From Lawsonibacter asaccharolyticus (GTDB taxonomy: Bacteria > Bacillota > Clostridia > Oscillospirales > Oscillospiraceae), in the NCBI GenBank assembly GCA_003112755.1, contig BFBT01000001.1:2666001-2730000 (forward strand): a stretch of DNA of 64,000 bases. Direction: 5' to 3'. The translations under genes and the position numbers were made by a program. Position 1 is the first letter of the stretch. Each line of letters opens with the position of its first letter. Shown in pieces: positions 1-64,000 of this stretch. The notes under the pieces are model-generated. The model ran no database searches. It saw nothing but the letters and a program-made list of their open reading frames with translations, and was not told the DNA's origin.

Positions 1-1
1 G

Positions 2-922
2 AACCAGAGCGGGCCGACTACCTACGTAGCTCATGGCTATGTTTTCAAGAACCACATTCTCCCCGGACTGGGGGAGATCCCACTCTCTGAATTGACCGTG
101 GAGCAGGTGGGAAATTTTCTGGAGGAGCGACGGCGCTTTGGCGGTCACCGGCCAGAAAGCCCCGAATACCCAGGGCTGGGGGAGCATACCATGCGGCACA
201 TCCACCGCCTGCTCCAGCAATGTCTGGATCAGGCGATCCGAGATGGGCTGATAGCGGACAACCCCGCCCGTAGGTTTCACTACCCAAAGCCCAAGAAGGT
301 CAGCGCCAATGTGCTGACACCGACAGAGGTGGAGGACTATCTGGACGCGGCGGAGCGGCTGGGCCACCTCTCCATGTGCTTGCTGGCGCTGACGGCGGGG
401 CTTCGGCAAGGCGAACTGATTGCCCTAAAATGGAGCGACCTGGACACGAAGGAGCGGACGCTGACCATCACTGAGAATCGCTCGGTGGAGCGACGGGAGC
501 TGGTGGAGTATGAAGACGGCACCAGGATCGTCAGTCTGACCCAGGAAGCGGTTGAACTCCTGCGCCTGGAACACGCTAAACACCCAGGAAGTCCGCTCAT
601 GTTCATGCACCCGGCCACCCAGAGGCCCTACTCACCCCAGATGGTGCGCCGGCTGCATAATGAGATCATCCAAGAGGCCGGGCTGGATCATATCCGGTTC
701 GCAGATCTCCGGCACACCTGCGCCGTCCTATCGCTGCAAAATGGAATGGATACGAAAGAGGTTTCTCAGATGCTGGGCCACTTCAGGACCGCAATGACAC
801 GGCAGAACTATGCCCCCTATCTGGCCCATATTGCCGCCAAAGGCGAAAACAAGCCCAATGAAGCATCCACGGAAGATCTCAGGGAAGCAGCAAATATTCT
901 CGATAATCTTCTGAAATTCTGA
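2..922 (+). CDS. Tyrosine integrase, 5' end outside window
   Basis: Site-specific recombinase of the phage/ICE integrase family. The reading frame is open from base 2 and already encodes the core-binding domain, so the start lies upstream; the TTG at 92 is not the true start. The catalytic domain shows the first Arg in TAGLRQGE, a GH in MLGHF and a terminal NYAPY with the candidate nucleophile Tyr. The usual HDLRHT box reads ADLRHT, so the catalytic His before the Arg is Ala. A DUF6809-like gene follows 54 bases downstream, as in the element near 49 kb. Family is certain; activity is doubtful because of the His to Ala change. Confidence 0.9.
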   Translation, partial: NQSGPTTYVAHGYVFKNHILPGLGEIPLSELTVEQVGNFLEERRRFGGHRPESPEYPGLGEHTMRHIHRLLQQCLDQAIRDGLIADNPARRFHYPKPKKVSANVLTPTEVEDYLDAAERLGHLSMCLLALTAGLRQGELIALKWSDLDTKERTLTITENRSVERRELVEYEDGTRIVSLTQEAVELLRLEHAKHPGSPLMFMHPATQRPYSPQMVRRLHNEIIQEAGLDHIRFADLRHTCAVLSLQNGMDTKEVSQMLGHFRTAMTRQNYAPYLAHIAAKGENKPNEASTEDLREAANILDNLLKF

Positions 923-976
923 TGGATATTCTGCGGAAGATGTGGTATATGTTTGGGGCACAAGGAGATGATGACG

Positions 977-1291
977 ATGGAAAACAAACTGCTCAAAGAG
1001 CTGTATGATTACTTTTATGTCCGCCCGGAGCTTGATGAACAGGAGAACGAAGTGGAGGAGTGCCACAAAGCATTGATCGAGGCGCTGGCAAAGCCGGAAC
1101 GCAAGCTGGTGTTACGAATCATTGATGCCCAGAACTTGATTATAGAACAGACCTCCCTCGACAGTTTTACTGCCGGCTTTGAACTGGCGTGGAGGCTCTC
1201 AATAGAACTGCAAAATGAAGAAAACGAGCGCTCATTCTCCTGTCGGGCCAGGAGAACGGGCGCTCATTGTGTATGGGAAGACGAAATATAA
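977..1291 (+). CDS. DUF6809-like small protein
   Basis: About 104 residues, mostly helical and acidic. It resembles the protein at 48969-49271 in layout: an N-terminal LxxLYxxxxxP region, a central K-L-x-L-R-I-I-x-A-x-N segment and a C-terminal GFELAWRL helix. I place it in the DUF6809 group from memory of the family; function unknown. AAGGAG at 962-967 favours the ATG at 977, with 968 and 971 as alternatives. Both copies in the window adjoin integrase genes, suggesting a role in element biology. The last 20 or so residues are unlike the other copy and run through an imperfect hairpin, so the tail may be read-through into former non-coding DNA. Confidence 0.6.
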   Translation: MENKLLKELYDYFYVRPELDEQENEVEECHKALIEALAKPERKLVLRIIDAQNLIIEQTSLDSFTAGFELAWRLSIELQNEENERSFSCRARRTGAHCVWEDEI

Positions 1292-1296
1292 AATGA

Positions 1297-1327
1297 GCCT
1301 GGGCAGCCCTCGAAAAGCTGCCCAGGC
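1297..1327. terminator. Hairpin between convergent genes
   Basis: Perfect 11-bp arms (GCCTGGGCAGC and its complement) with a 9-base loop, lying between the plus-strand DUF6809 gene and the minus-strand anti-sigma gene. Position fits a bidirectional terminator, although the T run is weak. Confidence 0.6.
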
Positions 1328-1347
1328 ATTCTGCTTGTAGGCTTGGT

Positions 1348-2010
1348 TCAGCGTTCCCACAGAAGGACCGCATCCGCCACAGCCTGCTCAAATTCGGCCT
1401 GCGCCAGACCGGGGAGTTCCAGATAATCTCCCACCAAATAGTAGACCGCATCCACCTGCCGATCCACCTGATAGGTGGCTGTCTCAAAGTCGGTCAGCAG
1501 CCCGTTGCCGATGCACAAATGTCCCTCACGGTTCGGCATCACATCCGAGCGAAGGGTACGGTCAAAATAGAGGAAAACAGCATTCCGTCCGTCCACCTCC
1601 CGGCTGAAGCCGTGGAAAGAATCGTAGCTCCCGCCGTGATAGTAGAGGTCGATCACCTCATCCACCGCAAGCTCTGCCGTCACCAGACCGTCCGTATAGG
1701 ATACCGGCTGCGGAACATCGGCCGCACCCGCCAAAACAATGGAAAAAATCAGCATGACCGCCACGGCGATCAGAACCGCCCGTCGGCGCCCACGGGAAAA
1801 CTTCTTCTTCACTCCCTGGAGAACACGGGCTTCCGTTTCCGACTCCTGAGAGAGCGAGGGGACAGGAGCCTCCTCCTTCATTTCCGCCAAACAGGCGCGG
1901 CATTCCTGGCATTGTGCCACATGGGCTTCGATCTCCTGCTTGCTGGCCTCGCTGCACAGCCCGTCGCAGTACAGGGGCAGCAGGTCGCGGATGATATCAC
2001 ATTTCATCAT
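1348..2010 (-). CDS. Anti-sigma factor, zf-HC2 type
   Basis: Predicted membrane-anchored anti-sigma factor that would hold the adjacent ECF sigma factor inactive. The first 40 residues carry a zinc-binding anti-sigma pattern (CDIIRDLLPLYCDG, then HVAQCQECRACL). A single membrane helix follows at about residues 77-95 (AVLIAVAVMLIFSIVL), leaving a C-terminal extracytoplasmic domain of roughly 120 residues of unknown fold. The start overlaps the sigma stop (ATGATGA), with AGGAGG just upstream, so the pair is translationally coupled. The inducing signal cannot be read from the sequence. Confidence 0.85.
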   Translation of the reverse strand: MMKCDIIRDLLPLYCDGLCSEASKQEIEAHVAQCQECRACLAEMKEEAPVPSLSQESETEARVLQGVKKKFSRGRRRAVLIAVAVMLIFSIVLAGAADVPQPVSYTDGLVTAELAVDEVIDLYYHGGSYDSFHGFSREVDGRNAVFLYFDRTLRSDVMPNREGHLCIGNGLLTDFETATYQVDRQVDAVYYLVGDYLELPGLAQAEFEQAVADAVLLWER

Positions 2011-2477
2011 AACCCCTCCTTGATTTTCTGTTTCGCACGATAATAAGTCACTCTGGCCCAGTTTTCAGATTTGCCGAACAATTCGCCGATCTGCGTATAA
2101 GGTAGTTCCGCAAAGACCCGCAGGGTAAACACCTCCCGGTATGGCTCTGGCAGAGCATGGAGCCGCTGATGGATCTGGCGGGCATTTTCCTGGATGAGCA
2201 AATCCTCTTCTACATTCTGAGGGGAGGTCATCTGCTCCAGAGCCTCATCTCCCGCCTGCCGCTTTGCCTTTCTCAAGTAGGAGAGCCAACAGTTCTTCCC
2301 AATTTGGCACAACCATACGGACAGCCGGCATTTTCCTTGAAAGGAGGCGCTGTGTTCAATGGCGCGGCAGAAGGTCTCCTGAGTCAATTCTTCCGCCAAC
2401 GCTTGGTTCCCACAGAGTCCTGCCAGATAGTGGTACACCACTGGGAACTGCTCCTTGTACAACTGATCGAAATCCAT
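2007..2477 (-). CDS. ECF RNA polymerase sigma factor
   Basis: Sigma-70 family, ECF subgroup, about 156 residues. Region 2 is at the N-terminus (AEELTQETFCRAIEH, then a WLSYLRKAKR stretch). Region 4 is at the C-terminus (LPEPYREVFTLRVFAELPYTQIGELFGKS, written here as one helix-turn-helix region). I chose the ATG at 2477 because GAGGTG lies 6 bases upstream; an in-frame ATG at 2486 is possible. Cotranscribed with its anti-sigma gene. A SigX-like promoter directly upstream suggests autoregulation. Confidence 0.88.
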   Translation of the reverse strand: MDFDQLYKEQFPVVYHYLAGLCGNQALAEELTQETFCRAIEHSASFQGKCRLSVWLCQIGKNCWLSYLRKAKRQAGDEALEQMTSPQNVEEDLLIQENARQIHQRLHALPEPYREVFTLRVFAELPYTQIGELFGKSENWARVTYYRAKQKIKEGL

Positions 2478-2504
2478 CCACATCACCTCGCTTTCTGCCT
2501 ATAT

Positions 2505-2530
2505 GACGCACATCGGTACGAGTTGTTACA
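2505..2530 (-). promoter_or_regulatory. ECF-type promoter of the sigma operon
   Basis: On the minus strand: TGTAAC (2530-2525), a 16-base spacer, then CGTC (2508-2505). This matches the SigX/SigW-type -35/-10 pattern known in Firmicutes and lies 28 bases before the sigma start, so the sigma factor probably transcribes its own operon. Confidence 0.6.
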
Positions 2531-2762
2531 AAATTAATGCTGCCTTTTATTTTCTGGCGAGAACAACTTTGCCGCTTGTTTTTGAAAGAGTGAGCGATCA
2601 AGCAAGCTGTGCGATGAGCACAGACAGTCGGTTGCTGAACATCCGACCTACAGTCACGGCACTTGCCGCCAGCTTCGCCCTGTGGGCCACTGTATGGGTC
2701 CGAAGCTGCGGCGGTCAAAGAGATACCCGTACAGGTCCAACAGCCGCAACAACTACTTTTCA
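2531..2762. other. Intergenic, no gene recognised
   Basis: Open frames exist on both strands, but none has a convincing ribosome site or a recognisable protein. It separates the sigma operon from the Fic/restriction operon. Confidence 0.5.
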
Positions 2763-2808
2763 AAGGTTCAACTATATCATTTTCGTTAAAATGATATAGT
2801 TGAACCTT
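2763..2808. repeat. Perfect 21-bp inverted repeat
   Basis: Arms 2763-2783 and 2788-2808 are exact complements around the 4-base loop CGTT. It abuts the -35 box of the Fic promoter. The inner half (ATCATTTT / AAAATGAT) recurs in weaker form at 2844-2863. It could be a regulator operator, or the terminator stem of an upstream transcript; no T run supports the latter. Confidence 0.75.
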
Positions 2809-2835
2809 GACACGAGCAAGATTACTTGATATAGT
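2807..2835 (+). promoter_or_regulatory. Sigma-A promoter of fic/hsd operon
   Basis: TTGACA (2807-2812), exactly 17 bases, TATAGT (2830-2835). An imperfect ATCATT...AATGAT repeat at 2844-2863 lies just after the expected start of transcription. With the upstream palindrome it brackets the promoter like paired operators. Confidence 0.75.
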
Positions 2836-2889
2836 TTAATTGTATCATTATAAGCAAAATGATGAAATTGACCTAAAGTGAGGTACAGG

Positions 2890-3948
2890 ATGCGCACCTA
2901 CGATTTTACCAAAAACTATGAAAAGCTGCTTGTCCCGGATATCGTGGCCCTGCTGACTCAGATTCATGAATACAAGGGAGAACAGGCTCTGTTTATCGAG
3001 GCCAAGGCCGATACCCTGACCAAACTGGTGGAGATCGCCAAGATCCAGAGCACCGAGGCCTCCAACAAAATCGAGGGCATTTATACCTCGGACGAGCGCC
3101 TGAAAAAGCTGGTGCAGGACAAGACCACCCCCCGCACCCGGAACGAGCAGGAGATCGCTGGCTACCGGGATGTGCTGGCCACCATCCATGAGAGCTTTGA
3201 CTATATCCCACCCAAAGCCTCTATGATTCTGCAGCTCCATCGTGATCTCTATAAATTCAGCGGCGCGTCCTACGGCGGGCACTATAAAACAGCGGACAAT
3301 GTAATCGCCGAGACGGATACTCAGGGAAATAAAAGCATTCGTTTTCAACCCCTTCCGGCCTGGGAGACGCCGGAGGCGGTGGACAGCCTCTGCCGAGCCT
3401 ACGAGGAGGCTGTGGGGAAGGGTGACATGGATCCGCTGCTGCTGATTCCCATGTTCATTCTGGACTTCCTCTGTATTCATCCCTTTAACGATGGTAACGT
3501 CCGTATGAGCCGCCTGCTGACCCTGCTGTTGCTCTACCGGGCAGGCTATATCGTGGGCAAATATATCAGTATTGAAAAACTCATTGAGGAGAGCAAGGAA
3601 ACCTATTATGAGACCTTCCAGCAGAGCTCCCAGGGATGGCACGAGGGAACCAGCGACTACGCCCCCTTTGTGCGCTATACCCTGGGCGTAGTGGCGGCGG
3701 CCTACCGGGACTTTTCCACCCGTGTGCAGGTCCTGGCCGTCAGCGGCATGAGCAAGCCGGACCGTATCCGGGAGATCATCAAGGGTACCCGTGGGAAGGT
3801 TACCAAGGCAGAGATCATCCAGCAGTGTCCCGATATTAGTAAAATCACGATACAGCGCACTCTGGCCGACCTGCAGAAGAGCGGGGAAATTCTGAAACTC
3901 AGCGGCGGGCGCTATACCGCCTATATTTGGAACCGGGAAAAGGAGTAA
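2890..3948 (+). CDS. Fic family protein with winged-helix tail
   Basis: Fic-domain enzyme, 352 residues, predicted to transfer AMP or another nucleotide moiety to a target protein. The active motif is HPFNDGNVRMSR at residues 197-208 (catalytic His197); the usual glycine/lysine after GN is Val. An N-terminal SNKIEG at 58-63 fits the inhibitory-helix motif (S/T)xxxE(G/N), so the protein is probably self-inhibited. The last 80 residues look like a winged-helix DNA-binding domain (KGTRGKVTKAEIIQQ), making it a candidate regulator of its own promoter. GTGAGG fits the ATG at 2890 better than the GTG at 2878. It ends 6 bases before hsdM, so it is part of the restriction operon. Confidence 0.88.
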   Translation: MRTYDFTKNYEKLLVPDIVALLTQIHEYKGEQALFIEAKADTLTKLVEIAKIQSTEASNKIEGIYTSDERLKKLVQDKTTPRTRNEQEIAGYRDVLATIHESFDYIPPKASMILQLHRDLYKFSGASYGGHYKTADNVIAETDTQGNKSIRFQPLPAWETPEAVDSLCRAYEEAVGKGDMDPLLLIPMFILDFLCIHPFNDGNVRMSRLLTLLLLYRAGYIVGKYISIEKLIEESKETYYETFQQSSQGWHEGTSDYAPFVRYTLGVVAAAYRDFSTRVQVLAVSGMSKPDRIREIIKGTRGKVTKAEIIQQCPDISKITIQRTLADLQKSGEILKLSGGRYTAYIWNREKE

Positions 3949-3954
3949 GAGAAC

Positions 3955-5121
3955 ATGATCACTGGTGAACTGAAAAACAAGATCGACCGCCTCTGGGAGA
4001 CCTTCTGGACTGGCGGCATTACCAACCCCCTGGATGTGGTGGAACAGATGACCTATCTCATGTTCATCCACGACCTGGACGCCGCCGACAACCAGCGGGC
4101 CAAGGAGAGCGCTATGCTGGGGTTGCCCCACAAGAGCATCTTTGCCGGCGAGGTGCAGGTGGGGGAGCGGACCATTCCGGGCAATCAGCTCAAATGGTCA
4201 GTGTTCCACGATTTTCCCGCCGGACAGATGTATTCCGTCATGCAGGAGTGGGTGTTCCCCTTCATCAAGAACCTCCACGCCGACAAGGACAGCGCCTACG
4301 CCAAGTACATGGGGGACGCCATTTTCAAGATCCCCACGCCTCTGATGCTGGACAAGATCGTCACCGCCATGGACGAGATCTACGCCCAGGCGGAGCAGAT
4401 CCACGACGCCGATGTCCGGGGCGACATCTACGAATACCTCCTGTCCAAAATCGCCACCGCCGGGGTTAACGGCCAGTTCCGCACCCCCCGGCACATCATC
4501 CGCATGATGGTGGACATGATGGCCCCCCGGGCGGATGATGTGATCTGCGACCCGGCCTGCGGTACCGGCGGCTTCCTGGTGGCGGCGGGGGAGTACCTGA
4601 AGGAGAACCGCAAAGAGGAGATCTTCTACGACCGGGTGAAGAAGGACCACTACATGAACCACATGTTCCATGGCTACGACATGGACCGCACCATGCTGCG
4701 CATCGGGGCCATGAACATGATGACCCACGGCATCGACAACCCCTACATTGAGTATCGGGACAGCCTCAGCGACCAGAACATCGACCGGGAGAAGTACACC
4801 CTCATTTTGGCTAATCCCCCCTTCAAGGGGAGTCTGGACGCGGACATCGTGTCCGCCGACCTGTTGAAGGTGTGTAAGACCAAGAAAACCGAGCTGTTGT
4901 TCCTGGCCCTCTTTCTTCGGATGCTCAAAGTGGGCGGGCGGTGCGCGGTCATCGTGCCCGACGGGGTGCTGTTCGGCTCCTCCAAGGCCCACAAGGATAT
5001 TCGCAAGGAGATCGTGGAGGGCAACCGGCTGGAGGCGGTGATCTCCATGCCCAGCGGGGTGTTTAAGCCCTACGCCGGGGTGTCCACGGCGGCACGGATG
5101 ATGTGTGGTTTTACGACATGA
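3955..5121 (+). CDS. hsdM: Type I methyltransferase HsdM, N-terminal part
   Basis: N6-adenine DNA methyltransferase subunit of a type I restriction-modification system. It has the HsdM N-terminal helical domain, then the SAM-binding motif DPACGTGGF at residues 199-207 and the catalytic NPPF at 287-290. After GVSTA the frame runs into ARMMCGFTT and a TGA at 5119-5121. Related HsdM proteins continue with a short strand and then GGTD.VWFYDMK, which is found here in another frame. About ten codons appear deleted, with loss of frame. The C-terminal domain that contacts HsdS is therefore detached and the subunit is probably inactive. Confidence 0.9.
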   Translation: MITGELKNKIDRLWETFWTGGITNPLDVVEQMTYLMFIHDLDAADNQRAKESAMLGLPHKSIFAGEVQVGERTIPGNQLKWSVFHDFPAGQMYSVMQEWVFPFIKNLHADKDSAYAKYMGDAIFKIPTPLMLDKIVTAMDEIYAQAEQIHDADVRGDIYEYLLSKIATAGVNGQFRTPRHIIRMMVDMMAPRADDVICDPACGTGGFLVAAGEYLKENRKEEIFYDRVKKDHYMNHMFHGYDMDRTMLRIGAMNMMTHGIDNPYIEYRDSLSDQNIDREKYTLILANPPFKGSLDADIVSADLLKVCKTKKTELLFLALFLRMLKVGGRCAVIVPDGVLFGSSKAHKDIRKEIVEGNRLEAVISMPSGVFKPYAGVSTAARMMCGFTT

Positions 5122-5420
5122 AAGCGGACGGCTTCTCCCTGGACGACAAGCGCACCGAGGTAAAGGAGAACGACATCCCCGATATTGTGGCCCGATTCCA
5201 CAACCGTGAGGGGGAAAAGGCGCGGGAACGCACCGAGCAGTCCTTCCTGGTGCCCAGGGAGGAGATCGCCGCCAACGGCTATGACCTCTCCATTAACAAG
5301 TACAAGAAGGTCGAGTATGTCCCCGTGGAGTACCCCTCCACCCAGGAGATTCTGGCTGACCTCAACGAGCTGGAGATGGAGATCACCAAGGGTCTGGCGG
5401 AGTTGGAGGAGATGGTGTGA
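5103..5420 (+). pseudogene. hsdM: HsdM C-terminal part, out of frame
   Basis: Encodes the normal C-terminal end of HsdM (WFYDMKADGFSLDDKRTEVK through LAELEEMV) in a different frame from the N-terminal part. Family homology begins at about 5090 (GGTDDVWFYDMK). No good start or ribosome site precedes it. Its TGA overlaps the HsdS start by TGATG, the spacing of an originally intact hsdM-hsdS junction. The likely cause is a deletion between short GGCGG-type repeats. Confidence 0.82.
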
Positions 5421-6547
5421 TGGCGAGATTGGGGGATATTGCAACTTATATCAATGGATTTGCCTTTAAGCCATCCGACTGGTCCGATTCTGGTGTTCCC
5501 ATTATTCGCATACAGGATTTAACAGGTAATAGCTATCAAGCAAATAGATATAGTGGAGAATATGACAAAAAATATGAAGTACTTCCAGGAGATGTATTGA
5601 TTTCCTGGTCGGCGAGTTTGGGTATCTATGTGTGGACAGGCGAAAGAGCTGTGCTCAATCAGCACATTTTCAAGGTAGTTTTTGATAAATGTGAGGTTGA
5701 TAAAAGTTTTTTTGTACATCAAGTACAGAATATCTTAGAAAAAGCCGCATCATCAGCTCACGGTGCAACAATGAAGCATCTGACAAAGCCTGTTTTTGAT
5801 GCTCTGCCGTTCTATCTCCCTCCATTAGAGGAACAGCGCCGCATTGCCGCCCTGCTGGACAAGGTCAGCGACCTGATCGCCAAGCGCCGAGCGCAGCTGG
5901 ACAAGCTGGATCTGCTGGTCAAAGCCCGGTTTGTGGAGATGTTTGGGGACCCACTTTTAGATAGCGGCAAATATCCAAAAGTTCCACTGGGTAGTTTAGC
6001 AGAGGTTGGGTCAAGCAAAAGAATTTTTGAAAAAGAATATGTCAGCGAAGGTGTTCCGTTCTATCGAACAAAGGAGATAGTTGAATTATCAAAAGGAAAT
6101 CGGATTACAACTGAACTGTTTATTACAAGAGAGCGATATGATGAAATCAGTCGCGAATACGGTGTACCACAGACTGGTGATTTACTTATATCAGCAGTTG
6201 GGACCATAGGCGTAATTTGGATTGTCGATGGAAAAAATGACTTTTATTTCAAAGACGGTAATCTGCTGCGTGTAGTTACATCAGAAAAATTTGTACCCAT
6301 CTATTTGAAACATTTGCTGGAATCATTGATTGGCGCTTATAAACTGGAAATGTCTTCAGGCACAGCTTATGCGGCATTGACCATATCAGCATTGAAGGAA
6401 TTATTGGTTTATGAAGTCCCGATCGCAGAGCAGGAACAATTCGCAATCTTTGTCGAGCAAATTGATAAATCAAAATTGACGATTCAGCAGAGCCTTGATA
6501 AACTGGAGACATTAAGGAAATCCTTGATGCAGGAATATTTTGGGTGA
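5420..6547 (+). CDS. hsdS: Type I specificity subunit HsdS
   Basis: DNA recognition subunit of the type I system, 375 residues. Two target-recognition domains (about 1-130 and 190-330) each precede a conserved helical spacer. The first spacer is LPPLEEQRRIAALLDKVSDL with its long coiled coil; the second is IAEQEQFAIFVEQIDKSK. The ATG at 5420 overlaps the hsdM stop, with GGAGGA upstream. Both recognition domains are AT-rich and the central spacer is GC-rich, a mosaic typical of domain exchange between hsdS alleles. Confidence 0.92.
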   Translation: MARLGDIATYINGFAFKPSDWSDSGVPIIRIQDLTGNSYQANRYSGEYDKKYEVLPGDVLISWSASLGIYVWTGERAVLNQHIFKVVFDKCEVDKSFFVHQVQNILEKAASSAHGATMKHLTKPVFDALPFYLPPLEEQRRIAALLDKVSDLIAKRRAQLDKLDLLVKARFVEMFGDPLLDSGKYPKVPLGSLAEVGSSKRIFEKEYVSEGVPFYRTKEIVELSKGNRITTELFITRERYDEISREYGVPQTGDLLISAVGTIGVIWIVDGKNDFYFKDGNLLRVVTSEKFVPIYLKHLLESLIGAYKLEMSSGTAYAALTISALKELLVYEVPIAEQEQFAIFVEQIDKSKLTIQQSLDKLETLRKSLMQEYFG

Positions 6548-6556
6548 AGGAATATC

Positions 6557-7114
6557 ATGGATAATATTACATTTGATATTAACACTCTATCATTACTTGT
6601 TTCTGTAATTGCTGTATTTATCTCAATTTATGCAATTACTGCCCAGAACAGAGGTGTTGTATTTGAACATCGACTATCAATTTATGTTGAAACGCAGACC
6701 ATTTATAGCCAATACAAAAAAATCATGGGAAAAGCGTCTCAAGTAGAGTTCCAAAGACAAAAAAGTTTGATTGCAACAATCCTATTTGGTTTCAACACTG
6801 ATGAAGGAGAGCTTATAGAGAAATATCTTAATTTATCCAGCAACGAAAGCACAGATGCTCTTGTTGAATATATGGACACATACATATCGAAATACCTAAG
6901 CAATTCCTTGGTTGAGAACTGCAAAATATTCTACAATGAAGATATAAGCACTCAGGTTGGAAAACTCTACTCGTCATATGATATTTTTCGAATGACTTTT
7001 TTGGTATACACAGAAGAAGAAATGATGCAAGCTTATCAAGAGATCAAGGCAGTTTTAAATGAATTTCAGCAAAAGAATATCCTTAAAAAGATGAAAAGAA
7101 AACTGCCGATTTGA
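6557..7114 (+). CDS. Unknown AT-rich protein with one membrane helix
   Basis: A 185-residue protein not recognised. An N-terminal hydrophobic helix (SLLVSVIAVFISIYAITA, about residues 11-28) is followed by a soluble, largely helical domain rich in Tyr, Glu and Lys. It sits 9 bases after hsdS and 20 bases before hsdR on the same strand, so it is almost certainly cotranscribed with the restriction system. Base composition is much more AT-rich than hsdM or hsdR, which suggests separate acquisition. It could be an accessory defence component or a passenger; nothing in the sequence decides. Confidence 0.7.
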   Translation: MDNITFDINTLSLLVSVIAVFISIYAITAQNRGVVFEHRLSIYVETQTIYSQYKKIMGKASQVEFQRQKSLIATILFGFNTDEGELIEKYLNLSSNESTDALVEYMDTYISKYLSNSLVENCKIFYNEDISTQVGKLYSSYDIFRMTFLVYTEEEMMQAYQEIKAVLNEFQQKNILKKMKRKLPI

Positions 7115-7134
7115 TTTGAACGAGGTGACACCCC

Positions 7135-10100
7135 ATGACCAACTTCGATTTTCTCCTCTCCGACACCCAATTTACCACCTTTGGGGAGGTCGCCATCGCA
7201 GCGGAAAAAATTTATACCATCGACCCGGCGGCCTGTGCCCTGAACTGCCGCCGGTGTGTGGAGTTTGCCGTCAAATGGATGTACTCCGTGGACGGCGGGT
7301 TGGTCATGCCTTACGATGATAGGCTTGCCAGCCTCATGGACACCGAGGATTTCCGGGCCATTGTGAACCGGGACCTGTGGCAGCGCCTGAAGTACATCCG
7401 CCAGACGGGTAATGCCGCCGCCCACACCGGGAAGAAGATCGCCCCGGAGCAGGCCCGGCTGTGCCTGGAAAACCTCTGGTACTTCATGGACTTTATCGCC
7501 TGCTGCTACGGCACCACTTACACCCCCGGAGCATTTGACCCAGCTCTGCTGGAGGAGCAGAACGCCGCCCCAGTTCCAGCTCCCGCGCCCGAGGTGGATC
7601 TGGCCGCCCTCATGGCGGAAAACCAGACTCTCCGGGCAGAGCTCACCGCCCGCCGGGAGACCCAGCAGCCCAGCTACACCCCCAAGCCCCTGGACCTCTC
7701 CGAGTACAAGACCCGCAAGCTGTACATCGACGCCATGCTCACCGACGCCGGCTGGACGGAGGGGAAGGACTGGCTAAACGAGGTGGAGCTGCCCGGTATG
7801 CCCAACCAGAGCGAGGTGGGCTATGCCGACTATGTGCTCTACGACGACGCCCACCGCCCCCTGGCCGTCATCGAGGCCAAGCGTACCTGTGTGGACCCGG
7901 CCAAAGGCCGCCAGCAGGCCAAGCTGTACGCCGATCTGCTGGAGCAGAAGTATGGCCGCCGCCCGGTGATCTTCCTCACCAACGGCTTTGACACCCGCCT
8001 GGACGACGGGGCTTACCCGGAGCGCCGGGTGGCCGCCTTCTACTCCAAGAGGGACCTGGAGAAGCTATTTAACCTCCGTGCTATGCGGACAAGCCTCAAG
8101 TACATTCAAGTGGATCGCAACATTGCGGGCCGCTACTATCAGGAGGGGGCAATCAAAGCCACCTGTCAGGCTTTGGCCCAGAACCGCCGGAAGGCCCTGC
8201 TGGTCATGGCCACCGGCTCCGGTAAGACCCGCACGGTCATCGCCCTGGTGAAGGTGCTCCTTCAGCACGGCTGGGTAAAGAATGTCCTCTTCCTGGCTGA
8301 CCGCAACTCCTTGGTCACCCAGGCCAAGCGTAGCTTTGTGAACCTGCTGCCCGACTTCTCCGTGACCAACCTGTGCGAGGAAAAAGACAATTACGCCGCC
8401 CGGTGCGTGTTTTCCACCTACCAGACCATGATGAACTGCATCGACACCGTGGAGGACGAGGAGGGCAAGCTGTTCACCGTAGGCCACTTTGACCTAGTCA
8501 TCTGTGACGAGGCCCACCGTTCCATCTACAACAAGTACCGGGACATTTTTAACTACTTCGATGCCCCTCTGGTGGGCCTCACCGCCACCCCTAAAGACGA
8601 GATCGATAAGAACACCTATGAGGTCTTTGAACTGGAGAGCGGCGTGCCCACCTACGGCTACGAGTTGGCCCAGGCGGTAAAGGACGGTTTTCTGGTGGAC
8701 TTCCTCACCGTGGAGAGCAAGCTGAAATTCCTGGAGGAGGGCATTTCCTACGCCGACCTGTCCGAGGAGGAAAAGGCGGAGTATGAGGCCACTTTTACTG
8801 ACGAGAACGGGGAGCTGCCCGAGCGGATTGAGTCCTCCGCCCTCAACGAGTGGCTGTTCAACGAGGACACCATCCGTCTGGCCCTGAACCTGCTGATGAC
8901 CAATGGCCTGAAGATCGACTACGGGGAGAAGCTGGGCAAGACCATCATCTTCGCCAAGAACCACCGCCACGCCGAAAAAATTCTGGAGGTCTTCGGCAAA
9001 GAGTATCCACACCTGCCCGGCTATGCCAAGGTCATCGACAACTACATGACCTACGCCCAGAGCGCCATCGACGAATTCTCTGACCCGAAAAAGCTGCCCC
9101 AGATTGCCATCTCCGTGGACATGCTGGATACCGGCATTGATGTACCCGAGGTGCTGAACCTGGTGTTCTTCAAGAAGGTTATGAGCAAGGCGAAGTTCTG
9201 GCAGATGATCGGCCGGGGTACCCGTTTGTGTCCGGGGTTGATAGACGGGGAGGACAAAACCAAGTTCTACATCTTCGACCTGTGCGGCAACTTTGAGTTC
9301 TTCCGAATGAACAAGGGCAAGGCCACTGCCAACCAGATGGCCCTGCAAAGTGCCATCTTCTATCTGAAAGCCCAGATCGTCTACAAGCTCCAGGACCTGG
9401 CCTATCAGACTGAAGACCTGATTCCATTCCGGGAGAAGCTGGTGGAGGAGATGCTGGCCAAGGTGCAGCAGCTGGACCGGGAGAACTTCGCCGTGCGGCA
9501 GCACCTGCGGTATGTGGAGAAGTTCGCCGACCCGGCGAGCTACCAGGCCCTCAGCTATGAGGATACGCTTCATCTGAAAGAGGAAGTGGCCCCCCTGCTC
9601 CAGCCGGATATGGACGAGGCCAGCGCCGTGCGGTTCGACGCGCTGATGTACGGGATCGAGCTGGCTTATCTGGTGGGCAAGACCTATAAGAAAGCCCGAA
9701 AGGACCTGGTGAAGAAGGTCAGCGGCGTGGCCAGCGTGGCCAACATCCCGGAGATCCGGGCCCAATCGGAACTCATCGAGAAGATCCTGCATACCGACTA
9801 TCTGGACAACGCCGGGATCAACGAGTTTGAGCATATCCGGGAGTGCCTGCGGAATCTGATGAAGTATCTGCCCCACGACGGCGCGATTTACAACACCAAT
9901 TTTACGGACGATATCCTCTCCGTGGAGTGGAAGGAGTCGGAGCTGGAGAACGACGACCTGAAAAACTACAAGGCCAAGGCGGAGTTCTATGTGCGCCAGC
10001 ATCAGGACAAGCCCGCTATCGCCAAGCTGCGCTCCAATGTGCCGCTGACGGCGGAGGATGTAAAGGAGCTGGAGTCCATCCTCTGGAGTGAGGTGGGCAC

Positions 10101-10419
10101 CAGACAAGACTATGAGGCCGAGGTGGGGCAGAAGCCTCTGGGGGAGTTCGTCCGGGAGATCGTGGGCATGGACATGAACGCCGCCAAGGAGGCCTTCGCC
10201 CAATACTTAAACGATGTCAACCTGGACAGCCGGCAGATCTACTTCGTCAACCAGATTGTGGAGTATATTGTCCATAATGGAGTCATGAAGGATCTGTCTG
10301 TGCTTCAGGAACCGCCCTTCACAGATCGTGGAAGTATCGTGGAGATTTTCACAGATCTGTCCCTGTGGGCTGGGATCAAAAGTGTCATCGACCGGATCAA
10401 TGCCAACGCCGCGGCATAG
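7135..10419 (+). CDS. hsdR: Type I restriction endonuclease subunit HsdR
   Basis: ATP-dependent translocase/nuclease subunit, 1094 residues. The N-terminal 140 residues look like a DUF4145-type helical domain. The nuclease motif includes E-A-K at 247-249 (VIEAKRT). The helicase core has Walker A ATGSGKT at 359-365, DEAH at 458-461, a TAT motif (GLTATP) and a QMIGRGTR motif VI. The C-terminal region resembles the EcoEI-type HsdR tail. The gene is intact and full length, but with HsdM broken the complex is probably unable to assemble. Confidence 0.94.
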   Translation: MTNFDFLLSDTQFTTFGEVAIAAEKIYTIDPAACALNCRRCVEFAVKWMYSVDGGLVMPYDDRLASLMDTEDFRAIVNRDLWQRLKYIRQTGNAAAHTGKKIAPEQARLCLENLWYFMDFIACCYGTTYTPGAFDPALLEEQNAAPVPAPAPEVDLAALMAENQTLRAELTARRETQQPSYTPKPLDLSEYKTRKLYIDAMLTDAGWTEGKDWLNEVELPGMPNQSEVGYADYVLYDDAHRPLAVIEAKRTCVDPAKGRQQAKLYADLLEQKYGRRPVIFLTNGFDTRLDDGAYPERRVAAFYSKRDLEKLFNLRAMRTSLKYIQVDRNIAGRYYQEGAIKATCQALAQNRRKALLVMATGSGKTRTVIALVKVLLQHGWVKNVLFLADRNSLVTQAKRSFVNLLPDFSVTNLCEEKDNYAARCVFSTYQTMMNCIDTVEDEEGKLFTVGHFDLVICDEAHRSIYNKYRDIFNYFDAPLVGLTATPKDEIDKNTYEVFELESGVPTYGYELAQAVKDGFLVDFLTVESKLKFLEEGISYADLSEEEKAEYEATFTDENGELPERIESSALNEWLFNEDTIRLALNLLMTNGLKIDYGEKLGKTIIFAKNHRHAEKILEVFGKEYPHLPGYAKVIDNYMTYAQSAIDEFSDPKKLPQIAISVDMLDTGIDVPEVLNLVFFKKVMSKAKFWQMIGRGTRLCPGLIDGEDKTKFYIFDLCGNFEFFRMNKGKATANQMALQSAIFYLKAQIVYKLQDLAYQTEDLIPFREKLVEEMLAKVQQLDRENFAVRQHLRYVEKFADPASYQALSYEDTLHLKEEVAPLLQPDMDEASAVRFDALMYGIELAYLVGKTYKKARKDLVKKVSGVASVANIPEIRAQSELIEKILHTDYLDNAGINEFEHIRECLRNLMKYLPHDGAIYNTNFTDDILSVEWKESELENDDLKNYKAKAEFYVRQHQDKPAIAKLRSNVPLTAEDVKELESILWSEVGTRQDYEAEVGQKPLGEFVREIVGMDMNAAKEAFAQYLNDVNLDSRQIYFVNQIVEYIVHNGVMKDLSVLQEPPFTDRGSIVEIFTDLSLWAGIKSVIDRINANAAA

Positions 10420-10624
10420 ATTAAGCCGCAGGAATAAAAAAGAGGGAGAGTCGGTCTTCATTAGCTCAGAGATTCTTGACCTGTTCCTTAGTTAGAACCG
10501 CAGGCGTAATAGAATGTGACCCTCAAATTCTACGGGGGAATAAAACAAAGAAAAGCCTCTTCCATTTACAACGGTTCCGTGCTCCGCTGTACTGAGGGCA
10601 GGAAGACAAATAGGGGGTGACCAG
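10420..10624. other. Intergenic, no gene recognised
   Basis: Contains an AGGGGGTGA ribosome site just before 10625 but no clear terminator or promoter. Confidence 0.4.
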
Positions 10625-11071
10625 ATGACAGAAAGAAAAATCCGTGCCGGGTACTACCGGCGGTACGATGGCAAGGTGGTCTATGTGGCCTCGCTGGCCA
10701 CCGACGTCGACACCGGCGAGGAAAGTGTCATCTGGACCACCTATCCCTTCGCAGATGCTCCCAAGTACTACACCTCCAGCAAAAGTCCTTCTGCGCTTTT
10801 ATCGAGGTGAACGGCGAGCGGAAAGCTAAGTATAAGCGATTGCTCAATATGAAGATCTCAGGGGAAGCCATAGAGCGGCTGGAGGAAGAAGGCTTCCGGG
10901 GACCGGTTCGTGGATGGCCTGTCCATTCGCAAGTAGGCAGAAGCCCATCAACTGAACCGTGGCAGCGTGGACTATCAGCAAAAGAAATTCTTCTTTGCCC
11001 TGGCTCGTCTGCTGAAAGAACGAGATGAGGCGGAGGGTACATGCCGACTGCGGAAACCAGCACATAAGTAA
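10625..11071 (+). pseudogene. Small element protein, broken by frameshifts
   Basis: The first 53 codons (MTERKIRAGYYRRYDGKVVY and on) are in one frame. The protein then continues in a second frame as SFCAFIEVNGERKAKYKRLL, and in a third as NRGSVDYQQKKFFFALARLL ending at TAA 11069-11071. At least two frame changes, and a stop before the last segment, mark it as decayed. The start resembles short DUF1653-like or plasmid accessory proteins, but I cannot name the family with confidence. Confidence 0.55.
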
Positions 11072-11083
11072 ATAATCCAACCT

Positions 11084-11122
11084 AAAACGGAGCGCCTGCT
11101 ACAAAGCAGACGCTCCGTTTTT
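11084..11122 (+). terminator. Rho-independent terminator
   Basis: Arms AAAACGGAGCG and CGCTCCGTTTT with an inner CTGCT/AGCAG stem and trailing T run. A related sequence, including flanks, lies at 59466-59525. Confidence 0.75.
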
Positions 11123-11271
11123 CTGTCAAATGTATGTCAATAGGATGTGATTTCCCCAATACAAGTAGAGAGGCAACTCGGACACCATCCAAACATTATG
11201 TCAAATCTATGTCACACGCAAATGTTCGCGGCTAAAGAAGTAGAGGGAGTTTTGAGAAGGAGATGGTCAAC

Positions 11272-11451
11272 ATGAAAGAATCTGTCTACAAGAACTACGG
11301 CGAGGCAACGGTGCCGGGCACATCACCGTCCAGTGGGTATGAACTGATGCACGAACCGGATTTCCCGGTACTGCGTGTGGGCAGCTGCATGGTAGTGCCG
11401 AAAGAAAAGTACATTCAGTGGATGGAGGAGCATACGGGAGGTGCTATATGA
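11272..11451 (+). pseudogene. Excisionase-like HTH protein, internally deleted
   Basis: About 59 residues beginning MKESVYKNYG, with AAGGAG at 11257-11262. Aligned by eye with the intact copy at 44542-44751, it shares the start and the tail (LRVGS..VVPKEK) but lacks about 12 residues, including the first helix of the helix-turn-helix. The frame is open, but DNA binding is probably lost. It overlaps the next gene by ATGA. Confidence 0.6.
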
Positions 11452-11993
11452 AGTTCCAACAGTGGCCTAAACGAGATCCCGACAAAAACTATTTCAAGGT
11501 CCCCAATGAAGTATTTCACATCGGTCTCAGTTACCCGGAGATCTCCATCTACTGCTATCTGCTGAGCATCGAGGACAGAGAAACATACCAGTGCTACCCC
11601 AGCTACAAGACCATCGGCAAGGCGCTGGGTATGAGTGAGAACACCGTGAGCAAGTATGTGCGCAGCCTGGAGGAGAAAGGCCTCATCCGCACCGAGCCGA
11701 CGATGGTGCGGAGCAAAGACGACAGCCCCCTCAACGGAAACCTGATCTACACTATCCGTCCGATCCAGGCGGCAGTCGAATTGTTCTACGAGCGGCACTT
11801 CCAGCAGTTGGAGGAGGATGCCGCCCGTCAGAGAGCGGCGGAACGCCTCGCAGAATTGGCCCGTGAAAGCCCCCAGAACGCCCTGTGTGCGCCTTTCGGA
11901 GCGGAAGCGAGTCCCAGTGCCGCCCCGGGGGTGGAGGCCCAATTTGGCCCACTTTCGGAGACGCTCCCGGGGACGAAAGAAAAAGCAGGATAA
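11448..11993 (+). CDS. Helix-turn-helix replication/regulatory protein
   Basis: 181 residues. The N-terminal 120 form a winged-helix replication-initiator-like domain (KRDPDKNYFKVPNEVF, then PSYKTIGKALGMSENTVSKY as the recognition helix). The C-terminal 60 residues are Ala/Glu-rich and low in complexity. Its paralogue is at 44748-45188 in the same gene order. ATG 11448 has GGGAGG upstream and overlaps the xis stop. Probably an element maintenance or regulation gene; the exact role is not shown. Confidence 0.75.
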   Translation: MKFQQWPKRDPDKNYFKVPNEVFHIGLSYPEISIYCYLLSIEDRETYQCYPSYKTIGKALGMSENTVSKYVRSLEEKGLIRTEPTMVRSKDDSPLNGNLIYTIRPIQAAVELFYERHFQQLEEDAARQRAAERLAELARESPQNALCAPFGAEASPSAAPGVEAQFGPLSETLPGTKEKAG

Positions 11994-12008
11994 ACGACGG
12001 GGTCGCAA

Positions 12009-12060
12009 GCGCCCCCGTCAGAAGCACCTCTGCCCGCAGTGCGGGCAGTTGCGGGGGCTT
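12009..12060. repeat. Nested hairpin, candidate oriT
   Basis: An outer GCCCCCG/CGGGGGC stem encloses an inner TGCCCGC-AGT-GCGGGCA hairpin (12031-12047). The same inner hairpin recurs at 45718-45732 before the other mobC gene. A position upstream of mobC and the relaxase gene fits an origin of transfer; no nick site was identified. Confidence 0.5.
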
Positions 12061-12179
12061 TTGCGGGGATTGGAAATGGGGTCAAAATCCGGGCCGTGAT
12101 ATCATCTCTGAGGTCACAATCCCCGAAAGCCTACTGCCACAAGGAAAAAACAGAGGTCAACCCCCGGAAAGGAGCCAAT

Positions 12180-12572
12180 ATGAGCAAAAAAGAGAAATTC
12201 CCACTCTACCTCTCTCCGGAGAAAAAGGCCATCCTGGAGCGCCGGTATCAGGAGGACGGGAGCCGGAGCATCACCGCCTTCATTGAACGGGCGGTGGACT
12301 TTTATCTGGACTACCTCAGTGCCAACAGCGCCGGACTGTTTCTCCCCACCTCCATCAAGTCCTATCTGGACGGAAGGATGGGACAGCTGGAGGAGCGGCT
12401 GTCCTCCATCGCCTTCCGGCAGGCGGTGGAGCAGGACATGGTGGCCGGTATCCTTGCCGACGCGTATCAGTTCAGCAGCGAAGATCTGCGACGACGGCGG
12501 GCGGAGAGCGTCCAAAATGTGCGGAAAACCAATGGCCGCATCTCGCTGGAGCAACGGGTGCGTGATGCTTAG
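12180..12572 (+). CDS. MobC-like relaxosome accessory protein
   Basis: 130 residues; begins KKEKFPLYLSPEKKAILERR and has a ribbon-helix-helix-like N-terminal segment (SRSITAFIERAVDFYLDYL). It ends in a conserved RRRRAESVQNVRKTNGRISL block. Such proteins bind oriT and help the relaxase nick. ATG 12180 follows AAAGGAG; an upstream in-frame extension to 12039 covers the oriT-like hairpin and is unlikely. It is paralogous to 45864-46277 and directly precedes the relaxase gene. Confidence 0.72.
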   Translation: MSKKEKFPLYLSPEKKAILERRYQEDGSRSITAFIERAVDFYLDYLSANSAGLFLPTSIKSYLDGRMGQLEERLSSIAFRQAVEQDMVAGILADAYQFSSEDLRRRRAESVQNVRKTNGRISLEQRVRDA

Positions 12573-12586
12573 GAGGAGGACGATGA

Positions 12587-14533
12587 GTGGCAGGATTGAT
12601 CGTAAAGAGCCCTTATCTCAAGTGCGGAGGCGGCAGTTCGGTCAGCGGCTATCTGCGGTATATCGGTACACGAGAACGGGTGGAGATCCTTCCGGATGAC
12701 CGTCCGCCCACTCGAAAGCAGGAGCAACTCATCACCAAACTGACCAAGGATTTCCCGGAGGCCAAGGAGCTGGGTGAGTATTCCGATTACAAAGACAAGC
12801 CAACCAAGGCCAATGCCTCGGTCTTTATCACCCGAGTACTGGAGGAGAACTGGTCTCAAGTGCAGCAATCAGATGGCTACATGAAGTACATCGCTACTCG
12901 GCCTCGCGCGGAGCGGCTTGGTGACCACGGGCTCTTTGGTGATGAGGAGACTGTGGATTTGGAACAGGCCATGCGAGAGCTGGATCAGTACAACGGGAAT
13001 GTGTGGACGCATATCCTCTCACTGAAGCGGGAGGACGCTGCGCGTCTTGGATATGACAATGCCAAAGCATGACGAAACCTGCTCCGAGCAAATCGCAATG
13101 AAATTGCCGCCGTCATGAACATCCAACCGAATCACTTCCGCTGGTATGCTGCCTTCCACGATGAGGGGAAGCATCCCCATGTGTACATGATGGCGTGGTC
13201 GACGGTGCCCGGTGAGGCATATCTCACGCGGGACGGCATCCGCAATATCAAATCCACGCTTACCAATCAGATCTTCAAACAGGAGATGCTCCACACCTAC
13301 GAACAGAAGTCACAGTCGAGGGATGAACTGGTGCGGGAGGCTCGCCGTGCGATCCGGCAGCTCACCCAGGAGATGACACGAAGCATCTGTACGGCTCCCG
13401 AGATCGAGCAGAAGATGGAGCAGCTGGCCGGACAACTGGAAACGGTCAAGGACAAAAAATGCTATGGCTACCTCCCCAAGTCCGTGAAGAAAACCGTGGA
13501 TGAGGTAGTGGACAAGCTGGAGGAGTTGCCGGTAGTGCGTGAGTGCTACGACCGGTGGTGCAAGCTCCAGGGCGAGGTGGAGAGCTACTACCACGACAAA
13601 CCCAGAGAACGGAAAAAGCTGTCCCAGGAGAAAGAGTTCCGGCAGATCAAAAACGCTGTCATCCAGGAAGCGGAGCGCATCCGTCTGGGTGCGATCTCCT
13701 TCGAGGATGATGACTTGGCTGAGCACGACGAGCCGGAACCGGCGCGTCGTGAGTCCAATGCCTGGCGGGAACTGTGGCGAATCATTCGGAACGAGGACAT
13801 TTCTCTGGACTACCGTGACCGGGCGGCAGAGAAGTTGGAACAGGTGGCAAAGTGCGGCGACGCCCATGCGCAATACCGGATGGGACAACTCTACCGGGAC
13901 GGTCCTCTGCTGATCCCGGACAACCGCAAAGCAAAGCAGTGGCTCACCCAGGCGGCGAAACAAGGGTTATCGGAAGCACAGTACGCCCTTGGCAAACTGT
14001 TCCTCTCTGACGATTGGGAGGTGCGGGACCCGGACGAGGGCATCCGCTGGCTGAAACAGGCGGCGGAAAACGGAAGCCACTTCGCCGCTTACCGCCTGGG
14101 CAAAGAGTATCTGGATGGAAACACCGTCAGCAAGGACACCACAAGAGCGGCGGATTGGTTCACCAAATCAGCAGAGGCGGGAAACCAGTACGCTCAGTAC
14201 ATGCTGGGCAAGCTGTGCCTGACGGGACAGGGGCAGCCACGGGATCAGGCCAAGGCAATGGTGTGGTTCAGCCGCTCCGCCGCCCAGGGAAATCAGTATG
14301 CTCAGTTCTTCCTGGAGCAGAGAAACGATCTCCACCCGCCCTCTGTGATGCTGGCGGTCACCCGGCTGCTCTATCACATGAGCCGGATCTTCCAGGACAA
14401 CTCCGTGCCATCCACCGTCCCGACGGGCTAGCAGGTGGATCGAAAGCTCAGGCGGAAGATCCAGGAGAAGAAGATTGCGATGGGCCACAAGCCGGATGAC
14501 CATGAGGAGCAGTGGCCTGAAATGACCATGTAA
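12587..14533 (+). pseudogene. Relaxase with Sel1 repeats, two nonsense codons
   Basis: A 648-codon frame that matches the intact relaxase at 46277-48082 along its length. A TGA at 13070-13072 replaces the Trp of KAWRNLL, and a TAG at 14429-14431 replaces the first Gln of GQQVDRK. The metal-binding HPHIHM motif reads HPHVYM, losing another His. Three or more Sel1-type repeats lie at 13840-14320. The start is GTG 12587 after GGAGGAGG. All of these changes are C-to-T or G-to-A transitions. The gene is inactive as a relaxase. Confidence 0.85.
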
Positions 14534-14602
14534 GCGGCGCAGAAAATGAGCCGCAAAACAAAGAATAAAATCCCTTCCACAAGAAGGGTAGAAAGGAATC
14601 CA

Positions 14603-14821
14603 ATGAAACGATCCAAGTACAACTCTTTCAATGAACTCCCCCTGATGTTGACCGTGCAGGATGTGGCCGATGTGTTGGGCATCGGGCTGGCCCACGCCTA
14701 CGAGGTAGCCCACCGGCAGGATTTCCCCACCATCACCCTGGGCAGCCGGATCATTGTCCCCCGTGATAAGTTCATGGCGTGGATCGATGAGCAGTCGGCC
14801 AAAAAAACGGAAATATTTTAG
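14603..14821 (+). CDS. Excisionase-like HTH protein
   Basis: 72 residues with a MerR/excisionase-type helix-turn-helix (LTVQDVADVLGIGLAHAYEV) and a wing (ITLGSRIIVPRDKF). Such proteins control the direction of integrase-mediated recombination. The ATG at 14603 follows GAAAGGA. The integrase remnant begins 56 bases downstream, the usual xis-int order. Intact here, although its integrase is not. Confidence 0.8.
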   Translation: MKRSKYNSFNELPLMLTVQDVADVLGIGLAHAYEVAHRQDFPTITLGSRIIVPRDKFMAWIDEQSAKKTEIF

Positions 14822-14877
14822 TGGCTATTTCAAAGATTCTGTGGTATTTGTTTGTGTTGCCAAAGGAGGGATGAACA

Positions 14878-15937
14878 ATGGCAAAGAAACGAGCAAACGG
14901 CGAGGGCAGCATCCGCAGAAAGCCCAACGGCCGCTGGGAGGGCCGATACACCCAGGGCATCGACCCCAGCACCGGCCGCGCCATTCAAAAAAGCGTATCC
15001 GCCAAGACACGGGCTGAGTGCAAGGAGAAGTTGGACCGGGCCATCCGGGACAACCGGGGCATCCCGGTGAACCACTCAGAAGATGTACAATGATTCTAAA
15101 ACCAAGGGGCGGGTGTAGCGCTTCGAGAAGCAGACCAACACGGAATTGTCCGGAAGTACGGTACGGCGCATCCACATGGTGCTGGCTGCGGCGCTGAAAC
15201 AGGCGGTCAAGGAGCGGATCATTCCATACAACCCCTGCGACAACTGCCGCATCCCGCCCAAGGAGAAAAAGGAGATGGCCATCATCCTGCCGGAGAAGCT
15301 GGGGGTATATCTTGGCGAGGCGGAGAAGTACGGTGTCCTGCCCATGTTCTTCCTGGAGCTATTCAGCGGCCTGCGGCGCGGGGAGCTGCTGGCACTCCAG
15401 TGGGATGACCTGAATGTAAAAGACCGGATCTTATCGGTGAGCAAGCAAGTCACTCGGATCGACGGTGAACTGGTGGTGACAGAGCCGAAAACCAAGAACT
15501 CTGTCCGCAAGGTGGCGCTGTCTCAGCAAGCGGTGGATATGCTGGTGCGGGAGCATGAACAGCACCCTGACAATCCTATCCTGTTCCCATCACCCCGCAC
15601 CGGTGGCTACTGGAGCCCGGACGCGGTGTCCAGGATCAACCGGAAACTGCTGGCGAAGGCGGGCATCGAGGAGCATATTCGCTTCCATGATCTGCGCCAT
15701 ACTTTCGCTACGATGGCCCTATCCAGCGGTGTGGATGTAAAGACGCTGTCCAGTATGCTGGGCCACTTCAGCGCCGGTTTCACCCTTGATACCTATACGC
15801 ACATCACTAATGATATGCAGAGAGGTGCTGCTGAGAAAATCGGCGGCTTCATGGAAACGGCTACGGCCAAACCGGAACCGCCTGACCCGCCGGAGGAGAG
15901 CCGGTGCAAGGTGATACCGTTCGAGAGGGTGGGATAA
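14878..15937 (+). pseudogene. Tyrosine integrase, deleted and nonsense-mutated
   Basis: The N-terminal arm-binding domain (KKRANGEGSIRRKPNGRWEG) is followed, after about 60 residues, by an internal deletion removing most of the core-binding domain. The frame then changes (YNDSKTKGRV), has a TAG at 15117-15119 where RVQRFEKQ is expected, and resumes through the full catalytic domain from 15146. Catalytic residues are present (LRRGE, HDLRHT, LGHF, DTYTH). It cannot make a complete recombinase. Confidence 0.85.
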
Positions 15938-15941
15938 GAAA

Positions 15942-15990
15942 CAAGCATAGCGCCAAAGGGGGTATTACCATTCTTTGGCGCTATGCTTTG
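15942..15990. terminator. Bidirectional terminator
   Basis: A 16-bp stem (AGCATAGCGCCAAAG-type arms) with a 14-base loop, flanked by A and T runs, between the convergent integrase remnant and the DUF262 gene. Confidence 0.8.
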
Positions 15991-15992
15991 TT

Positions 15993-17720
15993 TTAGGGTT
16001 GAATATTCCAAAGTGTTTCTGCTATCTCATGTAGCCACTTAGCTCTGGCATCAATTTTTTCCTCTGTCCATTCGTCTTCCAATAAAACAGCATTTAAGGT
16101 AACCAGTCCCTTGGCGCAGGCTTCAAGCCCTGGCTTATTTGCACCTTTTCCAGACTTTTTTGTAGTCCAATCACTATCTCGTATTGACGCATTTAGCGCT
16201 TGAGGAATGATCGCAAGATTTCCTAATGTCAGTAGCTTCGAATCTCTTTGCTTTGCAATTTCATCTGAGGCGCAGGCGGACCAGTTGTTTCTCCATTTCT
16301 TTGGCATGAGATGTTCCAAGCTATACCCATCAAAACCAAGAAGCAAAGTTGCACTATTTGCAGGGCGGATATAGCTTTCAATGAGGTAAAGAATACCTCT
16401 GGTTTGCAGGTTGGTCAGCTTAGATTTTTGGAACCCGTCCAATAACTCCTCATTAGTAGGAATGTATGTTGTTGCGTCATTTCCGCTGTGGAGCTTGGCT
16501 ACCAAAGAGGTGGAATCCAAAACCTCATTACGAATCAGAGCAGTGAACAGGTTGTTATAGTTTTTTGTTAGTGAATGAACGACCATTCTGCGCATGATAT
16601 AGCTTTCCAGGATGCCATACATGGCATTTCGTTCATCCCCACTATACACATTCTTGGCGATATACAGTGTGTAGGGAATGAGCGTAGATGTCTTTAACCC
16701 AAAGATTATTATATTTAAACGCTCAATACCAAATGTGCCCGGAACACTTACCTCACAGGTGTCTGGATTAAATATGGTTCTAAAACAGATGGCATAATCT
16801 TTCATTTGGCTAAGTATAACGCTTTTGTCTCCACCGCAATAATGGTCGATAAAATGTTGATAGGATTGTGCCAAACTATCAACTCTGGCATACATGATCT
16901 TATCGTCATTGCTGATATTGTATCGCTTGTCCTGAATAAAAATCTGGAAAAAAGAGTCAAAAAAGATGTCAATGATGGCACGCTTCATTCGACCAGTTTC
17001 AATCTCTGTATCCCAATAGGATTTTGCATCATCATCTTTTTCAAAAACAGAGGCCCATTTTGCCTCATATTCGCTAATGGTATCTCTGCTGAAAAAGTAG
17101 TTTTTCAGCAGCTCCGAGGTTGTTAAATTAACGCCAAGAGAATTGATTGTGTTAAAAATTTGCTGTTCGTCTTCGTCTGCATTCAAATCAATTCGCACGA
17201 ATTGGGCATTCATCATGACCATCATAATGTTGAGCTTATTCTCATCAATATGCTCAACAAAGTAATTATACGCTTCAATAATTCTGGACTGAGGCGCAGG
17301 GTTATCTATTTTATCTGTGGATGTAGAAGCCATAACTCTTTCGAAAGCTTCAATATCATTTCTCCCGTGGCGCAAAGCAATTGACTGCCCCATAATTCTA
17401 AACTGGCAATCAAAAGTCGTAGATTGGCCGAGTTTCAAACACAGAACTTTCATAAAAAGAAGAAAGGTTGTCAGTCGCTGCTGCCCATCTACAATCGTTC
17501 TGCAGTCAGTAAAATTTTCGCCAGGATGTGGTCTGCGACCTTCTTTCAGAATGATAGATCCAAAGAAGTGAGGCTTATTTGTCTTGACGATATATTCCAT
17601 ATCTTCAATCATCCGTGCCCAAAGATCCGCTTTCCAAACATAGGATCGCTGGAAGAAGGGTACTTCTATAAGCGTAGAGTTATTGAAAATATTTGTGATA
17701 ATTGCTTTATGTGCATCCAT
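15993..17720 (-). CDS. GmrSD-like DUF262/DUF1524 protein
   Basis: 575 residues. The N-terminal DUF262 domain shows the VPFFQRSYVW motif (20-29) and the nucleotide-site motif DGQQRLTT (78-85). The C-terminal region has an HNH-like DUF1524 pattern (LEHLMPKKW, then LGNLAIIPQALN). This is the single-chain layout of GmrSD-type type IV restriction enzymes, which cut modified phage DNA; the family role is known, the activity here is inferred. AT-rich relative to its surroundings. It stands alone, beside the decayed mobilizable element and the first tRNA-like junction. Confidence 0.85.
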   Translation of the reverse strand: MDAHKAIITNIFNNSTLIEVPFFQRSYVWKADLWARMIEDMEYIVKTNKPHFFGSIILKEGRRPHPGENFTDCRTIVDGQQRLTTFLLFMKVLCLKLGQSTTFDCQFRIMGQSIALRHGRNDIEAFERVMASTSTDKIDNPAPQSRIIEAYNYFVEHIDENKLNIMMVMMNAQFVRIDLNADEDEQQIFNTINSLGVNLTTSELLKNYFFSRDTISEYEAKWASVFEKDDDAKSYWDTEIETGRMKRAIIDIFFDSFFQIFIQDKRYNISNDDKIMYARVDSLAQSYQHFIDHYCGGDKSVILSQMKDYAICFRTIFNPDTCEVSVPGTFGIERLNIIIFGLKTSTLIPYTLYIAKNVYSGDERNAMYGILESYIMRRMVVHSLTKNYNNLFTALIRNEVLDSTSLVAKLHSGNDATTYIPTNEELLDGFQKSKLTNLQTRGILYLIESYIRPANSATLLLGFDGYSLEHLMPKKWRNNWSACASDEIAKQRDSKLLTLGNLAIIPQALNASIRDSDWTTKKSGKGANKPGLEACAKGLVTLNAVLLEDEWTEEKIDARAKWLHEIAETLWNIQP

Positions 17721-18047
17721 AGTGAAACTCCTTGTAAAACACTCCTAATAGTCTATACAAGCGAGAATCCTGTACAGGCTATCGGCATAATATGACAGTC
17801 TTGTCCTTATGCTATCATGTAACTACTATGAAAGCAACATGATGATTGACTGTTCTACACCCAAAAGCGCGATATTTCTCCCGTTAGGGATGGGTTAGGG
17901 ATTTGGCGGTTTCGGCGGTTATCCTCGCTCATGCGCCTGCCGCTGTTTTGCCCCTTGAACCGCCACAAAACAACAATCGTCAAAACTGCAAAAACCGAAC
18001 AAAAAATGCAGAAAAACCGCCTAAATAGGCGGTTTTTCTAAGAGAGA
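17721..18047. other. Non-coding element end with tandem 9-mers
   Basis: Holds a direct repeat GTTAGGGAT (17883-17891 and 17894-17902, 11-base period) and a perfect 11-bp hairpin with T run (18011-18038). Both lie just left of the tRNA-like junction and look like the right end of the preceding element. No gene seen. Confidence 0.5.
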
Positions 18048-18070
18048 TGGTCCGAGTGACAGGATTCGAA
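18048..18070 (-). other. tRNA 3'-end fragment, attachment site 1
   Basis: On the minus strand it ends in TTCGAATCCTGTCACTCGG followed by ACCA: the T-loop side, acceptor strand and CCA end of a tRNA. The rest of the tRNA is absent. The same acceptor sequence recurs at 39321 and 58976. Interpreted as the left attachment site of the 21-kb metal element. Confidence 0.7.
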
Positions 18071-18182
18071 TTATGGTTATTCCTGTTATTCAGTCATAAA
18101 GTGTGCTATTTCTTTGTAAATCATCTGCTTTTCTAAATTTTATTGTCCAGTTTATTCCTTCTCTTCCCGCGTGGTGTTAACA

Positions 18183-18208
18183 CGGTAAGGGAAACATAAG
18201 GGAAAACT
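18183..18208. repeat. Tandem TAAGGGAAA arm-type repeat, left copy
   Basis: Contains TAAGGGAAA twice with a 12-base period. It matches 39240-39266 in 26 of 27 positions (one missing A). A perfect palindrome GTGTTAACAC lies next to it (18173-18182). Likely integrase arm-binding site; a duplicated integrase 3' end is the alternative. Confidence 0.65.
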
Positions 18209-18347
18209 TTTGAGGCCGCACAGCGTGGATCAGCCATTTAGAAAGCAATACCTTTCCGGTAATTGGGCCTGGCACAGTTCTCCGAAAAACAAAAAGGAAA
18301 CAGCGCCTTACCGCAGGAGTAATTGCCGTCCTGCAGCAGTTTCTTCC

Positions 18348-18402
18348 TTGACAATGGGTGCGTACGGCGATATAATTTCTTTGTAGTTAGTTATTGCTAA
18401 CC
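18348..18402 (+). promoter_or_regulatory. Promoter with DtxR-like box 1
   Basis: TTGACA (18348-18353), 17 bases, TATAAT (18371-18376), then AGTTAG-TTATTG-CTAACC at 18385-18402 covering the expected +1. Repressor binding here would block transcription of the Cys/His-rich peptide operon. Confidence 0.75.
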
Positions 18403-18454
18403 TCTGGCAATCTGCCATTCTACTGAAACACAAAAACGTAAAGGAGGACGCGCC

Positions 18455-18619
18455 ATGCTGGAACTGATGAATCAAATGAACACTCAGGAGAACGCCGACA
18501 AAGTGGATCTCCTGCACCTGGACCCTACCAACCCGGACGGGGGCTGCTGTTGTGGGAAGCACAACGGCGGACACTGCTGCGGACGGCATAAGCATGGGCA
18601 GAAGCGGGAGGAAGCCTGA
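18455..18619 (+). CDS. Cys/His-rich small metal-binding peptide
   Basis: 54 residues after a strong AAAGGAGGA site. The C-terminal half is a dense metal-ligand tail (GGCCCGKHNGGHCCGRHKHG) with five Cys and five His. The N-terminal half is acidic and helical. No membrane segment. It is the first gene after the box-1 promoter, followed by a ZIP transporter remnant. A metal buffer or chaperone is the natural inference; no family name is claimed. Confidence 0.7.
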   Translation: MLELMNQMNTQENADKVDLLHLDPTNPDGGCCCGKHNGGHCCGRHKHGQKREEA

Positions 18620-18632
18620 GCCGGTCTGGACA

Positions 18633-18840
18633 ATGGTAACACCTGTAATTTATGGCCTGCTGGTCCCCTTTACCGGTACATCGCTGGGTGCTGCCTGCGT
18701 CTTTTTCCTAAAGAATGGCCTGGGGGATCGGGTGCAGCGGGGCTGACTGGGTTTGCCTCCGGCGTCATGGTAGCCGCTACCCCTCACAACAGTCCTAAGG
18801 GAATGGCGGTAGGTGTGGTCTATCAGAAGCTCCGGGGGCC
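18633..18840 (+). pseudogene. ZIP metal transporter remnant
   Basis: Starts MVTPVIYGLLVPFTGTSLGA, as in ZIP-family zinc/iron importers. It shifts frame after about 38 codons into LTGFASGVMVAA, and then jumps to PHNSPKGMAVGVVYQ, which matches the ZIP HNIPEGMAVGVV motif. More than half of the protein is missing. It lies 13 bases after the Cys/His-rich peptide gene, so it was probably part of the same metal-responsive operon. Confidence 0.65.
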
Positions 18841-18939
18841 GGGTATCCGGCCAACCCACTGCCTGCTGGTGCGGCTTACCGACGGGCTGTTGAAATTACA
18901 GATCGTGCGGATGGTTTTTCGGAAGGAGGAGCGGAGGAT

Positions 18940-19740
18940 ATGAAACAGACGGAGATCCGTCTCGGCACCCACGGTGAGGATTACGGCAACTGGATGCCGA
19001 ACCTAATTCTCTACACAGTAGGAGGAATGTTTGTTTTCATGGCAGCCCTGACGGTATTTTGCTTTACTGCCTTTTATTTTCCTCATACGGGGACGATATT
19101 TGCTGTTACGGCGGCCCTGCTACTGGCTCTGCTACTCTGGTGTGCCTGGATTCGGCGGCAGTATGCCTTCAACGGTGGCGGAATGATGGAGCGGGTCCAT
19201 CAGGTCGTCCTCTCCCACCTGGACTTTGGCGGGCAGGGACAACTCCTGGATGTGGGCTGCGGCTCCGGGGCCCTGTCCATCCGGGCGGCGCTTACTTGGC
19301 ATTCAGCCCAGGTGGTAGGTATTGATTACTGGGGCACGCCCTATGGCTACGGCCAGACCATGTGCGAGAAAAACGCCCGGAGCGAGGGTACGGCGAACCG
19401 ATGTCGGTTCCAACAAGGGGACGCAAGGAAACTGGACTTCCCGGACGAGTGCTTCGACGCCGTGGTAAGTAACTATGTGTATCACAACATCACGGGGGCG
19501 GACAAGCGGGCGCTGCTGTTAGAGACCCTGCGGGTGCTGAAAAAGGGCGGTGTGTTCGCCCTCAACGACGAGATGAAGCCGCATATGTATGGAGACATGG
19601 AAGAGTTTGCCCAGGAACTGCGGGACATGGGCTATACGGAGGTTCGGCTCATCGACACGGCGCAGGAGGCCTTCGGCTCCCACCGGCGGGCGGCCATGAT
19701 GATGCTGGGCGAGTCCCGGATGCTGGTGGGGCGAAAATAG
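18940..19740 (+). CDS. Membrane-anchored class I SAM methyltransferase
   Basis: 266 residues. Two N-terminal membrane helices (about 22-45 and 50-70) precede a Rossmann methyltransferase domain with SAM motif I LLDVGCGSGALSI (about 101-113), an acidic post-I residue (GIDYWG) and a VVSNYVYHN motif IV. ATG 18940 follows GGAGGAG. Same strand as the box-1 promoter and likely in its transcript. The substrate cannot be read; the neighbourhood suggests a metal- or metallophore-related small molecule or lipid. Confidence 0.8.
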   Translation: MKQTEIRLGTHGEDYGNWMPNLILYTVGGMFVFMAALTVFCFTAFYFPHTGTIFAVTAALLLALLLWCAWIRRQYAFNGGGMMERVHQVVLSHLDFGGQGQLLDVGCGSGALSIRAALTWHSAQVVGIDYWGTPYGYGQTMCEKNARSEGTANRCRFQQGDARKLDFPDECFDAVVSNYVYHNITGADKRALLLETLRVLKKGGVFALNDEMKPHMYGDMEEFAQELRDMGYTEVRLIDTAQEAFGSHRRAAMMMLGESRMLVGRK

Positions 19741-19883
19741 ACACCCATTAGAAGCTGTGCGTTCAGATGCTGGAAAGCGCTATCACTGTGTCGGTAGTTC
19801 GGCTTTTACTGGCAGCAGGAGTTGACTTCCTGAATTGGAGTTTGAGCTTCCGAGTTTGATGCGGGTGAGAAACGCTGCCTGTC

Positions 19884-19938
19884 TTGACAAGTGAACGAGG
19901 CATGTTATAATACAGCGAGAGGTTAGATATTGCTAACC
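19884..19938 (+). promoter_or_regulatory. Promoter with DtxR-like box 2
   Basis: TTGACA (19884-19889), 16 bases, TATAAT (19906-19911), then the perfect dyad GGTTAG-ATATTG-CTAACC (19921-19938) over the start of transcription of the HMA gene. Confidence 0.78.
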
Positions 19939-19973
19939 ATGTCGAACAGATCGATTGGCAGGAGGTTCAGACG

Positions 19974-20222
19974 ATGTGGAAATACACAATCCAGGTGGAC
20001 GGCATGATGTGCGGCATGTGCGAAAGCCATGTGAACGACGCGGTGCGGAAAGCATTTCCGGTGAAGAAGGTCACCTCCTCCCGGAGCAAAAAAGAGACCA
20101 CGGTAATCGCAGAGACGGAACTGGACGAAGCTGCCCTGCGCGCGGCTATTTCCGCCACCGGCTATGAGGTGGGGGAGATCCGGAAGGAGCCTTGGGAAAA
20201 GAAGGGGCTGTTCGGCCGGTAA
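19974..20222 (+). CDS. Heavy-metal-associated (HMA) chaperone
   Basis: 82 residues, one HMA domain with a ferredoxin-like pattern and the metal site MMCGMCESH (CxxC). It ends with a short basic tail (EPWEKKGLFGR). HMA proteins pass Cu(I) or similar soft metal ions to P1B ATPases or sensors. Transcribed from the box-2 promoter, with an AraC-type regulator starting about 40 bases downstream and P-type ATPases nearby. The metal is not decided by sequence. Confidence 0.88.
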   Translation: MWKYTIQVDGMMCGMCESHVNDAVRKAFPVKKVTSSRSKKETTVIAETELDEAALRAAISATGYEVGEIRKEPWEKKGLFGR

Positions 20223-20260
20223 AGAGCCGGGATACAGACAGACGGAAAGGGGGCAGAACA

Positions 20261-21142
20261 TTGCTGGCGGAATTTCTGGCGGATCGGGGAGACTGGACCC
20301 AGGTAATGCCCGGCGCACGGGCCTGCCTGTTCTCTCTGGAGGAGGGGGATTTCCACCTGCTTCTCCAACTGGCCCCCCTGCACTTTGAGACCCTGTTCTG
20401 TCTGCGGGGATCCGTGACCTTGACACGGCGGGACGGGTCATCCCTGACCGCCGGCGCCCGGCAGGTGCTGATCCTCACCGACCTCTCCAATCTGATTGGG
20501 GCCAGATTGGACGCCCCCCTGGAGGGCGTCCTGGTGGCGGTAGACGCCCGGGGCGCCCGGAAGAGTTTGGAAACCATATGTAATCTGCTGGGCGGCTTGG
20601 CACTGGACACTGGCCGGGTACGGCGGTGGATGACCAGCCGGGGCGGCTGCGCCGTGGAGGGGCCCACCCACTGGAGCCGGGCGGCCTTTGCCGACCTGGA
20701 TCGCCTGCCTCCCAGCGAGCGAGCCCGCTGGTGCGTGTGGAAGTCGGTGGAACTGCTCTATCTGCTCTCCGCCCAGGAGGAACAGGGGATGAGTACTCTC
20801 CCGGGGCCGATGCCGGATCGGAATATTGCCCGGTTACTGGCGGAGACCCGCCGTTACATGGAGGAGCATCTGGATGAGCCGCTTACCATCCCTGCCCTGA
20901 GCCGCCGGGCCTGTCTCTCCGCCACTATGTTTAAGGAGGGATTCCGCCGGCTGTATGGGCTTCCGGTTCACACCTGGCTGCGGCTACGGCGGATGGAGCG
21001 GGCAGCGGAATTACTGCATACGCCCGGATTAAATCTGGAAGGAGTGGCAAAAGCGGTGGGCTACAGCAGCGTCAGCCAATTCGCCGCCGCTTTTCGTCAG
21101 CAATATGGAGTGACTCCGGACCAATACCGAAAAAATGTCTGA
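20261..21142 (+). CDS. AraC family regulator
   Basis: About 293 residues. The C-terminal AraC DNA-binding domain has two helix-turn-helix units (LTIPALSRRACLSATMFKEG and LEGVAKAVGYSSVSQFAAAF). The N-terminal 180 residues form an unrecognised sensor domain. I prefer TTG 20261 after AAAGGGGG; the TTG at 20192 would overlap the HMA gene. It resembles the YbtA/PchR type that activates siderophore uptake genes, which fits the transporter cargo downstream, but the ligand is unknown. Confidence 0.83.
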   Translation: MLAEFLADRGDWTQVMPGARACLFSLEEGDFHLLLQLAPLHFETLFCLRGSVTLTRRDGSSLTAGARQVLILTDLSNLIGARLDAPLEGVLVAVDARGARKSLETICNLLGGLALDTGRVRRWMTSRGGCAVEGPTHWSRAAFADLDRLPPSERARWCVWKSVELLYLLSAQEEQGMSTLPGPMPDRNIARLLAETRRYMEEHLDEPLTIPALSRRACLSATMFKEGFRRLYGLPVHTWLRLRRMERAAELLHTPGLNLEGVAKAVGYSSVSQFAAAFRQQYGVTPDQYRKNV

Positions 21143-21192
21143 ATAGGCGGCTGATCGGCTGATTTGGCAATGCGGCTGCGCGGGATGTCTGC

Positions 21193-21198
21193 TATAAT
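21193..21198 (+). promoter_or_regulatory. Extended -10 promoter
   Basis: TGCTATAAT gives an extended -10 (TATAAT at 21193-21198) ahead of the small peptide/DUF6110/P-type ATPase genes. No good -35 and no GTTAG-N6-CTAAC box, so it may depend on the AraC regulator upstream. Confidence 0.45.
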
Positions 21199-21249
21199 AC
21201 TTCAATACGCAAAGAGACATGTTTGTTTCCGGACAGGAGGAAGATCTTG

Positions 21250-21330
21250 ATGAAACAGCATCGCTTCTGGGCCTGGGGCGCTGTGATCTGCATGATCATG
21301 GTGATGATCACGGGCTACAAACACAAATAA
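21250..21330 (+). CDS. 26-residue membrane peptide
   Basis: Starts MKQHRFWAWGAVICMIMVMI: one hydrophobic helix with basic ends (finishing YKHK). AGGAGG lies 9 bases upstream. First gene in the P-type ATPase transcript. Small single-helix peptides often accompany or modulate transporters; no family assigned. Confidence 0.5.
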   Translation: MKQHRFWAWGAVICMIMVMITGYKHK

Positions 21331-21360
21331 GTACATAGCAGAAAGGAAGAAACCCCCATG

Positions 21361-21621
21361 ATGAAACACTATGTCAAACTGGCCTGTTTCGTGGGCGGCG
21401 CTCTGTTTGGCTCCGCCGGCGTGAAGCTGCTTGCCAGCAAGGACGCCAAGAAGGCCTATACCCACATTACCGCCGCCGGCCTGCGGATGAAGGACAGCGT
21501 AATGGAGACCGTTACCGACCTTCAGGAGAATGCCGCCGACATCCTGGCCGCCGCCAAGGACATCAACGAGGCCCGGGCCGCCAAGGAAGCCGAGGCTCAG
21601 GTAGAGGGCCAGGAGGCCTGA
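21361..21621 (+). CDS. DUF6110-like protein
   Basis: 86-87 residues. An N-terminal hydrophobic helix (VKLACFVGGALFGSAGVKLL) is followed by an amphipathic Ala/Lys/Glu-rich helix. I recall DUF6110 proteins next to P1B ATPases in Clostridia, as here (58 bases before the ATPase). Two ATGs (21358, 21361) are possible after AAAGGAAG. Probably a membrane partner of the ATPase; function unproven. Confidence 0.6.
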   Translation: MKHYVKLACFVGGALFGSAGVKLLASKDAKKAYTHITAAGLRMKDSVMETVTDLQENAADILAAAKDINEARAAKEAEAQVEGQEA

Positions 21622-21678
21622 AAAACCGCGGAAGGGAGCCGGTAAGCGGCTCCCTTTTTCCATGAGGAGAGATCAACT

Positions 21679-23769
21679 ATGAAAGCGACCATCGTACATG
21701 AGAGCCGGGGCCGGATGCGCCTGCGGCTCCGGCAGAAAAATATGACCCTCCGGCAGGCAGACCTGCTGGAGACCTGGCTGAAGGGACAGCCCTGGACAAG
21801 AGAGGTCGTGGTCCATGAGCGCACCGGCTGCGTCATCGTGACCTATGCGGGAGATCGGGAGACGGTGCTATCCGCCATCGGCGGCTTCACCTGGGCCGGA
21901 GCGGAGGAAACGGTCACCCTGCCCGGCCACAGTACCCGGGCGCTGAACCGGGAGTTTCAGGAGAAGCTGGCGGGCAAGGTGCTGATGAAGGGGGCGGCCG
22001 CCCTGTTCCTGCCCGCCCCTCTGCGGGCGGCCCGGGTGGTGTGGCACATGGCGCCCTTCCTCCGCAAAGGCCTGCGGTGTCTGGGCCGGAGGAAAATCAA
22101 GGTGGAGCTACTGGACGCCCTGTCCATCGGCATCTCCGTGGGCCGCCGGGACTTCGGCACTGCCGGCATGGTGATGTTCTTGCTGGAGATCGGCGAACTG
22201 CTGGAGGACTGGACCCGGAAGAAGTCGGTGGCCGACCTGGCGGAGAGCCTGTCCCTCCATGTGGACCGGGTGTGGCTGAAAACGGAGGGCGGGGAGGTGC
22301 TTACCCCCATCGGCCAAATCAAACCCGGCGACCGGGTAGTGGTTCGGGCCGGGGGCGTCATTCCCCTGGACGGCGTGGTGGCGGAAGGAGAGGTCACCGT
22401 CAACCAGGCATCCCTCACCGGCGAATCCGTCCCTGTGGCCAAGCATTCCGGCGGCGCGGTGTACGCCGGCACCGTGGTGGAGGAGGGTGAGTGCGTCCTG
22501 GAGGTGAAACAGGCCACCGGCCAGGGCCGCTACGACCAGATCGTGGAGATGATCCAGCGGTCCGAGCAGCTGAAGTCCGCCGCCGAGGCCAAGGCGTCCG
22601 GCTTGGCGGACAAACTGGTGCCCTACACCTTCGCCGGGAGCCTGCTGAGTCTGGCCCTCACCCGGAACGTGACCCGGGCTTTGTCCGTGCTCATGGTGGA
22701 CTTCTCCTGCGCCCTGAAGCTGGCCATGCCCCTGGCGGTGCTCTCCGTTATGCGGGAGGCGGGACGGGAACACATCACCGTCAAAGGCGGCAAATTCCTG
22801 GAGGCGGTGGCCAAGGCGGACACCATCGTCTTTGACAAGACCGGCACCCTTACCCATGCCTGCCCCCAGGTGGCGAAGATCGTCCCTTTCAATGGGAAAG
22901 AAGAGGAAGAGATGCTCCGCCTGGCCGCCTGCCTGGAGGAGCACTTCCCCCACTCCATGGCCAACGCCGTGGTGGAGGAGGCCCGCCGCCGGGGGCTCAC
23001 CCACGAGGAGCGCCACGCCAGGGTGGAGTACCTGGTGGCCCACGGCATCGCCAGCTCGGTGGACGGGGAGCAGGTGCGCATCGGCAGCGCCCACTTCATC
23101 TTTGAGGATGAAAAGTGTGTGATCCCCGAAGGGGAGCAGGAAAAGTTCGACGCCCTGCCCCCGGAGTACTCCCAGCTGTATCTGGCCATCGACGGGGTGC
23201 TCTCCGCCGTGCTCTGCATTTCCGACCCCCTGCGGGAGGAGGCAAAGGACGTGCTCACCGCCCTGCGGGGCCTGGGTGTGCGGAACGCCGTCATGCTCAC
23301 CGGGGACAGCCCCCGCACCGCCGCCGCCATCGCGGCGCAGCTGGAGGTGGACGACTTCCGGGCCGGGGTGCTCCCGGCGGACAAGGCGGACTATGTGGCC
23401 GCCCTCCGGCGAGAGGGCCGCACCGTCCTCATGGTGGGGGATGGCATCAACGACTCCCCGGCCCTCTCCCAGGCGGACGCGGGTATCGCCATCAGCGACG
23501 GGGCGGCCATCGCCCGGGAGATCGCCGACATCACCATCGCCGCCGACAGCCTGTGGGAGTTGGTGCGCCTGCGGCAGCTGGCTATGGCCCTTATGCGCCG
23601 CATCCAGAACAACTACCGGTTTGTCATCGGCTTCAACGGGGCGCTCATCGGCCTTGGCGTAGCAGGTATCCTGCCCCCCGCCACTTCCGCCATGCTCCAC
23701 AACCTGTCCACTCTGGGCGTGAGCCTCCACAGCATGAGCGCTCTGCCGGTTGAGAAAAAAGAGCCCTGA
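21679..23769 (+). CDS. P1B-type metal ATPase with atypical SCA motif
   Basis: 696 residues. The N-terminal HMA-like domain lacks CxxC. The ATPase core has TGES (247-250), DKTGT with phosphorylated Asp386, and MVGDGIND (585-592). Two diagnostic motifs differ from standard copper or zinc pumps: the membrane ion site CPC/SPC reads SCALKL (343-348), with no proline, and the nucleotide-domain HP motif reads EEHFPHS (420-426). This marks a distinct P1B subgroup whose metal I cannot assign. Cotranscribed with the DUF6110-like gene. Intact. Confidence 0.88.
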   Translation: MKATIVHESRGRMRLRLRQKNMTLRQADLLETWLKGQPWTREVVVHERTGCVIVTYAGDRETVLSAIGGFTWAGAEETVTLPGHSTRALNREFQEKLAGKVLMKGAAALFLPAPLRAARVVWHMAPFLRKGLRCLGRRKIKVELLDALSIGISVGRRDFGTAGMVMFLLEIGELLEDWTRKKSVADLAESLSLHVDRVWLKTEGGEVLTPIGQIKPGDRVVVRAGGVIPLDGVVAEGEVTVNQASLTGESVPVAKHSGGAVYAGTVVEEGECVLEVKQATGQGRYDQIVEMIQRSEQLKSAAEAKASGLADKLVPYTFAGSLLSLALTRNVTRALSVLMVDFSCALKLAMPLAVLSVMREAGREHITVKGGKFLEAVAKADTIVFDKTGTLTHACPQVAKIVPFNGKEEEEMLRLAACLEEHFPHSMANAVVEEARRRGLTHEERHARVEYLVAHGIASSVDGEQVRIGSAHFIFEDEKCVIPEGEQEKFDALPPEYSQLYLAIDGVLSAVLCISDPLREEAKDVLTALRGLGVRNAVMLTGDSPRTAAAIAAQLEVDDFRAGVLPADKADYVAALRREGRTVLMVGDGINDSPALSQADAGIAISDGAAIAREIADITIAADSLWELVRLRQLAMALMRRIQNNYRFVIGFNGALIGLGVAGILPPATSAMLHNLSTLGVSLHSMSALPVEKKEP

Positions 23770-23862
23770 ATGCTCTCGCGCAAAAGGACCATGAATTTGC
23801 TCAGCGCATAAAGCGGACGGAACCAGTGATCTTCGCTGGTCCCGTCCGCCTTTCTTTGACGG

Positions 23863-25736
23863 TCACTTCCTCTTCCACTTCAGCAGGAAAGCGGAGCAGG
23901 TGATGACCAGCACCGACCCGGCATTGTGGACCAGGGCCCCCACCACCGGGTTTAAGGTGCCGTTGATGGCCAGGACGATGGCGATAAAGTTCAGCGCCAT
24001 GGAGAAGGTCATATTGACCTTGATGGTGGTCATCATCCGCTTGGACAGGGCGATGAGGTGGGGCAGCTCCTTCACCTCGTCGTCCACCAGGGCGACGTCC
24101 GCCGCGTCCACGGCGATGTCGCTGCCCACGCCGCCCATGGCGATGCCCACCTCGGCCCGCTTCAGGGCGGGAGCGTCGTTGATCCCGTCGCCGATCATGC
24201 ACACCGGCTGACCGGCGGCCTGGTACTGGTCGATGGCCTTCAGCTTGTCCTCCGGCAGACAGTTGGCCCGCACCGAAGGAATCTTCAGCTGCCCGGCAAT
24301 GGTCCGGGCGGCGTTTTCATGGTCGCCGGTGAGCAGCACCGGCTGTACACCCAAGCCGTTCAATTTCTGGATCATGTCCGCGCTCTCCTCCCGCAGAGTG
24401 TCAGAGAGGACGATGTAGCCCGCGAACACCCCGTCCACCGCCAGATAGGTGACCGTACAGCCCTTCTGAACCGCCTCTTCCGCCCCGGGCGGGGGCGTCA
24501 TGGACACGCCGTGCTCGTGTAGCAGCTCCGGGTTTCCGGCCAGGATCTCTTTGCCCTCCACCCGGGCGCTCACGCCCCGGCCGGGGAGCATGGAAGAGCC
24601 ATCGGCTGGGACGAGCTCGGTTCCAAACTCCTTTTTGCAGCAGCGTACAATGGCCTTACCCAGGGGGTGTTCCGAGAACCGCTCGGCGGAAGCGGCCAGC
24701 AGGTAGATCTGTTCTTTGCTGTAAGTATCGGTCACACTTGCGGCTTCCACTACCTCCGGGGTGCCGTAGGTCAGGGTGCCGGTCTTGTCAAAGGCAATAA
24801 TCTTCACCCGGGCCAGCCGCTCCAGGGCGTCCCCTTCCCGGACCAGGAAGCCGTGCTTTGTGGCGTTGCCGATGGCCGCCATGATGGCGGTGGGGGTGGC
24901 CAGCACCAGGGCACAGGGACAGAACACCACCAGGATGGTCACCGCCCGGATGATCTCCGAGGTGACGAGCCATGTGATGGCCGCCGCACTCAGGGCGATG
25001 ATAACGATCCATGTGGCCCAGCGGTCGGCCAGCCCCACAATCTTGGCCTTGCCTGCGTCGGCGGACTGCACCAGCCGGATCATCCGCTGGATGGAGCTGT
25101 CCTCTCCCACCTTGGTGGCCCGCATCTCAAAGGCTCTAAACTGGTTCACTGTGCCGCTGGAGACCTCATCCCCCACGGTCTTGTCCACTGGCAGGGACTC
25201 CCCGGTCATCACCGCCTGGTTGATGGAGGTTTGACCGGAGACGATGACGCCGTCCACCGGCACCCCCTCTCCGGCAGGACCCGGAGCAGATCGCCCACCT
25301 GCACCTGTTCGGCGGGAATGATGCGCTCCTGTCCGTCCCGCAGCACCCGGGCGGTCTGGGGCGTCAGATGCACCAGTTTCTCGATGCCCGCCCGGGCCTT
25401 GGCTACGGTCAACTCCTCCAGCAGGCCGCCCAGCTGCATGATGAAGGCCACCTCGCCGGCGGCGAAGTCCTCGCCGATGGCCACCGAGGCGATGAGGGCC
25501 AGGGATACCAGCACGTCCGCCTTGATGTCAAAGGCGGTAACCAGGCCGATGACGGCCTCCAGAATGATGGGGACGCCGCACAGGACAATGGCTACCCACG
25601 CCATGTCAAAGGGAAAGGGCCGGACGCCCAGCAGGCTCAGCACCACGGCGATCCCGGAGATGACCAGCAGCGCAATATCCTTTTTGATGCCGCCCAGCTC
25701 CAGCAGATGTTCCAATTTTTCCATGAGTGATTTCAT
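23863..25736 (-). pseudogene. CPC-type P1B metal ATPase, one-base frameshift
   Basis: Together the two frames give a complete P1B ATPase of about 624 residues without an HMA domain. The N-terminal frame (25736 to about 25270) carries the first membrane helices through VQVGDLLRVLP. The remainder carries TGES, the CPC ion site (VVFCPCALVLATP), DKTGT, SEHPLG and GDGIND. Expected LPGEGVPVDG reads LPERGCRW because one G is missing near 25271. Either the gene is inactive or the base is a sequencing error. A CsoR-type repressor gene lies upstream, so copper, or possibly another soft metal, is the likely substrate. Confidence 0.85.
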
Positions 25737-25777
25737 GACTCGCCTCTCCTTTATACCGTATAGGGTATGGGTATATT

Positions 25778-25793
25778 ATACCCGTTGGGGTAT
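25778..25793. promoter_or_regulatory. CsoR-type operator before the ATPase
   Basis: ATACCC-GTTG-GGGTAT, a dyad of the kind bound by CsoR/RcnR repressors, 42 bases before the ATPase start. A partner site lies at 26119-26134. Confidence 0.6.
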
Positions 25794-25804
25794 CAGGTGT
25801 CAAG

Positions 25805-25833
25805 AAAAAAGGCAGCCCGCCGGGCTGCCTTTT
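25805..25833 (-). terminator. Terminator after csoR
   Basis: GGCAGCCCG/CGGGCTGCC stem with T tract on the minus strand, directly after the csoR stop and before the ATPase promoter, so the two genes have separate transcripts. Confidence 0.7.
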
Positions 25834-25841
25834 CCGTTTCA

Positions 25842-26106
25842 TCAACTCATGTTGGAGAACCGCTCCACCGCCTTGGTGAAGCTCTCGATGGTCTTGTCCG
25901 CGTCCCCATGTTGGATGCCGTCCCGGACGCAGTGCTGGATGTGTCCCTCCAGCACCACCTTGCCGCACCCGTGAAGGGCGGACTTGGCCGCGTTGATCTG
26001 AGCCAGAACGGATGTCCTCGTCGATCATCCGGTCGATGGCCTGCACCTGTCCGATAATCTTCTTCAGCCTGCGGTGCAGATTGTCCGCATCCATGCACTG
26101 TCTCAT
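25842..26106 (-). pseudogene. CsoR family metal repressor, deleted
   Basis: Starts MRQCMDADNLHRRLKKIIGQ, the first helix of CsoR/FrmR repressors, and ends in the family tail (KTIESFTKAVERFSNMS). Between IDEDI and VLAQINAAKSAL about 8-11 bases are missing near 26010, removing the first metal-binding Cys (normally PCxDVL) and shifting the frame. The His/Cys pair of the second half (GHIQHC) survives out of frame. The repressor is presumably non-functional. Confidence 0.75.
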
Positions 26107-26118
26107 ATTGGCACCTCC

Positions 26119-26134
26119 ATACCATTAGGGGTAT
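26119..26134. promoter_or_regulatory. CsoR-type operator before csoR
   Basis: ATACC-ATTA-GGGGTAT, near-symmetrical and similar to 25778-25793, 12 bases before the csoR start; fits autoregulation. Confidence 0.55.
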
Positions 26135-26231
26135 ATGTAATATTATATACAAGGGAACCCCCTTTGTCAATTGGAGGCGTTCTGTTTGTCCAGATGGAAC
26201 CGCCGGAACAAAAAGAATTTGTATCCTCATC

Positions 26232-26277
26232 TTGACATTCGCTTTCATTGGATGTATTATAACAGCGTTATATAACA
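26232..26277 (+). promoter_or_regulatory. tetR promoter with dyad operator
   Basis: TTGACA (26232-26237), 17 bases, TATTAT (26255-26260). A 25-base dyad (26253-26277; TGTATTATAAC...TTATATAACA) overlaps the -10, as expected for TetR autorepression. Confidence 0.65.
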
Positions 26278-26298
26278 TCGTTACAAGGAGAATTTTCC

Positions 26299-26916
26299 AT
26301 GGAAGAAAAATCTACCGCCACCCTGGAGAATATCCAAGAGGCCGCTTTGACAGAGTTTCTGGACAAGGGCTTTCAGGGGGCCTCCCTGAGGCAGATCGTG
26401 AAAAACGCCGGAGTAACTACTGGAGCCTTCTACGGCTATTTCTCCAGCAAGGAGGCGCTGTTCAACGCCCTGGTGGAGCCCCACGCCAAGGCGCTGATGG
26501 GCCGGTTCATGGAGGCCCAGACCACCTTTGCCGAGCTGCCAGAGGACGAGCAGCCCGACCACATGGGGGATGCGTCCGGCGCCTATGTACGATGGATGGT
26601 GGACTACATCTGCGCCCACCGGGAGCCGGTGAAGCTGCTCCTGTGCTGTGCGGAGGGCACTAGCTATGAGCACTTCGTTCACAACATGGTGGAGGTGGAA
26701 GTGGAATCCACCCTCCAGTATATGGAGGTGCTGCGGCATCTGGGGCGGGATGTGCCGGAACTGAGCCGGTCCCTGTGCCACATCATCGCCAGCGGGATGT
26801 TCAGCGGCCTCTTTGAGATCGTGGTCCACGATATGCCCCGGGAGCAGGCACAGCGGGACGTGGAACAGTTCCGCCAGTTTTACACCGGAGGATGGCTGAA
26901 ATTGATGGGGGGATGA
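26299..26916 (+). CDS. TetR/AcrR family regulator
   Basis: 205 residues. The N-terminal TetR helix-turn-helix (ASLRQIVKNAGVTTGAFYGY, FSSKEALF) is followed by an all-helical ligand-binding domain. AAGGAG precedes ATG 26299. It directly precedes the ABC transporter pair, with a DtxR-like box in between, so it may add a second input to that operon or control only itself through the dyad in its promoter. Ligand unknown. Confidence 0.85.
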   Translation: MEEKSTATLENIQEAALTEFLDKGFQGASLRQIVKNAGVTTGAFYGYFSSKEALFNALVEPHAKALMGRFMEAQTTFAELPEDEQPDHMGDASGAYVRWMVDYICAHREPVKLLLCCAEGTSYEHFVHNMVEVEVESTLQYMEVLRHLGRDVPELSRSLCHIIASGMFSGLFEIVVHDMPREQAQRDVEQFRQFYTGGWLKLMGG

Positions 26917-26937
26917 CCCCTGTCTTTTTTGGATAAT

Positions 26938-26955
26938 GGTTAGTTATTGCTAACC
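26938..26955 (+). promoter_or_regulatory. DtxR-like box 3 before ABC pair
   Basis: Perfect dyad GGTTAG-TTATTG-CTAACC directly after a GATAAT -10 candidate (26932-26937) and 20 bases before the ABC transporter start. The -35 is poor, so the promoter may be weak or activated. Confidence 0.7.
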
Positions 26956-26974
26956 TTCAAAAGGAGGTTTTTCC

Positions 26975-28768
26975 ATGAAGCAAAAGAAAAAGAGCGACAT
27001 CGCGGCCCTGCTGGACTACGCGGGGAGCCACCGGGGGCTGACCTTTCTGGGGCTGGGCCTGTCGGCGGTGTCCATGGTGTGCAGCATGATCCCCTACCTC
27101 TGTATCTGGCTGGCGGCCCGGGATCTGATCGAAGTTGCGCCAAACTGGACGCAGGCCCAGAGCGTCGCCCGGTACGGGTGGCTGGCCTTCGGGGCCGCCT
27201 TCGGGGGCATTGTACTGTACTTTGGGGGGCTGATGTGCACCCACCTGGCGGCTTTCCGCACAGCGGCCAACATCCGCAAGCGGGGCGTGGCCCATGTGAT
27301 GAACGCCCCGCTGGGCTGGTTCGACGCCAACGCCTCCGGCCTGATCCGGGGGCGGCTGGACGCGGCGGCGGCCGACACCGAGACCCTGCTGGCCCACAAT
27401 CTGGCGGACATCGTGGGCACCATCACCTTGTTCCTTGCCATGCTGGTGCTGATGTTCGTCTTTGACTGGCGAATGGGCTGCACCTGCCTGCTGGCGGCGG
27501 TGATCTCCATCCTCACCATGTTCTCCATGATGGGGGGCAAGAACGCTCAGATCATGGCGGAGTATCAGGCGGCCCAGGACCGCATGACCAAGGCGGGCAC
27601 GGAGTATGTCCGGGGCATCCCGGTGGTGAAGATCTTTCAGCAGACGGTCTACTCCTTCAAGGCATTCCAGCAGGCCATCGAGGAGTACAGCGCCAAGGCC
27701 GAGCACTATCAGGCGGACGTGTGCCGGGTGCCCCAGTCCATCAACCTGACCGTCACCGAGGGGGCCTTCGTGTTCCTGGTGCCGGCGGCCCTGTTCCTGG
27801 CCCCGGGGGCCCTGGCCGCCGGGAGTTTCGCCGGGTTTGTGACCGACTTCGCCTTTTACGCGGTGTTCTCCGCCATCATCTCCACGGCGCTGGCCCGGAT
27901 CATGTTCGCATCCTCCGGCATCATGCTGGCCGGCACCGCCCTAGGCCGCATCCGCATGGTCATGGAGGCCCCGGAGCTGAAAGCACCGGAGCGCCCCAGG
28001 ACGCCCCAGGGCAGCCGGGTGGAGTTCCGGGATGTGAGCTTTACCTACGACGGGGCGGAGACGCCCGCTCTCAGCCATGTGTCTTTTACAGTAGCGCCGG
28101 GACAGACCGTGGCCCTGGTGGGCCCCTCCGGCGGCGGCAAGACCACCGCCGCCAGCCTGATCCCCCGGTTCTGGGACGTGTCCTCCGGCGCGGTGACGGT
28201 GGGCGGCGTGGATGTGCGGGACATGGACCCCCATGCGCTCATGGATCAGATCGCCTTTGTGTTCCAGAACAGCCGCCTGTTCAAGACCTCCATCCTGGAG
28301 AACGTCCGGGCCGCCAGGCCGGAGGCCACCCGGGAGCAGGTGCTCTCAGCTCTGATGGCCGCCCAGTGTGGGGACATTCTGGAAAAGCTGCCAAAGGGTA
28401 TGGATACCGTGATCGGCACGGAGGGCACCTACCTCTCCGGCGGAGAGCAGCAGCGGGTGGCCCTGGCCAGGGCCATCTTGAAGGACGCCCCCATCGTGGT
28501 GCTGGACGAGGCCACCGCCTTTGCCGACCCGGAGAACGAGGCCCTGATTCAGAAAGCCTTCGCCCGGTTGACGAAGGGCCGCACGGTCATCATGATCGCC
28601 CACCGCCTGTCCACCGTGGTGGGGGCGGACAAGATCCTCGTCCTGGACCAGGGGCGCATAGTGGAACAGGGGACCCACGATGAACTGACCGCCGCCGGCG
28701 GGCTGTACGCCAGGATGTGGGCGGACTACAACCGGGCGGTCCAGTGGAAGATCACCAGCGAACGGTGA
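26975..28768 (+). CDS. ABC transporter, fused permease-ATPase, subunit 1
   Basis: 597 residues: six-helix exporter-fold membrane domain (about 15-300), then an ATPase with Walker A GPSGGGKTT, Q-loop VFQNSRLF, signature LSGGEQQRVALARA and Walker B IVVLDEATAFAD. It pairs with the next gene (17-base gap) as a heterodimer. In this context (DtxR-like box, AraC, ECF importer) it resembles the YbtP/YbtQ and Irp6-like transporters, which have an exporter fold but import metal-siderophores. That role is inferred from neighbours. Confidence 0.88.
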   Translation: MKQKKKSDIAALLDYAGSHRGLTFLGLGLSAVSMVCSMIPYLCIWLAARDLIEVAPNWTQAQSVARYGWLAFGAAFGGIVLYFGGLMCTHLAAFRTAANIRKRGVAHVMNAPLGWFDANASGLIRGRLDAAAADTETLLAHNLADIVGTITLFLAMLVLMFVFDWRMGCTCLLAAVISILTMFSMMGGKNAQIMAEYQAAQDRMTKAGTEYVRGIPVVKIFQQTVYSFKAFQQAIEEYSAKAEHYQADVCRVPQSINLTVTEGAFVFLVPAALFLAPGALAAGSFAGFVTDFAFYAVFSAIISTALARIMFASSGIMLAGTALGRIRMVMEAPELKAPERPRTPQGSRVEFRDVSFTYDGAETPALSHVSFTVAPGQTVALVGPSGGGKTTAASLIPRFWDVSSGAVTVGGVDVRDMDPHALMDQIAFVFQNSRLFKTSILENVRAARPEATREQVLSALMAAQCGDILEKLPKGMDTVIGTEGTYLSGGEQQRVALARAILKDAPIVVLDEATAFADPENEALIQKAFARLTKGRTVIMIAHRLSTVVGADKILVLDQGRIVEQGTHDELTAAGGLYARMWADYNRAVQWKITSER

Positions 28769-28784
28769 GAAAGGGGGAAGGGAA

Positions 28785-30539
28785 ATGTTCAGCAAAGCGT
28801 TTCAGCGCAAATACGCCCTGACCGATCAGGGCCTGAAAAACACCAAAAGCGGCGCGTTCTGGACCGTCATCACCAACCTGGTGGTCATGGGCGGCATGGG
28901 CATTTTGTACCTGCTGATGGGGGGCTTTATGGACACCCTGACGGACGGCGCGCCTCTGCCGGGAGCAGCACTGCCGGTGACTCTGACGGTGGGATTCGTC
29001 CTGTTGTCCTTTGTGACCCACCTCCAGCAATACCGAGCCACCTACGGCCTGGTGTACGGCGAGGTCAAGACTACCCGCCTGCGTCTGGCGGAGCGGCTGC
29101 GGAAGCTCCCCCTGGGCTACTTCGGCAAGCGGGACCTGGCGGACCTCACCGAGACCATCATGGGGGACGTGAACCGGATGGAGCATGTGTGGAGCCATGT
29201 GCTGGGCTATCTGTACGGGGCCTACATCTCCACTGCCATCATCGCCCTGTGCCTGATCTTCTACGACTGGAGGCTGATGATCGCCTGCCTGTGGGGGGTA
29301 CCGGTGGCCTTCGGACTGCTGTTTGGCAGCCGGAAGATCGCCGCCGAAAACTCTGAGGTGACCAAGAGAGCCGCCCTTCGGGTCTCCGACGGCATCCAGG
29401 AGGCGCTGGAGAACGTCCGGGAGATCCGGGCCGCCAACCAAGAGGAGCGGTATCTGGCCGGCCTCCATGAGAAGATCGACCAGCACGAGAAGGTCACCAT
29501 CCGGGGCGAGCTGACCACCGGCTTGTTTGTCAATGCCGCCAGCGTCATTATGCGCCTGGGGGTGGCCACCACCATCCTGACGGGGGCAAGCCTGATTTTG
29601 TCCGGTCAGATCGACTTCATGGTGCTGTTCCTGTTCCTGCTGGTCATCACCCGGGTGTACGCCCCCTTTGACCAGAGCCTGGCCCTCATCGCGGAGATGT
29701 TCGTCTCCCAGGTGTCCGCCGACCGCATCAACGAGATCTACGAGACTCCCATCGCCAAAGGGACGGAGACATTCCATCCCCAGGGCCATGACATCGTATT
29801 TGACCATGTGGGCTTTGCCTATGACAAAAAGCAGGTGCTTCGGGACGTGAGCTTCACCGCCAAAGAGGGAGAAGTCACGGCCCTGGTGGGCCCCTCCGGC
29901 TCCGGCAAGAGCACCTGCGTCCGGCTGGCCGCACGGCTGTGGGACGCCACCGAGGGGACTATCCGGGTGGGCGGCGTGGACATCGCCGCCGTGGACCCGG
30001 AGGTGCTGCTCACCGACTACTCTATGGTCTTTCAGGACGTGGTGCTCTTTGACGACACCGTCATGGAGAACATCCGCCTGGGCAAGCGGGGCGCGACAGA
30101 CGAAGATGTGATGGCCGCGGCCAAAGCCGCCAACTGCGACGAGTTCGTCAGCCGTCTGCCCCAGGGCTATGACACGCCGATTGGAGAGAACGGCGCTAAA
30201 CTCTCCGGCGGGGAGCGGCAGCGGATCTCCATCGCCCGGGCACTCCTAAAAGACGCACCCATCGTCCTGCTGGACGAGGCAACCGCTTCTCTGGATGTGG
30301 AGAATGAGACGAAGGTGCAGGAGGCCCTGTCCCGCCTGCTTCAGGGCAAGACGGTGCTGGTGATAGCCCACCGGATGCGCACCGTGGCGGGGGCGGATCA
30401 CATTGTGGTACTGGAGGACGGCCGTGTGGCCCAGCAGGGCAGCCCGGCGGAGCTGATGGAGCGAGGCGGCCTCTACCGCCGCATGGTGGAGCTTCAGAGC
30501 GAGAGCGCCCAGTGGCGGCTGAACAGCGCGGAGGCATAA
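28785..30539 (+). CDS. ABC transporter, fused permease-ATPase, subunit 2
   Basis: 584 residues, partner of the previous gene. The membrane domain begins after AFQRKYALTDQGLKNTK; the ATPase has Walker A GPSGSGKST, Q-loop VFQDVVLF, signature LSGGERQRISIARA and Walker B IVLLDEATASLD with a regular catalytic Glu. Translation start ATG 28785 after AAAGGGGGA. Substrate inferred as a metal chelate; a drug or peptide exporter is the alternative. Confidence 0.88.
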   Translation: MFSKAFQRKYALTDQGLKNTKSGAFWTVITNLVVMGGMGILYLLMGGFMDTLTDGAPLPGAALPVTLTVGFVLLSFVTHLQQYRATYGLVYGEVKTTRLRLAERLRKLPLGYFGKRDLADLTETIMGDVNRMEHVWSHVLGYLYGAYISTAIIALCLIFYDWRLMIACLWGVPVAFGLLFGSRKIAAENSEVTKRAALRVSDGIQEALENVREIRAANQEERYLAGLHEKIDQHEKVTIRGELTTGLFVNAASVIMRLGVATTILTGASLILSGQIDFMVLFLFLLVITRVYAPFDQSLALIAEMFVSQVSADRINEIYETPIAKGTETFHPQGHDIVFDHVGFAYDKKQVLRDVSFTAKEGEVTALVGPSGSGKSTCVRLAARLWDATEGTIRVGGVDIAAVDPEVLLTDYSMVFQDVVLFDDTVMENIRLGKRGATDEDVMAAAKAANCDEFVSRLPQGYDTPIGENGAKLSGGERQRISIARALLKDAPIVLLDEATASLDVENETKVQEALSRLLQGKTVLVIAHRMRTVAGADHIVVLEDGRVAQQGSPAELMERGGLYRRMVELQSESAQWRLNSAEA

Positions 30540-30561
30540 CGCTCTCTGAAACCGGACAGAA

Positions 30562-30591
30562 AAGGGCACGGCTCAATCGAGCCGTGCCCTT
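30562..30591. terminator. Terminator between convergent ABC and araC genes
   Basis: Perfect 13-bp stem around AATC (AAGGGCACGGCTC arm). It contains the last codons of the minus-strand araC gene. Confidence 0.75.
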
Positions 30592-31538
30592 CTGCGATAT
30601 TCCAACGGCGGACAGCCGAACTGTTTGACAAAGACCGCCGCGAATTTGCTTTGATTTTCGTAGCCCACCTGTGCCGCGATCTCGGGCACCTGCAGATCCG
30701 TGCCCCGCAGCAGTTCCGAGGCCCGGCGCATCCGGGCCTCCCGGAGCCAGACAGAGAGATTTTCTCCAAATACCCCGCGAAAGTAATTCTTCAAACTGGT
30801 TTCCCCGATCTGGAACCGCTCCGCCAATTCCTGTGCCGTATGATTATGGCTGAGATCGGATAGGAGAATGGAGCGAACCTCCTTGGCAATAGCCACTTGG
30901 GACAAGGTGAAATACCGGATGCGCGGATGAGGTACATAGGGCTGCCGCCCCAATTCCAGTAGTAACCGGACAGAGCCAAGTTTCATCATTCCCACATCCT
31001 CCGTATCCCGCAATTCCCACAACTCGGACAATATCCCCTGTGTGGCAGTCGGGGTCTGAGCGAGATAGAGTTTCTGAGCGGCTTGGAAATGCCGGATCAA
31101 GGCCGACAGATCAATGCCTGCCTCCTGGAACATGCAGTAGGGTTTCTGTGCCAATATATCCAGGTCCAGAAACAGCTCCACCCCCTCGTAGATGCCGCTG
31201 GGGTAACGATAGGCTTCCTTGGCCTGCTGGGTGCCCAGGGCCATGATCCCCTGGGAGAGGAAAGCGAACTGTCCGTTGTCCAGATTCACCTCACACCGCC
31301 CATTGAGGCAGAAGTTCAGCAGAAGGATATTGGCCGCCTCTGTCTGGGCCAGAGGCCAGACCTGGGTATAAATCCGGTTGAAGGAGAGGACCACACCAGG
31401 GGCCAGGGGAAAGAACCGCAGACTTCCGTATTCATTCCCGTCCAGCGTCATGGTGGCGCTGATACCGTCCGTATGTACTTCCACGCCGCCGGGAAATCGG
31501 ACTGCCTCAAAGAGCTGCATCAGATGGGACATCGGCAT
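30573..31538 (-). CDS. AraC family regulator, YbtA-like
   Basis: 321 residues. An N-terminal cupin-like sensing domain (about 1-215) and a C-terminal double helix-turn-helix (AQELAERFQIGETSLKNYFR and VPEIAAQVGYENQSKFAAVF), the arrangement of PchR/YbtA regulators that bind metallophores and activate uptake genes. It is convergent with the ABC pair and divergent from the ECF operon, whose promoter lies 100-180 bases away. Confidence 0.85.
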   Translation of the reverse strand: MPMSHLMQLFEAVRFPGGVEVHTDGISATMTLDGNEYGSLRFFPLAPGVVLSFNRIYTQVWPLAQTEAANILLLNFCLNGRCEVNLDNGQFAFLSQGIMALGTQQAKEAYRYPSGIYEGVELFLDLDILAQKPYCMFQEAGIDLSALIRHFQAAQKLYLAQTPTATQGILSELWELRDTEDVGMMKLGSVRLLLELGRQPYVPHPRIRYFTLSQVAIAKEVRSILLSDLSHNHTAQELAERFQIGETSLKNYFRGVFGENLSVWLREARMRRASELLRGTDLQVPEIAAQVGYENQSKFAAVFVKQFGCPPLEYRRRARLD

Positions 31539-31643
31539 TTCCTCCCTGTTTCATCTGCGTTTGATTGTACCGGACGCACGCTTCGCCGTCAATGCCACAA
31601 TGGAAATTGAGTGCTGTTTAGAGCCAAAACACCGGAATGGAGT

Positions 31644-31697
31644 TTGCAGTATGGGGGATGCTGTGCTATCCTGTCAAGTGGTTAGCGTAGTCTAACG
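31644..31697 (+). promoter_or_regulatory. ECF operon promoter with DtxR-like box 4
   Basis: TTGCAG (31644-31649), 17 bases, TATCCT (31667-31672), then GGTTAG-CGTAGT-CTAACG at 31680-31697 covering the start of transcription. Confidence 0.72.
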
Positions 31698-31720
31698 AGT
31701 AATTGACAGGAGGAATTCAA

Positions 31721-32323
31721 ATGTCTCAACAAGGAATGGACGGGAAGCGGAAACTGACGGCAAAGGACGCTATCACAGCCGGTGCGTTGGGTGCGGTCTG
31801 CATCGCCATCCGATTTATCTTTATGCTGGTGGGCGGTATCAGCCCCTATGTATGGTTTGCCACCCACTTTGTTGATGCCATCCTGATCGGGCCGGTGTTC
31901 ATGCTGCTGGTGGCAAAGACCCGAAAGAACGGACCTTTCCTGATTACCAGCCTCGTCACAGGCGTAGTCCTTGTATCCGCCACCTGGATGTTCCCCATCA
32001 CCGGCCTTGTGGGCGGCGTCTTGTGCGAATTGTGCCTGAAGGCTGGGCAGTTCCGGAAGAAGGGCTGGCTGGTGCTGGGCTTCTTCTGTTTCAACCTGGG
32101 TTTCATCGGGGATTTCCTGCCTCTGTGGTTTACCAAGGAGAGTTATTTGGAGTACGCAGCCCAGATGATGGACCCCGGCTATATGGCCACCATGGAGGGT
32201 CTGTTGACCTGGCCGGTGTTCGGCGTCATCGTCCTGAGTATCCTGGTGGGCTCCATCCTGGGCGCCCTGCTGGGGATGAAACTCATGCGTAAGCACTTTG
32301 TGAAGGCCGGGCTGGCCCAATGA
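31721..32323 (+). CDS. MptD-like ECF transporter S component
   Basis: 200 residues with about six membrane helices; substrate-binding subunit of an energy-coupling-factor importer, of the MptD family by recall (LTAKDAITAGALGAVCIAIR). ATG 31721 after AGGAGG. It overlaps the next gene by 4 bases. First gene of a three-gene S-T-AA' operon under box 4. In siderophore or metal islands this type of S component may carry the metal or metal chelate; not proven here. Confidence 0.82.
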   Translation: MSQQGMDGKRKLTAKDAITAGALGAVCIAIRFIFMLVGGISPYVWFATHFVDAILIGPVFMLLVAKTRKNGPFLITSLVTGVVLVSATWMFPITGLVGGVLCELCLKAGQFRKKGWLVLGFFCFNLGFIGDFLPLWFTKESYLEYAAQMMDPGYMATMEGLLTWPVFGVIVLSILVGSILGALLGMKLMRKHFVKAGLAQ

Positions 32324-33012
32324 GCGCACGGCAAGTCTCGGGCCTGGCGCTTGACCCGAGGACGAAAATTTTGATTTGGCTGCTGGCCAATGTGGTAGTA
32401 TTCACCTGGTCGCCGGCGGTTTTCCGTATAGGGGTCATGCTGGCCTATTTCCTTCTCTTCCTGCTGGAGCGAAAGGGGAAAATGCTGGCAGGCCTATTAG
32501 TGACCTACTTTGCGATTCTGGCGATCCAATACTGGTTGCTGCCGGCCCTGCCCGGATCCCTGGCCACGGTTTTCGCCACCGTGACCTACTTTATTCTGGT
32601 TTTCCCCTGTATCGCTGGCGGGGCGTATATCATCGCCACCACCAGCGTCAGCCAGTTCATGGCTGCGCTGGAGCGGATGGGCGTTTCCCGGAACTTCTCC
32701 ATCACCCTGGCAGTGACACTGCGGTTTCTCCCGGCTCTGCGGCAGGACTTCCGGCACATCCGGGACGCCATGGCCCTGCGGCGCATCCGGGGGCTGGAGC
32801 AGAAATTGGAGTGCGTCTATGTCCCCATGCTCATGGGGGCGGTGCAGATAGCCGAGGAACTGAGCGAGTCCGCTACCTCCCGGGGCATTGAGCACCCCGG
32901 AAAGCGGTCCTCCTGGCGGCCCATCGGGTTCCACATCCAGGATGCGGTGGTCTGCCTGGCCTTTGCGGCCCTATGCGTGGGCGGCATCTGCTGCAAGGGG
33001 GTTCTGCCATGA
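32320..33012 (+). CDS. ECF transporter T component (EcfT/CbiQ)
   Basis: 230 residues, about five membrane helices. The cytoplasmic coupling-helix motif of EcfT proteins is present (DAMALRRIRG, then SATSRGIE) and would dock the ATPase pair. Translationally coupled on both sides: ATGA at 32320 and ATGA at 33009. Confidence 0.87.
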   Translation: MSARQVSGLALDPRTKILIWLLANVVVFTWSPAVFRIGVMLAYFLLFLLERKGKMLAGLLVTYFAILAIQYWLLPALPGSLATVFATVTYFILVFPCIAGGAYIIATTSVSQFMAALERMGVSRNFSITLAVTLRFLPALRQDFRHIRDAMALRRIRGLEQKLECVYVPMLMGAVQIAEELSESATSRGIEHPGKRSSWRPIGFHIQDAVVCLAFAALCVGGICCKGVLP

Positions 33013-34406
33013 TCGCCTTTGACCATGTGACCTATACCTACGAGAGCCGGGAGCACCCTAGCCTCCTGGACTGCTCTTTCACAGTGGAGCCGGGGGAACT
33101 GATCCTCCTGACCGGGGAGAGCGGCTGCGGAAAGACCACCATCATCAAACTGACCAACGGGCTTCTCCAGCATGGCGGGGGTGGGACGCTGGAAGGGACG
33201 GTCACCGTCAATGGCTGGAATGTATCCCCAATTCCCCTGTGGGAGCTGGCCCAGACCGTGGGTTCTGTGTTCCAAAATCCAAAGTCCCAGTTCTTCAATC
33301 TGGATACCACCAGCGAGGTGCTGTTCGGGTTAGAGAGCCGGGGGACATCCCACCAAGAGATGGAGCAGGCTCTTTTCAATGCGGCAAAGGTCTGCGGCAT
33401 AGGGCCGCTCTTGGATCGGAACATCTTTGCCCTGTCCGGCGGGGAGAAGCAGCGTATCGCCTGTGCCAGCGCCTATGCCATGGGGCCGGAGATCTTTGTG
33501 CTGGACGAGCCCTCCTCCAATTTGGACAGTGAGGGCATTCGCCAGCTGCGGGAGATCCTGAAGCAGTTGAAAGCGGCAGGAAAGACGGTGCTGGTGGCAG
33601 AGCACCGCCTCTGGTATGCCGCCGACCTGGCCGATCGGATGTTCTATCTGCGGGCAGGTCGGCTGGAACAAGTGTATCCAAGGGCGAAATTCCTCGCACT
33701 GCCCGAAGAACAACGCCGGGCCATGGGGCTGCGTAGCCTGACTGAAGTGCCTTTGCCGGAACCGCAGTCTGCATCAGGCGAACCCGGAGATGGCCTGACA
33801 GTGCGGGGCCTGCGGGCCTCCTATGATCGGACGGCTGTGTGGGAACAGGTATCTTTTTCCGCACCCAGGGGACAAATCACCGCCATCACCGGCCACAACG
33901 GTGCAGGGAAGACTACCCTGGCACGCTGCCTCTGCGGTCTGATGAAGGAGAAATCCGGTTCGATCCTCTGGGATGGGAAACCGCTGAACCGGAAAGGCCG
34001 CCGGCAAAAGAACTTCCTCATTATGCAGGATGTCAATCTCCAGTTATTTGCCGACAGCGTGCTGCCAGAAGCCCAGTTGGGGAATGACGCGAATGAGATG
34101 GAGGCCATGGCCGCGCTGGAGCGGATGGATCTGGCCCAGTACGCCCAGGCACACCCCCTGGCCCTTTCCGGCGGGCAGAAGCAGCGGCTCGCCATCGTGG
34201 ACGGCTGCCTCAGCGGGAAAGAACTGCTGATTTTCGACGAGCCCACCAGCGGCCTGGACTACGTCCATATGCTGGAGGTGAGCCATCTGCTCCGGGAACT
34301 GGCGGAGCGGGGCCTGTGCGTGCTGGTCATCACCCACGACGGGGAGTTCCTGCGGGAGAGCGGCGCCCAGACGGTGGAGTGGATGCCAAAAGAACAGTTC
34401 CAATAG
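33009..34406 (+). CDS. Fused ECF ATPase pair (EcfA-EcfA')
   Basis: 465 residues with two ABC ATPase domains in one chain. Domain 1: Walker A GESGCGKTT, signature LSGGEKQR, Walker B IFVLDEPSSNLD. Domain 2: GHNGAGKTT, LSGGQKQR, LLIFDEPTSGLD. It powers the S/T importer. The true start is the ATG at 33009, overlapping the EcfT stop. A fused double ATPase is common in ECF systems of Clostridia. Confidence 0.9.
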   Translation: MIAFDHVTYTYESREHPSLLDCSFTVEPGELILLTGESGCGKTTIIKLTNGLLQHGGGGTLEGTVTVNGWNVSPIPLWELAQTVGSVFQNPKSQFFNLDTTSEVLFGLESRGTSHQEMEQALFNAAKVCGIGPLLDRNIFALSGGEKQRIACASAYAMGPEIFVLDEPSSNLDSEGIRQLREILKQLKAAGKTVLVAEHRLWYAADLADRMFYLRAGRLEQVYPRAKFLALPEEQRRAMGLRSLTEVPLPEPQSASGEPGDGLTVRGLRASYDRTAVWEQVSFSAPRGQITAITGHNGAGKTTLARCLCGLMKEKSGSILWDGKPLNRKGRRQKNFLIMQDVNLQLFADSVLPEAQLGNDANEMEAMAALERMDLAQYAQAHPLALSGGQKQRLAIVDGCLSGKELLIFDEPTSGLDYVHMLEVSHLLRELAERGLCVLVITHDGEFLRESGAQTVEWMPKEQFQ

Positions 34407-34438
34407 TATTTACAATTACAGCGGAAGGAGGCTCGCCC

Positions 34439-34806
34439 ATGGCATTGCATGCATCTGGCGAAGACTATCTGGAGGCCATACTTCTTCTCCACAAGAAGAT
34501 GGGCATGGTGCGCTCCGTGGATGTGGCCAGGCACATTGAGGTGTCCAAGCCCAGCGTGTGCCATGCGGTGGCGACCCTGCGGGAAGGGGGCTTCCTGACA
34601 ATGGACAGCGACTATTTCCTGCACCTGACCGATGTAGGCCGGGAAGTGGCGGAGCAGATTTACGAAAAACACTGCTTCTTTACTGACCGGCTGATCGAGG
34701 CTGGAGTAGACCCGAAACGGCGGAACGGGACGCCTGCCGGATGGAGCACGTCATCAGTAGCGAGAGTTTTCAACGCCTCAAAGCGGCGTCCGAGCAAAAG
34801 TCTTGA
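34439..34806 (+). pseudogene. DtxR/MntR-family regulator, one-base frameshift
   Basis: The N-terminal winged helix is typical (ASGEDYLEAILLLHKKMGMV, then VSKPSVCHAVATLREGGFL), followed by LTDVGREVAEQIYEKHCFFT. After GVDP the frame should read ETAERDACRMEHVISSESF and end at TGA 34804, giving about 122 residues. One G is missing near 34714, so the current frame runs to 34885 with an unrelated tail. The metal-binding and dimer region is split. This is the natural candidate repressor for the four GTTAG-N6-CTAAC boxes. Confidence 0.82.
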
Positions 34807-35136
34807 GTACAGCAACGGAAAAATCGTGCTTGCGGCCCCGATCTTAAAAATAAGAAGGACCTGCGCCTACCGGCGCTCCGCATAAGCACAGAACATAAGA
34901 CAACGAGGGGCCGCGCCCAGTCACGGGCGGCGGAGCATAGTGCCAGACAGTTCCAGCATGACCACCCTGGCATCCCCCTCCGCGGACTTCTTAATGCTGT
35001 AAGCTGTGATGCCGGTTTCGCACCTCGGGGTAGAAACGGCGTCTTTTGCTCTCTCTGCCGGCACACGGTAGGGTGCCGGGGCCCTCCCTGGTATCAAAGT
35101 TTTTCCAAAAGCTTTGATACAGAGGAGGAAACCGCC
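34807..35136. other. Structured leader before sigma-like gene
   Basis: No gene. Two hairpins: CCGGCAC/GTGCCGG (35058-35079) and GTATCAAAG/CTTTGATAC (35091-35120), the latter ending just before the AGGAGG of the next gene. Similar leaders precede the small regulators of Tn1549-like elements, by recall. Confidence 0.5.
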
Positions 35137-35544
35137 GTGAAATTTTGGAACAGCGGAAAAGGAGAATCCAATATCCTGCAAAATCAGTTTACCCGGTATC
35201 TAAAGACCTCCATCCAACGGAAGAAGGTAGACCTCTTCCGTGCGAGGAGCAAGGTCTATGACCACGAGTGCTTTGATGACTCCTGGCAGGACATTCCCGG
35301 CCTGATCACGGTGGATGTCTACTTCAATTCCGCCGGACAATGCGACACCATCGGCTTAGAGCAAGCCCTATGTCAAATCGGGAAGCGGGACCGCTACATC
35401 TTCTACGCTCATGTCCTGGACGAGCGGGCGTTCACCGAGTTGGCCGCTGAGCTTGGCCTGACTTACAAGGGTGTGACCGCCGCTTATTACCGGGTGATCT
35501 ATAAGATCAGAGAGACGCTGCGAGGTGATGGGCTTGAACTTTAA
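35137..35544 (+). CDS. Tn916-type sigma-70 region 4-like protein
   Basis: 135 residues, GTG start at 35137 after GAGGAGG. The C-terminal part matches a sigma region 4 helix-turn-helix (FTELAAELGLTYKGVTAAYY). The pair with the next gene resembles the Orf7/Orf8 regulators of Tn916/Tn1549 conjugative elements, which control transfer genes. No conjugation genes remain nearby, so this is a relic of a larger element or serves the integrase genes downstream. Confidence 0.75.
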   Translation: MKFWNSGKGESNILQNQFTRYLKTSIQRKKVDLFRARSKVYDHECFDDSWQDIPGLITVDVYFNSAGQCDTIGLEQALCQIGKRDRYIFYAHVLDERAFTELAAELGLTYKGVTAAYYRVIYKIRETLRGDGLEL

Positions 35545-35716
35545 GGAACTACTGCTCCGGGCGCAGGCCGGGGATCAGCGAGCGCAGGAGAAACTTTTGT
35601 CGCTCTACCAGCCCCTTCTGATGAAGGAGTCGGTCATCAATGGGATTTTCGATGAAGATGTGTACCAGGAACTGTGTATCACGCTTCTGACCTGCATCAA
35701 GCGGTTCAAGGTTTAG
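35528..35716 (+). CDS. Tn916 Orf8-like HTH protein
   Basis: 62 residues (NFKELLLRAQAGDQRAQEKL), resembling sigma region 2-like small regulators of Tn916-type elements. It overlaps the previous gene by 17 bases (ATG 35528), so the two are coupled. It ends IKRFKV; family members often end in a similar F-x-V/I. Confidence 0.72.
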   Translation: MGLNFKELLLRAQAGDQRAQEKLLSLYQPLLMKESVINGIFDEDVYQELCITLLTCIKRFKV

Positions 35717-35932
35717 TGCTGGAATGTCAAGCGGAGAGGCAGGAATTTTCCTCTCTCCGCTTGGCATATACGAATATGTCAATACGCTTGCAATACGGAG
35801 AGAATACGCCTTTGGGATGTGATCCTTTCTTAATACGCCAATAATACGCATACAATACGTTTACTCTGTTTTCCACCAGATGAGAGTTTCATCACGCTCA
35901 CGCAGAAAATACAAAATAAAAGAACAATCATA

Positions 35933-35963
35933 TTGACAAACACAATATATTGTGGTGTATAAG
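35933..35963 (+). promoter_or_regulatory. Promoter with palindromic operator
   Basis: TTGACA (35933-35938) and TATAAG (35958-35963), 19 bases apart, with the perfect 14-bp palindrome CACAATATATTGTG (35941-35954) between them. Spacing and position suggest a repressed or MerR-like activated promoter; no gene follows directly. Confidence 0.5.
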
Positions 35964-36211
35964 AATTGTAATTGATTCTTTGTGCACTCTCCGCTGAAAT
36001 CGCGGGGGCAGGCCTTGGGCCTGTGACCGAGGGAATACTCGTATTGCACACGTTGTGGCGGAGACTCCGGGATGCCGGACGATCCCAAAGTTTGTACGTT
36101 CCAGCCGGAGCCGCAGTATGCCCGCCGGCTGTCTTTATTTTGATCGTATGGTGCTGCACCGGGGGAGAAATCTTCTTCGGACGGCCGTTAGAAAGAATAC
36201 GAGCACTTGTT

Positions 36212-36276
36212 GAGGGTGCGAAAAGTTTGCTGCTTGAGCCATCAGGCACAGAAGGGACTTTTCGCACCCTCTTTTT
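36212..36276 (+). terminator. Long-loop terminator
   Basis: Perfect 14-bp arms (GAGGGTGCGAAAAG and complement) separated by 32 bases, followed by five T. Could end or attenuate the transcript from the 35.9-kb promoter. Confidence 0.6.
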
Positions 36277-36836
36277 GTGCGTTCACAGCCCCGCACTCCC
36301 GTTGGGAGTTGCCCCAGATCCTGCCAGCCTGGGACAAGGGGAGAAAGAACCCTCTATTTGAAAAATGGCCGTTGCCCTCCTCCGCTTCGAGGTGTGCGGA
36401 GGGAGCGTGGATGCGACACCTCGGAGCCTGTGGCAGCAGGCTCACCCCTCTCTGCTCCGGCACAGTGCCGGTCCGGCAGCACGGGAGGACGCACACCCCT
36501 GATCCCAGCCGGAGGGAGCACACGACACAAGCGGCATCATGCCGCAGCCGAGTTCAGCGGTAGTGTCGGCGGCGGTCGTCGGGCAAATGCTTCGCGACAG
36601 GGAGTTTCCTCCCCATGCCGCATTCGTACTGACCTGGTCTAAAGTCAAAGAGAGACAGATCTCCACCGGCAGAGTGTTTCAGTCCACAAAGCGCCTCTGC
36701 CACAAGGGGTTCCGGGTGTCTGCGCTCCCGGCTCTGTGTGGGTTTCTTCGGAAATTCGGTGGAAACAGACGGATGTGCCAATGGGAGAACTGCGCCCATC
36801 TGAACGACCTATGAAGAAAAGGAGAATTTTTTATAG

Positions 36837-37757
36837 ATGGCAAAAAACATTCACAACAAGGGCCTTTATCTGGCCCTGGTAAGTCAACTGGACAAGTTGG
36901 CCCGCCACAACCGCCAGGGCAGTTTCCGCACCAAGGAACGCTACTACGAAGCGGTCAAGCGGTTCTGCGCCTTTCTGGCGGATACCTACCACCTCCAGAA
37001 ATTGGAGAACATCAGCGGCAGACACCTGACACACTACGTCCTCTATCTGCAGGAGAGCGGCAAGTCGGCCTCCACCATCAAGACCGACCTGGCGGCCATT
37101 CGGTTCTTCCACGACAAGATGAGCCGGCCCAAGTATCAGTTGCCCACCAATGACGAGTTGGCCGTGGAACTGGAGCGGCGCTGTTTCGGCGGCGTGGACC
37201 GCACCTGGAGTACAGCGGAATTCAACAAGATGCTGGGCAAGGCGTTGGCCGCCGACCGCTACGACTATATCCTGGCTTTGTACCTCGCCCGCTACGCCGG
37301 CCTGCGCATCCACGAGTGCTTCCGCATGGACACCGCTGCGGCAGAGCAGGCCCTCCGGGAAAATGCCATCACTGTCAAGGGGAAGGGCGGCAAGGTACGG
37401 ACGGTGCCCATCAACGAACAGATCACGCTGGCCCTTCGGAAACAGTTGGACCGCACCCAGCGGGGCCACAAATTATTGGTGCCCGACGGGGTACCCACCG
37501 ACCGGGCCATCACCGCGCTGCAATTCTTTATTATGCGGCATCGGGACGAGGTACAAGATCCGGGTTCTGACCGTCCCATGACCTTCCACGGCCTCCGCCA
37601 CACCTACGCGGCGGAGAAGTACCGGGAACTGACCGAAGGCGGCATGGGCGCCCTGGACGCACACTTCACCGTATCCCGGCTCCTGGGCCATGAGCGACCC
37701 GATGTGACCAATATTTATCTGGCCTCCGTGAGAAAGGGGGAGCGCCATGAGCAGTGA
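36837..37757 (+). CDS. Tyrosine recombinase, XerC/D-like
   Basis: 306 residues. N-terminal SAM-like DNA-binding domain (about 20-105) and catalytic domain with YAGLRIHE, HGLRHTYA, LLGHERPDV and NIYLA (Tyr nucleophile). Unlike the other integrases in the window it has no AP2-like arm-binding domain. It overlaps the xis-like gene by 11 bases, and an arm-domain integrase follows. Complete catalytic set; probably functional in element excision or resolution. Confidence 0.88.
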   Translation: MAKNIHNKGLYLALVSQLDKLARHNRQGSFRTKERYYEAVKRFCAFLADTYHLQKLENISGRHLTHYVLYLQESGKSASTIKTDLAAIRFFHDKMSRPKYQLPTNDELAVELERRCFGGVDRTWSTAEFNKMLGKALAADRYDYILALYLARYAGLRIHECFRMDTAAAEQALRENAITVKGKGGKVRTVPINEQITLALRKQLDRTQRGHKLLVPDGVPTDRAITALQFFIMRHRDEVQDPGSDRPMTFHGLRHTYAAEKYRELTEGGMGALDAHFTVSRLLGHERPDVTNIYLASVRKGERHEQ

Positions 37758-37944
37758 CTACCGCTCCTTCGATGACCTCCCCCTGACCCTCCGGGTGGAG
37801 GAGCTGATGCCTATCCTCGGCATCGGCAGGAATACAGCATACGAGTTGGTTCGCTCCGGCAAGATACGGGGCATCCGGGTGGGGAAACAGATCCGCATCC
37901 CCAAGGAGGAGGTGCAGCGGTTCCTGCGCCGGGAAAGTCTGTGA
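37747..37944 (+). CDS. Excisionase-like HTH protein
   Basis: 65 residues, MerR/excisionase helix-turn-helix (LRVEELMPILGIGRNTAYEL) and wing (GIRVGKQIRIPKEEV). Coupled to the upstream recombinase and followed by the integrase at 38031; the likely directionality factor of the 21-kb element. Confidence 0.83.
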   Translation: MSSDYRSFDDLPLTLRVEELMPILGIGRNTAYELVRSGKIRGIRVGKQIRIPKEEVQRFLRRESL

Positions 37945-37971
37945 TCGTTTACAAATAGGCCCTTGAAGAAC

Positions 37972-38015
37972 CGCCGCACAGCGGGTAAGATGGACATGAT
38001 CCCCGCTGTGCGGCG
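37972..38015 (+). promoter_or_regulatory. Hairpin just before the integrase ribosome site
   Basis: Perfect 14-bp inverted repeat (arms 37972-37985 and 38002-38015; CGCCGCACAGCGGG). The right arm touches the AAAGGAGG at 38016-38023, so the fold could limit integrase translation or stop transcription from the xis gene. Confidence 0.55.
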
Positions 38016-38030
38016 AAAGGAGGTCAAAAA

Positions 38031-39245
38031 ATGCCGCACGGCAAACAGAGCAAGAAAAATGCCTCCGGTGCGGGAACGATCCGAAAGAAGACCGTCCGGC
38101 GCGGAGGCAGAGAATACACCTATTGGGAAGCCCGGTACACGGTGGGGTTTGATCCGGGGACCGGCAGGCAGAAGCAGAAATCGGTCACCGGCAGGACGCA
38201 GAAGGAGGTCGCTCAGAAGCTCCGGGAGGTCACGGTGGAACTGGATCGCGGCACCTATCAGGAGCCGTGCAAAATGACGCTGGGCCAGTGGCTGGATATT
38301 TGGCAGAAGGACTATCTCAACTCGGTCAAGCCCCGCACCGTGGACACATACCGCTGTGAGATCGAAAACCATATCCGCCCGGAGCTGGGCGGCATCCGGC
38401 TGGAGGCGCTGAACACGCACACGATCCAGGGATTTTACAACCGTTTGACCACTGAGACGCCCAAGCGCGGACAGCAGACCGGCCTCTCGCCCAAGACAGT
38501 GAAAAATGTCCACGGGGTACTCCACAAGGCGCTCCAGCAGGCGGTTGCCATCGGCTATCTCCGCTTCAACCCCGCCGATGCCTGCTCCCTGCCCCGAGTG
38601 GAGCGCCAGGAATTGAAACCTCTGGATGAGACGTCCATCGGCCAGTTTATCGCGGCGGTCCGGGGTCACCCCTACGAGGCGGTCTTTCTGGTGACCCTGT
38701 TCACCGGCCTGCGCCAGGGCGAGGTGCTGGGGCTGACGTGGGAATGTGTGGACTTCGCCGCCGGGACGGTGCTGATCAGCAAGCAGTTGCAGAAAATGCG
38801 CTCTGGGGGCCGGGGGTATTACCTGGCGTCCACCAAGAGCGGAAAGAGCCGCAAACTCACCCCCGCCCCCTCCGTGATGAAACTGCTCCGCCATCAGCAG
38901 GCGGTCCAGGCGGAGTGGCGTCTGAGGGCCGGCGCCGCCTGGCAGGACTCCGGGCTGGTGTTCACCAACAAACTGGGCGGGCACCTGATGCCCCACACGG
39001 TCTATCAAAACTACAAGAAGGTGGTCGCGTCCATCGGCCGGCCCGATGCCCGGTTCCACGATCTGCGGCACTCCTACGCTGTGGCCGCCATCCGGGGCGG
39101 CGATGACATCAAGACCGTCCAGGGCAACATGGGCCACGCCACCGCCGCCTTTACCCTGGATGTCTACGGCCACGTCACCGACCAGATGAAGCAGGCCAGC
39201 GCCGCCCGGATGGAGAAGTTCATACAGAGCGTTTCCGGCCGGTAA
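38031..39245 (+). CDS. Tyrosine integrase of the 21-kb element
   Basis: 404 residues: arm-binding N-terminal domain (GAGTIRKKTVRRGGREYTYW), core-binding domain (about 80-180) and catalytic domain with TGLRQGE, HDLRHSYA, MGHATAAFTLDVYGHV (Tyr nucleophile). The TAA lies inside the right copy of the tandem TAAGGGAAA repeat, and the tRNA-like attachment site follows 76 bases later, the classic int-att arrangement. Intact. Confidence 0.92.
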   Translation: MPHGKQSKKNASGAGTIRKKTVRRGGREYTYWEARYTVGFDPGTGRQKQKSVTGRTQKEVAQKLREVTVELDRGTYQEPCKMTLGQWLDIWQKDYLNSVKPRTVDTYRCEIENHIRPELGGIRLEALNTHTIQGFYNRLTTETPKRGQQTGLSPKTVKNVHGVLHKALQQAVAIGYLRFNPADACSLPRVERQELKPLDETSIGQFIAAVRGHPYEAVFLVTLFTGLRQGEVLGLTWECVDFAAGTVLISKQLQKMRSGGRGYYLASTKSGKSRKLTPAPSVMKLLRHQQAVQAEWRLRAGAAWQDSGLVFTNKLGGHLMPHTVYQNYKKVVASIGRPDARFHDLRHSYAVAAIRGGDDIKTVQGNMGHATAAFTLDVYGHVTDQMKQASAARMEKFIQSVSGR

Positions 39246-39266
39246 GGGAAAACATAAGGGAAAACT
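39240..39266. repeat. Tandem TAAGGGAAA arm-type repeat, right copy
   Basis: Near-identical to 18183-18208 and in the same orientation. It overlaps the integrase stop codon and lies 54 bases inside the attachment site. Confidence 0.65.
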
Positions 39267-39287
39267 CGCCTCCAAAAACGCCGAAAA

Positions 39288-39317
39288 CCCTTGGAGCCTT
39301 ACAGCCCCAAGGGTTCC
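39288..39317. terminator. Terminator after integrase
   Basis: AACCCTTGG/CCAAGGGTT stem with 12-base loop between the integrase and the attachment site. Confidence 0.5.
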
Positions 39318-39320
39318 CGG

Positions 39321-39366
39321 TGGTCCGAGTGGCGGGATTTGAACCTGCGGCATCCTGCTCCCAAAC
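39321..39366 (-). other. tRNA-Pro-like 3' half, attachment site 2
   Basis: The minus strand reads from an anticodon loop TTTGGGA (anticodon TGG), through GCAGG and a T arm (GCAGGTTCAAATCCCGC), to acceptor CACTCGG, A and CCA. Only the 3' half is present; no 5' half lies to the right. This is how integration within a tRNA anticodon loop looks after repeated insertion. Right boundary of the 21-kb element. Confidence 0.72.
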
Positions 39367-39480
39367 GGTTGAACTAAATTTTTTCTGATACTTTCTAATG
39401 GTTTTTAACCATTTCCGCTACATTTCGCTCACTCTTTGTAGCTCTTAACTCCACTGTTTCCGAGTGCTCCGCCGCTGTCT

Positions 39481-39559
39481 GTGGTCAAACATGTGGTCAA
39501 AGAGCCCTTCTTGACCAGGCGCGGCATCCGCTGCCGCCGCCTGTCCAGAAGGGCTCTTT
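39481..39559. repeat. Tandem GTGGTCAAA repeat and long hairpin
   Basis: GTGGTCAAA occurs twice with a 12-base period (39481-39501). It is followed by a 13-bp stem hairpin (39499-39511 with 39547-39559) and T run. The same layout is found right of attachment site 3 (59137-59212), marking paralogous element left ends. Confidence 0.6.
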
Positions 39560-39633
39560 TTCATGTTTAAGTTTGGGGTATTGTACCTCTGCCGGGACAG
39601 AGAAGCAAGAAGTATTTTCAAGTCAGGCGTATC

Positions 39634-39661
39634 AATTTTTAACACGCCTATACAAAGAATA
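39634..39661. repeat. Dispersed repeat, copy 1 of 3
   Basis: Core CGCCTATACAAAGAATA. Copies 2 (41150-41179) and 3 (42993-43022) share a longer ACAAAATCTA...CCTAT..AAAGAATA sequence. The copies separate gene groups of 1.5 and 1.8 kb. Confidence 0.55.
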
Positions 39662-39686
39662 CAGCCTGGTGGGAGGAGGGCCTAAC

Positions 39687-40348
39687 TCACCTGCTCAGGA
39701 GCCAACAAAGGCCTGCAGCGGTGCGATCCACAGCATGATTGTAGTGGTTCCCAGGGTTCAACTGAAAGACCGTGTCGATCCCTTTGTCCTGGAAGAAGGA
39801 TTGGATATCTTCCGTGTTCTGGCGGACGCTTCGCAGGATCGGGTTCCGGGTCTTGCTCTCCTTATCTCCCAGCGAAAAGTACATGCAGTCCGGCCAATGC
39901 TTTGGTTCATGGGAGAAGATATACTTTTTCATACTTGAAAACCAGAGAGAGCCGGACATGCTGCCTACACGGGAAAACAGGTCCGTCTGGTAGATGGCAT
40001 ACAGCGCAAACAGCCCCGCCAGAGAATACCCAGCCACGGAGCTCCGTCAATCTCCTTCTCTGCCGTTGGGATGATCTCCTCGGTCAGGAGCCGCAGATAG
40101 TCGTCCGCACCACCGGTGCAGGGAGCAGCATTTTTGAAAGCAGGCGGACTGTCCCAGGGTACCATGTCGTGGTTCCAGTCCAGATCGCTGATGGTTACCA
40201 GTGTAAATGACGGGCAGCCAGCTGCCTGCGCGGCCTTAAATACCTTCTGTCCCTCGTTGGAGAAGGTATTGAGGTAGATAATAGGTGTGTTTACTTCAAA
40301 ACTTGGGAAAATGGATATCGTTTTACCCTTTGTTGAGAAAGTGCACAT
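39687..40348 (-). pseudogene. Alpha/beta-hydrolase esterase, frameshifted
   Basis: An esterase-D/IroE-type hydrolase. The first frame (ATG 40348, MCTFSTKGKTISIF) carries PIIYLNTFSNEGQ, ISDLDWNHDM and GGADDYLRLLTEEIIPTAEK. A few bases are missing near 40036, and the rest continues in another frame as VAGYSLAGLFALY (nucleophile Ser in GYSLAG) to a likely catalytic His in NPGNHYNH. The relatives include ferric-siderophore esterases, but general esterases are equally possible. Confidence 0.7.
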
Positions 40349-40858
40349 AAGTTGAATCATCCGCTTTCTATTTTGACAGGGGGCTACACAATTGAAAGTC
40401 CATTTTAACGTACAGAAAAAATGCAATAATAAATATAACGGAAATAATTTCAATAGGGAATTCATCAATTCAGATAATCCAATAAAACTCCGATTTTCAA
40501 TTAAGCATGGAGTAAACGGTTCTAATTGTTCTTGGTATCTGCTTTTTATGTACGCAATAATTAATAGTAATATTGTTGTTCGCTGCTGTCCATCAATTAT
40601 TTGGCAGTTTCCATTTCGCTCAATTGTCAAAATAATATTCCCGAGAAATCGTGGGCTTGAAGACAAGTCAGATAACAAAATGCTTAAATTGTTTTCTTCC
40701 CACCGAATTTCCCGCTGAAAATCTGGGATAATATACCTTCTATTCTGTGGAAGAATTATGGTATTTTCGGGACCCATATCAGGAGAAATTTTTAACTCAA
40801 TCTTTTCTGGCGAAAGATACCTTTTAATAGAGGTGACCGTTCCCATGATTTCTGCCAT
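40349..40858 (-). pseudogene. DUF262 protein, N-terminal fragment
   Basis: About 170 residues with the DUF262 motifs IPDFQREIRW (44-53) and IIDGQQRTTI (87-96), as at the start of GmrSD-type proteins. The reading frame then runs directly into the esterase, so the DUF1524 nuclease half is missing and an artificial fusion frame of 297 codons results. AT-rich. A relic of a second GmrSD-like system. Confidence 0.72.
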
Positions 40859-41601
40859 TTCTATATCCTTCTTTTCATTTATTTTAAAACGTATAAATAG
40901 GGTAATTAGAATGGACTAAATTCATAATATCACATGGGCTCGAAAATGTCATTATTTTGTCGATTTTTGTTTATAGTATGAGCATGTTTTCCACCCCTCA
41001 TACTATCACCTCATCCAGATCCTGTATTCGTTTGGTGAACTTCTTCAGAATGCTTGCTGGCCCTGAGAATTTTTGAGAATCTTTTTGTTTTGCCAGCGGT
41101 ATTTCACAGAGTGTCAGAACTATAAAACAAGCGAAATTCAGTAAATGTCACAAAATCTATAGCACCTATGTAAAGAATATGATTGGAGTGTACTTCAACA
41201 TAAAGTACACTCCGGCTTATTTTATTTCTTCCGGTATTTTTTCCGTGAACTCTGTCGCCCGTTTTAATTCCAGCACTGCAGATCATCCACTGAACAGATC
41301 CGCAATTTAAATTTGTCACTTCCAAGATTCAACCGCATAAGTGTTTGCGGATAGTACCTCTCATAGTCAAATCTGATATTTCCAGACACCATCTGATACC
41401 AGGTAGGTATCCATGTTACAGAGACAGTTGCTAAACATCTTTAGTAAAATTGACGGCTGGCCCTAACCAATACGAGTTTCCTCACAGTAAATGGGAAAAA
41501 TGCTTGTCCAGCATTATGAATATAGATATACTGAATACATAAGTGCTGAAAATTTGCAGGGTTATATAGTTGCCTGCTTGATGACGGAATAGGTGAAGCG
41601 G
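40859..41601. other. AT-rich non-coding stretch
   Basis: No convincing gene. Contains dispersed repeat copy 2 (41150-41179) and an 11-bp hairpin GGAGTGTACTT/AAGTACACTCC (41184-41212 region), possibly a terminator. Confidence 0.45.
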
Positions 41602-41997
41602 ATGGTTGAAGTAGTTGCAGCTCTGATCTGGGATCAGGACAAGTTCATGATTTGCCAGCGTCCGGCTAACAAAGCTCGAGGCCTGTTGTGGGAATTTGTG
41701 GGCGGTAAGGTAGAGTCTGGTGAAACAAAAGAACAGGCGCTCATCCGCGAATGTCATGAGGAACTTGCTATCACACTGAATGTGGGAGAAGTGTTCATGG
41801 ATGTGGTTCACGAATATCCAGATCTGACGGTTCACCTGACCCTGTTTCATGCTACCATTCGGGAGGGCATCCCGCAGAGACTGGAACACAATGATATCCG
41901 CTGGATCACGGAGGATGAAACCGATCAATATACCTTCTGTCCGGCAGATGAAGGGATTTTAATGAGGTTAAAGCAATCGAAGGGACGGAAAGATTAG
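41602..41997 (+). CDS. Nudix hydrolase, MutT-like
   Basis: 131 residues. Nudix box GGKVESGETKEQALIRE-CHEEL with the GX5EX7REUXEEXGU pattern (written here in two pieces). The length and the WEFVGGKVE start fit the 8-oxo-dGTP-cleaning MutT/NudG group. ATG 41602 is preferred over GTG 41593. It stands between two copies of the dispersed repeat with the next two genes. Confidence 0.88.
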   Translation: MVEVVAALIWDQDKFMICQRPANKARGLLWEFVGGKVESGETKEQALIRECHEELAITLNVGEVFMDVVHEYPDLTVHLTLFHATIREGIPQRLEHNDIRWITEDETDQYTFCPADEGILMRLKQSKGRKD

Positions 41998-42057
41998 GCG
42001 GAAGCCTCCTTCGCTGCATTAGGAAATGCGAAGATTCAGAGAAAGGAAAAGTTCAGG

Positions 42058-42591
42058 ATGAACGTCATATGCTTCGGCGATTCCAACACCTACGGCTATG
42101 ACCCCCGAGGCTATTTCGGTGGGCGCTATAACGCGGACAGCCGATGGGTGGATATTCTGGCTACAGAGACCGGATGGACGGTCTCCAACATGGGACAGAA
42201 CGGCCGGGAAATCCCATCTGCCGCTCCTGTTTTCCCAGAAGACACCGATCTGCTGATCGTCATGCTGGGGACCAACGACCTGCTCCAGGGCTGCAGCCCG
42301 GAGCAGGCGGCTGAGAGATTGGGGCGATTTCTCGCCGCTGTCCCGTTAGACCGAAGCAAGGTCCTGCTAATCGCTCCGCCGCCGATGACTCTGGGAGCAT
42401 GGGTACCCAGTCCGCAGCTCATTGATGACTCCCGCGCTTTTGCCCGGCTCTGCCAAGCCCTGGCGGAGCAGTTGGGTATCCGCTTTGCCGACGCCGGAAA
42501 GTGGGACATCCCCCTGGCCTATGACGGCGTACACTTCACGGAGCAGGGCCACAAGGCCTTTGCTGCCGGACTTCTGGAGGAACTCAAATGA
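42058..42591 (+). CDS. SGNH/GDSL hydrolase, arylesterase-like
   Basis: 177 residues with block I GDSNTYGYDPRG (nucleophile Ser), the oxyanion Gly/Asn of block III (MLGTNDLL) and the catalytic DGVHFTEQGH block V. Cytoplasmic, no signal peptide. It resembles TAP-like arylesterases. GAAAGGA precedes ATG 42058; overlaps the next gene by 4 bases. Confidence 0.88.
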   Translation: MNVICFGDSNTYGYDPRGYFGGRYNADSRWVDILATETGWTVSNMGQNGREIPSAAPVFPEDTDLLIVMLGTNDLLQGCSPEQAAERLGRFLAAVPLDRSKVLLIAPPPMTLGAWVPSPQLIDDSRAFARLCQALAEQLGIRFADAGKWDIPLAYDGVHFTEQGHKAFAAGLLEELK

Positions 42592-42968
42592 AACGAATTT
42601 TACCTCTGCTGCTTTGCCTACTGCTGCTGACTGGGTGCGGTGGAAACACCTCGGACAGCTCCTATGAGCAGATCACCCAGGAGGCAGCCAAAGAGATGGT
42701 GGACAGCCAGGAGGTCATCATCCTGGATGTGCGGGAACAGGACGAATACGACAGCGGCCACATCCCCGGCGCCGTGCTGCTGCCGGTGGGCACCATTGAT
42801 GATACTACCGCCGCACAGGTGATCCCAGAGAAGGATTCCACAGTGCTGGTCTACTGCCGCAGCGGAAATCGCAGCAAGACCGCCTCCGCCGCGCTGGCAG
42901 ACCTGGGCTACACCAACATCTACGAATTGGGCGGCATCAACACCTGGCCCTATGATACAGAGCCATAA
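42588..42968 (+). CDS. Rhodanese-like lipoprotein
   Basis: 126 residues: a signal peptide with lipobox (LLLLTGC, lipidated Cys at about 18) and one rhodanese domain with CH2 motif (DVREQDEYDSGHIPGA) and active-site loop YCRSGNRS. Predicted to be anchored outside the membrane and to handle sulfane sulfur. Coupled to the SGNH gene by ATGA, a common pair in gut Clostridia by recall. Confidence 0.9.
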   Translation: MKRILPLLLCLLLLTGCGGNTSDSSYEQITQEAAKEMVDSQEVIILDVREQDEYDSGHIPGAVLLPVGTIDDTTAAQVIPEKDSTVLVYCRSGNRSKTASAALADLGYTNIYELGGINTWPYDTEP

Positions 42969-43015
42969 GTGCAATGGAAACCCGTAAGTAGTACAAAATC
43001 TACATCGCCTATACA

Positions 43016-43062
43016 AAGAATAAGGGACCGGCTTGACGAAAGCCGATCCCTTATTCTTTTTC
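43016..43062. terminator. Terminator between convergent genes
   Basis: Long stem (AAGAATAAGGGA-CGGCTT arms) with T run. Its left arm begins inside dispersed repeat copy 3 (42993-43022). Confidence 0.75.
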
Positions 43063-43073
43063 TTGTCGGTGGT

Positions 43074-44039
43074 TCAGGAGTTCTTCAGCCACTCCACATA
43101 TTCCTCCAAGGTAATGACATCGCGGCCACATTTCTTTTTCATCTCTCTGGCCTGCTCACTCCAGGCGTAGAAATCTGTATCGGAGATGCGCCCGGCTTTG
43201 ATCCAGGCAAAGCGCTTCTTATACTCCTTGCGGTAGGCCTTAAATACCGGATCGTCAGACTGCTTCTTTGTCCACTGCTGGAAAGCTCCAGCCTCACGGC
43301 AGGTCTGCTGTCCTTTGGGCACCGGACGCTCACAGTACTCCGCGCTGACCCTTCCGGTCTGGGGGAAGTAGCGGCCGCAGTTCTTGCAGCGCCGCACCGT
43401 AATGCCCCTCTCCACACAACTGCGCAGAGAATAGTCGATCATGTCCGGAATGCTGGCGGAGTACAAAACCGGCGAACACCGCCCCGGCTCCACCGGCTCA
43501 AAGCTGAGCGGAATGGGGCGGAAGCGAAACAGGCTGGGATCCCTCGGACTATCGTGAAGATAATTCTTAGCTGCCTGCTGCTGTGGGTCGCGCCCTGCGC
43601 TGTCCACATCCAGAACCAAATCAAAGAATCGCTGCACCTGCTTCTGATAGAGGAGAAGCTGCTCCGGGAGATCCCGCAGTTCCGCCAACATCTGCTCATC
43701 TTCCGCGCTGCCCCGGTCACCATAGATCCCCATTCTGGAGAAACGGTCATACCAACGCACATACAGAAGCTCCAGATAGATATGCCGACTTTTCAGCTGG
43801 CCCAGTTCCACCATGGCCTCTGTGCCGGCATCCCGGTCAAACTCTGCAATCAGCCGACTCCAACGATCTGCGATCCGCTGGAGAATGGGCGTCAGTTCCC
43901 CACAATCCATCTCCAGAAAGGTGAGCAGGCTCTCCAGGAATGGAAACTCCCGATCAACGGACGGTACTCCCTGTATGCCAGAGGCGTCACACTGAAAAAG
44001 CTCCCGTTTTTCGGAGAAATACATTTTCACGTACCACAT
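43074..44039 (-). CDS. DUF6076 protein with zinc-finger-like motif
   Basis: 322 residues. Helical N-terminal two thirds, then a C4-like metal motif (RRCKNCGRYFPQTGRVSAEY-CERP) and a basic C-terminal helix (FKAYRKEYKKRFAWIKAG). This is the DUF6076 pattern as I recall it; function unknown, possibly nucleic-acid binding. GAGGAG places the start at 44039; the longer frame to 44183 has no ribosome site. Confidence 0.75.
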   Translation of the reverse strand: MWYVKMYFSEKRELFQCDASGIQGVPSVDREFPFLESLLTFLEMDCGELTPILQRIADRWSRLIAEFDRDAGTEAMVELGQLKSRHIYLELLYVRWYDRFSRMGIYGDRGSAEDEQMLAELRDLPEQLLLYQKQVQRFFDLVLDVDSAGRDPQQQAAKNYLHDSPRDPSLFRFRPIPLSFEPVEPGRCSPVLYSASIPDMIDYSLRSCVERGITVRRCKNCGRYFPQTGRVSAEYCERPVPKGQQTCREAGAFQQWTKKQSDDPVFKAYRKEYKKRFAWIKAGRISDTDFYAWSEQAREMKKKCGRDVITLEEYVEWLKNS

Positions 44040-44059
44040 AGTCAGCTCCTCAAAATAGA

Positions 44060-44116
44060 CTAATGTTAAATTAGAATTTCGATAGACTTGACAAACGTAT
44101 TTTGGTGTGTTAAGAT
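44060..44116 (+). promoter_or_regulatory. Divergent promoter region with dyad
   Basis: TTGACA (44088-44093), 17 bases, TAAGAT (44111-44116) points toward the mobilizable element. A dyad CTAAT-GTTAA-ATTAG (44060-44074) lies between this and the DUF6076 start and could serve both directions. Confidence 0.55.
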
Positions 44117-44541
44117 ACTCCCACAACGATGGCTGTCTAATTAAAATTATTATCAGTCTAACACCAAGAAGACAATTTGTCAATGAAAATTTTCCTTCTC
44201 CTCCTGGTACTGCACCTTGAAAACAGAATACCCATCACCAGAGATGATACTCCCCGGAGAAGTATTGCCATGATGCTGTTGTGGGCGAAGCAGCCGAGCA
44301 TATCAAGGGGAAGCAAACGCCGTGTGTGTCAAACAAGGCCGCAGGGCAGGAACGGGTATGGTGATGGCCAGACACAGGCAAAAGACAGTCACCGTAAAAA
44401 AAGACCGCTGAACTGCTGCAACAGTTCAACGGCCCGCTGCGTTTCGGAAAACACAGCCCAATCTGTGTTCAGTTTATCAGAGAGACCTCCGAAACGCAAG
44501 AACAATTTTTCTCTGTACTTGAAATGATCGGAGGTATTGAA
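44117..44541 (+). promoter_or_regulatory. Long structured leader of the mobilizable element
   Basis: No gene. Contains GAACTGCTGCAACAGTTC (near 44410) and a nested hairpin: outer GCGTTTCGGA/TCCGAAACGC (44439-44448, 44488-44497), inner ACACAG/CTGTGT (44451-44456, 44463-44468), with a T-rich run after it. Lies between a promoter and the xis ribosome site; attenuation is plausible. Confidence 0.5.
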
Positions 44542-44751
44542 ATGAAGATGTCAGTCTGTAAAAGCTACGGCGATCTGCCGCTGTTCCTCAACGCAAAACT
44601 GGTGGCACAGGTGCTGGGCGTGTCCATCTCCACCGCCTACGAGGTGACGCACGAACCCAGCTTCCCGACGCTCCGTGTGGGCAGCCGCATGGTGGTACCG
44701 AAAGAAAAGTTCATACGGTGGGTGGAGGAACAGTCTGGAGGTGCGAAATGA
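44542..44751 (+). CDS. Excisionase-like HTH protein
   Basis: 69 residues, helix-turn-helix LNAKLVAQVLGVSISTAYEV and wing LRVGSRMVVPKEKF. GGAGGT 6 bases before ATG 44542. Intact counterpart of 11272-11451. Overlaps the following HTH gene by ATGA. First gene of the mobilizable element. Confidence 0.85.
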   Translation: MKMSVCKSYGDLPLFLNAKLVAQVLGVSISTAYEVTHEPSFPTLRVGSRMVVPKEKFIRWVEEQSGGAK

Positions 44752-45188
44752 GAAAGCAGAGCTGGACCAAGCGGGATCCCATCAAAAACTATTTCCCACT
44801 GCCCAACGAGATCTACGATCTGGAGCTGTCCCGCGGCGCGATCTTGGTGTACAGTTTCCTACTCCGCCGGGAGGACCGCAAGACCTATCAGTGCCTGCTC
44901 AGCTACCGGGAGATCGGCGAGGGCGTGGGTATGTGCGTGACCACGGTACGCAAGTATGTAGCGGAGCTGGAAGAGCGGTCGCTCATTCGCACCGAGCGCA
45001 CGACCGTTACCACCAAAGACGGTCGCAAGCGCAATGGCCGTCTGCTCTATCATATCCTGCCTATCCAGTTGGCCATCGATCAGTACTATGAGCGGCAGAT
45101 GGATATGGCCGACCTGGCACTGGAACAGCACAAGGCAAAGCAGCGCCTGGCCGCGCTGGAGAGAAAGGAGTGTGCATCCGGATGCTGA
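44748..45188 (+). CDS. Helix-turn-helix replication/regulatory protein
   Basis: 146 residues; winged-helix domain (KRDPIKNYFPLPNEIYDLEL, LSYREIGEGVGMCVTTVRKY) and short helical tail. Paralogue of 11448-11993 but without the Ala/Glu-rich tail. Likely maintenance or transfer control protein; not proven. Confidence 0.77.
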   Translation: MRKQSWTKRDPIKNYFPLPNEIYDLELSRGAILVYSFLLRREDRKTYQCLLSYREIGEGVGMCVTTVRKYVAELEERSLIRTERTTVTTKDGRKRNGRLLYHILPIQLAIDQYYERQMDMADLALEQHKAKQRLAALERKECASGC

Positions 45189-45553
45189 TGCAGGAACTGG
45201 GCCGCATCATTCAAGAAGACCCCAACCTGTGCGCCATGGCTATGGCGGACAAGCGAAAGTACATCATAAGCAAGTGGAACGCCAGTCATAGTGAGCCCAT
45301 CGACGAAGATGCCGTGGCACTGTTCCTCTGCGATGAGAACCGCGGCAACCTCACGGATGAGCAGAGAGCATTTGCGAAAGAGCGCTGTGCGGAATTTGAA
45401 TTCTGCAATCAAGTTACCGCATTCCGGTTGTTTCAATGCGGCGAGATGATGCGCCAGCATCTGGTGTCCGGCCCGGCGGAATACTTCCGGATTTTCCAGC
45501 CGCAGTGCGCCGTCCCCTGCGGCAGAGGAATCCCCCTTTGCAGCGGCCTGTGA
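45182..45553 (+). CDS. Unknown element protein
   Basis: About 123 residues, mostly acidic helices (LMQELGRIIQEDPNLCAMAM, DEQRAFAKERCAEFEFCNQV). Not recognised. Overlaps the preceding gene by 7 bases and shares its AAAGGAG region, so cotranscribed. The decayed element at 11-16 kb has no counterpart, which makes this a variable gene slot. The last 30 residues are Cys/Pro-rich and less convincing. Confidence 0.55.
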   Translation: MLMQELGRIIQEDPNLCAMAMADKRKYIISKWNASHSEPIDEDAVALFLCDENRGNLTDEQRAFAKERCAEFEFCNQVTAFRLFQCGEMMRQHLVSGPAEYFRIFQPQCAVPCGRGIPLCSGL

Positions 45554-45614
45554 GGCGCTGTGTGCCCTCCTTGCGGGCAGGGTAGAGTCCCTGCCCCATC
45601 GAGGGATTTGGAGC

Positions 45615-45735
45615 GGATTTGGCCCGATTTCGGGCCAGGCTTTGGGACGGAGGCCACGGAGGGACGAAGAGCAGGAGAAAGCCCTGGCGCTTTTATGGCG
45701 CCTGGGCGGTCACTTCCGCCCGCAGTGCGGGCGGT
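45615..45735. repeat. Hairpin cluster before mobC, candidate oriT
   Basis: GGCCCGATTTCGGGCC (about 45619-45634) and GCCCGC-AGT-GCGGGC (45718-45732), the latter shared with the other element. The surrounding 310 bases (45554-45863) hold no gene. Confidence 0.5.
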
Positions 45736-45863
45736 TTCAGGGGGCGAAGTTGGCGCTGTTCCGACCAACCCAATTTGAGATTGACGCTGTTTTTTCTCAA
45801 AAGCCGCCTGAATCCCCACGGTGACAGGCTTTCGGGCGGCGCTGATGCAATAAGGAGAGGATT

Positions 45864-46277
45864 TTGAATTTGAAAAAGGAAAATAAGAAACATTCCGTCT
45901 GGCTCAGTGAATCCGCCTGGACCGAGGTGGAATCGCGCTACCAGCGAGATAACTGCTCTACCAGAAATGAATTTATCGAAAAGGCCATCCGGTTCTACTC
46001 CGGTTACCTGGACACAGAATCTGCCGATGCTTACCTGCCTCGGGTCCTGGCCGATGTGCTGGAGGGCAAGCTGGGAACCCTGGGCAAACGGATGGGACAC
46101 CTGCTGTTTAAGCTGTCGGTGGATCAAAACCTCATGGGGAATATCCTGGCTGCCGACATAGAGATCGACCCGGATCAGCTGCGGAAAGCTCGCGTCCGCT
46201 GTGTCAAAGAAGTAAAGGAAACCAACGGTGAGATCAGTTTTGAAGACGCTGTCCGCTATCAACAGGAGGCTGAGTGA
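45864..46277 (+). CDS. MobC-like relaxosome accessory protein
   Basis: About 137 residues, TTG start (45864 or 45870) after AAGGAGAGG. Ribbon-helix-helix-like start (HSVWLSESAWTEVESRY, STRNEFIEKAIRFYSGYL) and a C-terminal RKARVRCVKEVKETNGEISF block shared with 12180-12572. Overlaps the relaxase start by one base. Confidence 0.73.
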   Translation: MNLKKENKKHSVWLSESAWTEVESRYQRDNCSTRNEFIEKAIRFYSGYLDTESADAYLPRVLADVLEGKLGTLGKRMGHLLFKLSVDQNLMGNILAADIEIDPDQLRKARVRCVKEVKETNGEISFEDAVRYQQEAE

Positions 46278-48082
46278 TGCTGGGACTGATCCAGAAGTCA
46301 GGCTACATCAAGCCGGGAAACGGCGGCGGTCACTACGCCGAGTACATCGCCACACGGGAGGGCGTGGAGCTTTTGGAAGTTCCGCACCCCGCCCACGACG
46401 GCGGCGGCTACCTGGAATATATGGCCCAGCGTCCCCGCTCCCACGGCCTGTTCTCCGCCGACGGCCCCGCCGGTCTGGAGAAAACCATGGAGGAGATCAA
46501 CGGGCACACCGGGCCGGTGTGGACCTTCGTCTACTCCCTGAAACGGGAGGACGCTCACCGGCTGGGCTATGAGAACAGCAAGAGCTGGCGCAGGTTATTG
46601 CTGGCTCATCAAGCAGAATTAGCGACAGCGATGAAAATTACGCCAAGCAGTTTTCGTTGGTGTGCCGCCTTCCACGATGAGAAACACCATCCCCACATCC
46701 ACATGATGGCCTGGTCGGCGGACCCCAAGCAGGGGTATCTCACGGAAAAGGGCATCGAAAAAATGCGCTCCCAGCTGTCCAATGAGATCTTCCGGGACGA
46801 GCTGCTGTCTATCTACCAGAAAAAAGATCTGTCCTACAGCCAAGTGCGGGACGCGGCGATGGAGGCCATGGGGCGGCTCATCCGGGAGATGGAGACAGGC
46901 CTGTGCCACAGTCCGGTCATCGCGGAGCAGATGGAGACGCTGGCCGGGATGATGGAGGACCACAAGGGCAAGAAGGTCTACGGCTACCTGAAAAAGCCGG
47001 TAAAGATGCAGGTGGACGCCATCGTGGACGAACTGGCCAATGTCCCGGAGGTGGCCGAGTGCTACGAGCAGTGGAACCAGTTCCGGGACGAGCTGGAGCA
47101 TTACTACAAAGACACGCCCAGAGAACACCTGACCCTCTCCCAGCAGAAGGAGTTCAAAGCCATCCAAAACATGGTCATCCGGGAGGCGGAGCGGCTCCGT
47201 CTGGGAGAACTTACCTTCGAGGATGGCCGCATGCGGGACGAGGCGGATGCAGATCAGGATGCGGTGTACTACGCCTGGCACGATGACAGGCAGACGACCG
47301 AGGTCTACCAGAGTGCCAAGGAGGTACTGGAGGAGTACGAGAACCCGGAGAGCGAAAAGGCGGAGCAGGTGCGGGTGCTGGAGCAGCTCTGGCAGGGAGG
47401 TTTCCCCCTGGCCGCCTATCAGCTGGGCAAGTGCTGGCGGGACGGGCGGGGCGTTCTCCCCGATGACCAGCAGGCGGAACTGTGGTTCCGGCGGGCGGCT
47501 GACACGGGATATGACTTCGCCCAGTACGCACTGGGGAAACTTCTGCAAAGTAAAAACCGAACGGTCGAGGCGGTATCCTGGTATGAAAAGGCGGCGGCCC
47601 AGGGAAATTCCTGGGCCGCCTACCGTCTGGGGAAGCTGTATCTTCAGGGAGAACATGTCCCGAAGGACGTGCCAAAAGCGGTGGCCTATCTCACCGAGTC
47701 CGCCGAACAGGGCAACCAGTATGCCCAGTACACTCTGGGAAAGCTGTACCTCGCCGGGCAGGATGTCCAACAGGATCGGGAGCAAGCCTGGGGATATTTC
47801 TATCAATCGGCGGAACAGGGAAACCCGTATGCCAGCTTCTTCCTGGAACACTTTGACCAGGTGCACCGGCCCAATGTGTTCCTGTCGGCCACCCGACTGC
47901 TCCACCACCTGGGCCAGATCTTCCGGGAGAACTCGGTGCCTCCCGCCGCCCCGGTAGGACAGCAGGTGGACCGAAAGCTGCGGCGGAAAATCCAGAAAAA
48001 GAAGATCGCCATGGGCCACAAGCCGGACGACCATGAGGAAACCCCCAGGCAGGACATAGGCGGCATGACCATGGGGTGGTAG
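46277..48082 (+). CDS. Relaxase (MobP-like) fused to Sel1 repeats
   Basis: 601 residues. The N-terminal relaxase domain contains the metal triad HPHIH at 138-142 (HDEKHHPHIHMMAWS) and starts GLIQKSGYIKPGNGGGHYAE. A helical linker is followed by at least four Sel1-type repeats (about 365-540; AAYQLGKCWRDGRG, AQYALGKLLQ, AAYRLGKLYLQG, AQYTLGKLYLAG). The tail is basic (RKLRRKIQKKKIAMGHK). Relaxases nick oriT and lead strand transfer; Sel1 repeats usually bind proteins, so the fusion may recruit a coupling protein. Intact. Confidence 0.87.
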   Translation: MLGLIQKSGYIKPGNGGGHYAEYIATREGVELLEVPHPAHDGGGYLEYMAQRPRSHGLFSADGPAGLEKTMEEINGHTGPVWTFVYSLKREDAHRLGYENSKSWRRLLLAHQAELATAMKITPSSFRWCAAFHDEKHHPHIHMMAWSADPKQGYLTEKGIEKMRSQLSNEIFRDELLSIYQKKDLSYSQVRDAAMEAMGRLIREMETGLCHSPVIAEQMETLAGMMEDHKGKKVYGYLKKPVKMQVDAIVDELANVPEVAECYEQWNQFRDELEHYYKDTPREHLTLSQQKEFKAIQNMVIREAERLRLGELTFEDGRMRDEADADQDAVYYAWHDDRQTTEVYQSAKEVLEEYENPESEKAEQVRVLEQLWQGGFPLAAYQLGKCWRDGRGVLPDDQQAELWFRRAADTGYDFAQYALGKLLQSKNRTVEAVSWYEKAAAQGNSWAAYRLGKLYLQGEHVPKDVPKAVAYLTESAEQGNQYAQYTLGKLYLAGQDVQQDREQAWGYFYQSAEQGNPYASFFLEHFDQVHRPNVFLSATRLLHHLGQIFRENSVPPAAPVGQQVDRKLRRKIQKKKIAMGHKPDDHEETPRQDIGGMTMGW

Positions 48083-48110
48083 CAATCGCCAACGAAACCG
48101 CAGTAAAAAA

Positions 48111-48144
48111 TGCTGTTGAATTTTACAGCAGATCGAGGTATACT
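48111..48144 (+). promoter_or_regulatory. Toxin-antitoxin promoter and operator
   Basis: TTGAAT (48116-48121), 17 bases, TATACT (48139-48144). The dyad TGCTGT...ACAGCA (48111-48130) spans the -35, a likely operator for the antitoxin. Confidence 0.65.
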
Positions 48145-48169
48145 AAGGGCAAGAAAGGGGCTGAATACC

Positions 48170-48424
48170 ATGCCGAATATCAAACCCATCTCTGATCTGC
48201 GTAATTACACGGAGGTTCTGCATGACGTGGCAGTTGGCGCTCCGGTTTTTCTGACGAAGAATGGCCGGGGACGCTACGCCATCGTGGACATGCAGGACTA
48301 TGAGCGGACACAGGCCACCCTCCGGCTGATGAACGAGCTGGCCAAGGGCCGCAAGTCCGGGGAGGAAAAGGGCTGGTTGACGCTGGAGGCCGTAGAAAAA
48401 CATCTCGGAGTCGCAGATGAATAA
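48170..48424 (+). CDS. Phd/YefM-type antitoxin
   Basis: 84 residues: N-terminal Phd/YefM DNA-binding fold (IKPISDLRNYTEVLHDV, then GRGRYAIVDMQDYERTQ) and a helical C-terminal toxin-binding tail. AAAGGGG precedes ATG 48170. Overlaps the toxin gene by 8 bases. Likely an addiction module that stabilises the mobilizable element. Confidence 0.88.
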   Translation: MPNIKPISDLRNYTEVLHDVAVGAPVFLTKNGRGRYAIVDMQDYERTQATLRLMNELAKGRKSGEEKGWLTLEAVEKHLGVADE

Positions 48425-48752
48425 CCTGCATTTATCCGACGAGGCGCAGGCTGATTTGGCCGGGATCAAGTCCTATATCGCAAAGAACCTGGAAAATCCC
48501 AGCGCGGCGATCTCCACGGTACGGAACATCACAAAGGACATCCGCAGATTGCGGGAGCACAGTCTGATTGGCGCGTCCCTGTCCTCGATTGCCGAAGTCG
48601 AGAGTGATTATCGTTTCCTTGTGACCGGCAGTTACCTCACTTTTTACCGAGTTCTTGACAACGATGTCTATGTGGATCGTGTGCTCTACGGCCGCCGGGA
48701 TTATCTTCGCGTCCTCTTTGGAGATGTGCAGGACGACGAAACAAACGAATAG
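48417..48752 (+). CDS. RelE/ParE-type toxin
   Basis: 111 residues with the ParE/RelE fold pattern: LHLSDEAQADLAGIKSYIAK at the start, YRFLVTGSYLTFYRVLDNDV and VDRVLYGRRDYLRVLF at the end. The RRDY ending is ParE-like (gyrase poison), but RelE-type mRNA cleavage cannot be excluded. Coupled to the antitoxin. Confidence 0.88.
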   Translation: MNNLHLSDEAQADLAGIKSYIAKNLENPSAAISTVRNITKDIRRLREHSLIGASLSSIAEVESDYRFLVTGSYLTFYRVLDNDVYVDRVLYGRRDYLRVLFGDVQDDETNE

Positions 48753-48968
48753 AGACAATCTTCTCCATAGGGAGAAACGATTTGTCACCGGAACCGTCTG
48801 CAGAGATGTAGGCGGTTTTTTCTATGGCAGGCATATCAAAATCTGGACCGCAATACAAAGATAAAATCCTGCCCGCAGATGATAACTTTCTGAAAATAGT
48901 TACGGTTGGGGGTGGCTATTTGGAGGAAGTTCGGGTATTGTGTGTTGCTGACAAAGGAGGCGGCACAC

Positions 48969-49271
48969 ATGCGCGACACACTGGAAAATCTGTACTTTGG
49001 AAATATCACCCCCAACGATCAAATCGTCAAATCGGGGACTGCCCTGAAAAAAGCTATGGAACAGTCGGCGGAGTGCGAGGAGAAACTCACCGCTCTGCTG
49101 AAGGACAAGGAAAAAACATTGCTGCTCCGGCTCATCAACGCGGAGAATGAGATCGGCAGCACCATGGCCCTGGAGAACTTCATCCTGGGTTTCCGTCTGG
49201 GAGTCCGCATGATCCTGGAGGCCCTGGACGAGGACGACGGCAGTCTGCTCGACCCAAATAAGGAGGAATAG
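48969..49271 (+). CDS. DUF6809-like small protein
   Basis: 100 residues, AAAGGAGG before ATG 48969. Helical, with LYFGNITPNDQIV near the start and FILGFRLGVRMILEAL near the end. Three bases before the integrase gene, so cotranscribed with it. The second integrase-linked DUF6809 copy in the window. Function unknown. Confidence 0.7.
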   Translation: MRDTLENLYFGNITPNDQIVKSGTALKKAMEQSAECEEKLTALLKDKEKTLLLRLINAENEIGSTMALENFILGFRLGVRMILEALDEDDGSLLDPNKEE

Positions 49272-49274
49272 CAC

Positions 49275-50483
49275 ATGGCAAAACGCAGGCCGTCCGGCGA
49301 CGGCATGGTCCGAAAACGGGAGGATGGCCGGTGGGAGGGCCGCATCGTGGTGGGCCACAAACAAAACGGCGAGCCCATCTTCCGGTATGTCCTGGCAAAG
49401 ACCCAGAAAGAACTGCTGGACAAGCTCCACCGGGACCTGGAGGCCTTTCAGGATGTGGAGCTCACCGAAGACAGCCGTATGACCCTGGGGGAATGGCTGG
49501 ACCGGTGGATGGAGGACTACGGCGCGGCCACCCTGCGGCCCAACACCCTGCGGAGTTATGAGCAGTTCATCCGGTGCTACATCAAGCCCTACCTGGGTAA
49601 TAAGATCGTCTCCCGGGTGACCCGCATGGACATCCAGAAGCTGTACCGAAAGCTGAAACACGAGGGCCGCGTCCGTGAGCACCCGGAACACGGTCATGAG
49701 CTGTCGGACACCATGGTGCTCCGCGTCCACGCCATGCTCCATAGGTGCCTGAAGGATGCGGAGGCGGCCCATGTGATCGCCCGGAACCCCACCGACGGGG
49801 CCGTGGTGCCCAAGGCCAGCTATAAGCCCAAGCAGATCCTCACAAAGGAGCAGATGGACACCTTCCTGGCGGCAGTGGACCGCAACGAGATCTGGCGGGA
49901 CTTCTTCTACACGGAGCTGACCACCGGCCTGCGCCGGGGCGAGATCTGCGGCCTCATGTGGCAGGACTTCGACGAGAAGGCCGGGACGCTGAAGGTCCTT
50001 CGGTCGGTGAATGTCCCCAAGGCCGGGGATCTGGAGATCGGCGAGACGAAGACCAGCCAGGGGCGGCGGACCATCCGCCTGCCGCCCAGCACCGTCCAGC
50101 GGCTGAAGGAGCGGAGAAAGCACGCCATCAGTCAGTGGATCTTCCCGGAACCGCTGGCTCCGGAGAAGCCGGTGCGGCCCAGCGCCGCCTACTACTGGAT
50201 GAAACGGATCTTAAGAGAGGCCGGCCTGCCTGAAATCAGGTTCCACGATTTAAGGCATACTTTCGCCACCCACGCCCTCACCAGCGGTGTGGACGCCAAG
50301 ACCCTGTCCGGCATCCTGGGCCACACCAACGCCAGCTTCACCCTGGACACCTACACCCATGTGACGCCGGACATGCAGCAAGAGGCCAGTCATATCGTGG
50401 GCGGCTTTCTGGAAGATCTCCTGGGGAAAGACCTGAAACCGTGGCAGAAAAACAGGCCGGAGGGAGGCGCATGCCATGGCTAA
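49275..50483 (+). CDS. Tyrosine integrase, first of a tandem pair
   Basis: 402 residues. Arm-binding domain (RPSGDGMVRKREDGRWEGRI), core-binding domain and complete catalytic domain: TGLRRGE, HDLRHTFATHAL, LGHTNASFTLDTYTHV. It overlaps the second integrase by 8 bases. Intact. Confidence 0.93.
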   Translation: MAKRRPSGDGMVRKREDGRWEGRIVVGHKQNGEPIFRYVLAKTQKELLDKLHRDLEAFQDVELTEDSRMTLGEWLDRWMEDYGAATLRPNTLRSYEQFIRCYIKPYLGNKIVSRVTRMDIQKLYRKLKHEGRVREHPEHGHELSDTMVLRVHAMLHRCLKDAEAAHVIARNPTDGAVVPKASYKPKQILTKEQMDTFLAAVDRNEIWRDFFYTELTTGLRRGEICGLMWQDFDEKAGTLKVLRSVNVPKAGDLEIGETKTSQGRRTIRLPPSTVQRLKERRKHAISQWIFPEPLAPEKPVRPSAAYYWMKRILREAGLPEIRFHDLRHTFATHALTSGVDAKTLSGILGHTNASFTLDTYTHVTPDMQQEASHIVGGFLEDLLGKDLKPWQKNRPEGGACHG

Positions 50484-52056
50484 GCGCCGGAAAAAGGGCG
50501 AGGGTTCCGTCCGCCAGCGCAAGGACGGCCGCTGGGAGGGCCGGGTGGTCATCGGCTACGACGAGAAGGGCCTGCCCAGGACAAAGAACGTCCTGGCAAA
50601 GACGAAACGGGAGTGCCAGGAGAAACTGAAGCAGCTCTGGGAGACGGTGACCGGCTCCAAGACGGAGAAGGTCCGGCCGGAGATGCCCTTCGGGGAGTGG
50701 CTGGACTTCTGGTATCAGAACTATGTGAAGCCCCAGATCCGCCCCACTACCCAGGCCAACTACGAGGCGAAGATCTATCAGCACATCATCCCGGAGCTGG
50801 GGAAGATCCCCCTGAACCAGCTGGCACAGAAAGATCTCCAGCAGTTCTATGCCCGGATGAAAACGGCTGGACGGCTCATCCGCACGGAGCAGTTCGGCAA
50901 GGGCCTCTCCGACTCCATGGTGCGCGGCCTTCACGCCGCCTGCCGGTCCGCTCTGGAGAAGGCGGTGCAGGAGGAACTGATCCGCACCAACCCGGCGGTG
51001 GGCTGTAAACTGCCGCCCAAGCGGGGACGGGAGATGCAGGTTTTGGGCCGGGAAGAGCTCCAGCGGTTCCTCATCCAGGCCCAGGCGGAGGGATACTTTG
51101 AGTTGTTCCTTCTGGACTTATGTACCGGCCTGCGCCGGGGCGAACTGCTGGCCCTCCAGTGGGACGACCTGGACTTCAAGACCGGGACCCTGACCGTGAA
51201 CAAGCAGGTCTACGAGGTGAAGGGGCAGCTCCAGGTGAGCGTCCCGAAAACACGCGCCTCCATCCGCAGACTGGTCCTGCCGCCCGGCGTGGTGGAGGTA
51301 CTGCGGCAGTACCGGGAGAGGGTGGACTCCCGGTGGATGTTCCCCTCCCCCGTGAAAGAAGGGGTGCCCATGAACCCCAGCGCAGTGCTCAAACGGCTCC
51401 ACATCATCCTGGAGCGGGCCGGGTGTAAGAGAATCAGATTTCACGATTTACGCCACACGTTTGCCACATTATCTCTGGAAAACGGTATGGATGTCAAGAC
51501 CCTCTCCGCCATGCTGGGCCACGTGTCGGCGGCCACCACTCTGGACATCTACACCCATGTCACCGGGGACATGCAGGCCCAGGCAGCGGCCAAGATCGAC
51601 CGGGGTCTGGGCAACGAGGTACCGGAGGAACCCGCTCAGGCAGAGCAGGACCTTGCCGCAGACTTCCAGCCCGTGCTGGGACGAAAGCGGAAGTCCGGCT
51701 CCGGGTGCATCACGCAAATCAACGACCACCTGTTCGAGGGCCGCTATTCCCCTGTCTGGCCGGACGACAAGCGCCACGCAAAAAACGTCTACGCGAAGAC
51801 CCGGAGGGAGTGCGAGAAGAAGCTGAAGGTCCTCATCCAGGAGATGCAGGCGGAGCGGCAGGCCTTGCGGGATCAGGCGCAGGGCATCACTCCGCCGGAC
51901 AAACTCACCAAGACCCAGAAGAAAATCTGGATGTACATGAAGTTCCACCCCGATGTGACCAGCTATTGGGCTATCGCCCGGGGCGCAGGGGTGACCCGGC
52001 ATACAGCGGCGAAGTGGTATGAGATGATGAGGGGAATACTGGGAAGGGCGGCGTAA
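50476..52056 (+). CDS. Tyrosine integrase with C-terminal extension
   Basis: 526 residues. The normal integrase part (1-370) is complete: KKGEGSVRQRKDGRWEGRVV, TGLRRGE, HDLRHTFAT, LGHVSAATTLDIYTHV. Another 150 residues follow, which contain a second arm-domain-like segment (SGCITQINDHLFEGRYSPVW, then KNVYAKTRRECEKKL) and a helix-turn-helix-like end (TSYWAIARGAGVTRHTAAKW). Standard integrases stop near 400 residues. The extension may bind extra DNA sites or serve as a built-in directionality domain. Confidence 0.92.
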   Translation: MAKRRKKGEGSVRQRKDGRWEGRVVIGYDEKGLPRTKNVLAKTKRECQEKLKQLWETVTGSKTEKVRPEMPFGEWLDFWYQNYVKPQIRPTTQANYEAKIYQHIIPELGKIPLNQLAQKDLQQFYARMKTAGRLIRTEQFGKGLSDSMVRGLHAACRSALEKAVQEELIRTNPAVGCKLPPKRGREMQVLGREELQRFLIQAQAEGYFELFLLDLCTGLRRGELLALQWDDLDFKTGTLTVNKQVYEVKGQLQVSVPKTRASIRRLVLPPGVVEVLRQYRERVDSRWMFPSPVKEGVPMNPSAVLKRLHIILERAGCKRIRFHDLRHTFATLSLENGMDVKTLSAMLGHVSAATTLDIYTHVTGDMQAQAAAKIDRGLGNEVPEEPAQAEQDLAADFQPVLGRKRKSGSGCITQINDHLFEGRYSPVWPDDKRHAKNVYAKTRRECEKKLKVLIQEMQAERQALRDQAQGITPPDKLTKTQKKIWMYMKFHPDVTSYWAIARGAGVTRHTAAKWYEMMRGILGRAA

Positions 52057-52063
52057 AATTGGA

Positions 52064-52103
52064 AAGAGGCTGGTATCCCAATCTTGATACCAGCCTCTTC
52101 CTT
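52064..52103 (+). terminator. Terminator after integrase pair
   Basis: Perfect 14-bp stem AAGAGGCTGGTATC with 8-base loop and weak T tract; marks the end of the mobilizable element operon. The remaining bases to 52345 hold no gene. Confidence 0.75.
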
Positions 52104-52345
52104 TGCGTCAAACCAGCGTAGCGTTCCCGTTTGACCTCCATAGCGCCACGCCTTACTGAAAACTTCTCGGATGTATCATGCTACTTTTCAATAGAAATCA
52201 TATAACTGTTTGTGTACTCTGGCTAATGATTTGTGTAGAAGGTTTCTGTGCCCTAATAAGATACGGTTGTCCGTCTGAGGCCTTCTGATCTTGACGTTCT
52301 GGGCGATACCGCTACGGGATCACCCCGTTTCTGAAAACAGCCCGT

Positions 52346-53070
52346 TCACTCCCGCTGTTGCGCGATAAAGTTCGAGATGGCCTCCACCGTCTGGGTCTGC
52401 TGTTCCTCTGCTGAGATCGTGGCGGGCAGATCCCCCTTCTGGGGGCCGTAGTTGCCGAACTGGGCGTGGTTGCCGCCCTCAATTTCTACCACATTCTCTG
52501 TATAGTCGATTTCATCCTCCACGCTCTGGTTCAGGGAGCTGTAGATGGTGAGGGTGTCCTCCGTCGGATAGTCGCCGTAGAGATAGGCTCCCAGCAAAAT
52601 CAGGCCGTCCACCTCGTCCGGATGTTCCGAAGCAAATTGGGAGGCCATGGCCCCGCCCATGGAGTGGCCGGCGATATACCAGTGGGAGATGTCCGGGAAC
52701 TGGGCCATCACATCCTCCGCCGCGTTTACATCGAAGATGGCCAGGTGGAAGGGCATCTCCACCAGGATGCAGGTGAGGCCGGTCTGCCGGAGCTGATCCA
52801 GCAGGAGAAGATAGGCGGCGGCCTCCACCTTGGCCCCGGGATAGAAGATGATGGCGGTGTCCGTAGGATAAGAGGGGGAGAGGATGGTCAGATTATCCCG
52901 GACCTCGATGTTGTCCCCGGCGGAGAGCATCTCCAGGGCCACGTCCTCCGCCCGATAGTAGTCGGACACATACCAGAAAAAGCCCCCGCCGCCAGGATCA
53001 GCACCGCCAGCAAAATGCCGGCGGCGATCTTCCACCGTTTGCGGCGGTGTTTCGTCACTGCTTGTTCCAT
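52346..53070 (-). pseudogene. Alpha/beta hydrolase, one-base frameshift
   Basis: About 241 residues if restored. The N-terminal frame from ATG 53070 (MEQAVTKHRRKRWKIAAGIL) carries a membrane anchor. The rest is an alpha/beta hydrolase with nucleophile GHSMGG, LILLGAYLYGDYP and a C-terminal His in EGGNHAQFGNYG. The frames join at AAGAFFWYVSDYY if one T is added to a T5 run near 52981. Either a recent mutation or a homopolymer sequencing error. Last gene of the minus-strand operon 52346-55037. Confidence 0.78.
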
Positions 53071-53585
53071 TACGTCTCCCACTCCTTTAGTAGTTCGGTC
53101 ATCCGCTCCAGCCCGGTCCCCAGGCCATCAGAGCCCGCACACCGGCTGGGGCGGGTATTGACGGCGTGGTCCAGCAGGGGCTGGACCTGCCGGTCCGTAT
53201 CCAGGCACAGGTCCGATGCCAGCACATCCTCCCAGGCCCGGTTGAGAAAGGCCACCTCCCGGCGGTCATGGGTGCGGGTCACATCCATCGCCCCTGCCCA
53301 GTCCAGATAGTCTGCCGCCAACTCCTGGGAAAATCCGGCGGCGGTGAGGCTGTCCAAAAGTCCCTCCCGGAACAGCGCCGGCAACTCCGCCCACTGGAGA
53401 GGTGCCACATCATAGCGGACGAAGGCGTACCGGCTGTGGCAGTGGACGGCCAGGAGACACTGTTTCCCCCGTAAGGCGATCACATGGAGGTCCCAGCAGA
53501 ACCGCCGGTCCGGCTCGGTGCCACAGGGAGGCGGCCTCCGTTTCAAAAACCGCTGGAGTGGAAAGGTCAGGCCCAGTTCCATCAT
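53070..53585 (-). CDS. DUF6933-like protein
   Basis: 171 residues. The core (WDLHVIALRGKQCLLAVHCH-SRYAFVRYD) recalls DUF6933 proteins, which carry a short beta-rich segment handling a written pattern W.xxLxxIxRRKxxLxx; the match is from memory. Function unknown. Its stop overlaps the hydrolase start and its start overlaps the next gene by 4 bases, so it is coupled within the operon. Confidence 0.55.
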   Translation of the reverse strand: MMELGLTFPLQRFLKRRPPPCGTEPDRRFCWDLHVIALRGKQCLLAVHCHSRYAFVRYDVAPLQWAELPALFREGLLDSLTAAGFSQELAADYLDWAGAMDVTRTHDRREVAFLNRAWEDVLASDLCLDTDRQVQPLLDHAVNTRPSRCAGSDGLGTGLERMTELLKEWET

Positions 53586-54049
53586 GTTACCTCATGGGGG
53601 ATGGTGATCTTCTCCACTTGCAAGGCTCCGTTCTCCACCTCCGCCATCATCATGGTGATCTCCTGATGGAACTGCCGGGGGCCGCATGAGCCGGGGTTCA
53701 GCCAGAGAAGGCCGTCCTTCTCCTCCTGGCAATACTTGTGGAAGTGGCCGAACACCACCGCGTCGATGCCGGGGAGGCCCGCCGGGACCTCTTTTTTGTT
53801 ATGCACCATGTAAAAGGACACCCCGCCTAAGGTGACAGTGAGGTGGTGAGGGATATCCTCCGCCCACTCTTTGTCGTTGTTGCCCCGGACGATGTACAGA
53901 GGCGCATACTGCCTCAGTTGATCCACGATCTCCTGCCGGTTGATGTCCCCGGCGTAGAGGATGGTGTCGGCGGTCTTCAGGTGTTCCACCACCTCCGGCC
54001 GCAGCAGGCCGTGGGTGTCAGAGAGAATGGCAATGTTCACAGGCTGCAC
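53582..54049 (-). CDS. YfcE/MJ0936-type metallophosphoesterase
   Basis: 155 residues, compact calcineurin-like phosphoesterase: metal motifs SDTHG, GDIN, VRGNND, VFGHFHK (GHxH form) and NPGS. The family hydrolyses phosphodiesters, and the cellular substrate is generally unknown. Cytoplasmic. Second of three metallophosphoesterase-type genes in the window, but of a different subgroup from those at 63 kb. Confidence 0.9.
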   Translation of the reverse strand: MQPVNIAILSDTHGLLRPEVVEHLKTADTILYAGDINRQEIVDQLRQYAPLYIVRGNNDKEWAEDIPHHLTVTLGGVSFYMVHNKKEVPAGLPGIDAVVFGHFHKYCQEEKDGLLWLNPGSCGPRQFHQEITMMMAEVENGALQVEKITIPHEVT

Positions 54050-54057
54050 CCCCTTAC

Positions 54058-54468
54058 TTAAATGATGATGCCCTCGCAGTGGTCGATCTCATGCTGGATG
54101 ATCTGGGCCGTCCAGCCGGTGAAGGTCTTCAGACGCTCCTGGAACTTCCCATTCTGCCAGCGCACCTTGATGGTCTTCCACCGCCGGGCCGGGCGGGTGC
54201 CGGTGAGAGAGAGGCAGCCCTCCTCCGCCTGATAAGGCCCGGACTTTTTGATGATCTCCGGGTTGAACATGACCAGATAGGTCCCCTCGTTGTCAAAGGC
54301 GATGATCCGCTTGTTCACGCCGATCATGTTGGCCGCCATACCCACGCAGCCGTCTTTGTGGTGCTCCAAGGTTTCCAGCAGGTCGGCCGCCACTTGCAGG
54401 TCGTCCGGCGTGGCGGGTTCCGCCTTCCGGGACAGAAATGCTTCGTCTTTGCAGATCTCTCGAATCAT
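54058..54468 (-). CDS. Peptide deformylase-like protein
   Basis: 136 residues with the three deformylase motifs: motif 1 GCVGMAANMIG, motif 2 EEGCLSL with the metal Cys, motif 3 QHEIDHCEG with two metal His. In motif 1 the usual Gln of GxGxAAxQ is Asn, which is seen in short clostridial paralogues. Removes N-formyl groups from new proteins if active; a housekeeping copy presumably exists elsewhere. Overlaps the SGNH gene by 4 bases. Confidence 0.88.
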   Translation of the reverse strand: MIREICKDEAFLSRKAEPATPDDLQVAADLLETLEHHKDGCVGMAANMIGVNKRIIAFDNEGTYLVMFNPEIIKKSGPYQAEEGCLSLTGTRPARRWKTIKVRWQNGKFQERLKTFTGWTAQIIQHEIDHCEGIII

Positions 54469-55037
54469 GATTCATTCTCCTTGTGTGCCTGAATGACGGC
54501 CGCGATGGTCTCCGCCGCGATACGGGAGCCCAGCTCACTGGGGTGGACCCCATCTGCGGCGTAGAGGGTCTGAGCGTCGGACAACTCATAAAACCGCCGG
54601 CCCACGTCAGCAATTAGGGCATTATTTTCCTGTGCCGCTTTGTGGTAGGCCTCAGACAGCTTTTGGACCATCTCGTCGTAATCCCAGCCCTTGGCCATCA
54701 GCTTGGCCCCGCCCCTCTGATAGGCCCAGGTATCAAACAGAATAGGGACCGCCCCGTTTGCCCAGATTTGCCGGCAGAGCCGCTCCACGCTGGAATAGAA
54801 ACTCTTGGGGGCGGTGATGGGACCGTGGCTCATCTCCTGGAGCACCACATAGTCCCACCGCTCGTTTCGGAGCGCCGCCTGGGTCCGGCCGCCCAGCCTG
54901 GTGTTGGGGTTCAGCTGTTCCGACAGCCGCGCCCCGCCCCGGGTGTGGTGGACCACCTCAGCCCCGGTCAGTTCAGCCAGCATCTTCGGCATATTGTTGG
55001 TGAAGGTAAAGCTGTTGCCCAGCATGAGAATCCGCAT
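54465..55037 (-). CDS. SGNH/GDSL-type hydrolase
   Basis: 190 residues; block I LGNSFTFTNNMP (Ser in GNS), GGARLSEQL, VLQEMS, and block V DGVHPSELG with the catalytic Asp/His. No signal peptide. First gene of the minus-strand operon. Related to DUF4886/SGNH esterases by recall. Confidence 0.85.
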   Translation of the reverse strand: MRILMLGNSFTFTNNMPKMLAELTGAEVVHHTRGGARLSEQLNPNTRLGGRTQAALRNERWDYVVLQEMSHGPITAPKSFYSSVERLCRQIWANGAVPILFDTWAYQRGGAKLMAKGWDYDEMVQKLSEAYHKAAQENNALIADVGRRFYELSDAQTLYAADGVHPSELGSRIAAETIAAVIQAHKENES

Positions 55038-55544
55038 GGCGCTGCTCCTTACTTGTTTCTTTCACTGTTTCCAACTGTCATTATACATGGCTCCGCTGAG
55101 AGGGACAAGACTGCGATGCGCGGCCAAGCCTATCAGATTTTGCGATGCAAGATTCAAAGATAAGGCTGCTGTCGTGTGAACTGATCATGAATAGGTGGTC
55201 ATGACCCCATATTTCAAAAATTGTGCAGTTTGTCTTTACCTCTTTTCGGAACGAATCATGTCGGAGGCGGACAAGAAACTATGTCTACAACGAAAATTCA
55301 AAACAAATCCCCAAAAGTGTGTTGACCACATTTGAGGCCTTATTTATGCAGAACGCCAAATAAATTATCGTCCAAAAAGTTGCGAAAACCGCCTCAAAAC
55401 ACCAGTTTTGAGGCGGCTTTCGGTCAGGGTATAATTATAGGACTTGGAAAAATCCAGATATATCAATGGTTTTAGCGCAGCAAGCAAGAGGTTTTTATCC
55501 AACAATCAATGAAAATCAATAGATGCTGCCATCCCGATGGTATC
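55038..55544. other. Non-coding, one terminator
   Basis: Perfect 12-bp stem CCGCCTCAAAAC/GTTTTGAGGCGG (55389-55416) with TTTC after it. The rest holds no gene that I can support. Confidence 0.55.
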
Positions 55545-56501
55545 TTAGTTTTCGGGGAAGGCAAGTTCTATTTTTTTCAAAGATTTCTTATAGGATTTTT
55601 CTGTGCCGATAACCTCGCCTTTTTCTGTTGCTATATAGTTAAACTCCCATTGTCCTGTTTCCGTATTATATACCAACTGGATTTTGACAAAACTTGAAAA
55701 ATGTTTTTTAAGGTTTTCAATCTCGCTAACTACACTAATTAGCTTTTCTTCACAAATAGCTTCTATTGCTATATTGGGATTTGTGGTTTGAACAACTAAC
55801 TCAATCACAAATTCATATTTTCCAGTAAACACATAGGTTACTGGTCTATTGGCCGGAACAAACCTCTTGGCCGCTGAAATGATGGCCTTTTTGACAAAAG
55901 CATATAAACCATCAAACTCGGATAAAGCGTGGTCGATTATGTGGTTGCCTACTTTTTCGATTATGGGCTTACTTGCTAAATAAATAAACAAACCCTTTAC
56001 TGTCGCTTCTAAAAATTGAAAGGTTAATTCCGGATCAGGTATGGCAGACTTTCTTCCGCAATAACCTGTTTCAATATCGTATTCGTCAGATAACTCTTTT
56101 AAAAAGGCCGCTGCATCCTCCCGGGATTTGAAATTAACGAAGTCAGTTTGGACGAGCAATTTCTCTCGCCGTTCTAAAAAGGAAGTTGCCAGCGGCCTGT
56201 CATCGACAAGGCTTTTCTGCATAACAAATTTTACGCCATCATGCTCCATAGGGTAAACAGAGAACATATCTTGTTCACAGTACAGCCCATAGTCAGTGTC
56301 GTTTATCTTTTCAACATAGGCGTTGACGATTTTACCGATGGGTATGATGGTAGGATCATGTTCAACTCCAACACTCGGTACATATTTTCCATGAACAATA
56401 GTTTCAGCAGCATTTTCAAGAGCCTCTAAAGCGATGCGAGTGTTATGAGCATCGACTTGAGTTGTTGCAGCTATCCCTTTAAGTATCATAAAATCCCTCA
56501 T
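55545..56501 (-). CDS. Unknown protein, prohead-protease-like N-terminus
   Basis: 318 residues, AT-rich. The first 110 residues resemble HK97/S78-type prohead proteases (VPSVGVEHDPTIIPIGKIVN, then DYGLYCEQDMF), with His of EHD in the position of the catalytic His. A central helical region and a C-terminal beta-rich segment (YVFTGKYEFVIELVVQTTN) are not recognised. No phage structural genes are nearby, so it is not part of a prophage here. The role is unknown. Confidence 0.65.
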   Translation of the reverse strand: MRDFMILKGIAATTQVDAHNTRIALEALENAAETIVHGKYVPSVGVEHDPTIIPIGKIVNAYVEKINDTDYGLYCEQDMFSVYPMEHDGVKFVMQKSLVDDRPLATSFLERREKLLVQTDFVNFKSREDAAAFLKELSDEYDIETGYCGRKSAIPDPELTFQFLEATVKGLFIYLASKPIIEKVGNHIIDHALSEFDGLYAFVKKAIISAAKRFVPANRPVTYVFTGKYEFVIELVVQTTNPNIAIEAICEEKLISVVSEIENLKKHFSSFVKIQLVYNTETGQWEFNYIATEKGEVIGTEKSYKKSLKKIELAFPEN

Positions 56502-56812
56502 TTCTGCGGAAATGTATTTCTATCTATTATTATAGCGATTATTTTGCTGAATGCAATTACCAACCGCTTTAGTCATAAGAATTATACCGCCCCACGGGAC
56601 TACGGGTAACGTTTCATATATCCCAACAAGAAAGGAAGGGGTGCTTTCCCACAGGCCAGCCATCGGGCTGGCTTTTTCTATTTCACAACGAAGTCTGCAA
56701 ATAAAAAGTCAATAGGGAAATAAAGCAAAATTGAGGAGAGAAAAAGGCCATGCCAAAAGCGGCCAGCAGGTAAAGGACGCTGGCCGGATGGTCAGGTATG
56801 TAACAGTGCACA
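56502..56812. other. Non-coding, one terminator
   Basis: GCCAGCC-ATCG-GGCTGGC with five T (56655-56677). A short hydrophobic minus-strand frame (56683 to about 56810) lacks a good start and is not called. Confidence 0.5.
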
Positions 56813-57226
56813 TTACTTCTGAGGCAGAATAATCGTTGCTTTAGAGAAGTTGTTCCAGTCAAGGCACTGCCCACAGCGGTCACAATAGGACTGGTATTCC
56901 CGTTCCATAGTCCTTCTACATTGCGGGCAAACAGGAAAACCCGTCACGCCAGAGAGGTATCGAAAGCAGCGGATGTGTGTAACTGGCATCGGTTCGCGGA
57001 AGGCCATCTCTCTCCAGAACTCTGAGGGGATCAACAGGTCATTTGGCGTCAGTTCAAAGCCAACGCAGAGTTTTTCCAGCGTCAGGATCGTGGGCGCAGT
57101 CTTGCCTCTGGCAATGTCGCCAAAGTACCTGGAACTGAGGTCACATCGTTCCGAGGCAGCTTCATAGCTGAGCTTTTGAGTATCACATAATTTGAGGACG
57201 GAGGTGGATAAATTGTCTAAAAACAT
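56813..57226 (-). CDS. XRE-type regulator with zinc ribbon
   Basis: 137 residues: N-terminal Xre/Cro helix-turn-helix (LSYEAASERCDLSSRYFGDI, then TILTLEKLCVGFELTPNDLL) and a C-terminal zinc ribbon (CPQCRRTM...YCDRCGQCL). A stand-alone regulator next to the IS110 copy; target unknown. Confidence 0.82.
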   Translation of the reverse strand: MFLDNLSTSVLKLCDTQKLSYEAASERCDLSSRYFGDIARGKTAPTILTLEKLCVGFELTPNDLLIPSEFWREMAFREPMPVTHIRCFRYLSGVTGFPVCPQCRRTMEREYQSYCDRCGQCLDWNNFSKATIILPQK

Positions 57227-57303
57227 CTTAATCGCTCTCTTTCTGTCATAAGATGCTTTTAGCGTATGGGCAATATGGTTCTGCTACAAGGAAGGATACT
57301 TCC

Positions 57304-58515
57304 TTAATTTTCCTCCAGAGATGCCAGATATTCTTTTACTCTGCCATAATAGATGCGCAGGAACTTGTTGGCGCCGGCTGTCATGTAAACCAGATAGGGT
57401 TTGCCCTCGGCTCGTTTCTTGTCCATGAAACGGTATACCGGGTCATCCTGGGGCTGTGTTTTCAGTAGGCAGTCCATAACCAGGAATAAGGCGCGGCGCA
57501 GCTCCGGCGGCCCGCTTTTGGAAACCCTTGTGCTCTTAGCCTCGTGAGTGCCGGACTGGTCAGCGCCAGGGTCAACGCCCGCAAAAGCGGTAATGGCGTT
57601 TCGGTGGGTAAACCGGGCCACATCCCCAAGCTCCGCCATAAGCTGAGGGCCGAGAGAATCGCCTACACCGTGCATGGCCATGACCACAGGGTATTCCGGG
57701 AGCTGGGCTGCCAGGGCCTGCATTTCAGCCTTGAGCCGTTCCAGAGAGGCAGAGACGGCGTTCAGCGCATCAATGGCCTGCCGGACCATGGTTTTGGTCA
57801 GAGCGTCCTTGGGGAGCATGGCAATCAGGTCCTGTGCTCCGGTGTGGACCTCAACGGCTTTGCTCTGGCTGAAGTTGTAGCCATGCCGTTTACACCACTT
57901 ACGGTAACGCTCGGCAAAGGCAGTGAGGCTCATGTTTCGCACACAGTCCACATGCCAAAAGGCCGTGGCAAAGTCCACCCACTTCTGGCTGCCGTCCTCA
58001 CGGACAGGGCTGTCAAATAGGGCGTTGACGCCGGGATAGGTCTGGTCAAGAAGGGCGATGAGGTTGTTTTTCATCATCGTCTTAGTCTTAGCGTATAGAC
58101 TCTGCTGCCGGTTCAGCGTTTTCAGTTGCATTCGAATCGTATCCATGGGTGTATGTTGGCGCAATTCTGCCCAGTTGTCAAGCCCATAGCGGGCAATCTT
58201 CCGGGCATCTGCCTTGTCTGTTTTCACTTTTCGCAGGGTGTTGTTCCCGTAGTCTTTGATAAGCTTCGGATTGACTGCGCTGACAAAGACGCCCTCCTCA
58301 TGAAGAAAACGGGCTACCGGCTCATAGTACCGTCCGGTATGCTCCATGACTACTCGTGTCTCACCGTCCAGGCTTTTCAAGTAGTCTGCCAGCTCCTTGA
58401 GTTCACTGCCGGTGTGACCAATAGAAAATGGTTTTGCTACCACTTCTCCAAAAGGGCGGAGAACGGATACCATGCTCTTTCCTTTGGAAACATCGATCCC
58501 TGCCACATTGTTCAT
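57304..58515 (-). mobile_element. IS110 family transposase
   Basis: 403 residues. The N-terminal RuvC-like DEDD domain starts NNVAGIDVSKGKSMV (first Asp at 8), with E in VMEHTG and DKADARKIARYG. The C-terminal Tnp_20 domain contains the serine region (FAGVDPGADQSGTHEAKSTR). IS110 recombinases act with a bridge RNA encoded in the non-coding flank. The gene is intact; ends of the element were not defined, as IS110 lacks inverted repeats. Confidence 0.92.
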
Positions 58516-58735
58516 ATTGATCGCTCCTCATCATGGATTTGTTTTGGCGACCAGCCATTCCACCATTGCCGATCCAATCTATTTGATGACACGGGCGCAC
58601 CAAGGAGGTGGCTCAACCTGCATAAATCGAACGCTGCGAATGAGAGGCCGGCTGACGGACTTCGTCACGGACGCGCTGGTCCTTGGAGGTATACATCAGG
58701 CCAAGACTCTCTCATTCTAACAGCTTAGGCAACGA
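58516..58735 (-). ncRNA. Candidate IS110 bridge RNA region
   Basis: About 220 non-coding bases on the 5' side of the transposase gene, where IS110 elements encode their bridge RNA. Contains stems such as TGACG-GACTT-CGTCA (about 58656-58670). Target and donor loops were not identified. Confidence 0.45.
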
Positions 58736-58802
58736 TGCGGAAAAAGACACGGCTGGCTGCCGTGCCTTCAACCGTAAATACATTGTAATAGGAGGTTTTT
58801 AG

Positions 58803-58862
58803 GTGGCTGACGATAAAAAGAATACTTCAGACGCCCGGAAGGTAGGTGAGCCCCTAAACTGA
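58803..58862 (+). pseudogene. Truncated short ORF with strong ribosome site
   Basis: GTG after AGGAGG encodes only 19 residues (VADDKKNTSDARKVGEPLN) before TGA. A terminator-like hairpin CACGGC-TGGCT-GCCGTG lies upstream (58748-58764). Probably the first codons of a lost gene, perhaps the right-end xis or int of the element that ends at attachment site 3. Confidence 0.35.
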
Positions 58863-58938
58863 GAAAGACAGAGTATGTCAAAACTGATCCCCCGGTACAG
58901 AATCGGTCTCAGTGAAATAGAATAGGTTTACAGAAAAG

Positions 58939-58976
58939 AAAAATCCGCCGAAATCAAACGAATTCGACGGATTTTT
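58939..58976. terminator. Terminator abutting attachment site 3
   Basis: AAAAATCCG.CGAA arm with its complement and an A/T tract on both sides; bidirectional. Confidence 0.65.
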
Positions 58977-59021
58977 GGTCCGAGTGGGGAGACTCGAACT
59001 CCCGGCATCTTGCTCCCAAAT
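58976..59021 (-). other. tRNA-Pro-like 3' half, attachment site 3
   Basis: Minus strand: anticodon loop TTTGGGA, GCAAG stem strand, T arm GGGAGTTCGAGTCTCCC (a perfect 5-bp stem), acceptor CACTCGG, then ACC(A). The 5' half is absent. Shares TTTGGGAGCA.GATGCCG with site 2. Confidence 0.72.
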
Positions 59022-59136
59022 AGGTTCTGAAAGATCTTTTGCATTATTTTCGCTTGTTTTGCGCCGTTTCCGCTCCATTCTATTTGTTTTCCGACACTCT
59101 TTGAGAGTGCTGTTTCTATATGCTCCACACCACTCT

Positions 59137-59212
59137 GTGGCTGAAATGTGGTCAAAAACGCCTCCCGTCTTTTGCCGGCGGCATGTCCGCCAGCGCAGAA
59201 GGGAGGTGTCTT
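59137..59212. repeat. Degenerate tandem GTGG repeat and long hairpin
   Basis: GTGGCTGAAAT then GTGGTCAAAAA (59137-59158), followed by a CCTCCC...GGGAGG stem with inner CCGGCGG/CCGCC and a T run. Same architecture as 39481-39559. Confidence 0.55.
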
Positions 59213-59589
59213 TTTGTTTTCTGGCCGTCCGCATGGGAATTCTGGATGAAAGAATACGCAAGTCGTTTCTGCTGGAAGCGGCTCAAATTTTACGGAGCAG
59301 TAAACAACAAAAGCCTTCACCATTTGCAGGCATTCTATGCTGATGTTGCAGTTTAATCGGACCAGTTTGGACTACCTAAAAAGGAGATTTTTTACCGCTG
59401 TCCTGCTCCTAAAGGAGGCGGCGAGGCAGAGGGAAAATACCGTCTGCAGATACTTGTGAAAGCTTGAATTATCCCAACCGCAAATGGAGCGCCTGCTGAA
59501 AGCGGATGCTCCACTTTTCTGTCAAGAATCAAAAAAGTAGTATTACTCCGGACATATGGTGTAACGGTCCCTGTGTTCAACGGAGCGGG
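59213..59589. other. Non-coding, shared terminator copy
   Basis: No supported gene. 59466-59525 resembles 11071-11130 (GGAGCGCCTGCT...TTTTCTGTCAA), including the terminator hairpin GGAGC/GCTCC. Confidence 0.45.
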
Positions 59590-59619
59590 TTGATTTTTCC
59601 GACCTCTTTACCATATAAT
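59590..59619 (+). promoter_or_regulatory. Promoter of the WYL gene
   Basis: TTGATT (59590-59595), 18 bases, TATAAT (59614-59619). The -35 and spacer are covered by the 15-bp sequence GATTTTTCCGACCTC (59592-59606). Confidence 0.65.
59592..59606 (+). repeat. 15-bp inverted repeat around WYL gene
   Basis: GATTTTTCCGACCTC; its exact complement is at 60876-60890, straddling the WYL stop. Candidate operators for WYL autoregulation and for control of the next genes, or the ends of a small mobile unit. Confidence 0.6.
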
Positions 59620-59656
59620 AAATTTACCTGAGTTATTATGTGAAGGGGGAGCCAGT

Positions 59657-60877
59657 ATGTCCGAGCGGCCAAAAAATTTTGAGCGGAGTTGGAGAATCCT
59701 GGAATATCTCCGGAGGAATTCTGACCCGGAGCACTATGTTACGCGGGCGGAACTTCTAAATGATCCTGTTATGCATCGCTATGTGAAAGGAAAAGAAACC
59801 TTTAATGATGCCATATTCCATATGGCGTTGGCGATGAACTGCGAAGAAAACGGGATGGTAAAGCCGTCGGAGGAGTGGAAAATTGACTATCTTGCGTTTC
59901 GTGAAAAATATGAGGGAAGAAATGAGGCGGGTGAAGAGGATGACATGTTGGAAGAAGACGATGAGTTTGAGCAGAACCAAAAAGAACCGAGGCTTCCCAT
60001 CCGTAAGCTCCACTACCGCCACACCTTTTCCTATGAGGAGATCAACATGCTTATTGAGGGCATTCTGTTCTCAAGAACACTGGATACCAAGACCGCACAT
60101 CATTTGATTGAAAAAATTGAGGAACATCTTACCACAAAGTTCTACAAAAAGGGGCCGAAAAATATCTGTACCGTCCGGGAGACTGTGCTTGCAGATCGGG
60201 ATCAGCTGCGAGAAAACCTATTGCTGATTCAGCGGGCCATTGATGACAAGGTGCGTATCCGCTTTCGATTTAATGGCTACAACCGGAACAGGGAACTGGA
60301 ACCGGTACGAACAGAGAAAGACACCGTGAGCCCCTACTATATCGTAGCCAATGGAGGGCGGTATTATCTCCTGGCCTGTAAGGAGATGCTCAAGGACGGC
60401 AGCCCAAAGCGGCACATGTCTATCTGGCGGGTCGACCTGATGACAGACATGGAGATACCAGGACGAGATGAGCGGCGAAAGGGTGAACGCGCGTTGGAAA
60501 AAAAGCAGGTGGAGGATCTGCCGCGGGAATGGAGCGAGGACTTCCCTCTCCACCACTTGAATATGTCTTTTGACAAACCTGTCCCAATCGAGCTGCGCAT
60601 TATCCCGAGCGGTGGGAAGATTGGAGAGAGCACAGAGCGGCACAGGCCGGATTACACCTTCCTATATGACTGGTTTGGAGATACCTTCCGCTATGAACGA
60701 ACAGAGACGGAGCCGCCCTATGGGGACATCGTAAGTGTCGTATGCAGTCCGTTTGGCATGGTCAATTGGGCGCTGCAGTACAGCGACCGCGTAGAGGTGC
60801 TGAGGCCGGAAGCGGTTCGAGAGCAAGTGATTGAAAAAATAAAAAATTTATCAGAAAAATATGCCGTGGATAGCTGA
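59657..60877 (+). CDS. WYL-domain transcriptional regulator
   Basis: 406 residues. N-terminal winged-helix-like region (RSWRILEYLRRNSDPEHYVT), acidic insert near 90-110, then a WYL ligand-binding domain (AIDDKVRIRFRFNGYNR, VSPYYIVANGGRYYLLACKE) and a C-terminal WCX-type domain. WYL proteins sense nucleotides or nucleic acids and regulate defence and DNA-damage genes. AAGGGGGAG precedes ATG 59657. Confidence 0.88.
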   Translation: MSERPKNFERSWRILEYLRRNSDPEHYVTRAELLNDPVMHRYVKGKETFNDAIFHMALAMNCEENGMVKPSEEWKIDYLAFREKYEGRNEAGEEDDMLEEDDEFEQNQKEPRLPIRKLHYRHTFSYEEINMLIEGILFSRTLDTKTAHHLIEKIEEHLTTKFYKKGPKNICTVRETVLADRDQLRENLLLIQRAIDDKVRIRFRFNGYNRNRELEPVRTEKDTVSPYYIVANGGRYYLLACKEMLKDGSPKRHMSIWRVDLMTDMEIPGRDERRKGERALEKKQVEDLPREWSEDFPLHHLNMSFDKPVPIELRIIPSGGKIGESTERHRPDYTFLYDWFGDTFRYERTETEPPYGDIVSVVCSPFGMVNWALQYSDRVEVLRPEAVREQVIEKIKNLSEKYAVDS

Positions 60878-61173
60878 GGTCGGAAAAATCCGCCCATCAA
60901 TATGTTGTAATAAGCATATAGAATTCCCCGCACCTTGAAAATCCGAATGACCGTCCGAAATGAAGTCCTGTGGCGGGGGAAGCAGCGCCAGGAGCCGGCT
61001 CTGGAAAAGCCGGGGAGCGTGCCAACGCCGGAACATGTTCCGGGCGGCGGGACAGGGCATCTGTTCAGGCGGTATTATCAAGTGGGGGCAAAAAGAGCGG
61101 GGGTGTCTCCTTGGCTGCGGCATTTTGCGCGCCAGATACGAAAGACGCAGGCTTTGGATGGAAACGGAGGAAT
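60878..61173. other. Upstream region of the 61-kb genes
   Basis: Begins with the second inverted-repeat copy (60876-60890). A frame open from 60970 joins the next gene but is Ala/Gly/Arg-rich and has no ribosome site, so it is treated as non-coding. Confidence 0.5.
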
Positions 61174-62133
61174 ATGATGGGAGATATCACGGAAATCAGG
61201 AAAATGGTGGACGAGGGGGAATTGGAGTGCGTCTTTTACATTTTGGTCAACGACGCCCAAAAGAGACTGGCGTTAAAGGATGAAGCTGCAGAAAGGATCT
61301 GCCAAAAATTCATGTCCGTCGTAGATGTCAGCCGCTATGGTATATGCTCCGGCACCATTACCAGGGATTCTACACGTCTTCGTGAGCGGATCAATGCGCT
61401 TCTCCCTGTTCAGGCTGAGTTCATTATCGTCGAACCCGAAAAAGATCTGGTACGCCTCCTGACGCCGGAACAGCGCGATTGGTTCATAGAAAAGCTAAAA
61501 ACCTACAACGGCGACACGATCGAGCTTGCGCTGGCTGTCCTCGCGGAAGACGAGCCGGGTCCATATTGCGGAGACATCGGCCCATATCGCGCGGAGATCA
61601 AGCAGATCTACGGTCATCTGCGGGGGCTTTTGGCGGAGTACATGGAAACACACTGGTATCATCAGGCGCCGGAGGGGGCGGCCGAATCGGACGGACTGGC
61701 CTATGCCGCGCGCCGGCTGGAGGAGATCCGGGCCGAGGCCGCGCCGCTGGCACGCTGCTCCGAAGTGGCAGAACGGATAGAGCAACTCTTGGTGGAAACG
61801 GAGATTTTTCTCTTTCGGGATGAGTGGCCCGGGGTGGTCCCACGATGGAGAGAAGTGAATCCTTCCATCGACTTCTTTGACTTCGCATCTGACCTTCTGG
61901 AACTCTTTGTGCGGTTCGGAAAGAGCGGTTCCGTTGACCCGGATGATCCGGTAGACCTGCGACGGAGACAGCGTCGGCAGGACTACTTCGCGGCGGTCCA
62001 GCAGCGGTTCGCCCGGGAGGGCAGAGCGTACAGCGATGACGCGGCGTTTCAGGACGAGCTGCTTAGGACCCTGGATCTGGTGTTCCGGGCGGACTTCGGG
62101 GAAGCGTGGGATGGAGCAACAGCTGGGGCGTAA
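61174..62133 (+). CDS. Unknown acidic helical protein
   Basis: 318-319 residues; ATG 61174 or 61177 after ACGGAGG. Not recognised. Starts GDITEIRKMVDEGELECVFY; rich in Glu, Asp and Leu with repeated helical stretches (LLAEYMETHWYHQAPEG, LVETEIFLFRDEWPGVV) and no membrane segment. Followed 34 bases later by another unknown gene. Both lie downstream of the WYL regulator and its possible operator, so a regulated three-gene unit is plausible. Confidence 0.65.
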   Translation: MMGDITEIRKMVDEGELECVFYILVNDAQKRLALKDEAAERICQKFMSVVDVSRYGICSGTITRDSTRLRERINALLPVQAEFIIVEPEKDLVRLLTPEQRDWFIEKLKTYNGDTIELALAVLAEDEPGPYCGDIGPYRAEIKQIYGHLRGLLAEYMETHWYHQAPEGAAESDGLAYAARRLEEIRAEAAPLARCSEVAERIEQLLVETEIFLFRDEWPGVVPRWREVNPSIDFFDFASDLLELFVRFGKSGSVDPDDPVDLRRRQRRQDYFAAVQQRFAREGRAYSDDAAFQDELLRTLDLVFRADFGEAWDGATAGA

Positions 62134-62167
62134 GCCCTTCATGTATGCAAATTCAAGGAGAGTTTTT

Positions 62168-63196
62168 ATGAGCGAAAATAAATATCAGGAACTAAAGGCT
62201 CTGCTGAAGGGAGAGTCGCTGGAAACCTTTGATGTGCGTGAGCATGTATTTACCCAAATTGGGCATAACCCAAATGTTCCTAACAATGGCAGCAAAATGA
62301 AAAAACAAAAAAGAGAGGAATTCGAGCACGACAAAAACATATTCGATAAATATGATGGTTGCAACAGGCTCTTAATCAAAACTGCCATTGGAAAGAAGTG
62401 GGCTGGCTTTTTTAACTATGATTATGATGCCTCGCGCTTTGCTAATCTAATCTATAAGGCAACATGGTTCCCTTCGGGCGATATTGAACCAATCGGGTGT
62501 GTTGAAAAATACGAGTACGTGACCGTTTATGATGGCCGCTATTTCCGGGGGGACACCATGAATTCATGGTCAACGACACTAAATGAATTTGTTCGGACGC
62601 TGGGAGAACGCTATGTGCTTGGATGGAAGGGAAGATACATCCCCGTGGGATATAACAGCTGGGAGGCATTCCTCAGCGATCCCAAAAGCTACAAGAAGGC
62701 ATTTCCAGACTATATCACGGATTTTATGAAGGTAGTCTATACTGTCGGAAACTTTATCCCTGTTCCGCTGGCACCCAGCTTCAATACTTGCAGGAGCAGA
62801 CTTTGCCATGACTATTGGGATCTGACCCTGTTGGCAATTTATCGGCATTATGAAAAAAATGATGCGGACAACAGCAATGGCTGGAGCGGATTACTCTCCC
62901 GGGAAGGAGTGAAATGCTGGCTGGACGGATACGGCAGCTGGGACGCTTTCGTGGAGGGCAACTTCCTCCAAGACTTCGTTGATGAGAAAACGAAGAACGG
63001 CTACGGAATGCCAAAGCCATTGTGGACGGGGCATTTTGACAATCCAGGCTTACCCAAAGAAGGGAAATTCGAGGAGTTCTTCACCAATGCCGCTACCTGG
63101 ATCATGGCACGGGGCAAGAGGATCGCCATTGCTATGGCGGAGACACTCAGGTCGGCAGAGGAACAGGAGAGCGATGCAGGGGAGGGAGTCATATAA
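62168..63196 (+). CDS. Unknown protein
   Basis: 342 residues, AAGGAG before ATG 62168. The N-terminal part is basic (NNGSKMKKQKREEFEHDKN); the centre is rich in Tyr, Trp and Phe (VTVYDGRYFRGDTMNSWSTT, YITDFMKVVYTVGNFIPVPL). No domain recognised. More AT-rich than its neighbours. Its TAA overlaps the start region of the phosphoesterase gene, so the two are coupled. Confidence 0.68.
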   Translation: MSENKYQELKALLKGESLETFDVREHVFTQIGHNPNVPNNGSKMKKQKREEFEHDKNIFDKYDGCNRLLIKTAIGKKWAGFFNYDYDASRFANLIYKATWFPSGDIEPIGCVEKYEYVTVYDGRYFRGDTMNSWSTTLNEFVRTLGERYVLGWKGRYIPVGYNSWEAFLSDPKSYKKAFPDYITDFMKVVYTVGNFIPVPLAPSFNTCRSRLCHDYWDLTLLAIYRHYEKNDADNSNGWSGLLSREGVKCWLDGYGSWDAFVEGNFLQDFVDEKTKNGYGMPKPLWTGHFDNPGLPKEGKFEEFFTNAATWIMARGKRIAIAMAETLRSAEEQESDAGEGVI

Positions 63197-63903
63197 TCTA
63201 CGTCTGTTCTGACATCCACGGCCGGTACGAACGTTGGCGAGCCCTGTTGCAGGCGATCGACCTCCTCCCCGACGACACCATCTATGTGCTGGGGGATGTG
63301 ATCGACCGGGGGCCGGACGGCTGCAAGATCCTGCTGGACATGATGGGTCGGCCCAACGTGCTCCCTATTCTGGGCAACCATGAATTCACCGCCGCCGTCT
63401 GCCTGCCCTGGCTGATGGAGGAGGTCACCGACCGCTCCCTGGCCGACTTGGATGGCACTCGGCTGGCCGCGCTTCAGGATTGGATCAGAAACGGCGGTGG
63501 TCTGACCCTCAGGGGGTTGCAGAAATTGTCACGGGCGGAGCGGGAGGACATTCTGGACTACCTGCGGGAGATGGAGCTGTACGCCGAGGCAGAGGCCAGT
63601 GGGCGGAGTTTCGTCCTCACCCATGCTGGGCTGGATCATTTTTCCCCAGACAAGCCTCTGGAGGACTATGCGCTGGAGGATTTTCTCTTCTACCGCCCCA
63701 AACCTGATGAGGCGTTCTGGCCGGACCGTTATCTGGTCTATGGCCACACCCCAACCCGCCTGCTAAGGGCACAGATGGGACAACCCCTGTCTGATGATAT
63801 CCTTCGCTGTGGGCGGCAGATCGCCATTGACTGCGGATGCGGCTTTGATGGGAAACTGGGATGTCTTTGCCTGGACACCTCGGAAACGTTCTATGTCGAG
63901 TAG
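63193..63903 (+). CDS. Serine/threonine phosphatase-like metallophosphoesterase
   Basis: About 236 residues, PrpA/ApaH-like: SDIHGR, GDVIDRGPDG, GNHE, THAGLDHF and VYGHTPTR are all present. The first metal motif lies upstream of every standard start (the TTG at 63247 would remove it). GGGGAGGGAG at 63179-63188 points to ATA 63193 or ATC 63196 as the initiation codon, or an original ATG mutated to ATA. Family confidence is high; the start is uncertain. Confidence 0.85.
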   Translation: MIYVCSDIHGRYERWRALLQAIDLLPDDTIYVLGDVIDRGPDGCKILLDMMGRPNVLPILGNHEFTAAVCLPWLMEEVTDRSLADLDGTRLAALQDWIRNGGGLTLRGLQKLSRAEREDILDYLREMELYAEAEASGRSFVLTHAGLDHFSPDKPLEDYALEDFLFYRPKPDEAFWPDRYLVYGHTPTRLLRAQMGQPLSDDILRCGRQIAIDCGCGFDGKLGCLCLDTSETFYVE

Positions 63904-63918
63904 AGGGGGCCTTCCGTC

Positions 63919-64000
63919 ATGATCTTTTTTACATCGGACCTGCACTTTGGCCTCTCGAATATCATCCGGGCAGCACAGCGGCCATTTGACACCGTGGAAG
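63919..64000 (+). CDS. Metallophosphoesterase, 3' end outside window
   Basis: ATG 63919 encodes IFFTSDLHFGLSNIIRAAQR-PFDTVE to the window edge; SDLHFG is the first metal motif of calcineurin-like phosphoesterases. It begins 15 bases after the preceding phosphatase gene and is probably in the same operon. Confidence 0.75.
   Translation, partial: MIFFTSDLHFGLSNIIRAAQRPFDTVE

Follow-up and report, generated by a model that had tools for sequence, protein, structure and literature searches.

The equibactin locus eqbA-N of Streptococcus equi is described as part of the integrative element ICESe2, with a DtxR-like regulator, EqbA, whose operator is a palindrome with the arms GTTAG-N6-CTAAC (PMC3672683). 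eqbHIJ encode the S, T and duplicated ATPase components of an ECF transporter, and eqbKL encode a heterodimeric ABC pair (PMC3672683; the annotation of eqbH-L is also given in PMC8754150). eqbHIJ are reported to be required for equibactin-linked iron import (PMC3672683). An equibactin-like siderophore cluster with a DtxR/MntR gene is described on the transposable island 023_CTn1 of another gut clostridium, C. difficile clade 3 (PMC6814731). In M. avium subsp. paratuberculosis, an acquired island is reported to carry the IrtAB-like ABC operon mptABC and a second transporter, mptDEF; mptABC answers to Zn via FurB, not to Fe (PMC4298942). FezB is described as a putative ferrous transporter, and fezAB of C. 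difficile is repressed by Fur (review PMC12574912; preprint PMC10979944).

In this study, a cassette of metal-related genes was analysed at 18.3-34.8 kb of the window, which is the whole 64-kb stretch of DNA examined (Table 1). The arms of its four dyads are identical to the published EqbA operator arms (PMC3672683). As judged from gene content, the cargo corresponds to the ECF S/T/A and ABC pair that form the transport half of equibactin loci, without the NRPS genes. The search for an NRPS condensation domain gave 0 matches in the host genome, while the same search was positive in 4 of 14 control genomes. Unlike the equibactin locus, the cassette has a broken regulator, shares its box with core iron genes of the host, and adds HMA, DUF6110/P1B and Cys/His peptide units; four boxes lie in the one cassette. 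EqbA was likened to the host-type repressors by its published operator. The 023_CTn1 cluster differs in its predicted siderophore synthesis and in its DtxR/MntR gene, for which the published description notes no damage (PMC6814731). The mpt system belongs to a different phylum and is under Zn/FurB control (PMC4298942), whereas it resembles the cassette in its two transporters; NCBIfam names the S component of the cassette 'MptD family'.

Table 1. Features of the cassette and its surroundings (positions in the window)
Position	Strand	Feature	Remark
12587..15937	+	MobL relaxase (two ORFs), excisionase-like ORF, tyrosine integrase	upstream of cassette; excisionase-like ORF below the model's cut-off
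18348..18401	+	promoter TTGACA-17-TATAAT and box 1 (18386-18401)	Cys/His peptide unit; exact match, 9 nt after -10
18455..18619	+	54-aa Cys/His peptide gene	seven places with relatives (45-70% identity)
18940..19740	+	class I SAM methyltransferase	
19884..19937	+	promoter TTGACA-16-TATAAT and box 2 (19922-19937)	HMA unit; exact match, 10 nt after -10
19974..20222	+	HMA-domain metallochaperone-like protein	PF00403
20192..21142	+	AraC-family regulator	PF12833; start uncertain
21358..21621	+	DUF6110 protein	PF19605, sole match in genome
21679..23769	+	P1B-type ATPase	C-terminal HN; no CPC motif (SCALKLAMP there); possibly P1B6/FezB-like
23863..25736	-	second P1B ATPase, heavy-metal	gene split over two frames; Cd/Zn-like matches
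25606..26106	-	CsoR/PF02583-type regulator	just N-terminal piece in frame
26299..26916	+	TetR-family regulator	
26939..26954	+	box 3	upstream of ABC pair; exact match
26975..28768	+	ABC permease-ATPase 1 (ABC1)	PDB relatives include IrtA and also chain A of 6p6i/8vsi
28785..30539	+	ABC permease-ATPase 2 (ABC2)	PDB relatives include YbtQ and IrtB
30573..31538	-	AraC-family regulator	
31681..31696	+	box 4	upstream of ECF operon; exact match
31703..32323	+	ECF S component	MptD/Trep_Strep family
32320..33012	+	ECF T component (CbiQ)	
32973..34406	+	ECF duplicated ATPase	
34439..34806	+	DtxR-family regulator gene	carries a frameshift near 34.7 kb
36837..39245	+	two tyrosine integrase genes	downstream of cassette

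The ECF importer and the YbtPQ/IrtAB-like ABC pair probably serve to import a siderophore that other organisms produce. The S component had no PDB relative up to E 1. Heme or another iron source is an unlikely substrate of the ECF importer in place of a siderophore. LhaSTA of Staphylococcus lugdunensis, likened here by its description, is an ECF transporter for heme scavenging under iron regulation (PMC7299338), whereas the published work on eqbHIJ, an ECF type found beside a like ABC pair and a DtxR gene, connects it with equibactin. In the structures 6p6i/8vsi, the partner of chain A is named YbtQ.

The box in the cassette and in its relatives

The four dyads of the preliminary description, given there as the cores plus one flanking base, are all present. 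The window contained four exact GTTAG-N6-CTAAC matches against 0.03 expected from dinucleotide shuffles, and four were reached in 0 of 100 shuffles. With up to two mismatches, 11 dyads (the four exact ones included) were found in the window against 11.5 by chance, which is no excess. The named target genes were also all found, and the gene identities support targets related to metal; the Cys/His peptide had no Pfam match. Pfam gave no support for a ZIP transporter remnant read at 18620-18940. The placement of the boxes directly after -10 elements was borne out in part: it was strong for the Cys/His peptide and HMA units, moderate for the ECF operon (TATCCT with the box 8 nt downstream, weak -35) and poor for the ABC pair, where GATAAT ends 1 nt ahead of the box and a -35 is lacking. 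Since box 3 lies 22 bp beyond the TetR gene, the TetR and ABC genes could form a single operon with an internal site.

The box was investigated in 80 relative loci, which were chosen by similarity to ABC2 without the box as a criterion. These loci contained 134 boxes, against a mean of 0.7 for permuted arms (29 permutations). The arms occurred almost solely at 6-bp spacing, with 0-2 at other spacers (0-12 tried). Of the 68 relatives of ABC1 with a readable start, 61 were preceded by a box of variable spacer at no more than 150 bp, and the exact box was missing in 7. For the ECF S relatives, 13 loci were found and 10 examined; in 8 of these, a box preceded the match by up to about 75 bp. Four of the seven places with Cys/His peptide relatives had a box about 51-76 bp upstream. 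That the boxes arose by chance or as a repeat was ruled out; the arms are conserved and the spacers vary among relatives.

Across 60 genomes (the host's included), 47 long-arm boxes were found in 25 genomes against 2 for the reversed pattern. The other 35 genomes had no long-arm box, though a PF01325 match was present in 57 of the 60. For nine of the 47 boxes, a DtxR gene (7 in total) was found at a distance of up to 1 kb, and all nine boxes lay upstream; the other 38 had no listed DtxR gene within 1 kb. In 5 of 24 box loci, the box separated a DtxR gene from feoAA(B), the two lying back to back. The assignment to a DtxR-type operator agrees with these adjoining genes and with the arms described for EqbA. 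The dyad is predicted to be the operator of short, SH3-less EqbA-type repressors of the DtxR family, as part of an explanation that is considered probable as a whole.

Host boxes and DtxR-family regulators

A motif scan of the whole host genome gave 8 boxes, 4 in the cassette and 4 elsewhere. The latter were at feoAAB (two), a DUF3793-flavodoxin locus (one) and a conserved candidate small RNA (one). feoAAB and flavodoxin are iron-starvation genes. The preliminary description had seen no copy of the dyad elsewhere, which holds for the window only, and, with four sites outside, a regulon confined to the element is not supported. A scan with longer arms and one mismatch yielded no new target, because its 7 sites were all known already and the reversed control gave 5. 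Pfam scans were also run on FeoA, FeoB, RNase III, the third PF01325 match and the type I specificity gene. The third PF01325 match of the genome was better described as MarR.

The candidate sRNA at the boxed locus is CU-rich. Rfam gave 7 matches for three sRNA loci, none at gathering score, and the sRNA was absent from every library searched. Its model gave 4 matches in 197 genomes of the order, where the host genome was the sole member of its genus among those listed; three matches were weak, and no box accompanied them in the loci examined.

The DtxR/MntR-family gene reported at 34439 is present, but it is not intact. A frameshift separates its HTH part from its metal-binding end (DACRMEH), which are read in different frames. 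One intact DtxR paralogue is encoded on another contig of the host genome, which also encodes one Fur gene. The paralogue (123 aa) and an intact relative in locus L026 of Flavonifractor sp. An10 (119 aa) are covered along their length by PF01325 and PF02742, without an SH3 domain. No box was found in the 19 kb examined around the host DtxR gene, and this regulator was therefore named by elimination.

The cassette is probably an accessory iron kit that is boxed like the core iron genes of the host and run by the host's DtxR, with the box responding to Fe(II). This connection to the host iron regulon was drawn because boxes occur at host iron genes, the cassette's own DtxR is frameshifted and an intact paralogue is present in the host. 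EqbA-type repressors in these gut Clostridia would most likely sense Fe(II). When iron is sufficient, the repressor would block transcription by occupying the box, which overlaps the promoter or lies just after it; when iron is low, it would release the box. The host would apply the box at feoAAB, flavodoxin and the candidate sRNA. The kit, with a host-type box at all four units, would include the Cys/His peptide and the HMA protein besides the importers, and the intact host paralogue would most likely be in control in place of the broken cassette copy.

It is very unlikely that the cassette's own DtxR controls the cassette operons only, as a self-contained regulon. An intact relative of the same type does accompany the cassette or related transport genes in four loci (L026, L042, L062 and L128; 82-89% identity over 90 residues), and in L026 it follows the ABC pair directly, ahead of a boxed ECF operon. 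The preliminary description took operator, regulator and targets to travel together. However, the copy in the window is frameshifted, and half of the genome's boxes belong to core iron genes or to the sRNA locus, so the term self-contained is not supported for this host.

The box could also belong to a manganese (MntR-like) or zinc sensor, with the cassette handling Mn/Zn metallophores. Because the metal site of the host regulator is mixed, with Asp as in MntR and Cys as in DtxR, this keeps a small probability. The best PDB relatives of the regulator are MntRs, and mptABC offers a Zn-responsive precedent (PMC4298942). On the other hand, the site reads DACRIEH, with Cys where MntR (DVEGIEH/DAEGMEH) has Glu. 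Such a Cys is of the Fe type, as interpreted from the published description (PMC3672683), and the core targets of the box are feoAAB and flavodoxin.

The results suggest a testable iron regulon for a group of gut Clostridia, with an operator, a candidate repressor, core and accessory targets and a candidate sRNA. They also suggest that an acquired metal kit may be wired to the host sensor by a common operator rather than by its own control. Tentatively, gut Clostridia may share one iron box for interchangeable short DtxR repressors. Iron kits, including a possible ferrosome-type store and a xenosiderophore importer, may move already boxed, and the regulon may include a CU-rich iron-sparing sRNA that would parallel RyhB/FsrA but answer to a DtxR-type repressor. 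If this is true, kits could lose their own repressor, because the shared box plugs them into the recipient's iron regulon.

The DUF6110/P1B-ATPase pair, mobility and decay

The DUF6110/P1B-ATPase pair may be of the ferrosome type and may store or move iron, which suggests that a ferrosome-like module may belong to such kits. A P1B ATPase adjoined DUF6110 in 28 of 29 loci. In a first set of 18 loci, 6 had an exact box in the 500 bp preceding HMA or DUF6110; in a second DUF6110/P1B set of 29 loci of about 3 kb, 7 had one anywhere in the locus. Operons may exceed the stretch searched in these counts. Like the fez genes, the pair consists of a metal-transporting ATPase and a partner membrane protein, and induction at low iron is expected (PMC12574912, PMC10979944). 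FezA/FezB were set beside it by description. Unlike fezAB with its Fur control, the cassette unit is preceded by a DtxR-type box.

A metal-detoxification exporter, as PacL1/CtpC for Zn, is a possible but somewhat doubtful alternative to an iron store. DUF6110 is described as related to the PacL/DUF1490 proteins of the zinc efflux platform (PMC9374683), and the neighbouring second ATPase has Cd/Zn-type matches. However, the same source gives the DUF6110 partners as P1B6 ATPases (PMC9374683), the putative ferrous substrate and Fur repression of the fez system point to iron, and efflux switched on by a DtxR box under metal starvation would be odd.

The location on an integrative element is plausible. 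Counted over its whole length, the window contains five tyrosine integrase genes and MobL relaxases. The ends of the element were not located, and no flanking direct repeat of at least 22 nt was recognised in 12000-54000.

It is highly improbable that the cassette is decayed and largely silent, with its boxes as relics. The DtxR gene, the second ATPase and the CsoR pieces are broken, but the ORFs of the ECF importer, ABC pair, DUF6110, P1B, HMA and methyltransferase proteins are open. In addition, the arms of the ECF box are conserved between box 4 and its counterpart in genome G026 (locus L130) despite an altered spacer. An ECF S component of at least 90% identity was found only in the host (G000) and G026 among the 60 genomes, and the distribution of the cassette, followed by this component, is patchy.

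Conservation of the box

The window contained four exact GTTAG-N6-CTAAC dyads (boxes), starting at 18386, 19922, 26939 and 31681, with 0.03 expected. At two mismatches, the window scan returned box-like sites at chance level only. A perfect TTGACA/TATAAT promoter lay 9–10 nt before two of the boxes, and a third lay 8 nt after a weaker -10. The box of the ABC pair had no recognisable -35.

Relative loci were collected by protein similarity to the second ABC permease-ATPase (ABC2), with the box not used, and the best 80 of 496 were scanned. They held 134 boxes within 1.35 Mb; since the loci are related, these are not independent events. In the same loci, 29 other arrangements of the arm letters gave a mean of 0.7, and spacers of 0 to 12, excluding 6, gave 0–2 copies each. 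Of the 68 first ABC genes (ABC1) with readable start and upstream sequence, 61 had a box no more than 150 bp upstream; among the seven without an exact box, L043 had a near match with one base changed and L090 one with a 5-bp spacer. The arms were constant and the spacers varied freely. Between the ECF boxes of the window and of genome G026, all 10 arm bases were the same and 3 of 6 spacer bases were changed. The long form GGTTAG-N6-CTAACC occurred 47 times in 25 of 60 genomes, own included (reversed control, 2). Thirteen ECF S genes of the MptD/Trep_Strep family were found; 10 of them had a locus for scanning, and in 8 of these a box preceded the match by no more than about 75 bp. The dyads named in the preliminary description are a real, widely conserved operator.

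DtxR-family regulators

EqbA, from the equibactin (eqb) locus of ICESe2 in Streptococcus equi, is reported to bind an eqbB promoter palindrome containing GTTAG-ATGTAT-CTAAC, with Fe2+ and Zn2+, and less completely with Mn2+ (PMC3672683). Among 74 listed DtxR matches (down to E about 2e-7), a DtxR gene stood no more than 1 kb from nine of the 47 long-arm boxes, and all nine lay upstream of that gene (7 genes). At 5 of 24 box loci (L105, L112, L114, L116, L117), the box lay between a DtxR gene and feoAA(B), back to back. The two genomes richest in PF01325, G011 and G026 (11 matches each, some weak, the maximum of 60), were also richest in boxes (8 and 6). PF01325 matched in 57 of 60 genomes, whereas the long-arm box occurred in only 25; PF01325 presence alone is thus no predictor of boxes. 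By association, the tie of the box to the DtxR family is good, and the earlier DtxR-type assignment is well supported by the EqbA palindrome arms and the adjacency in relatives.

The DtxR gene of the cassette is broken, with the HTH part in one frame to about codon 90 and the C-terminal end in another. In this end (ETAERDACRMEHVIS...), 20 of 23 residues agree with the intact relative at locus L026. Intact relatives (L026, L042, L062, L128) were 82–89% identical over the first 90 residues, and that of L026 directly follows the ABC pair. An intact host paralogue on another contig was 59% identical to the L026 protein. Both have SKPSV in the HTH, presumably the DNA-contacting helix judging from DtxR structures, which fits a common operator. 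The metal site is mixed, with an Asp as in MntR, which we take to be a metal ligand, and a Cys of the Fe2+-response type. Such a Cys has been linked to Fe2+ response (PMC3672683). No box was found in 19 kb around the host paralogue. The third PF01325 hit of the genome was better described as MarR (Pfam).

Boxes outside the window and a candidate sRNA

The whole-genome motif scan, named as a check in the preliminary description, gave four further boxes outside the window; the reversed pattern occurred 3 times. Single sites could be chance, their positions hardly. Feo and flavodoxin are expected content of an iron regulon. The earlier claim of a self-contained regulon is thus not supported, and the extra boxes lie mostly at iron-type genes: two at feo and one at DUF3793/flavodoxin, besides the intergenic locus. 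The cassette is better explained as an accessory set of iron genes that is tied into the iron regulon of the host and whose own repressor has been lost in this copy.

Additional boxes and features (G000, own genome; C1, contig; L-numbers, relative loci; other positions, window)
Feature	Position	Remark
Extra box		Upstream of feoA-feoA-feoB
Extra box		20 bp before feoB
Extra box		Upstream of DUF3793 + flavodoxin
Extra box		Intergenic locus after RNase III gene (candidate sRNA)
Candidate iron-regulated sRNA, about 170 nt	G000:C1:2545880-2546100 (L011 8880-9100, L173)	Two box-type sites in promoter, CU-rich loop, terminator
Cys/His peptide, 54 aa	18455-18619; L129 1462, L140 3300, L066 4377, L068 5156	
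Integrase	92-919	
Integrase	15146-15937	
Integrases, two	36837-39245	
Integrase	50476-52053	
MobL relaxase	12587-14428	
MobL relaxase	46274-48079	

In the TTGACA promoter of the candidate sRNA, a box differing at one base lies between -35 and -10, and the start carries an exact box. By DNA similarity the locus was found in 15 of 60 genomes, the own one among them; all 15 belong to a single genus. Across the 12 loci that this search returned and that were aligned, the first site matched exactly in 5 and with a single mismatch in 7; the second was exact in 2, and elsewhere only the left half GGTTAGAG was kept. The large loop has an invariant ACCTCCCTNCTTTCT stretch. In the 5' stem, 5'-GGUUAGAGA pairs with UCUCUGGCC, and a terminator is present; conservation of this stem is not independent, since its letters overlap the operator half. 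Both sides were changed in 8 of 21 predicted pairs; 7 of these 8 belong to the terminator, and the covariation term was small. The CU-rich loop of the candidate would suit pairing with ribosome-binding sites, as in FsrA. An Rfam search gave no family at threshold, and no similar RNA appeared among the 10 listed of 47 papers from a literature search.

Cargo and mobility

The ECF importer comprises an MptD/Trep_Strep S component, a CbiQ-type T component and a duplicated ATPase. The ABC pair belongs to a broad exporter-like family; its PDB relatives include IrtA, IrtB and YbtQ, but many P-glycoproteins score higher, so that import is suggested by context. In the eqb locus, eqbH, I and J carry annotations as the S, T and duplicated ATPase components of an ECF transporter, and eqbK and L as a heterodimeric ABC (PMC8754150); removal of eqbKL reportedly did not abolish the iron phenotype (PMC3672683). 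The cassette shares this architecture. A search of its genome for NRPS condensation domains gave no match, and self-made equibactin is therefore unlikely. An ECF system for heme is known (PMC7299338), and by analogy heme is a possible substrate.

FezB, of the ferrosome (fez) genes, is of the P1B6 type. A P1B ATPase adjoined DUF6110 in 28 of 29 loci examined (of 33 matches); that of the window has SCALKLAMP and no CPC. DUF6110 partners are typically P1B6 ATPases (PMC9374683), a putative role as the ferrous transporter of ferrosomes is assigned to FezB (PMC10979944), and C. difficile fezAB is repressed by Fur (PMC12574912). In the first set, 6 of 18 such loci had an exact box no more than 500 bp from HMA or DUF6110, so the DUF6110/P1B unit is less firmly box-linked than the ABC and ECF units. 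In L026, two boxes (868, 1032) stand ahead of a methyltransferase, a 170-aa protein that has no Pfam match, the window-type class I SAM methyltransferase, HMA, AraC, DUF6110 and P1B; the additional methyltransferase and the 170-aa protein (1060-2273) were not seen at the corresponding place in the window copy.

Relatives of the Cys/His peptide, whose core resembles KVDLLHLxPxxPDGGCCCGxHxGxHCCGRHxH, occurred in seven distinct places, with a box about 51–76 bp upstream in four (start assumed in two). A Pfam scan of the peptide gave no match. A second P1B ATPase (Cd/Zn-type matches) and a CsoR-type regulator, both broken, lie at 23863-26106 on the minus strand.

The distribution of the cassette is patchy. 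ECF S matched in 4 of 60 genomes (own included), with at least 90% identity in the own genome and G026 only. G011 and G026 had 6 and 5 ECF S matches; like their box and PF01325 counts, these are per genome, and many of the features lie inside two large iron islands (G011:C1:1142959-1296272 and G026:C1:4935-93083; L128-L136). No flanking repeat was recognised. Type I restriction-modification genes (N6_Mtase/HsdM, specificity, HsdR-like) lie near a tyrosine integrase at window 3955-10419.
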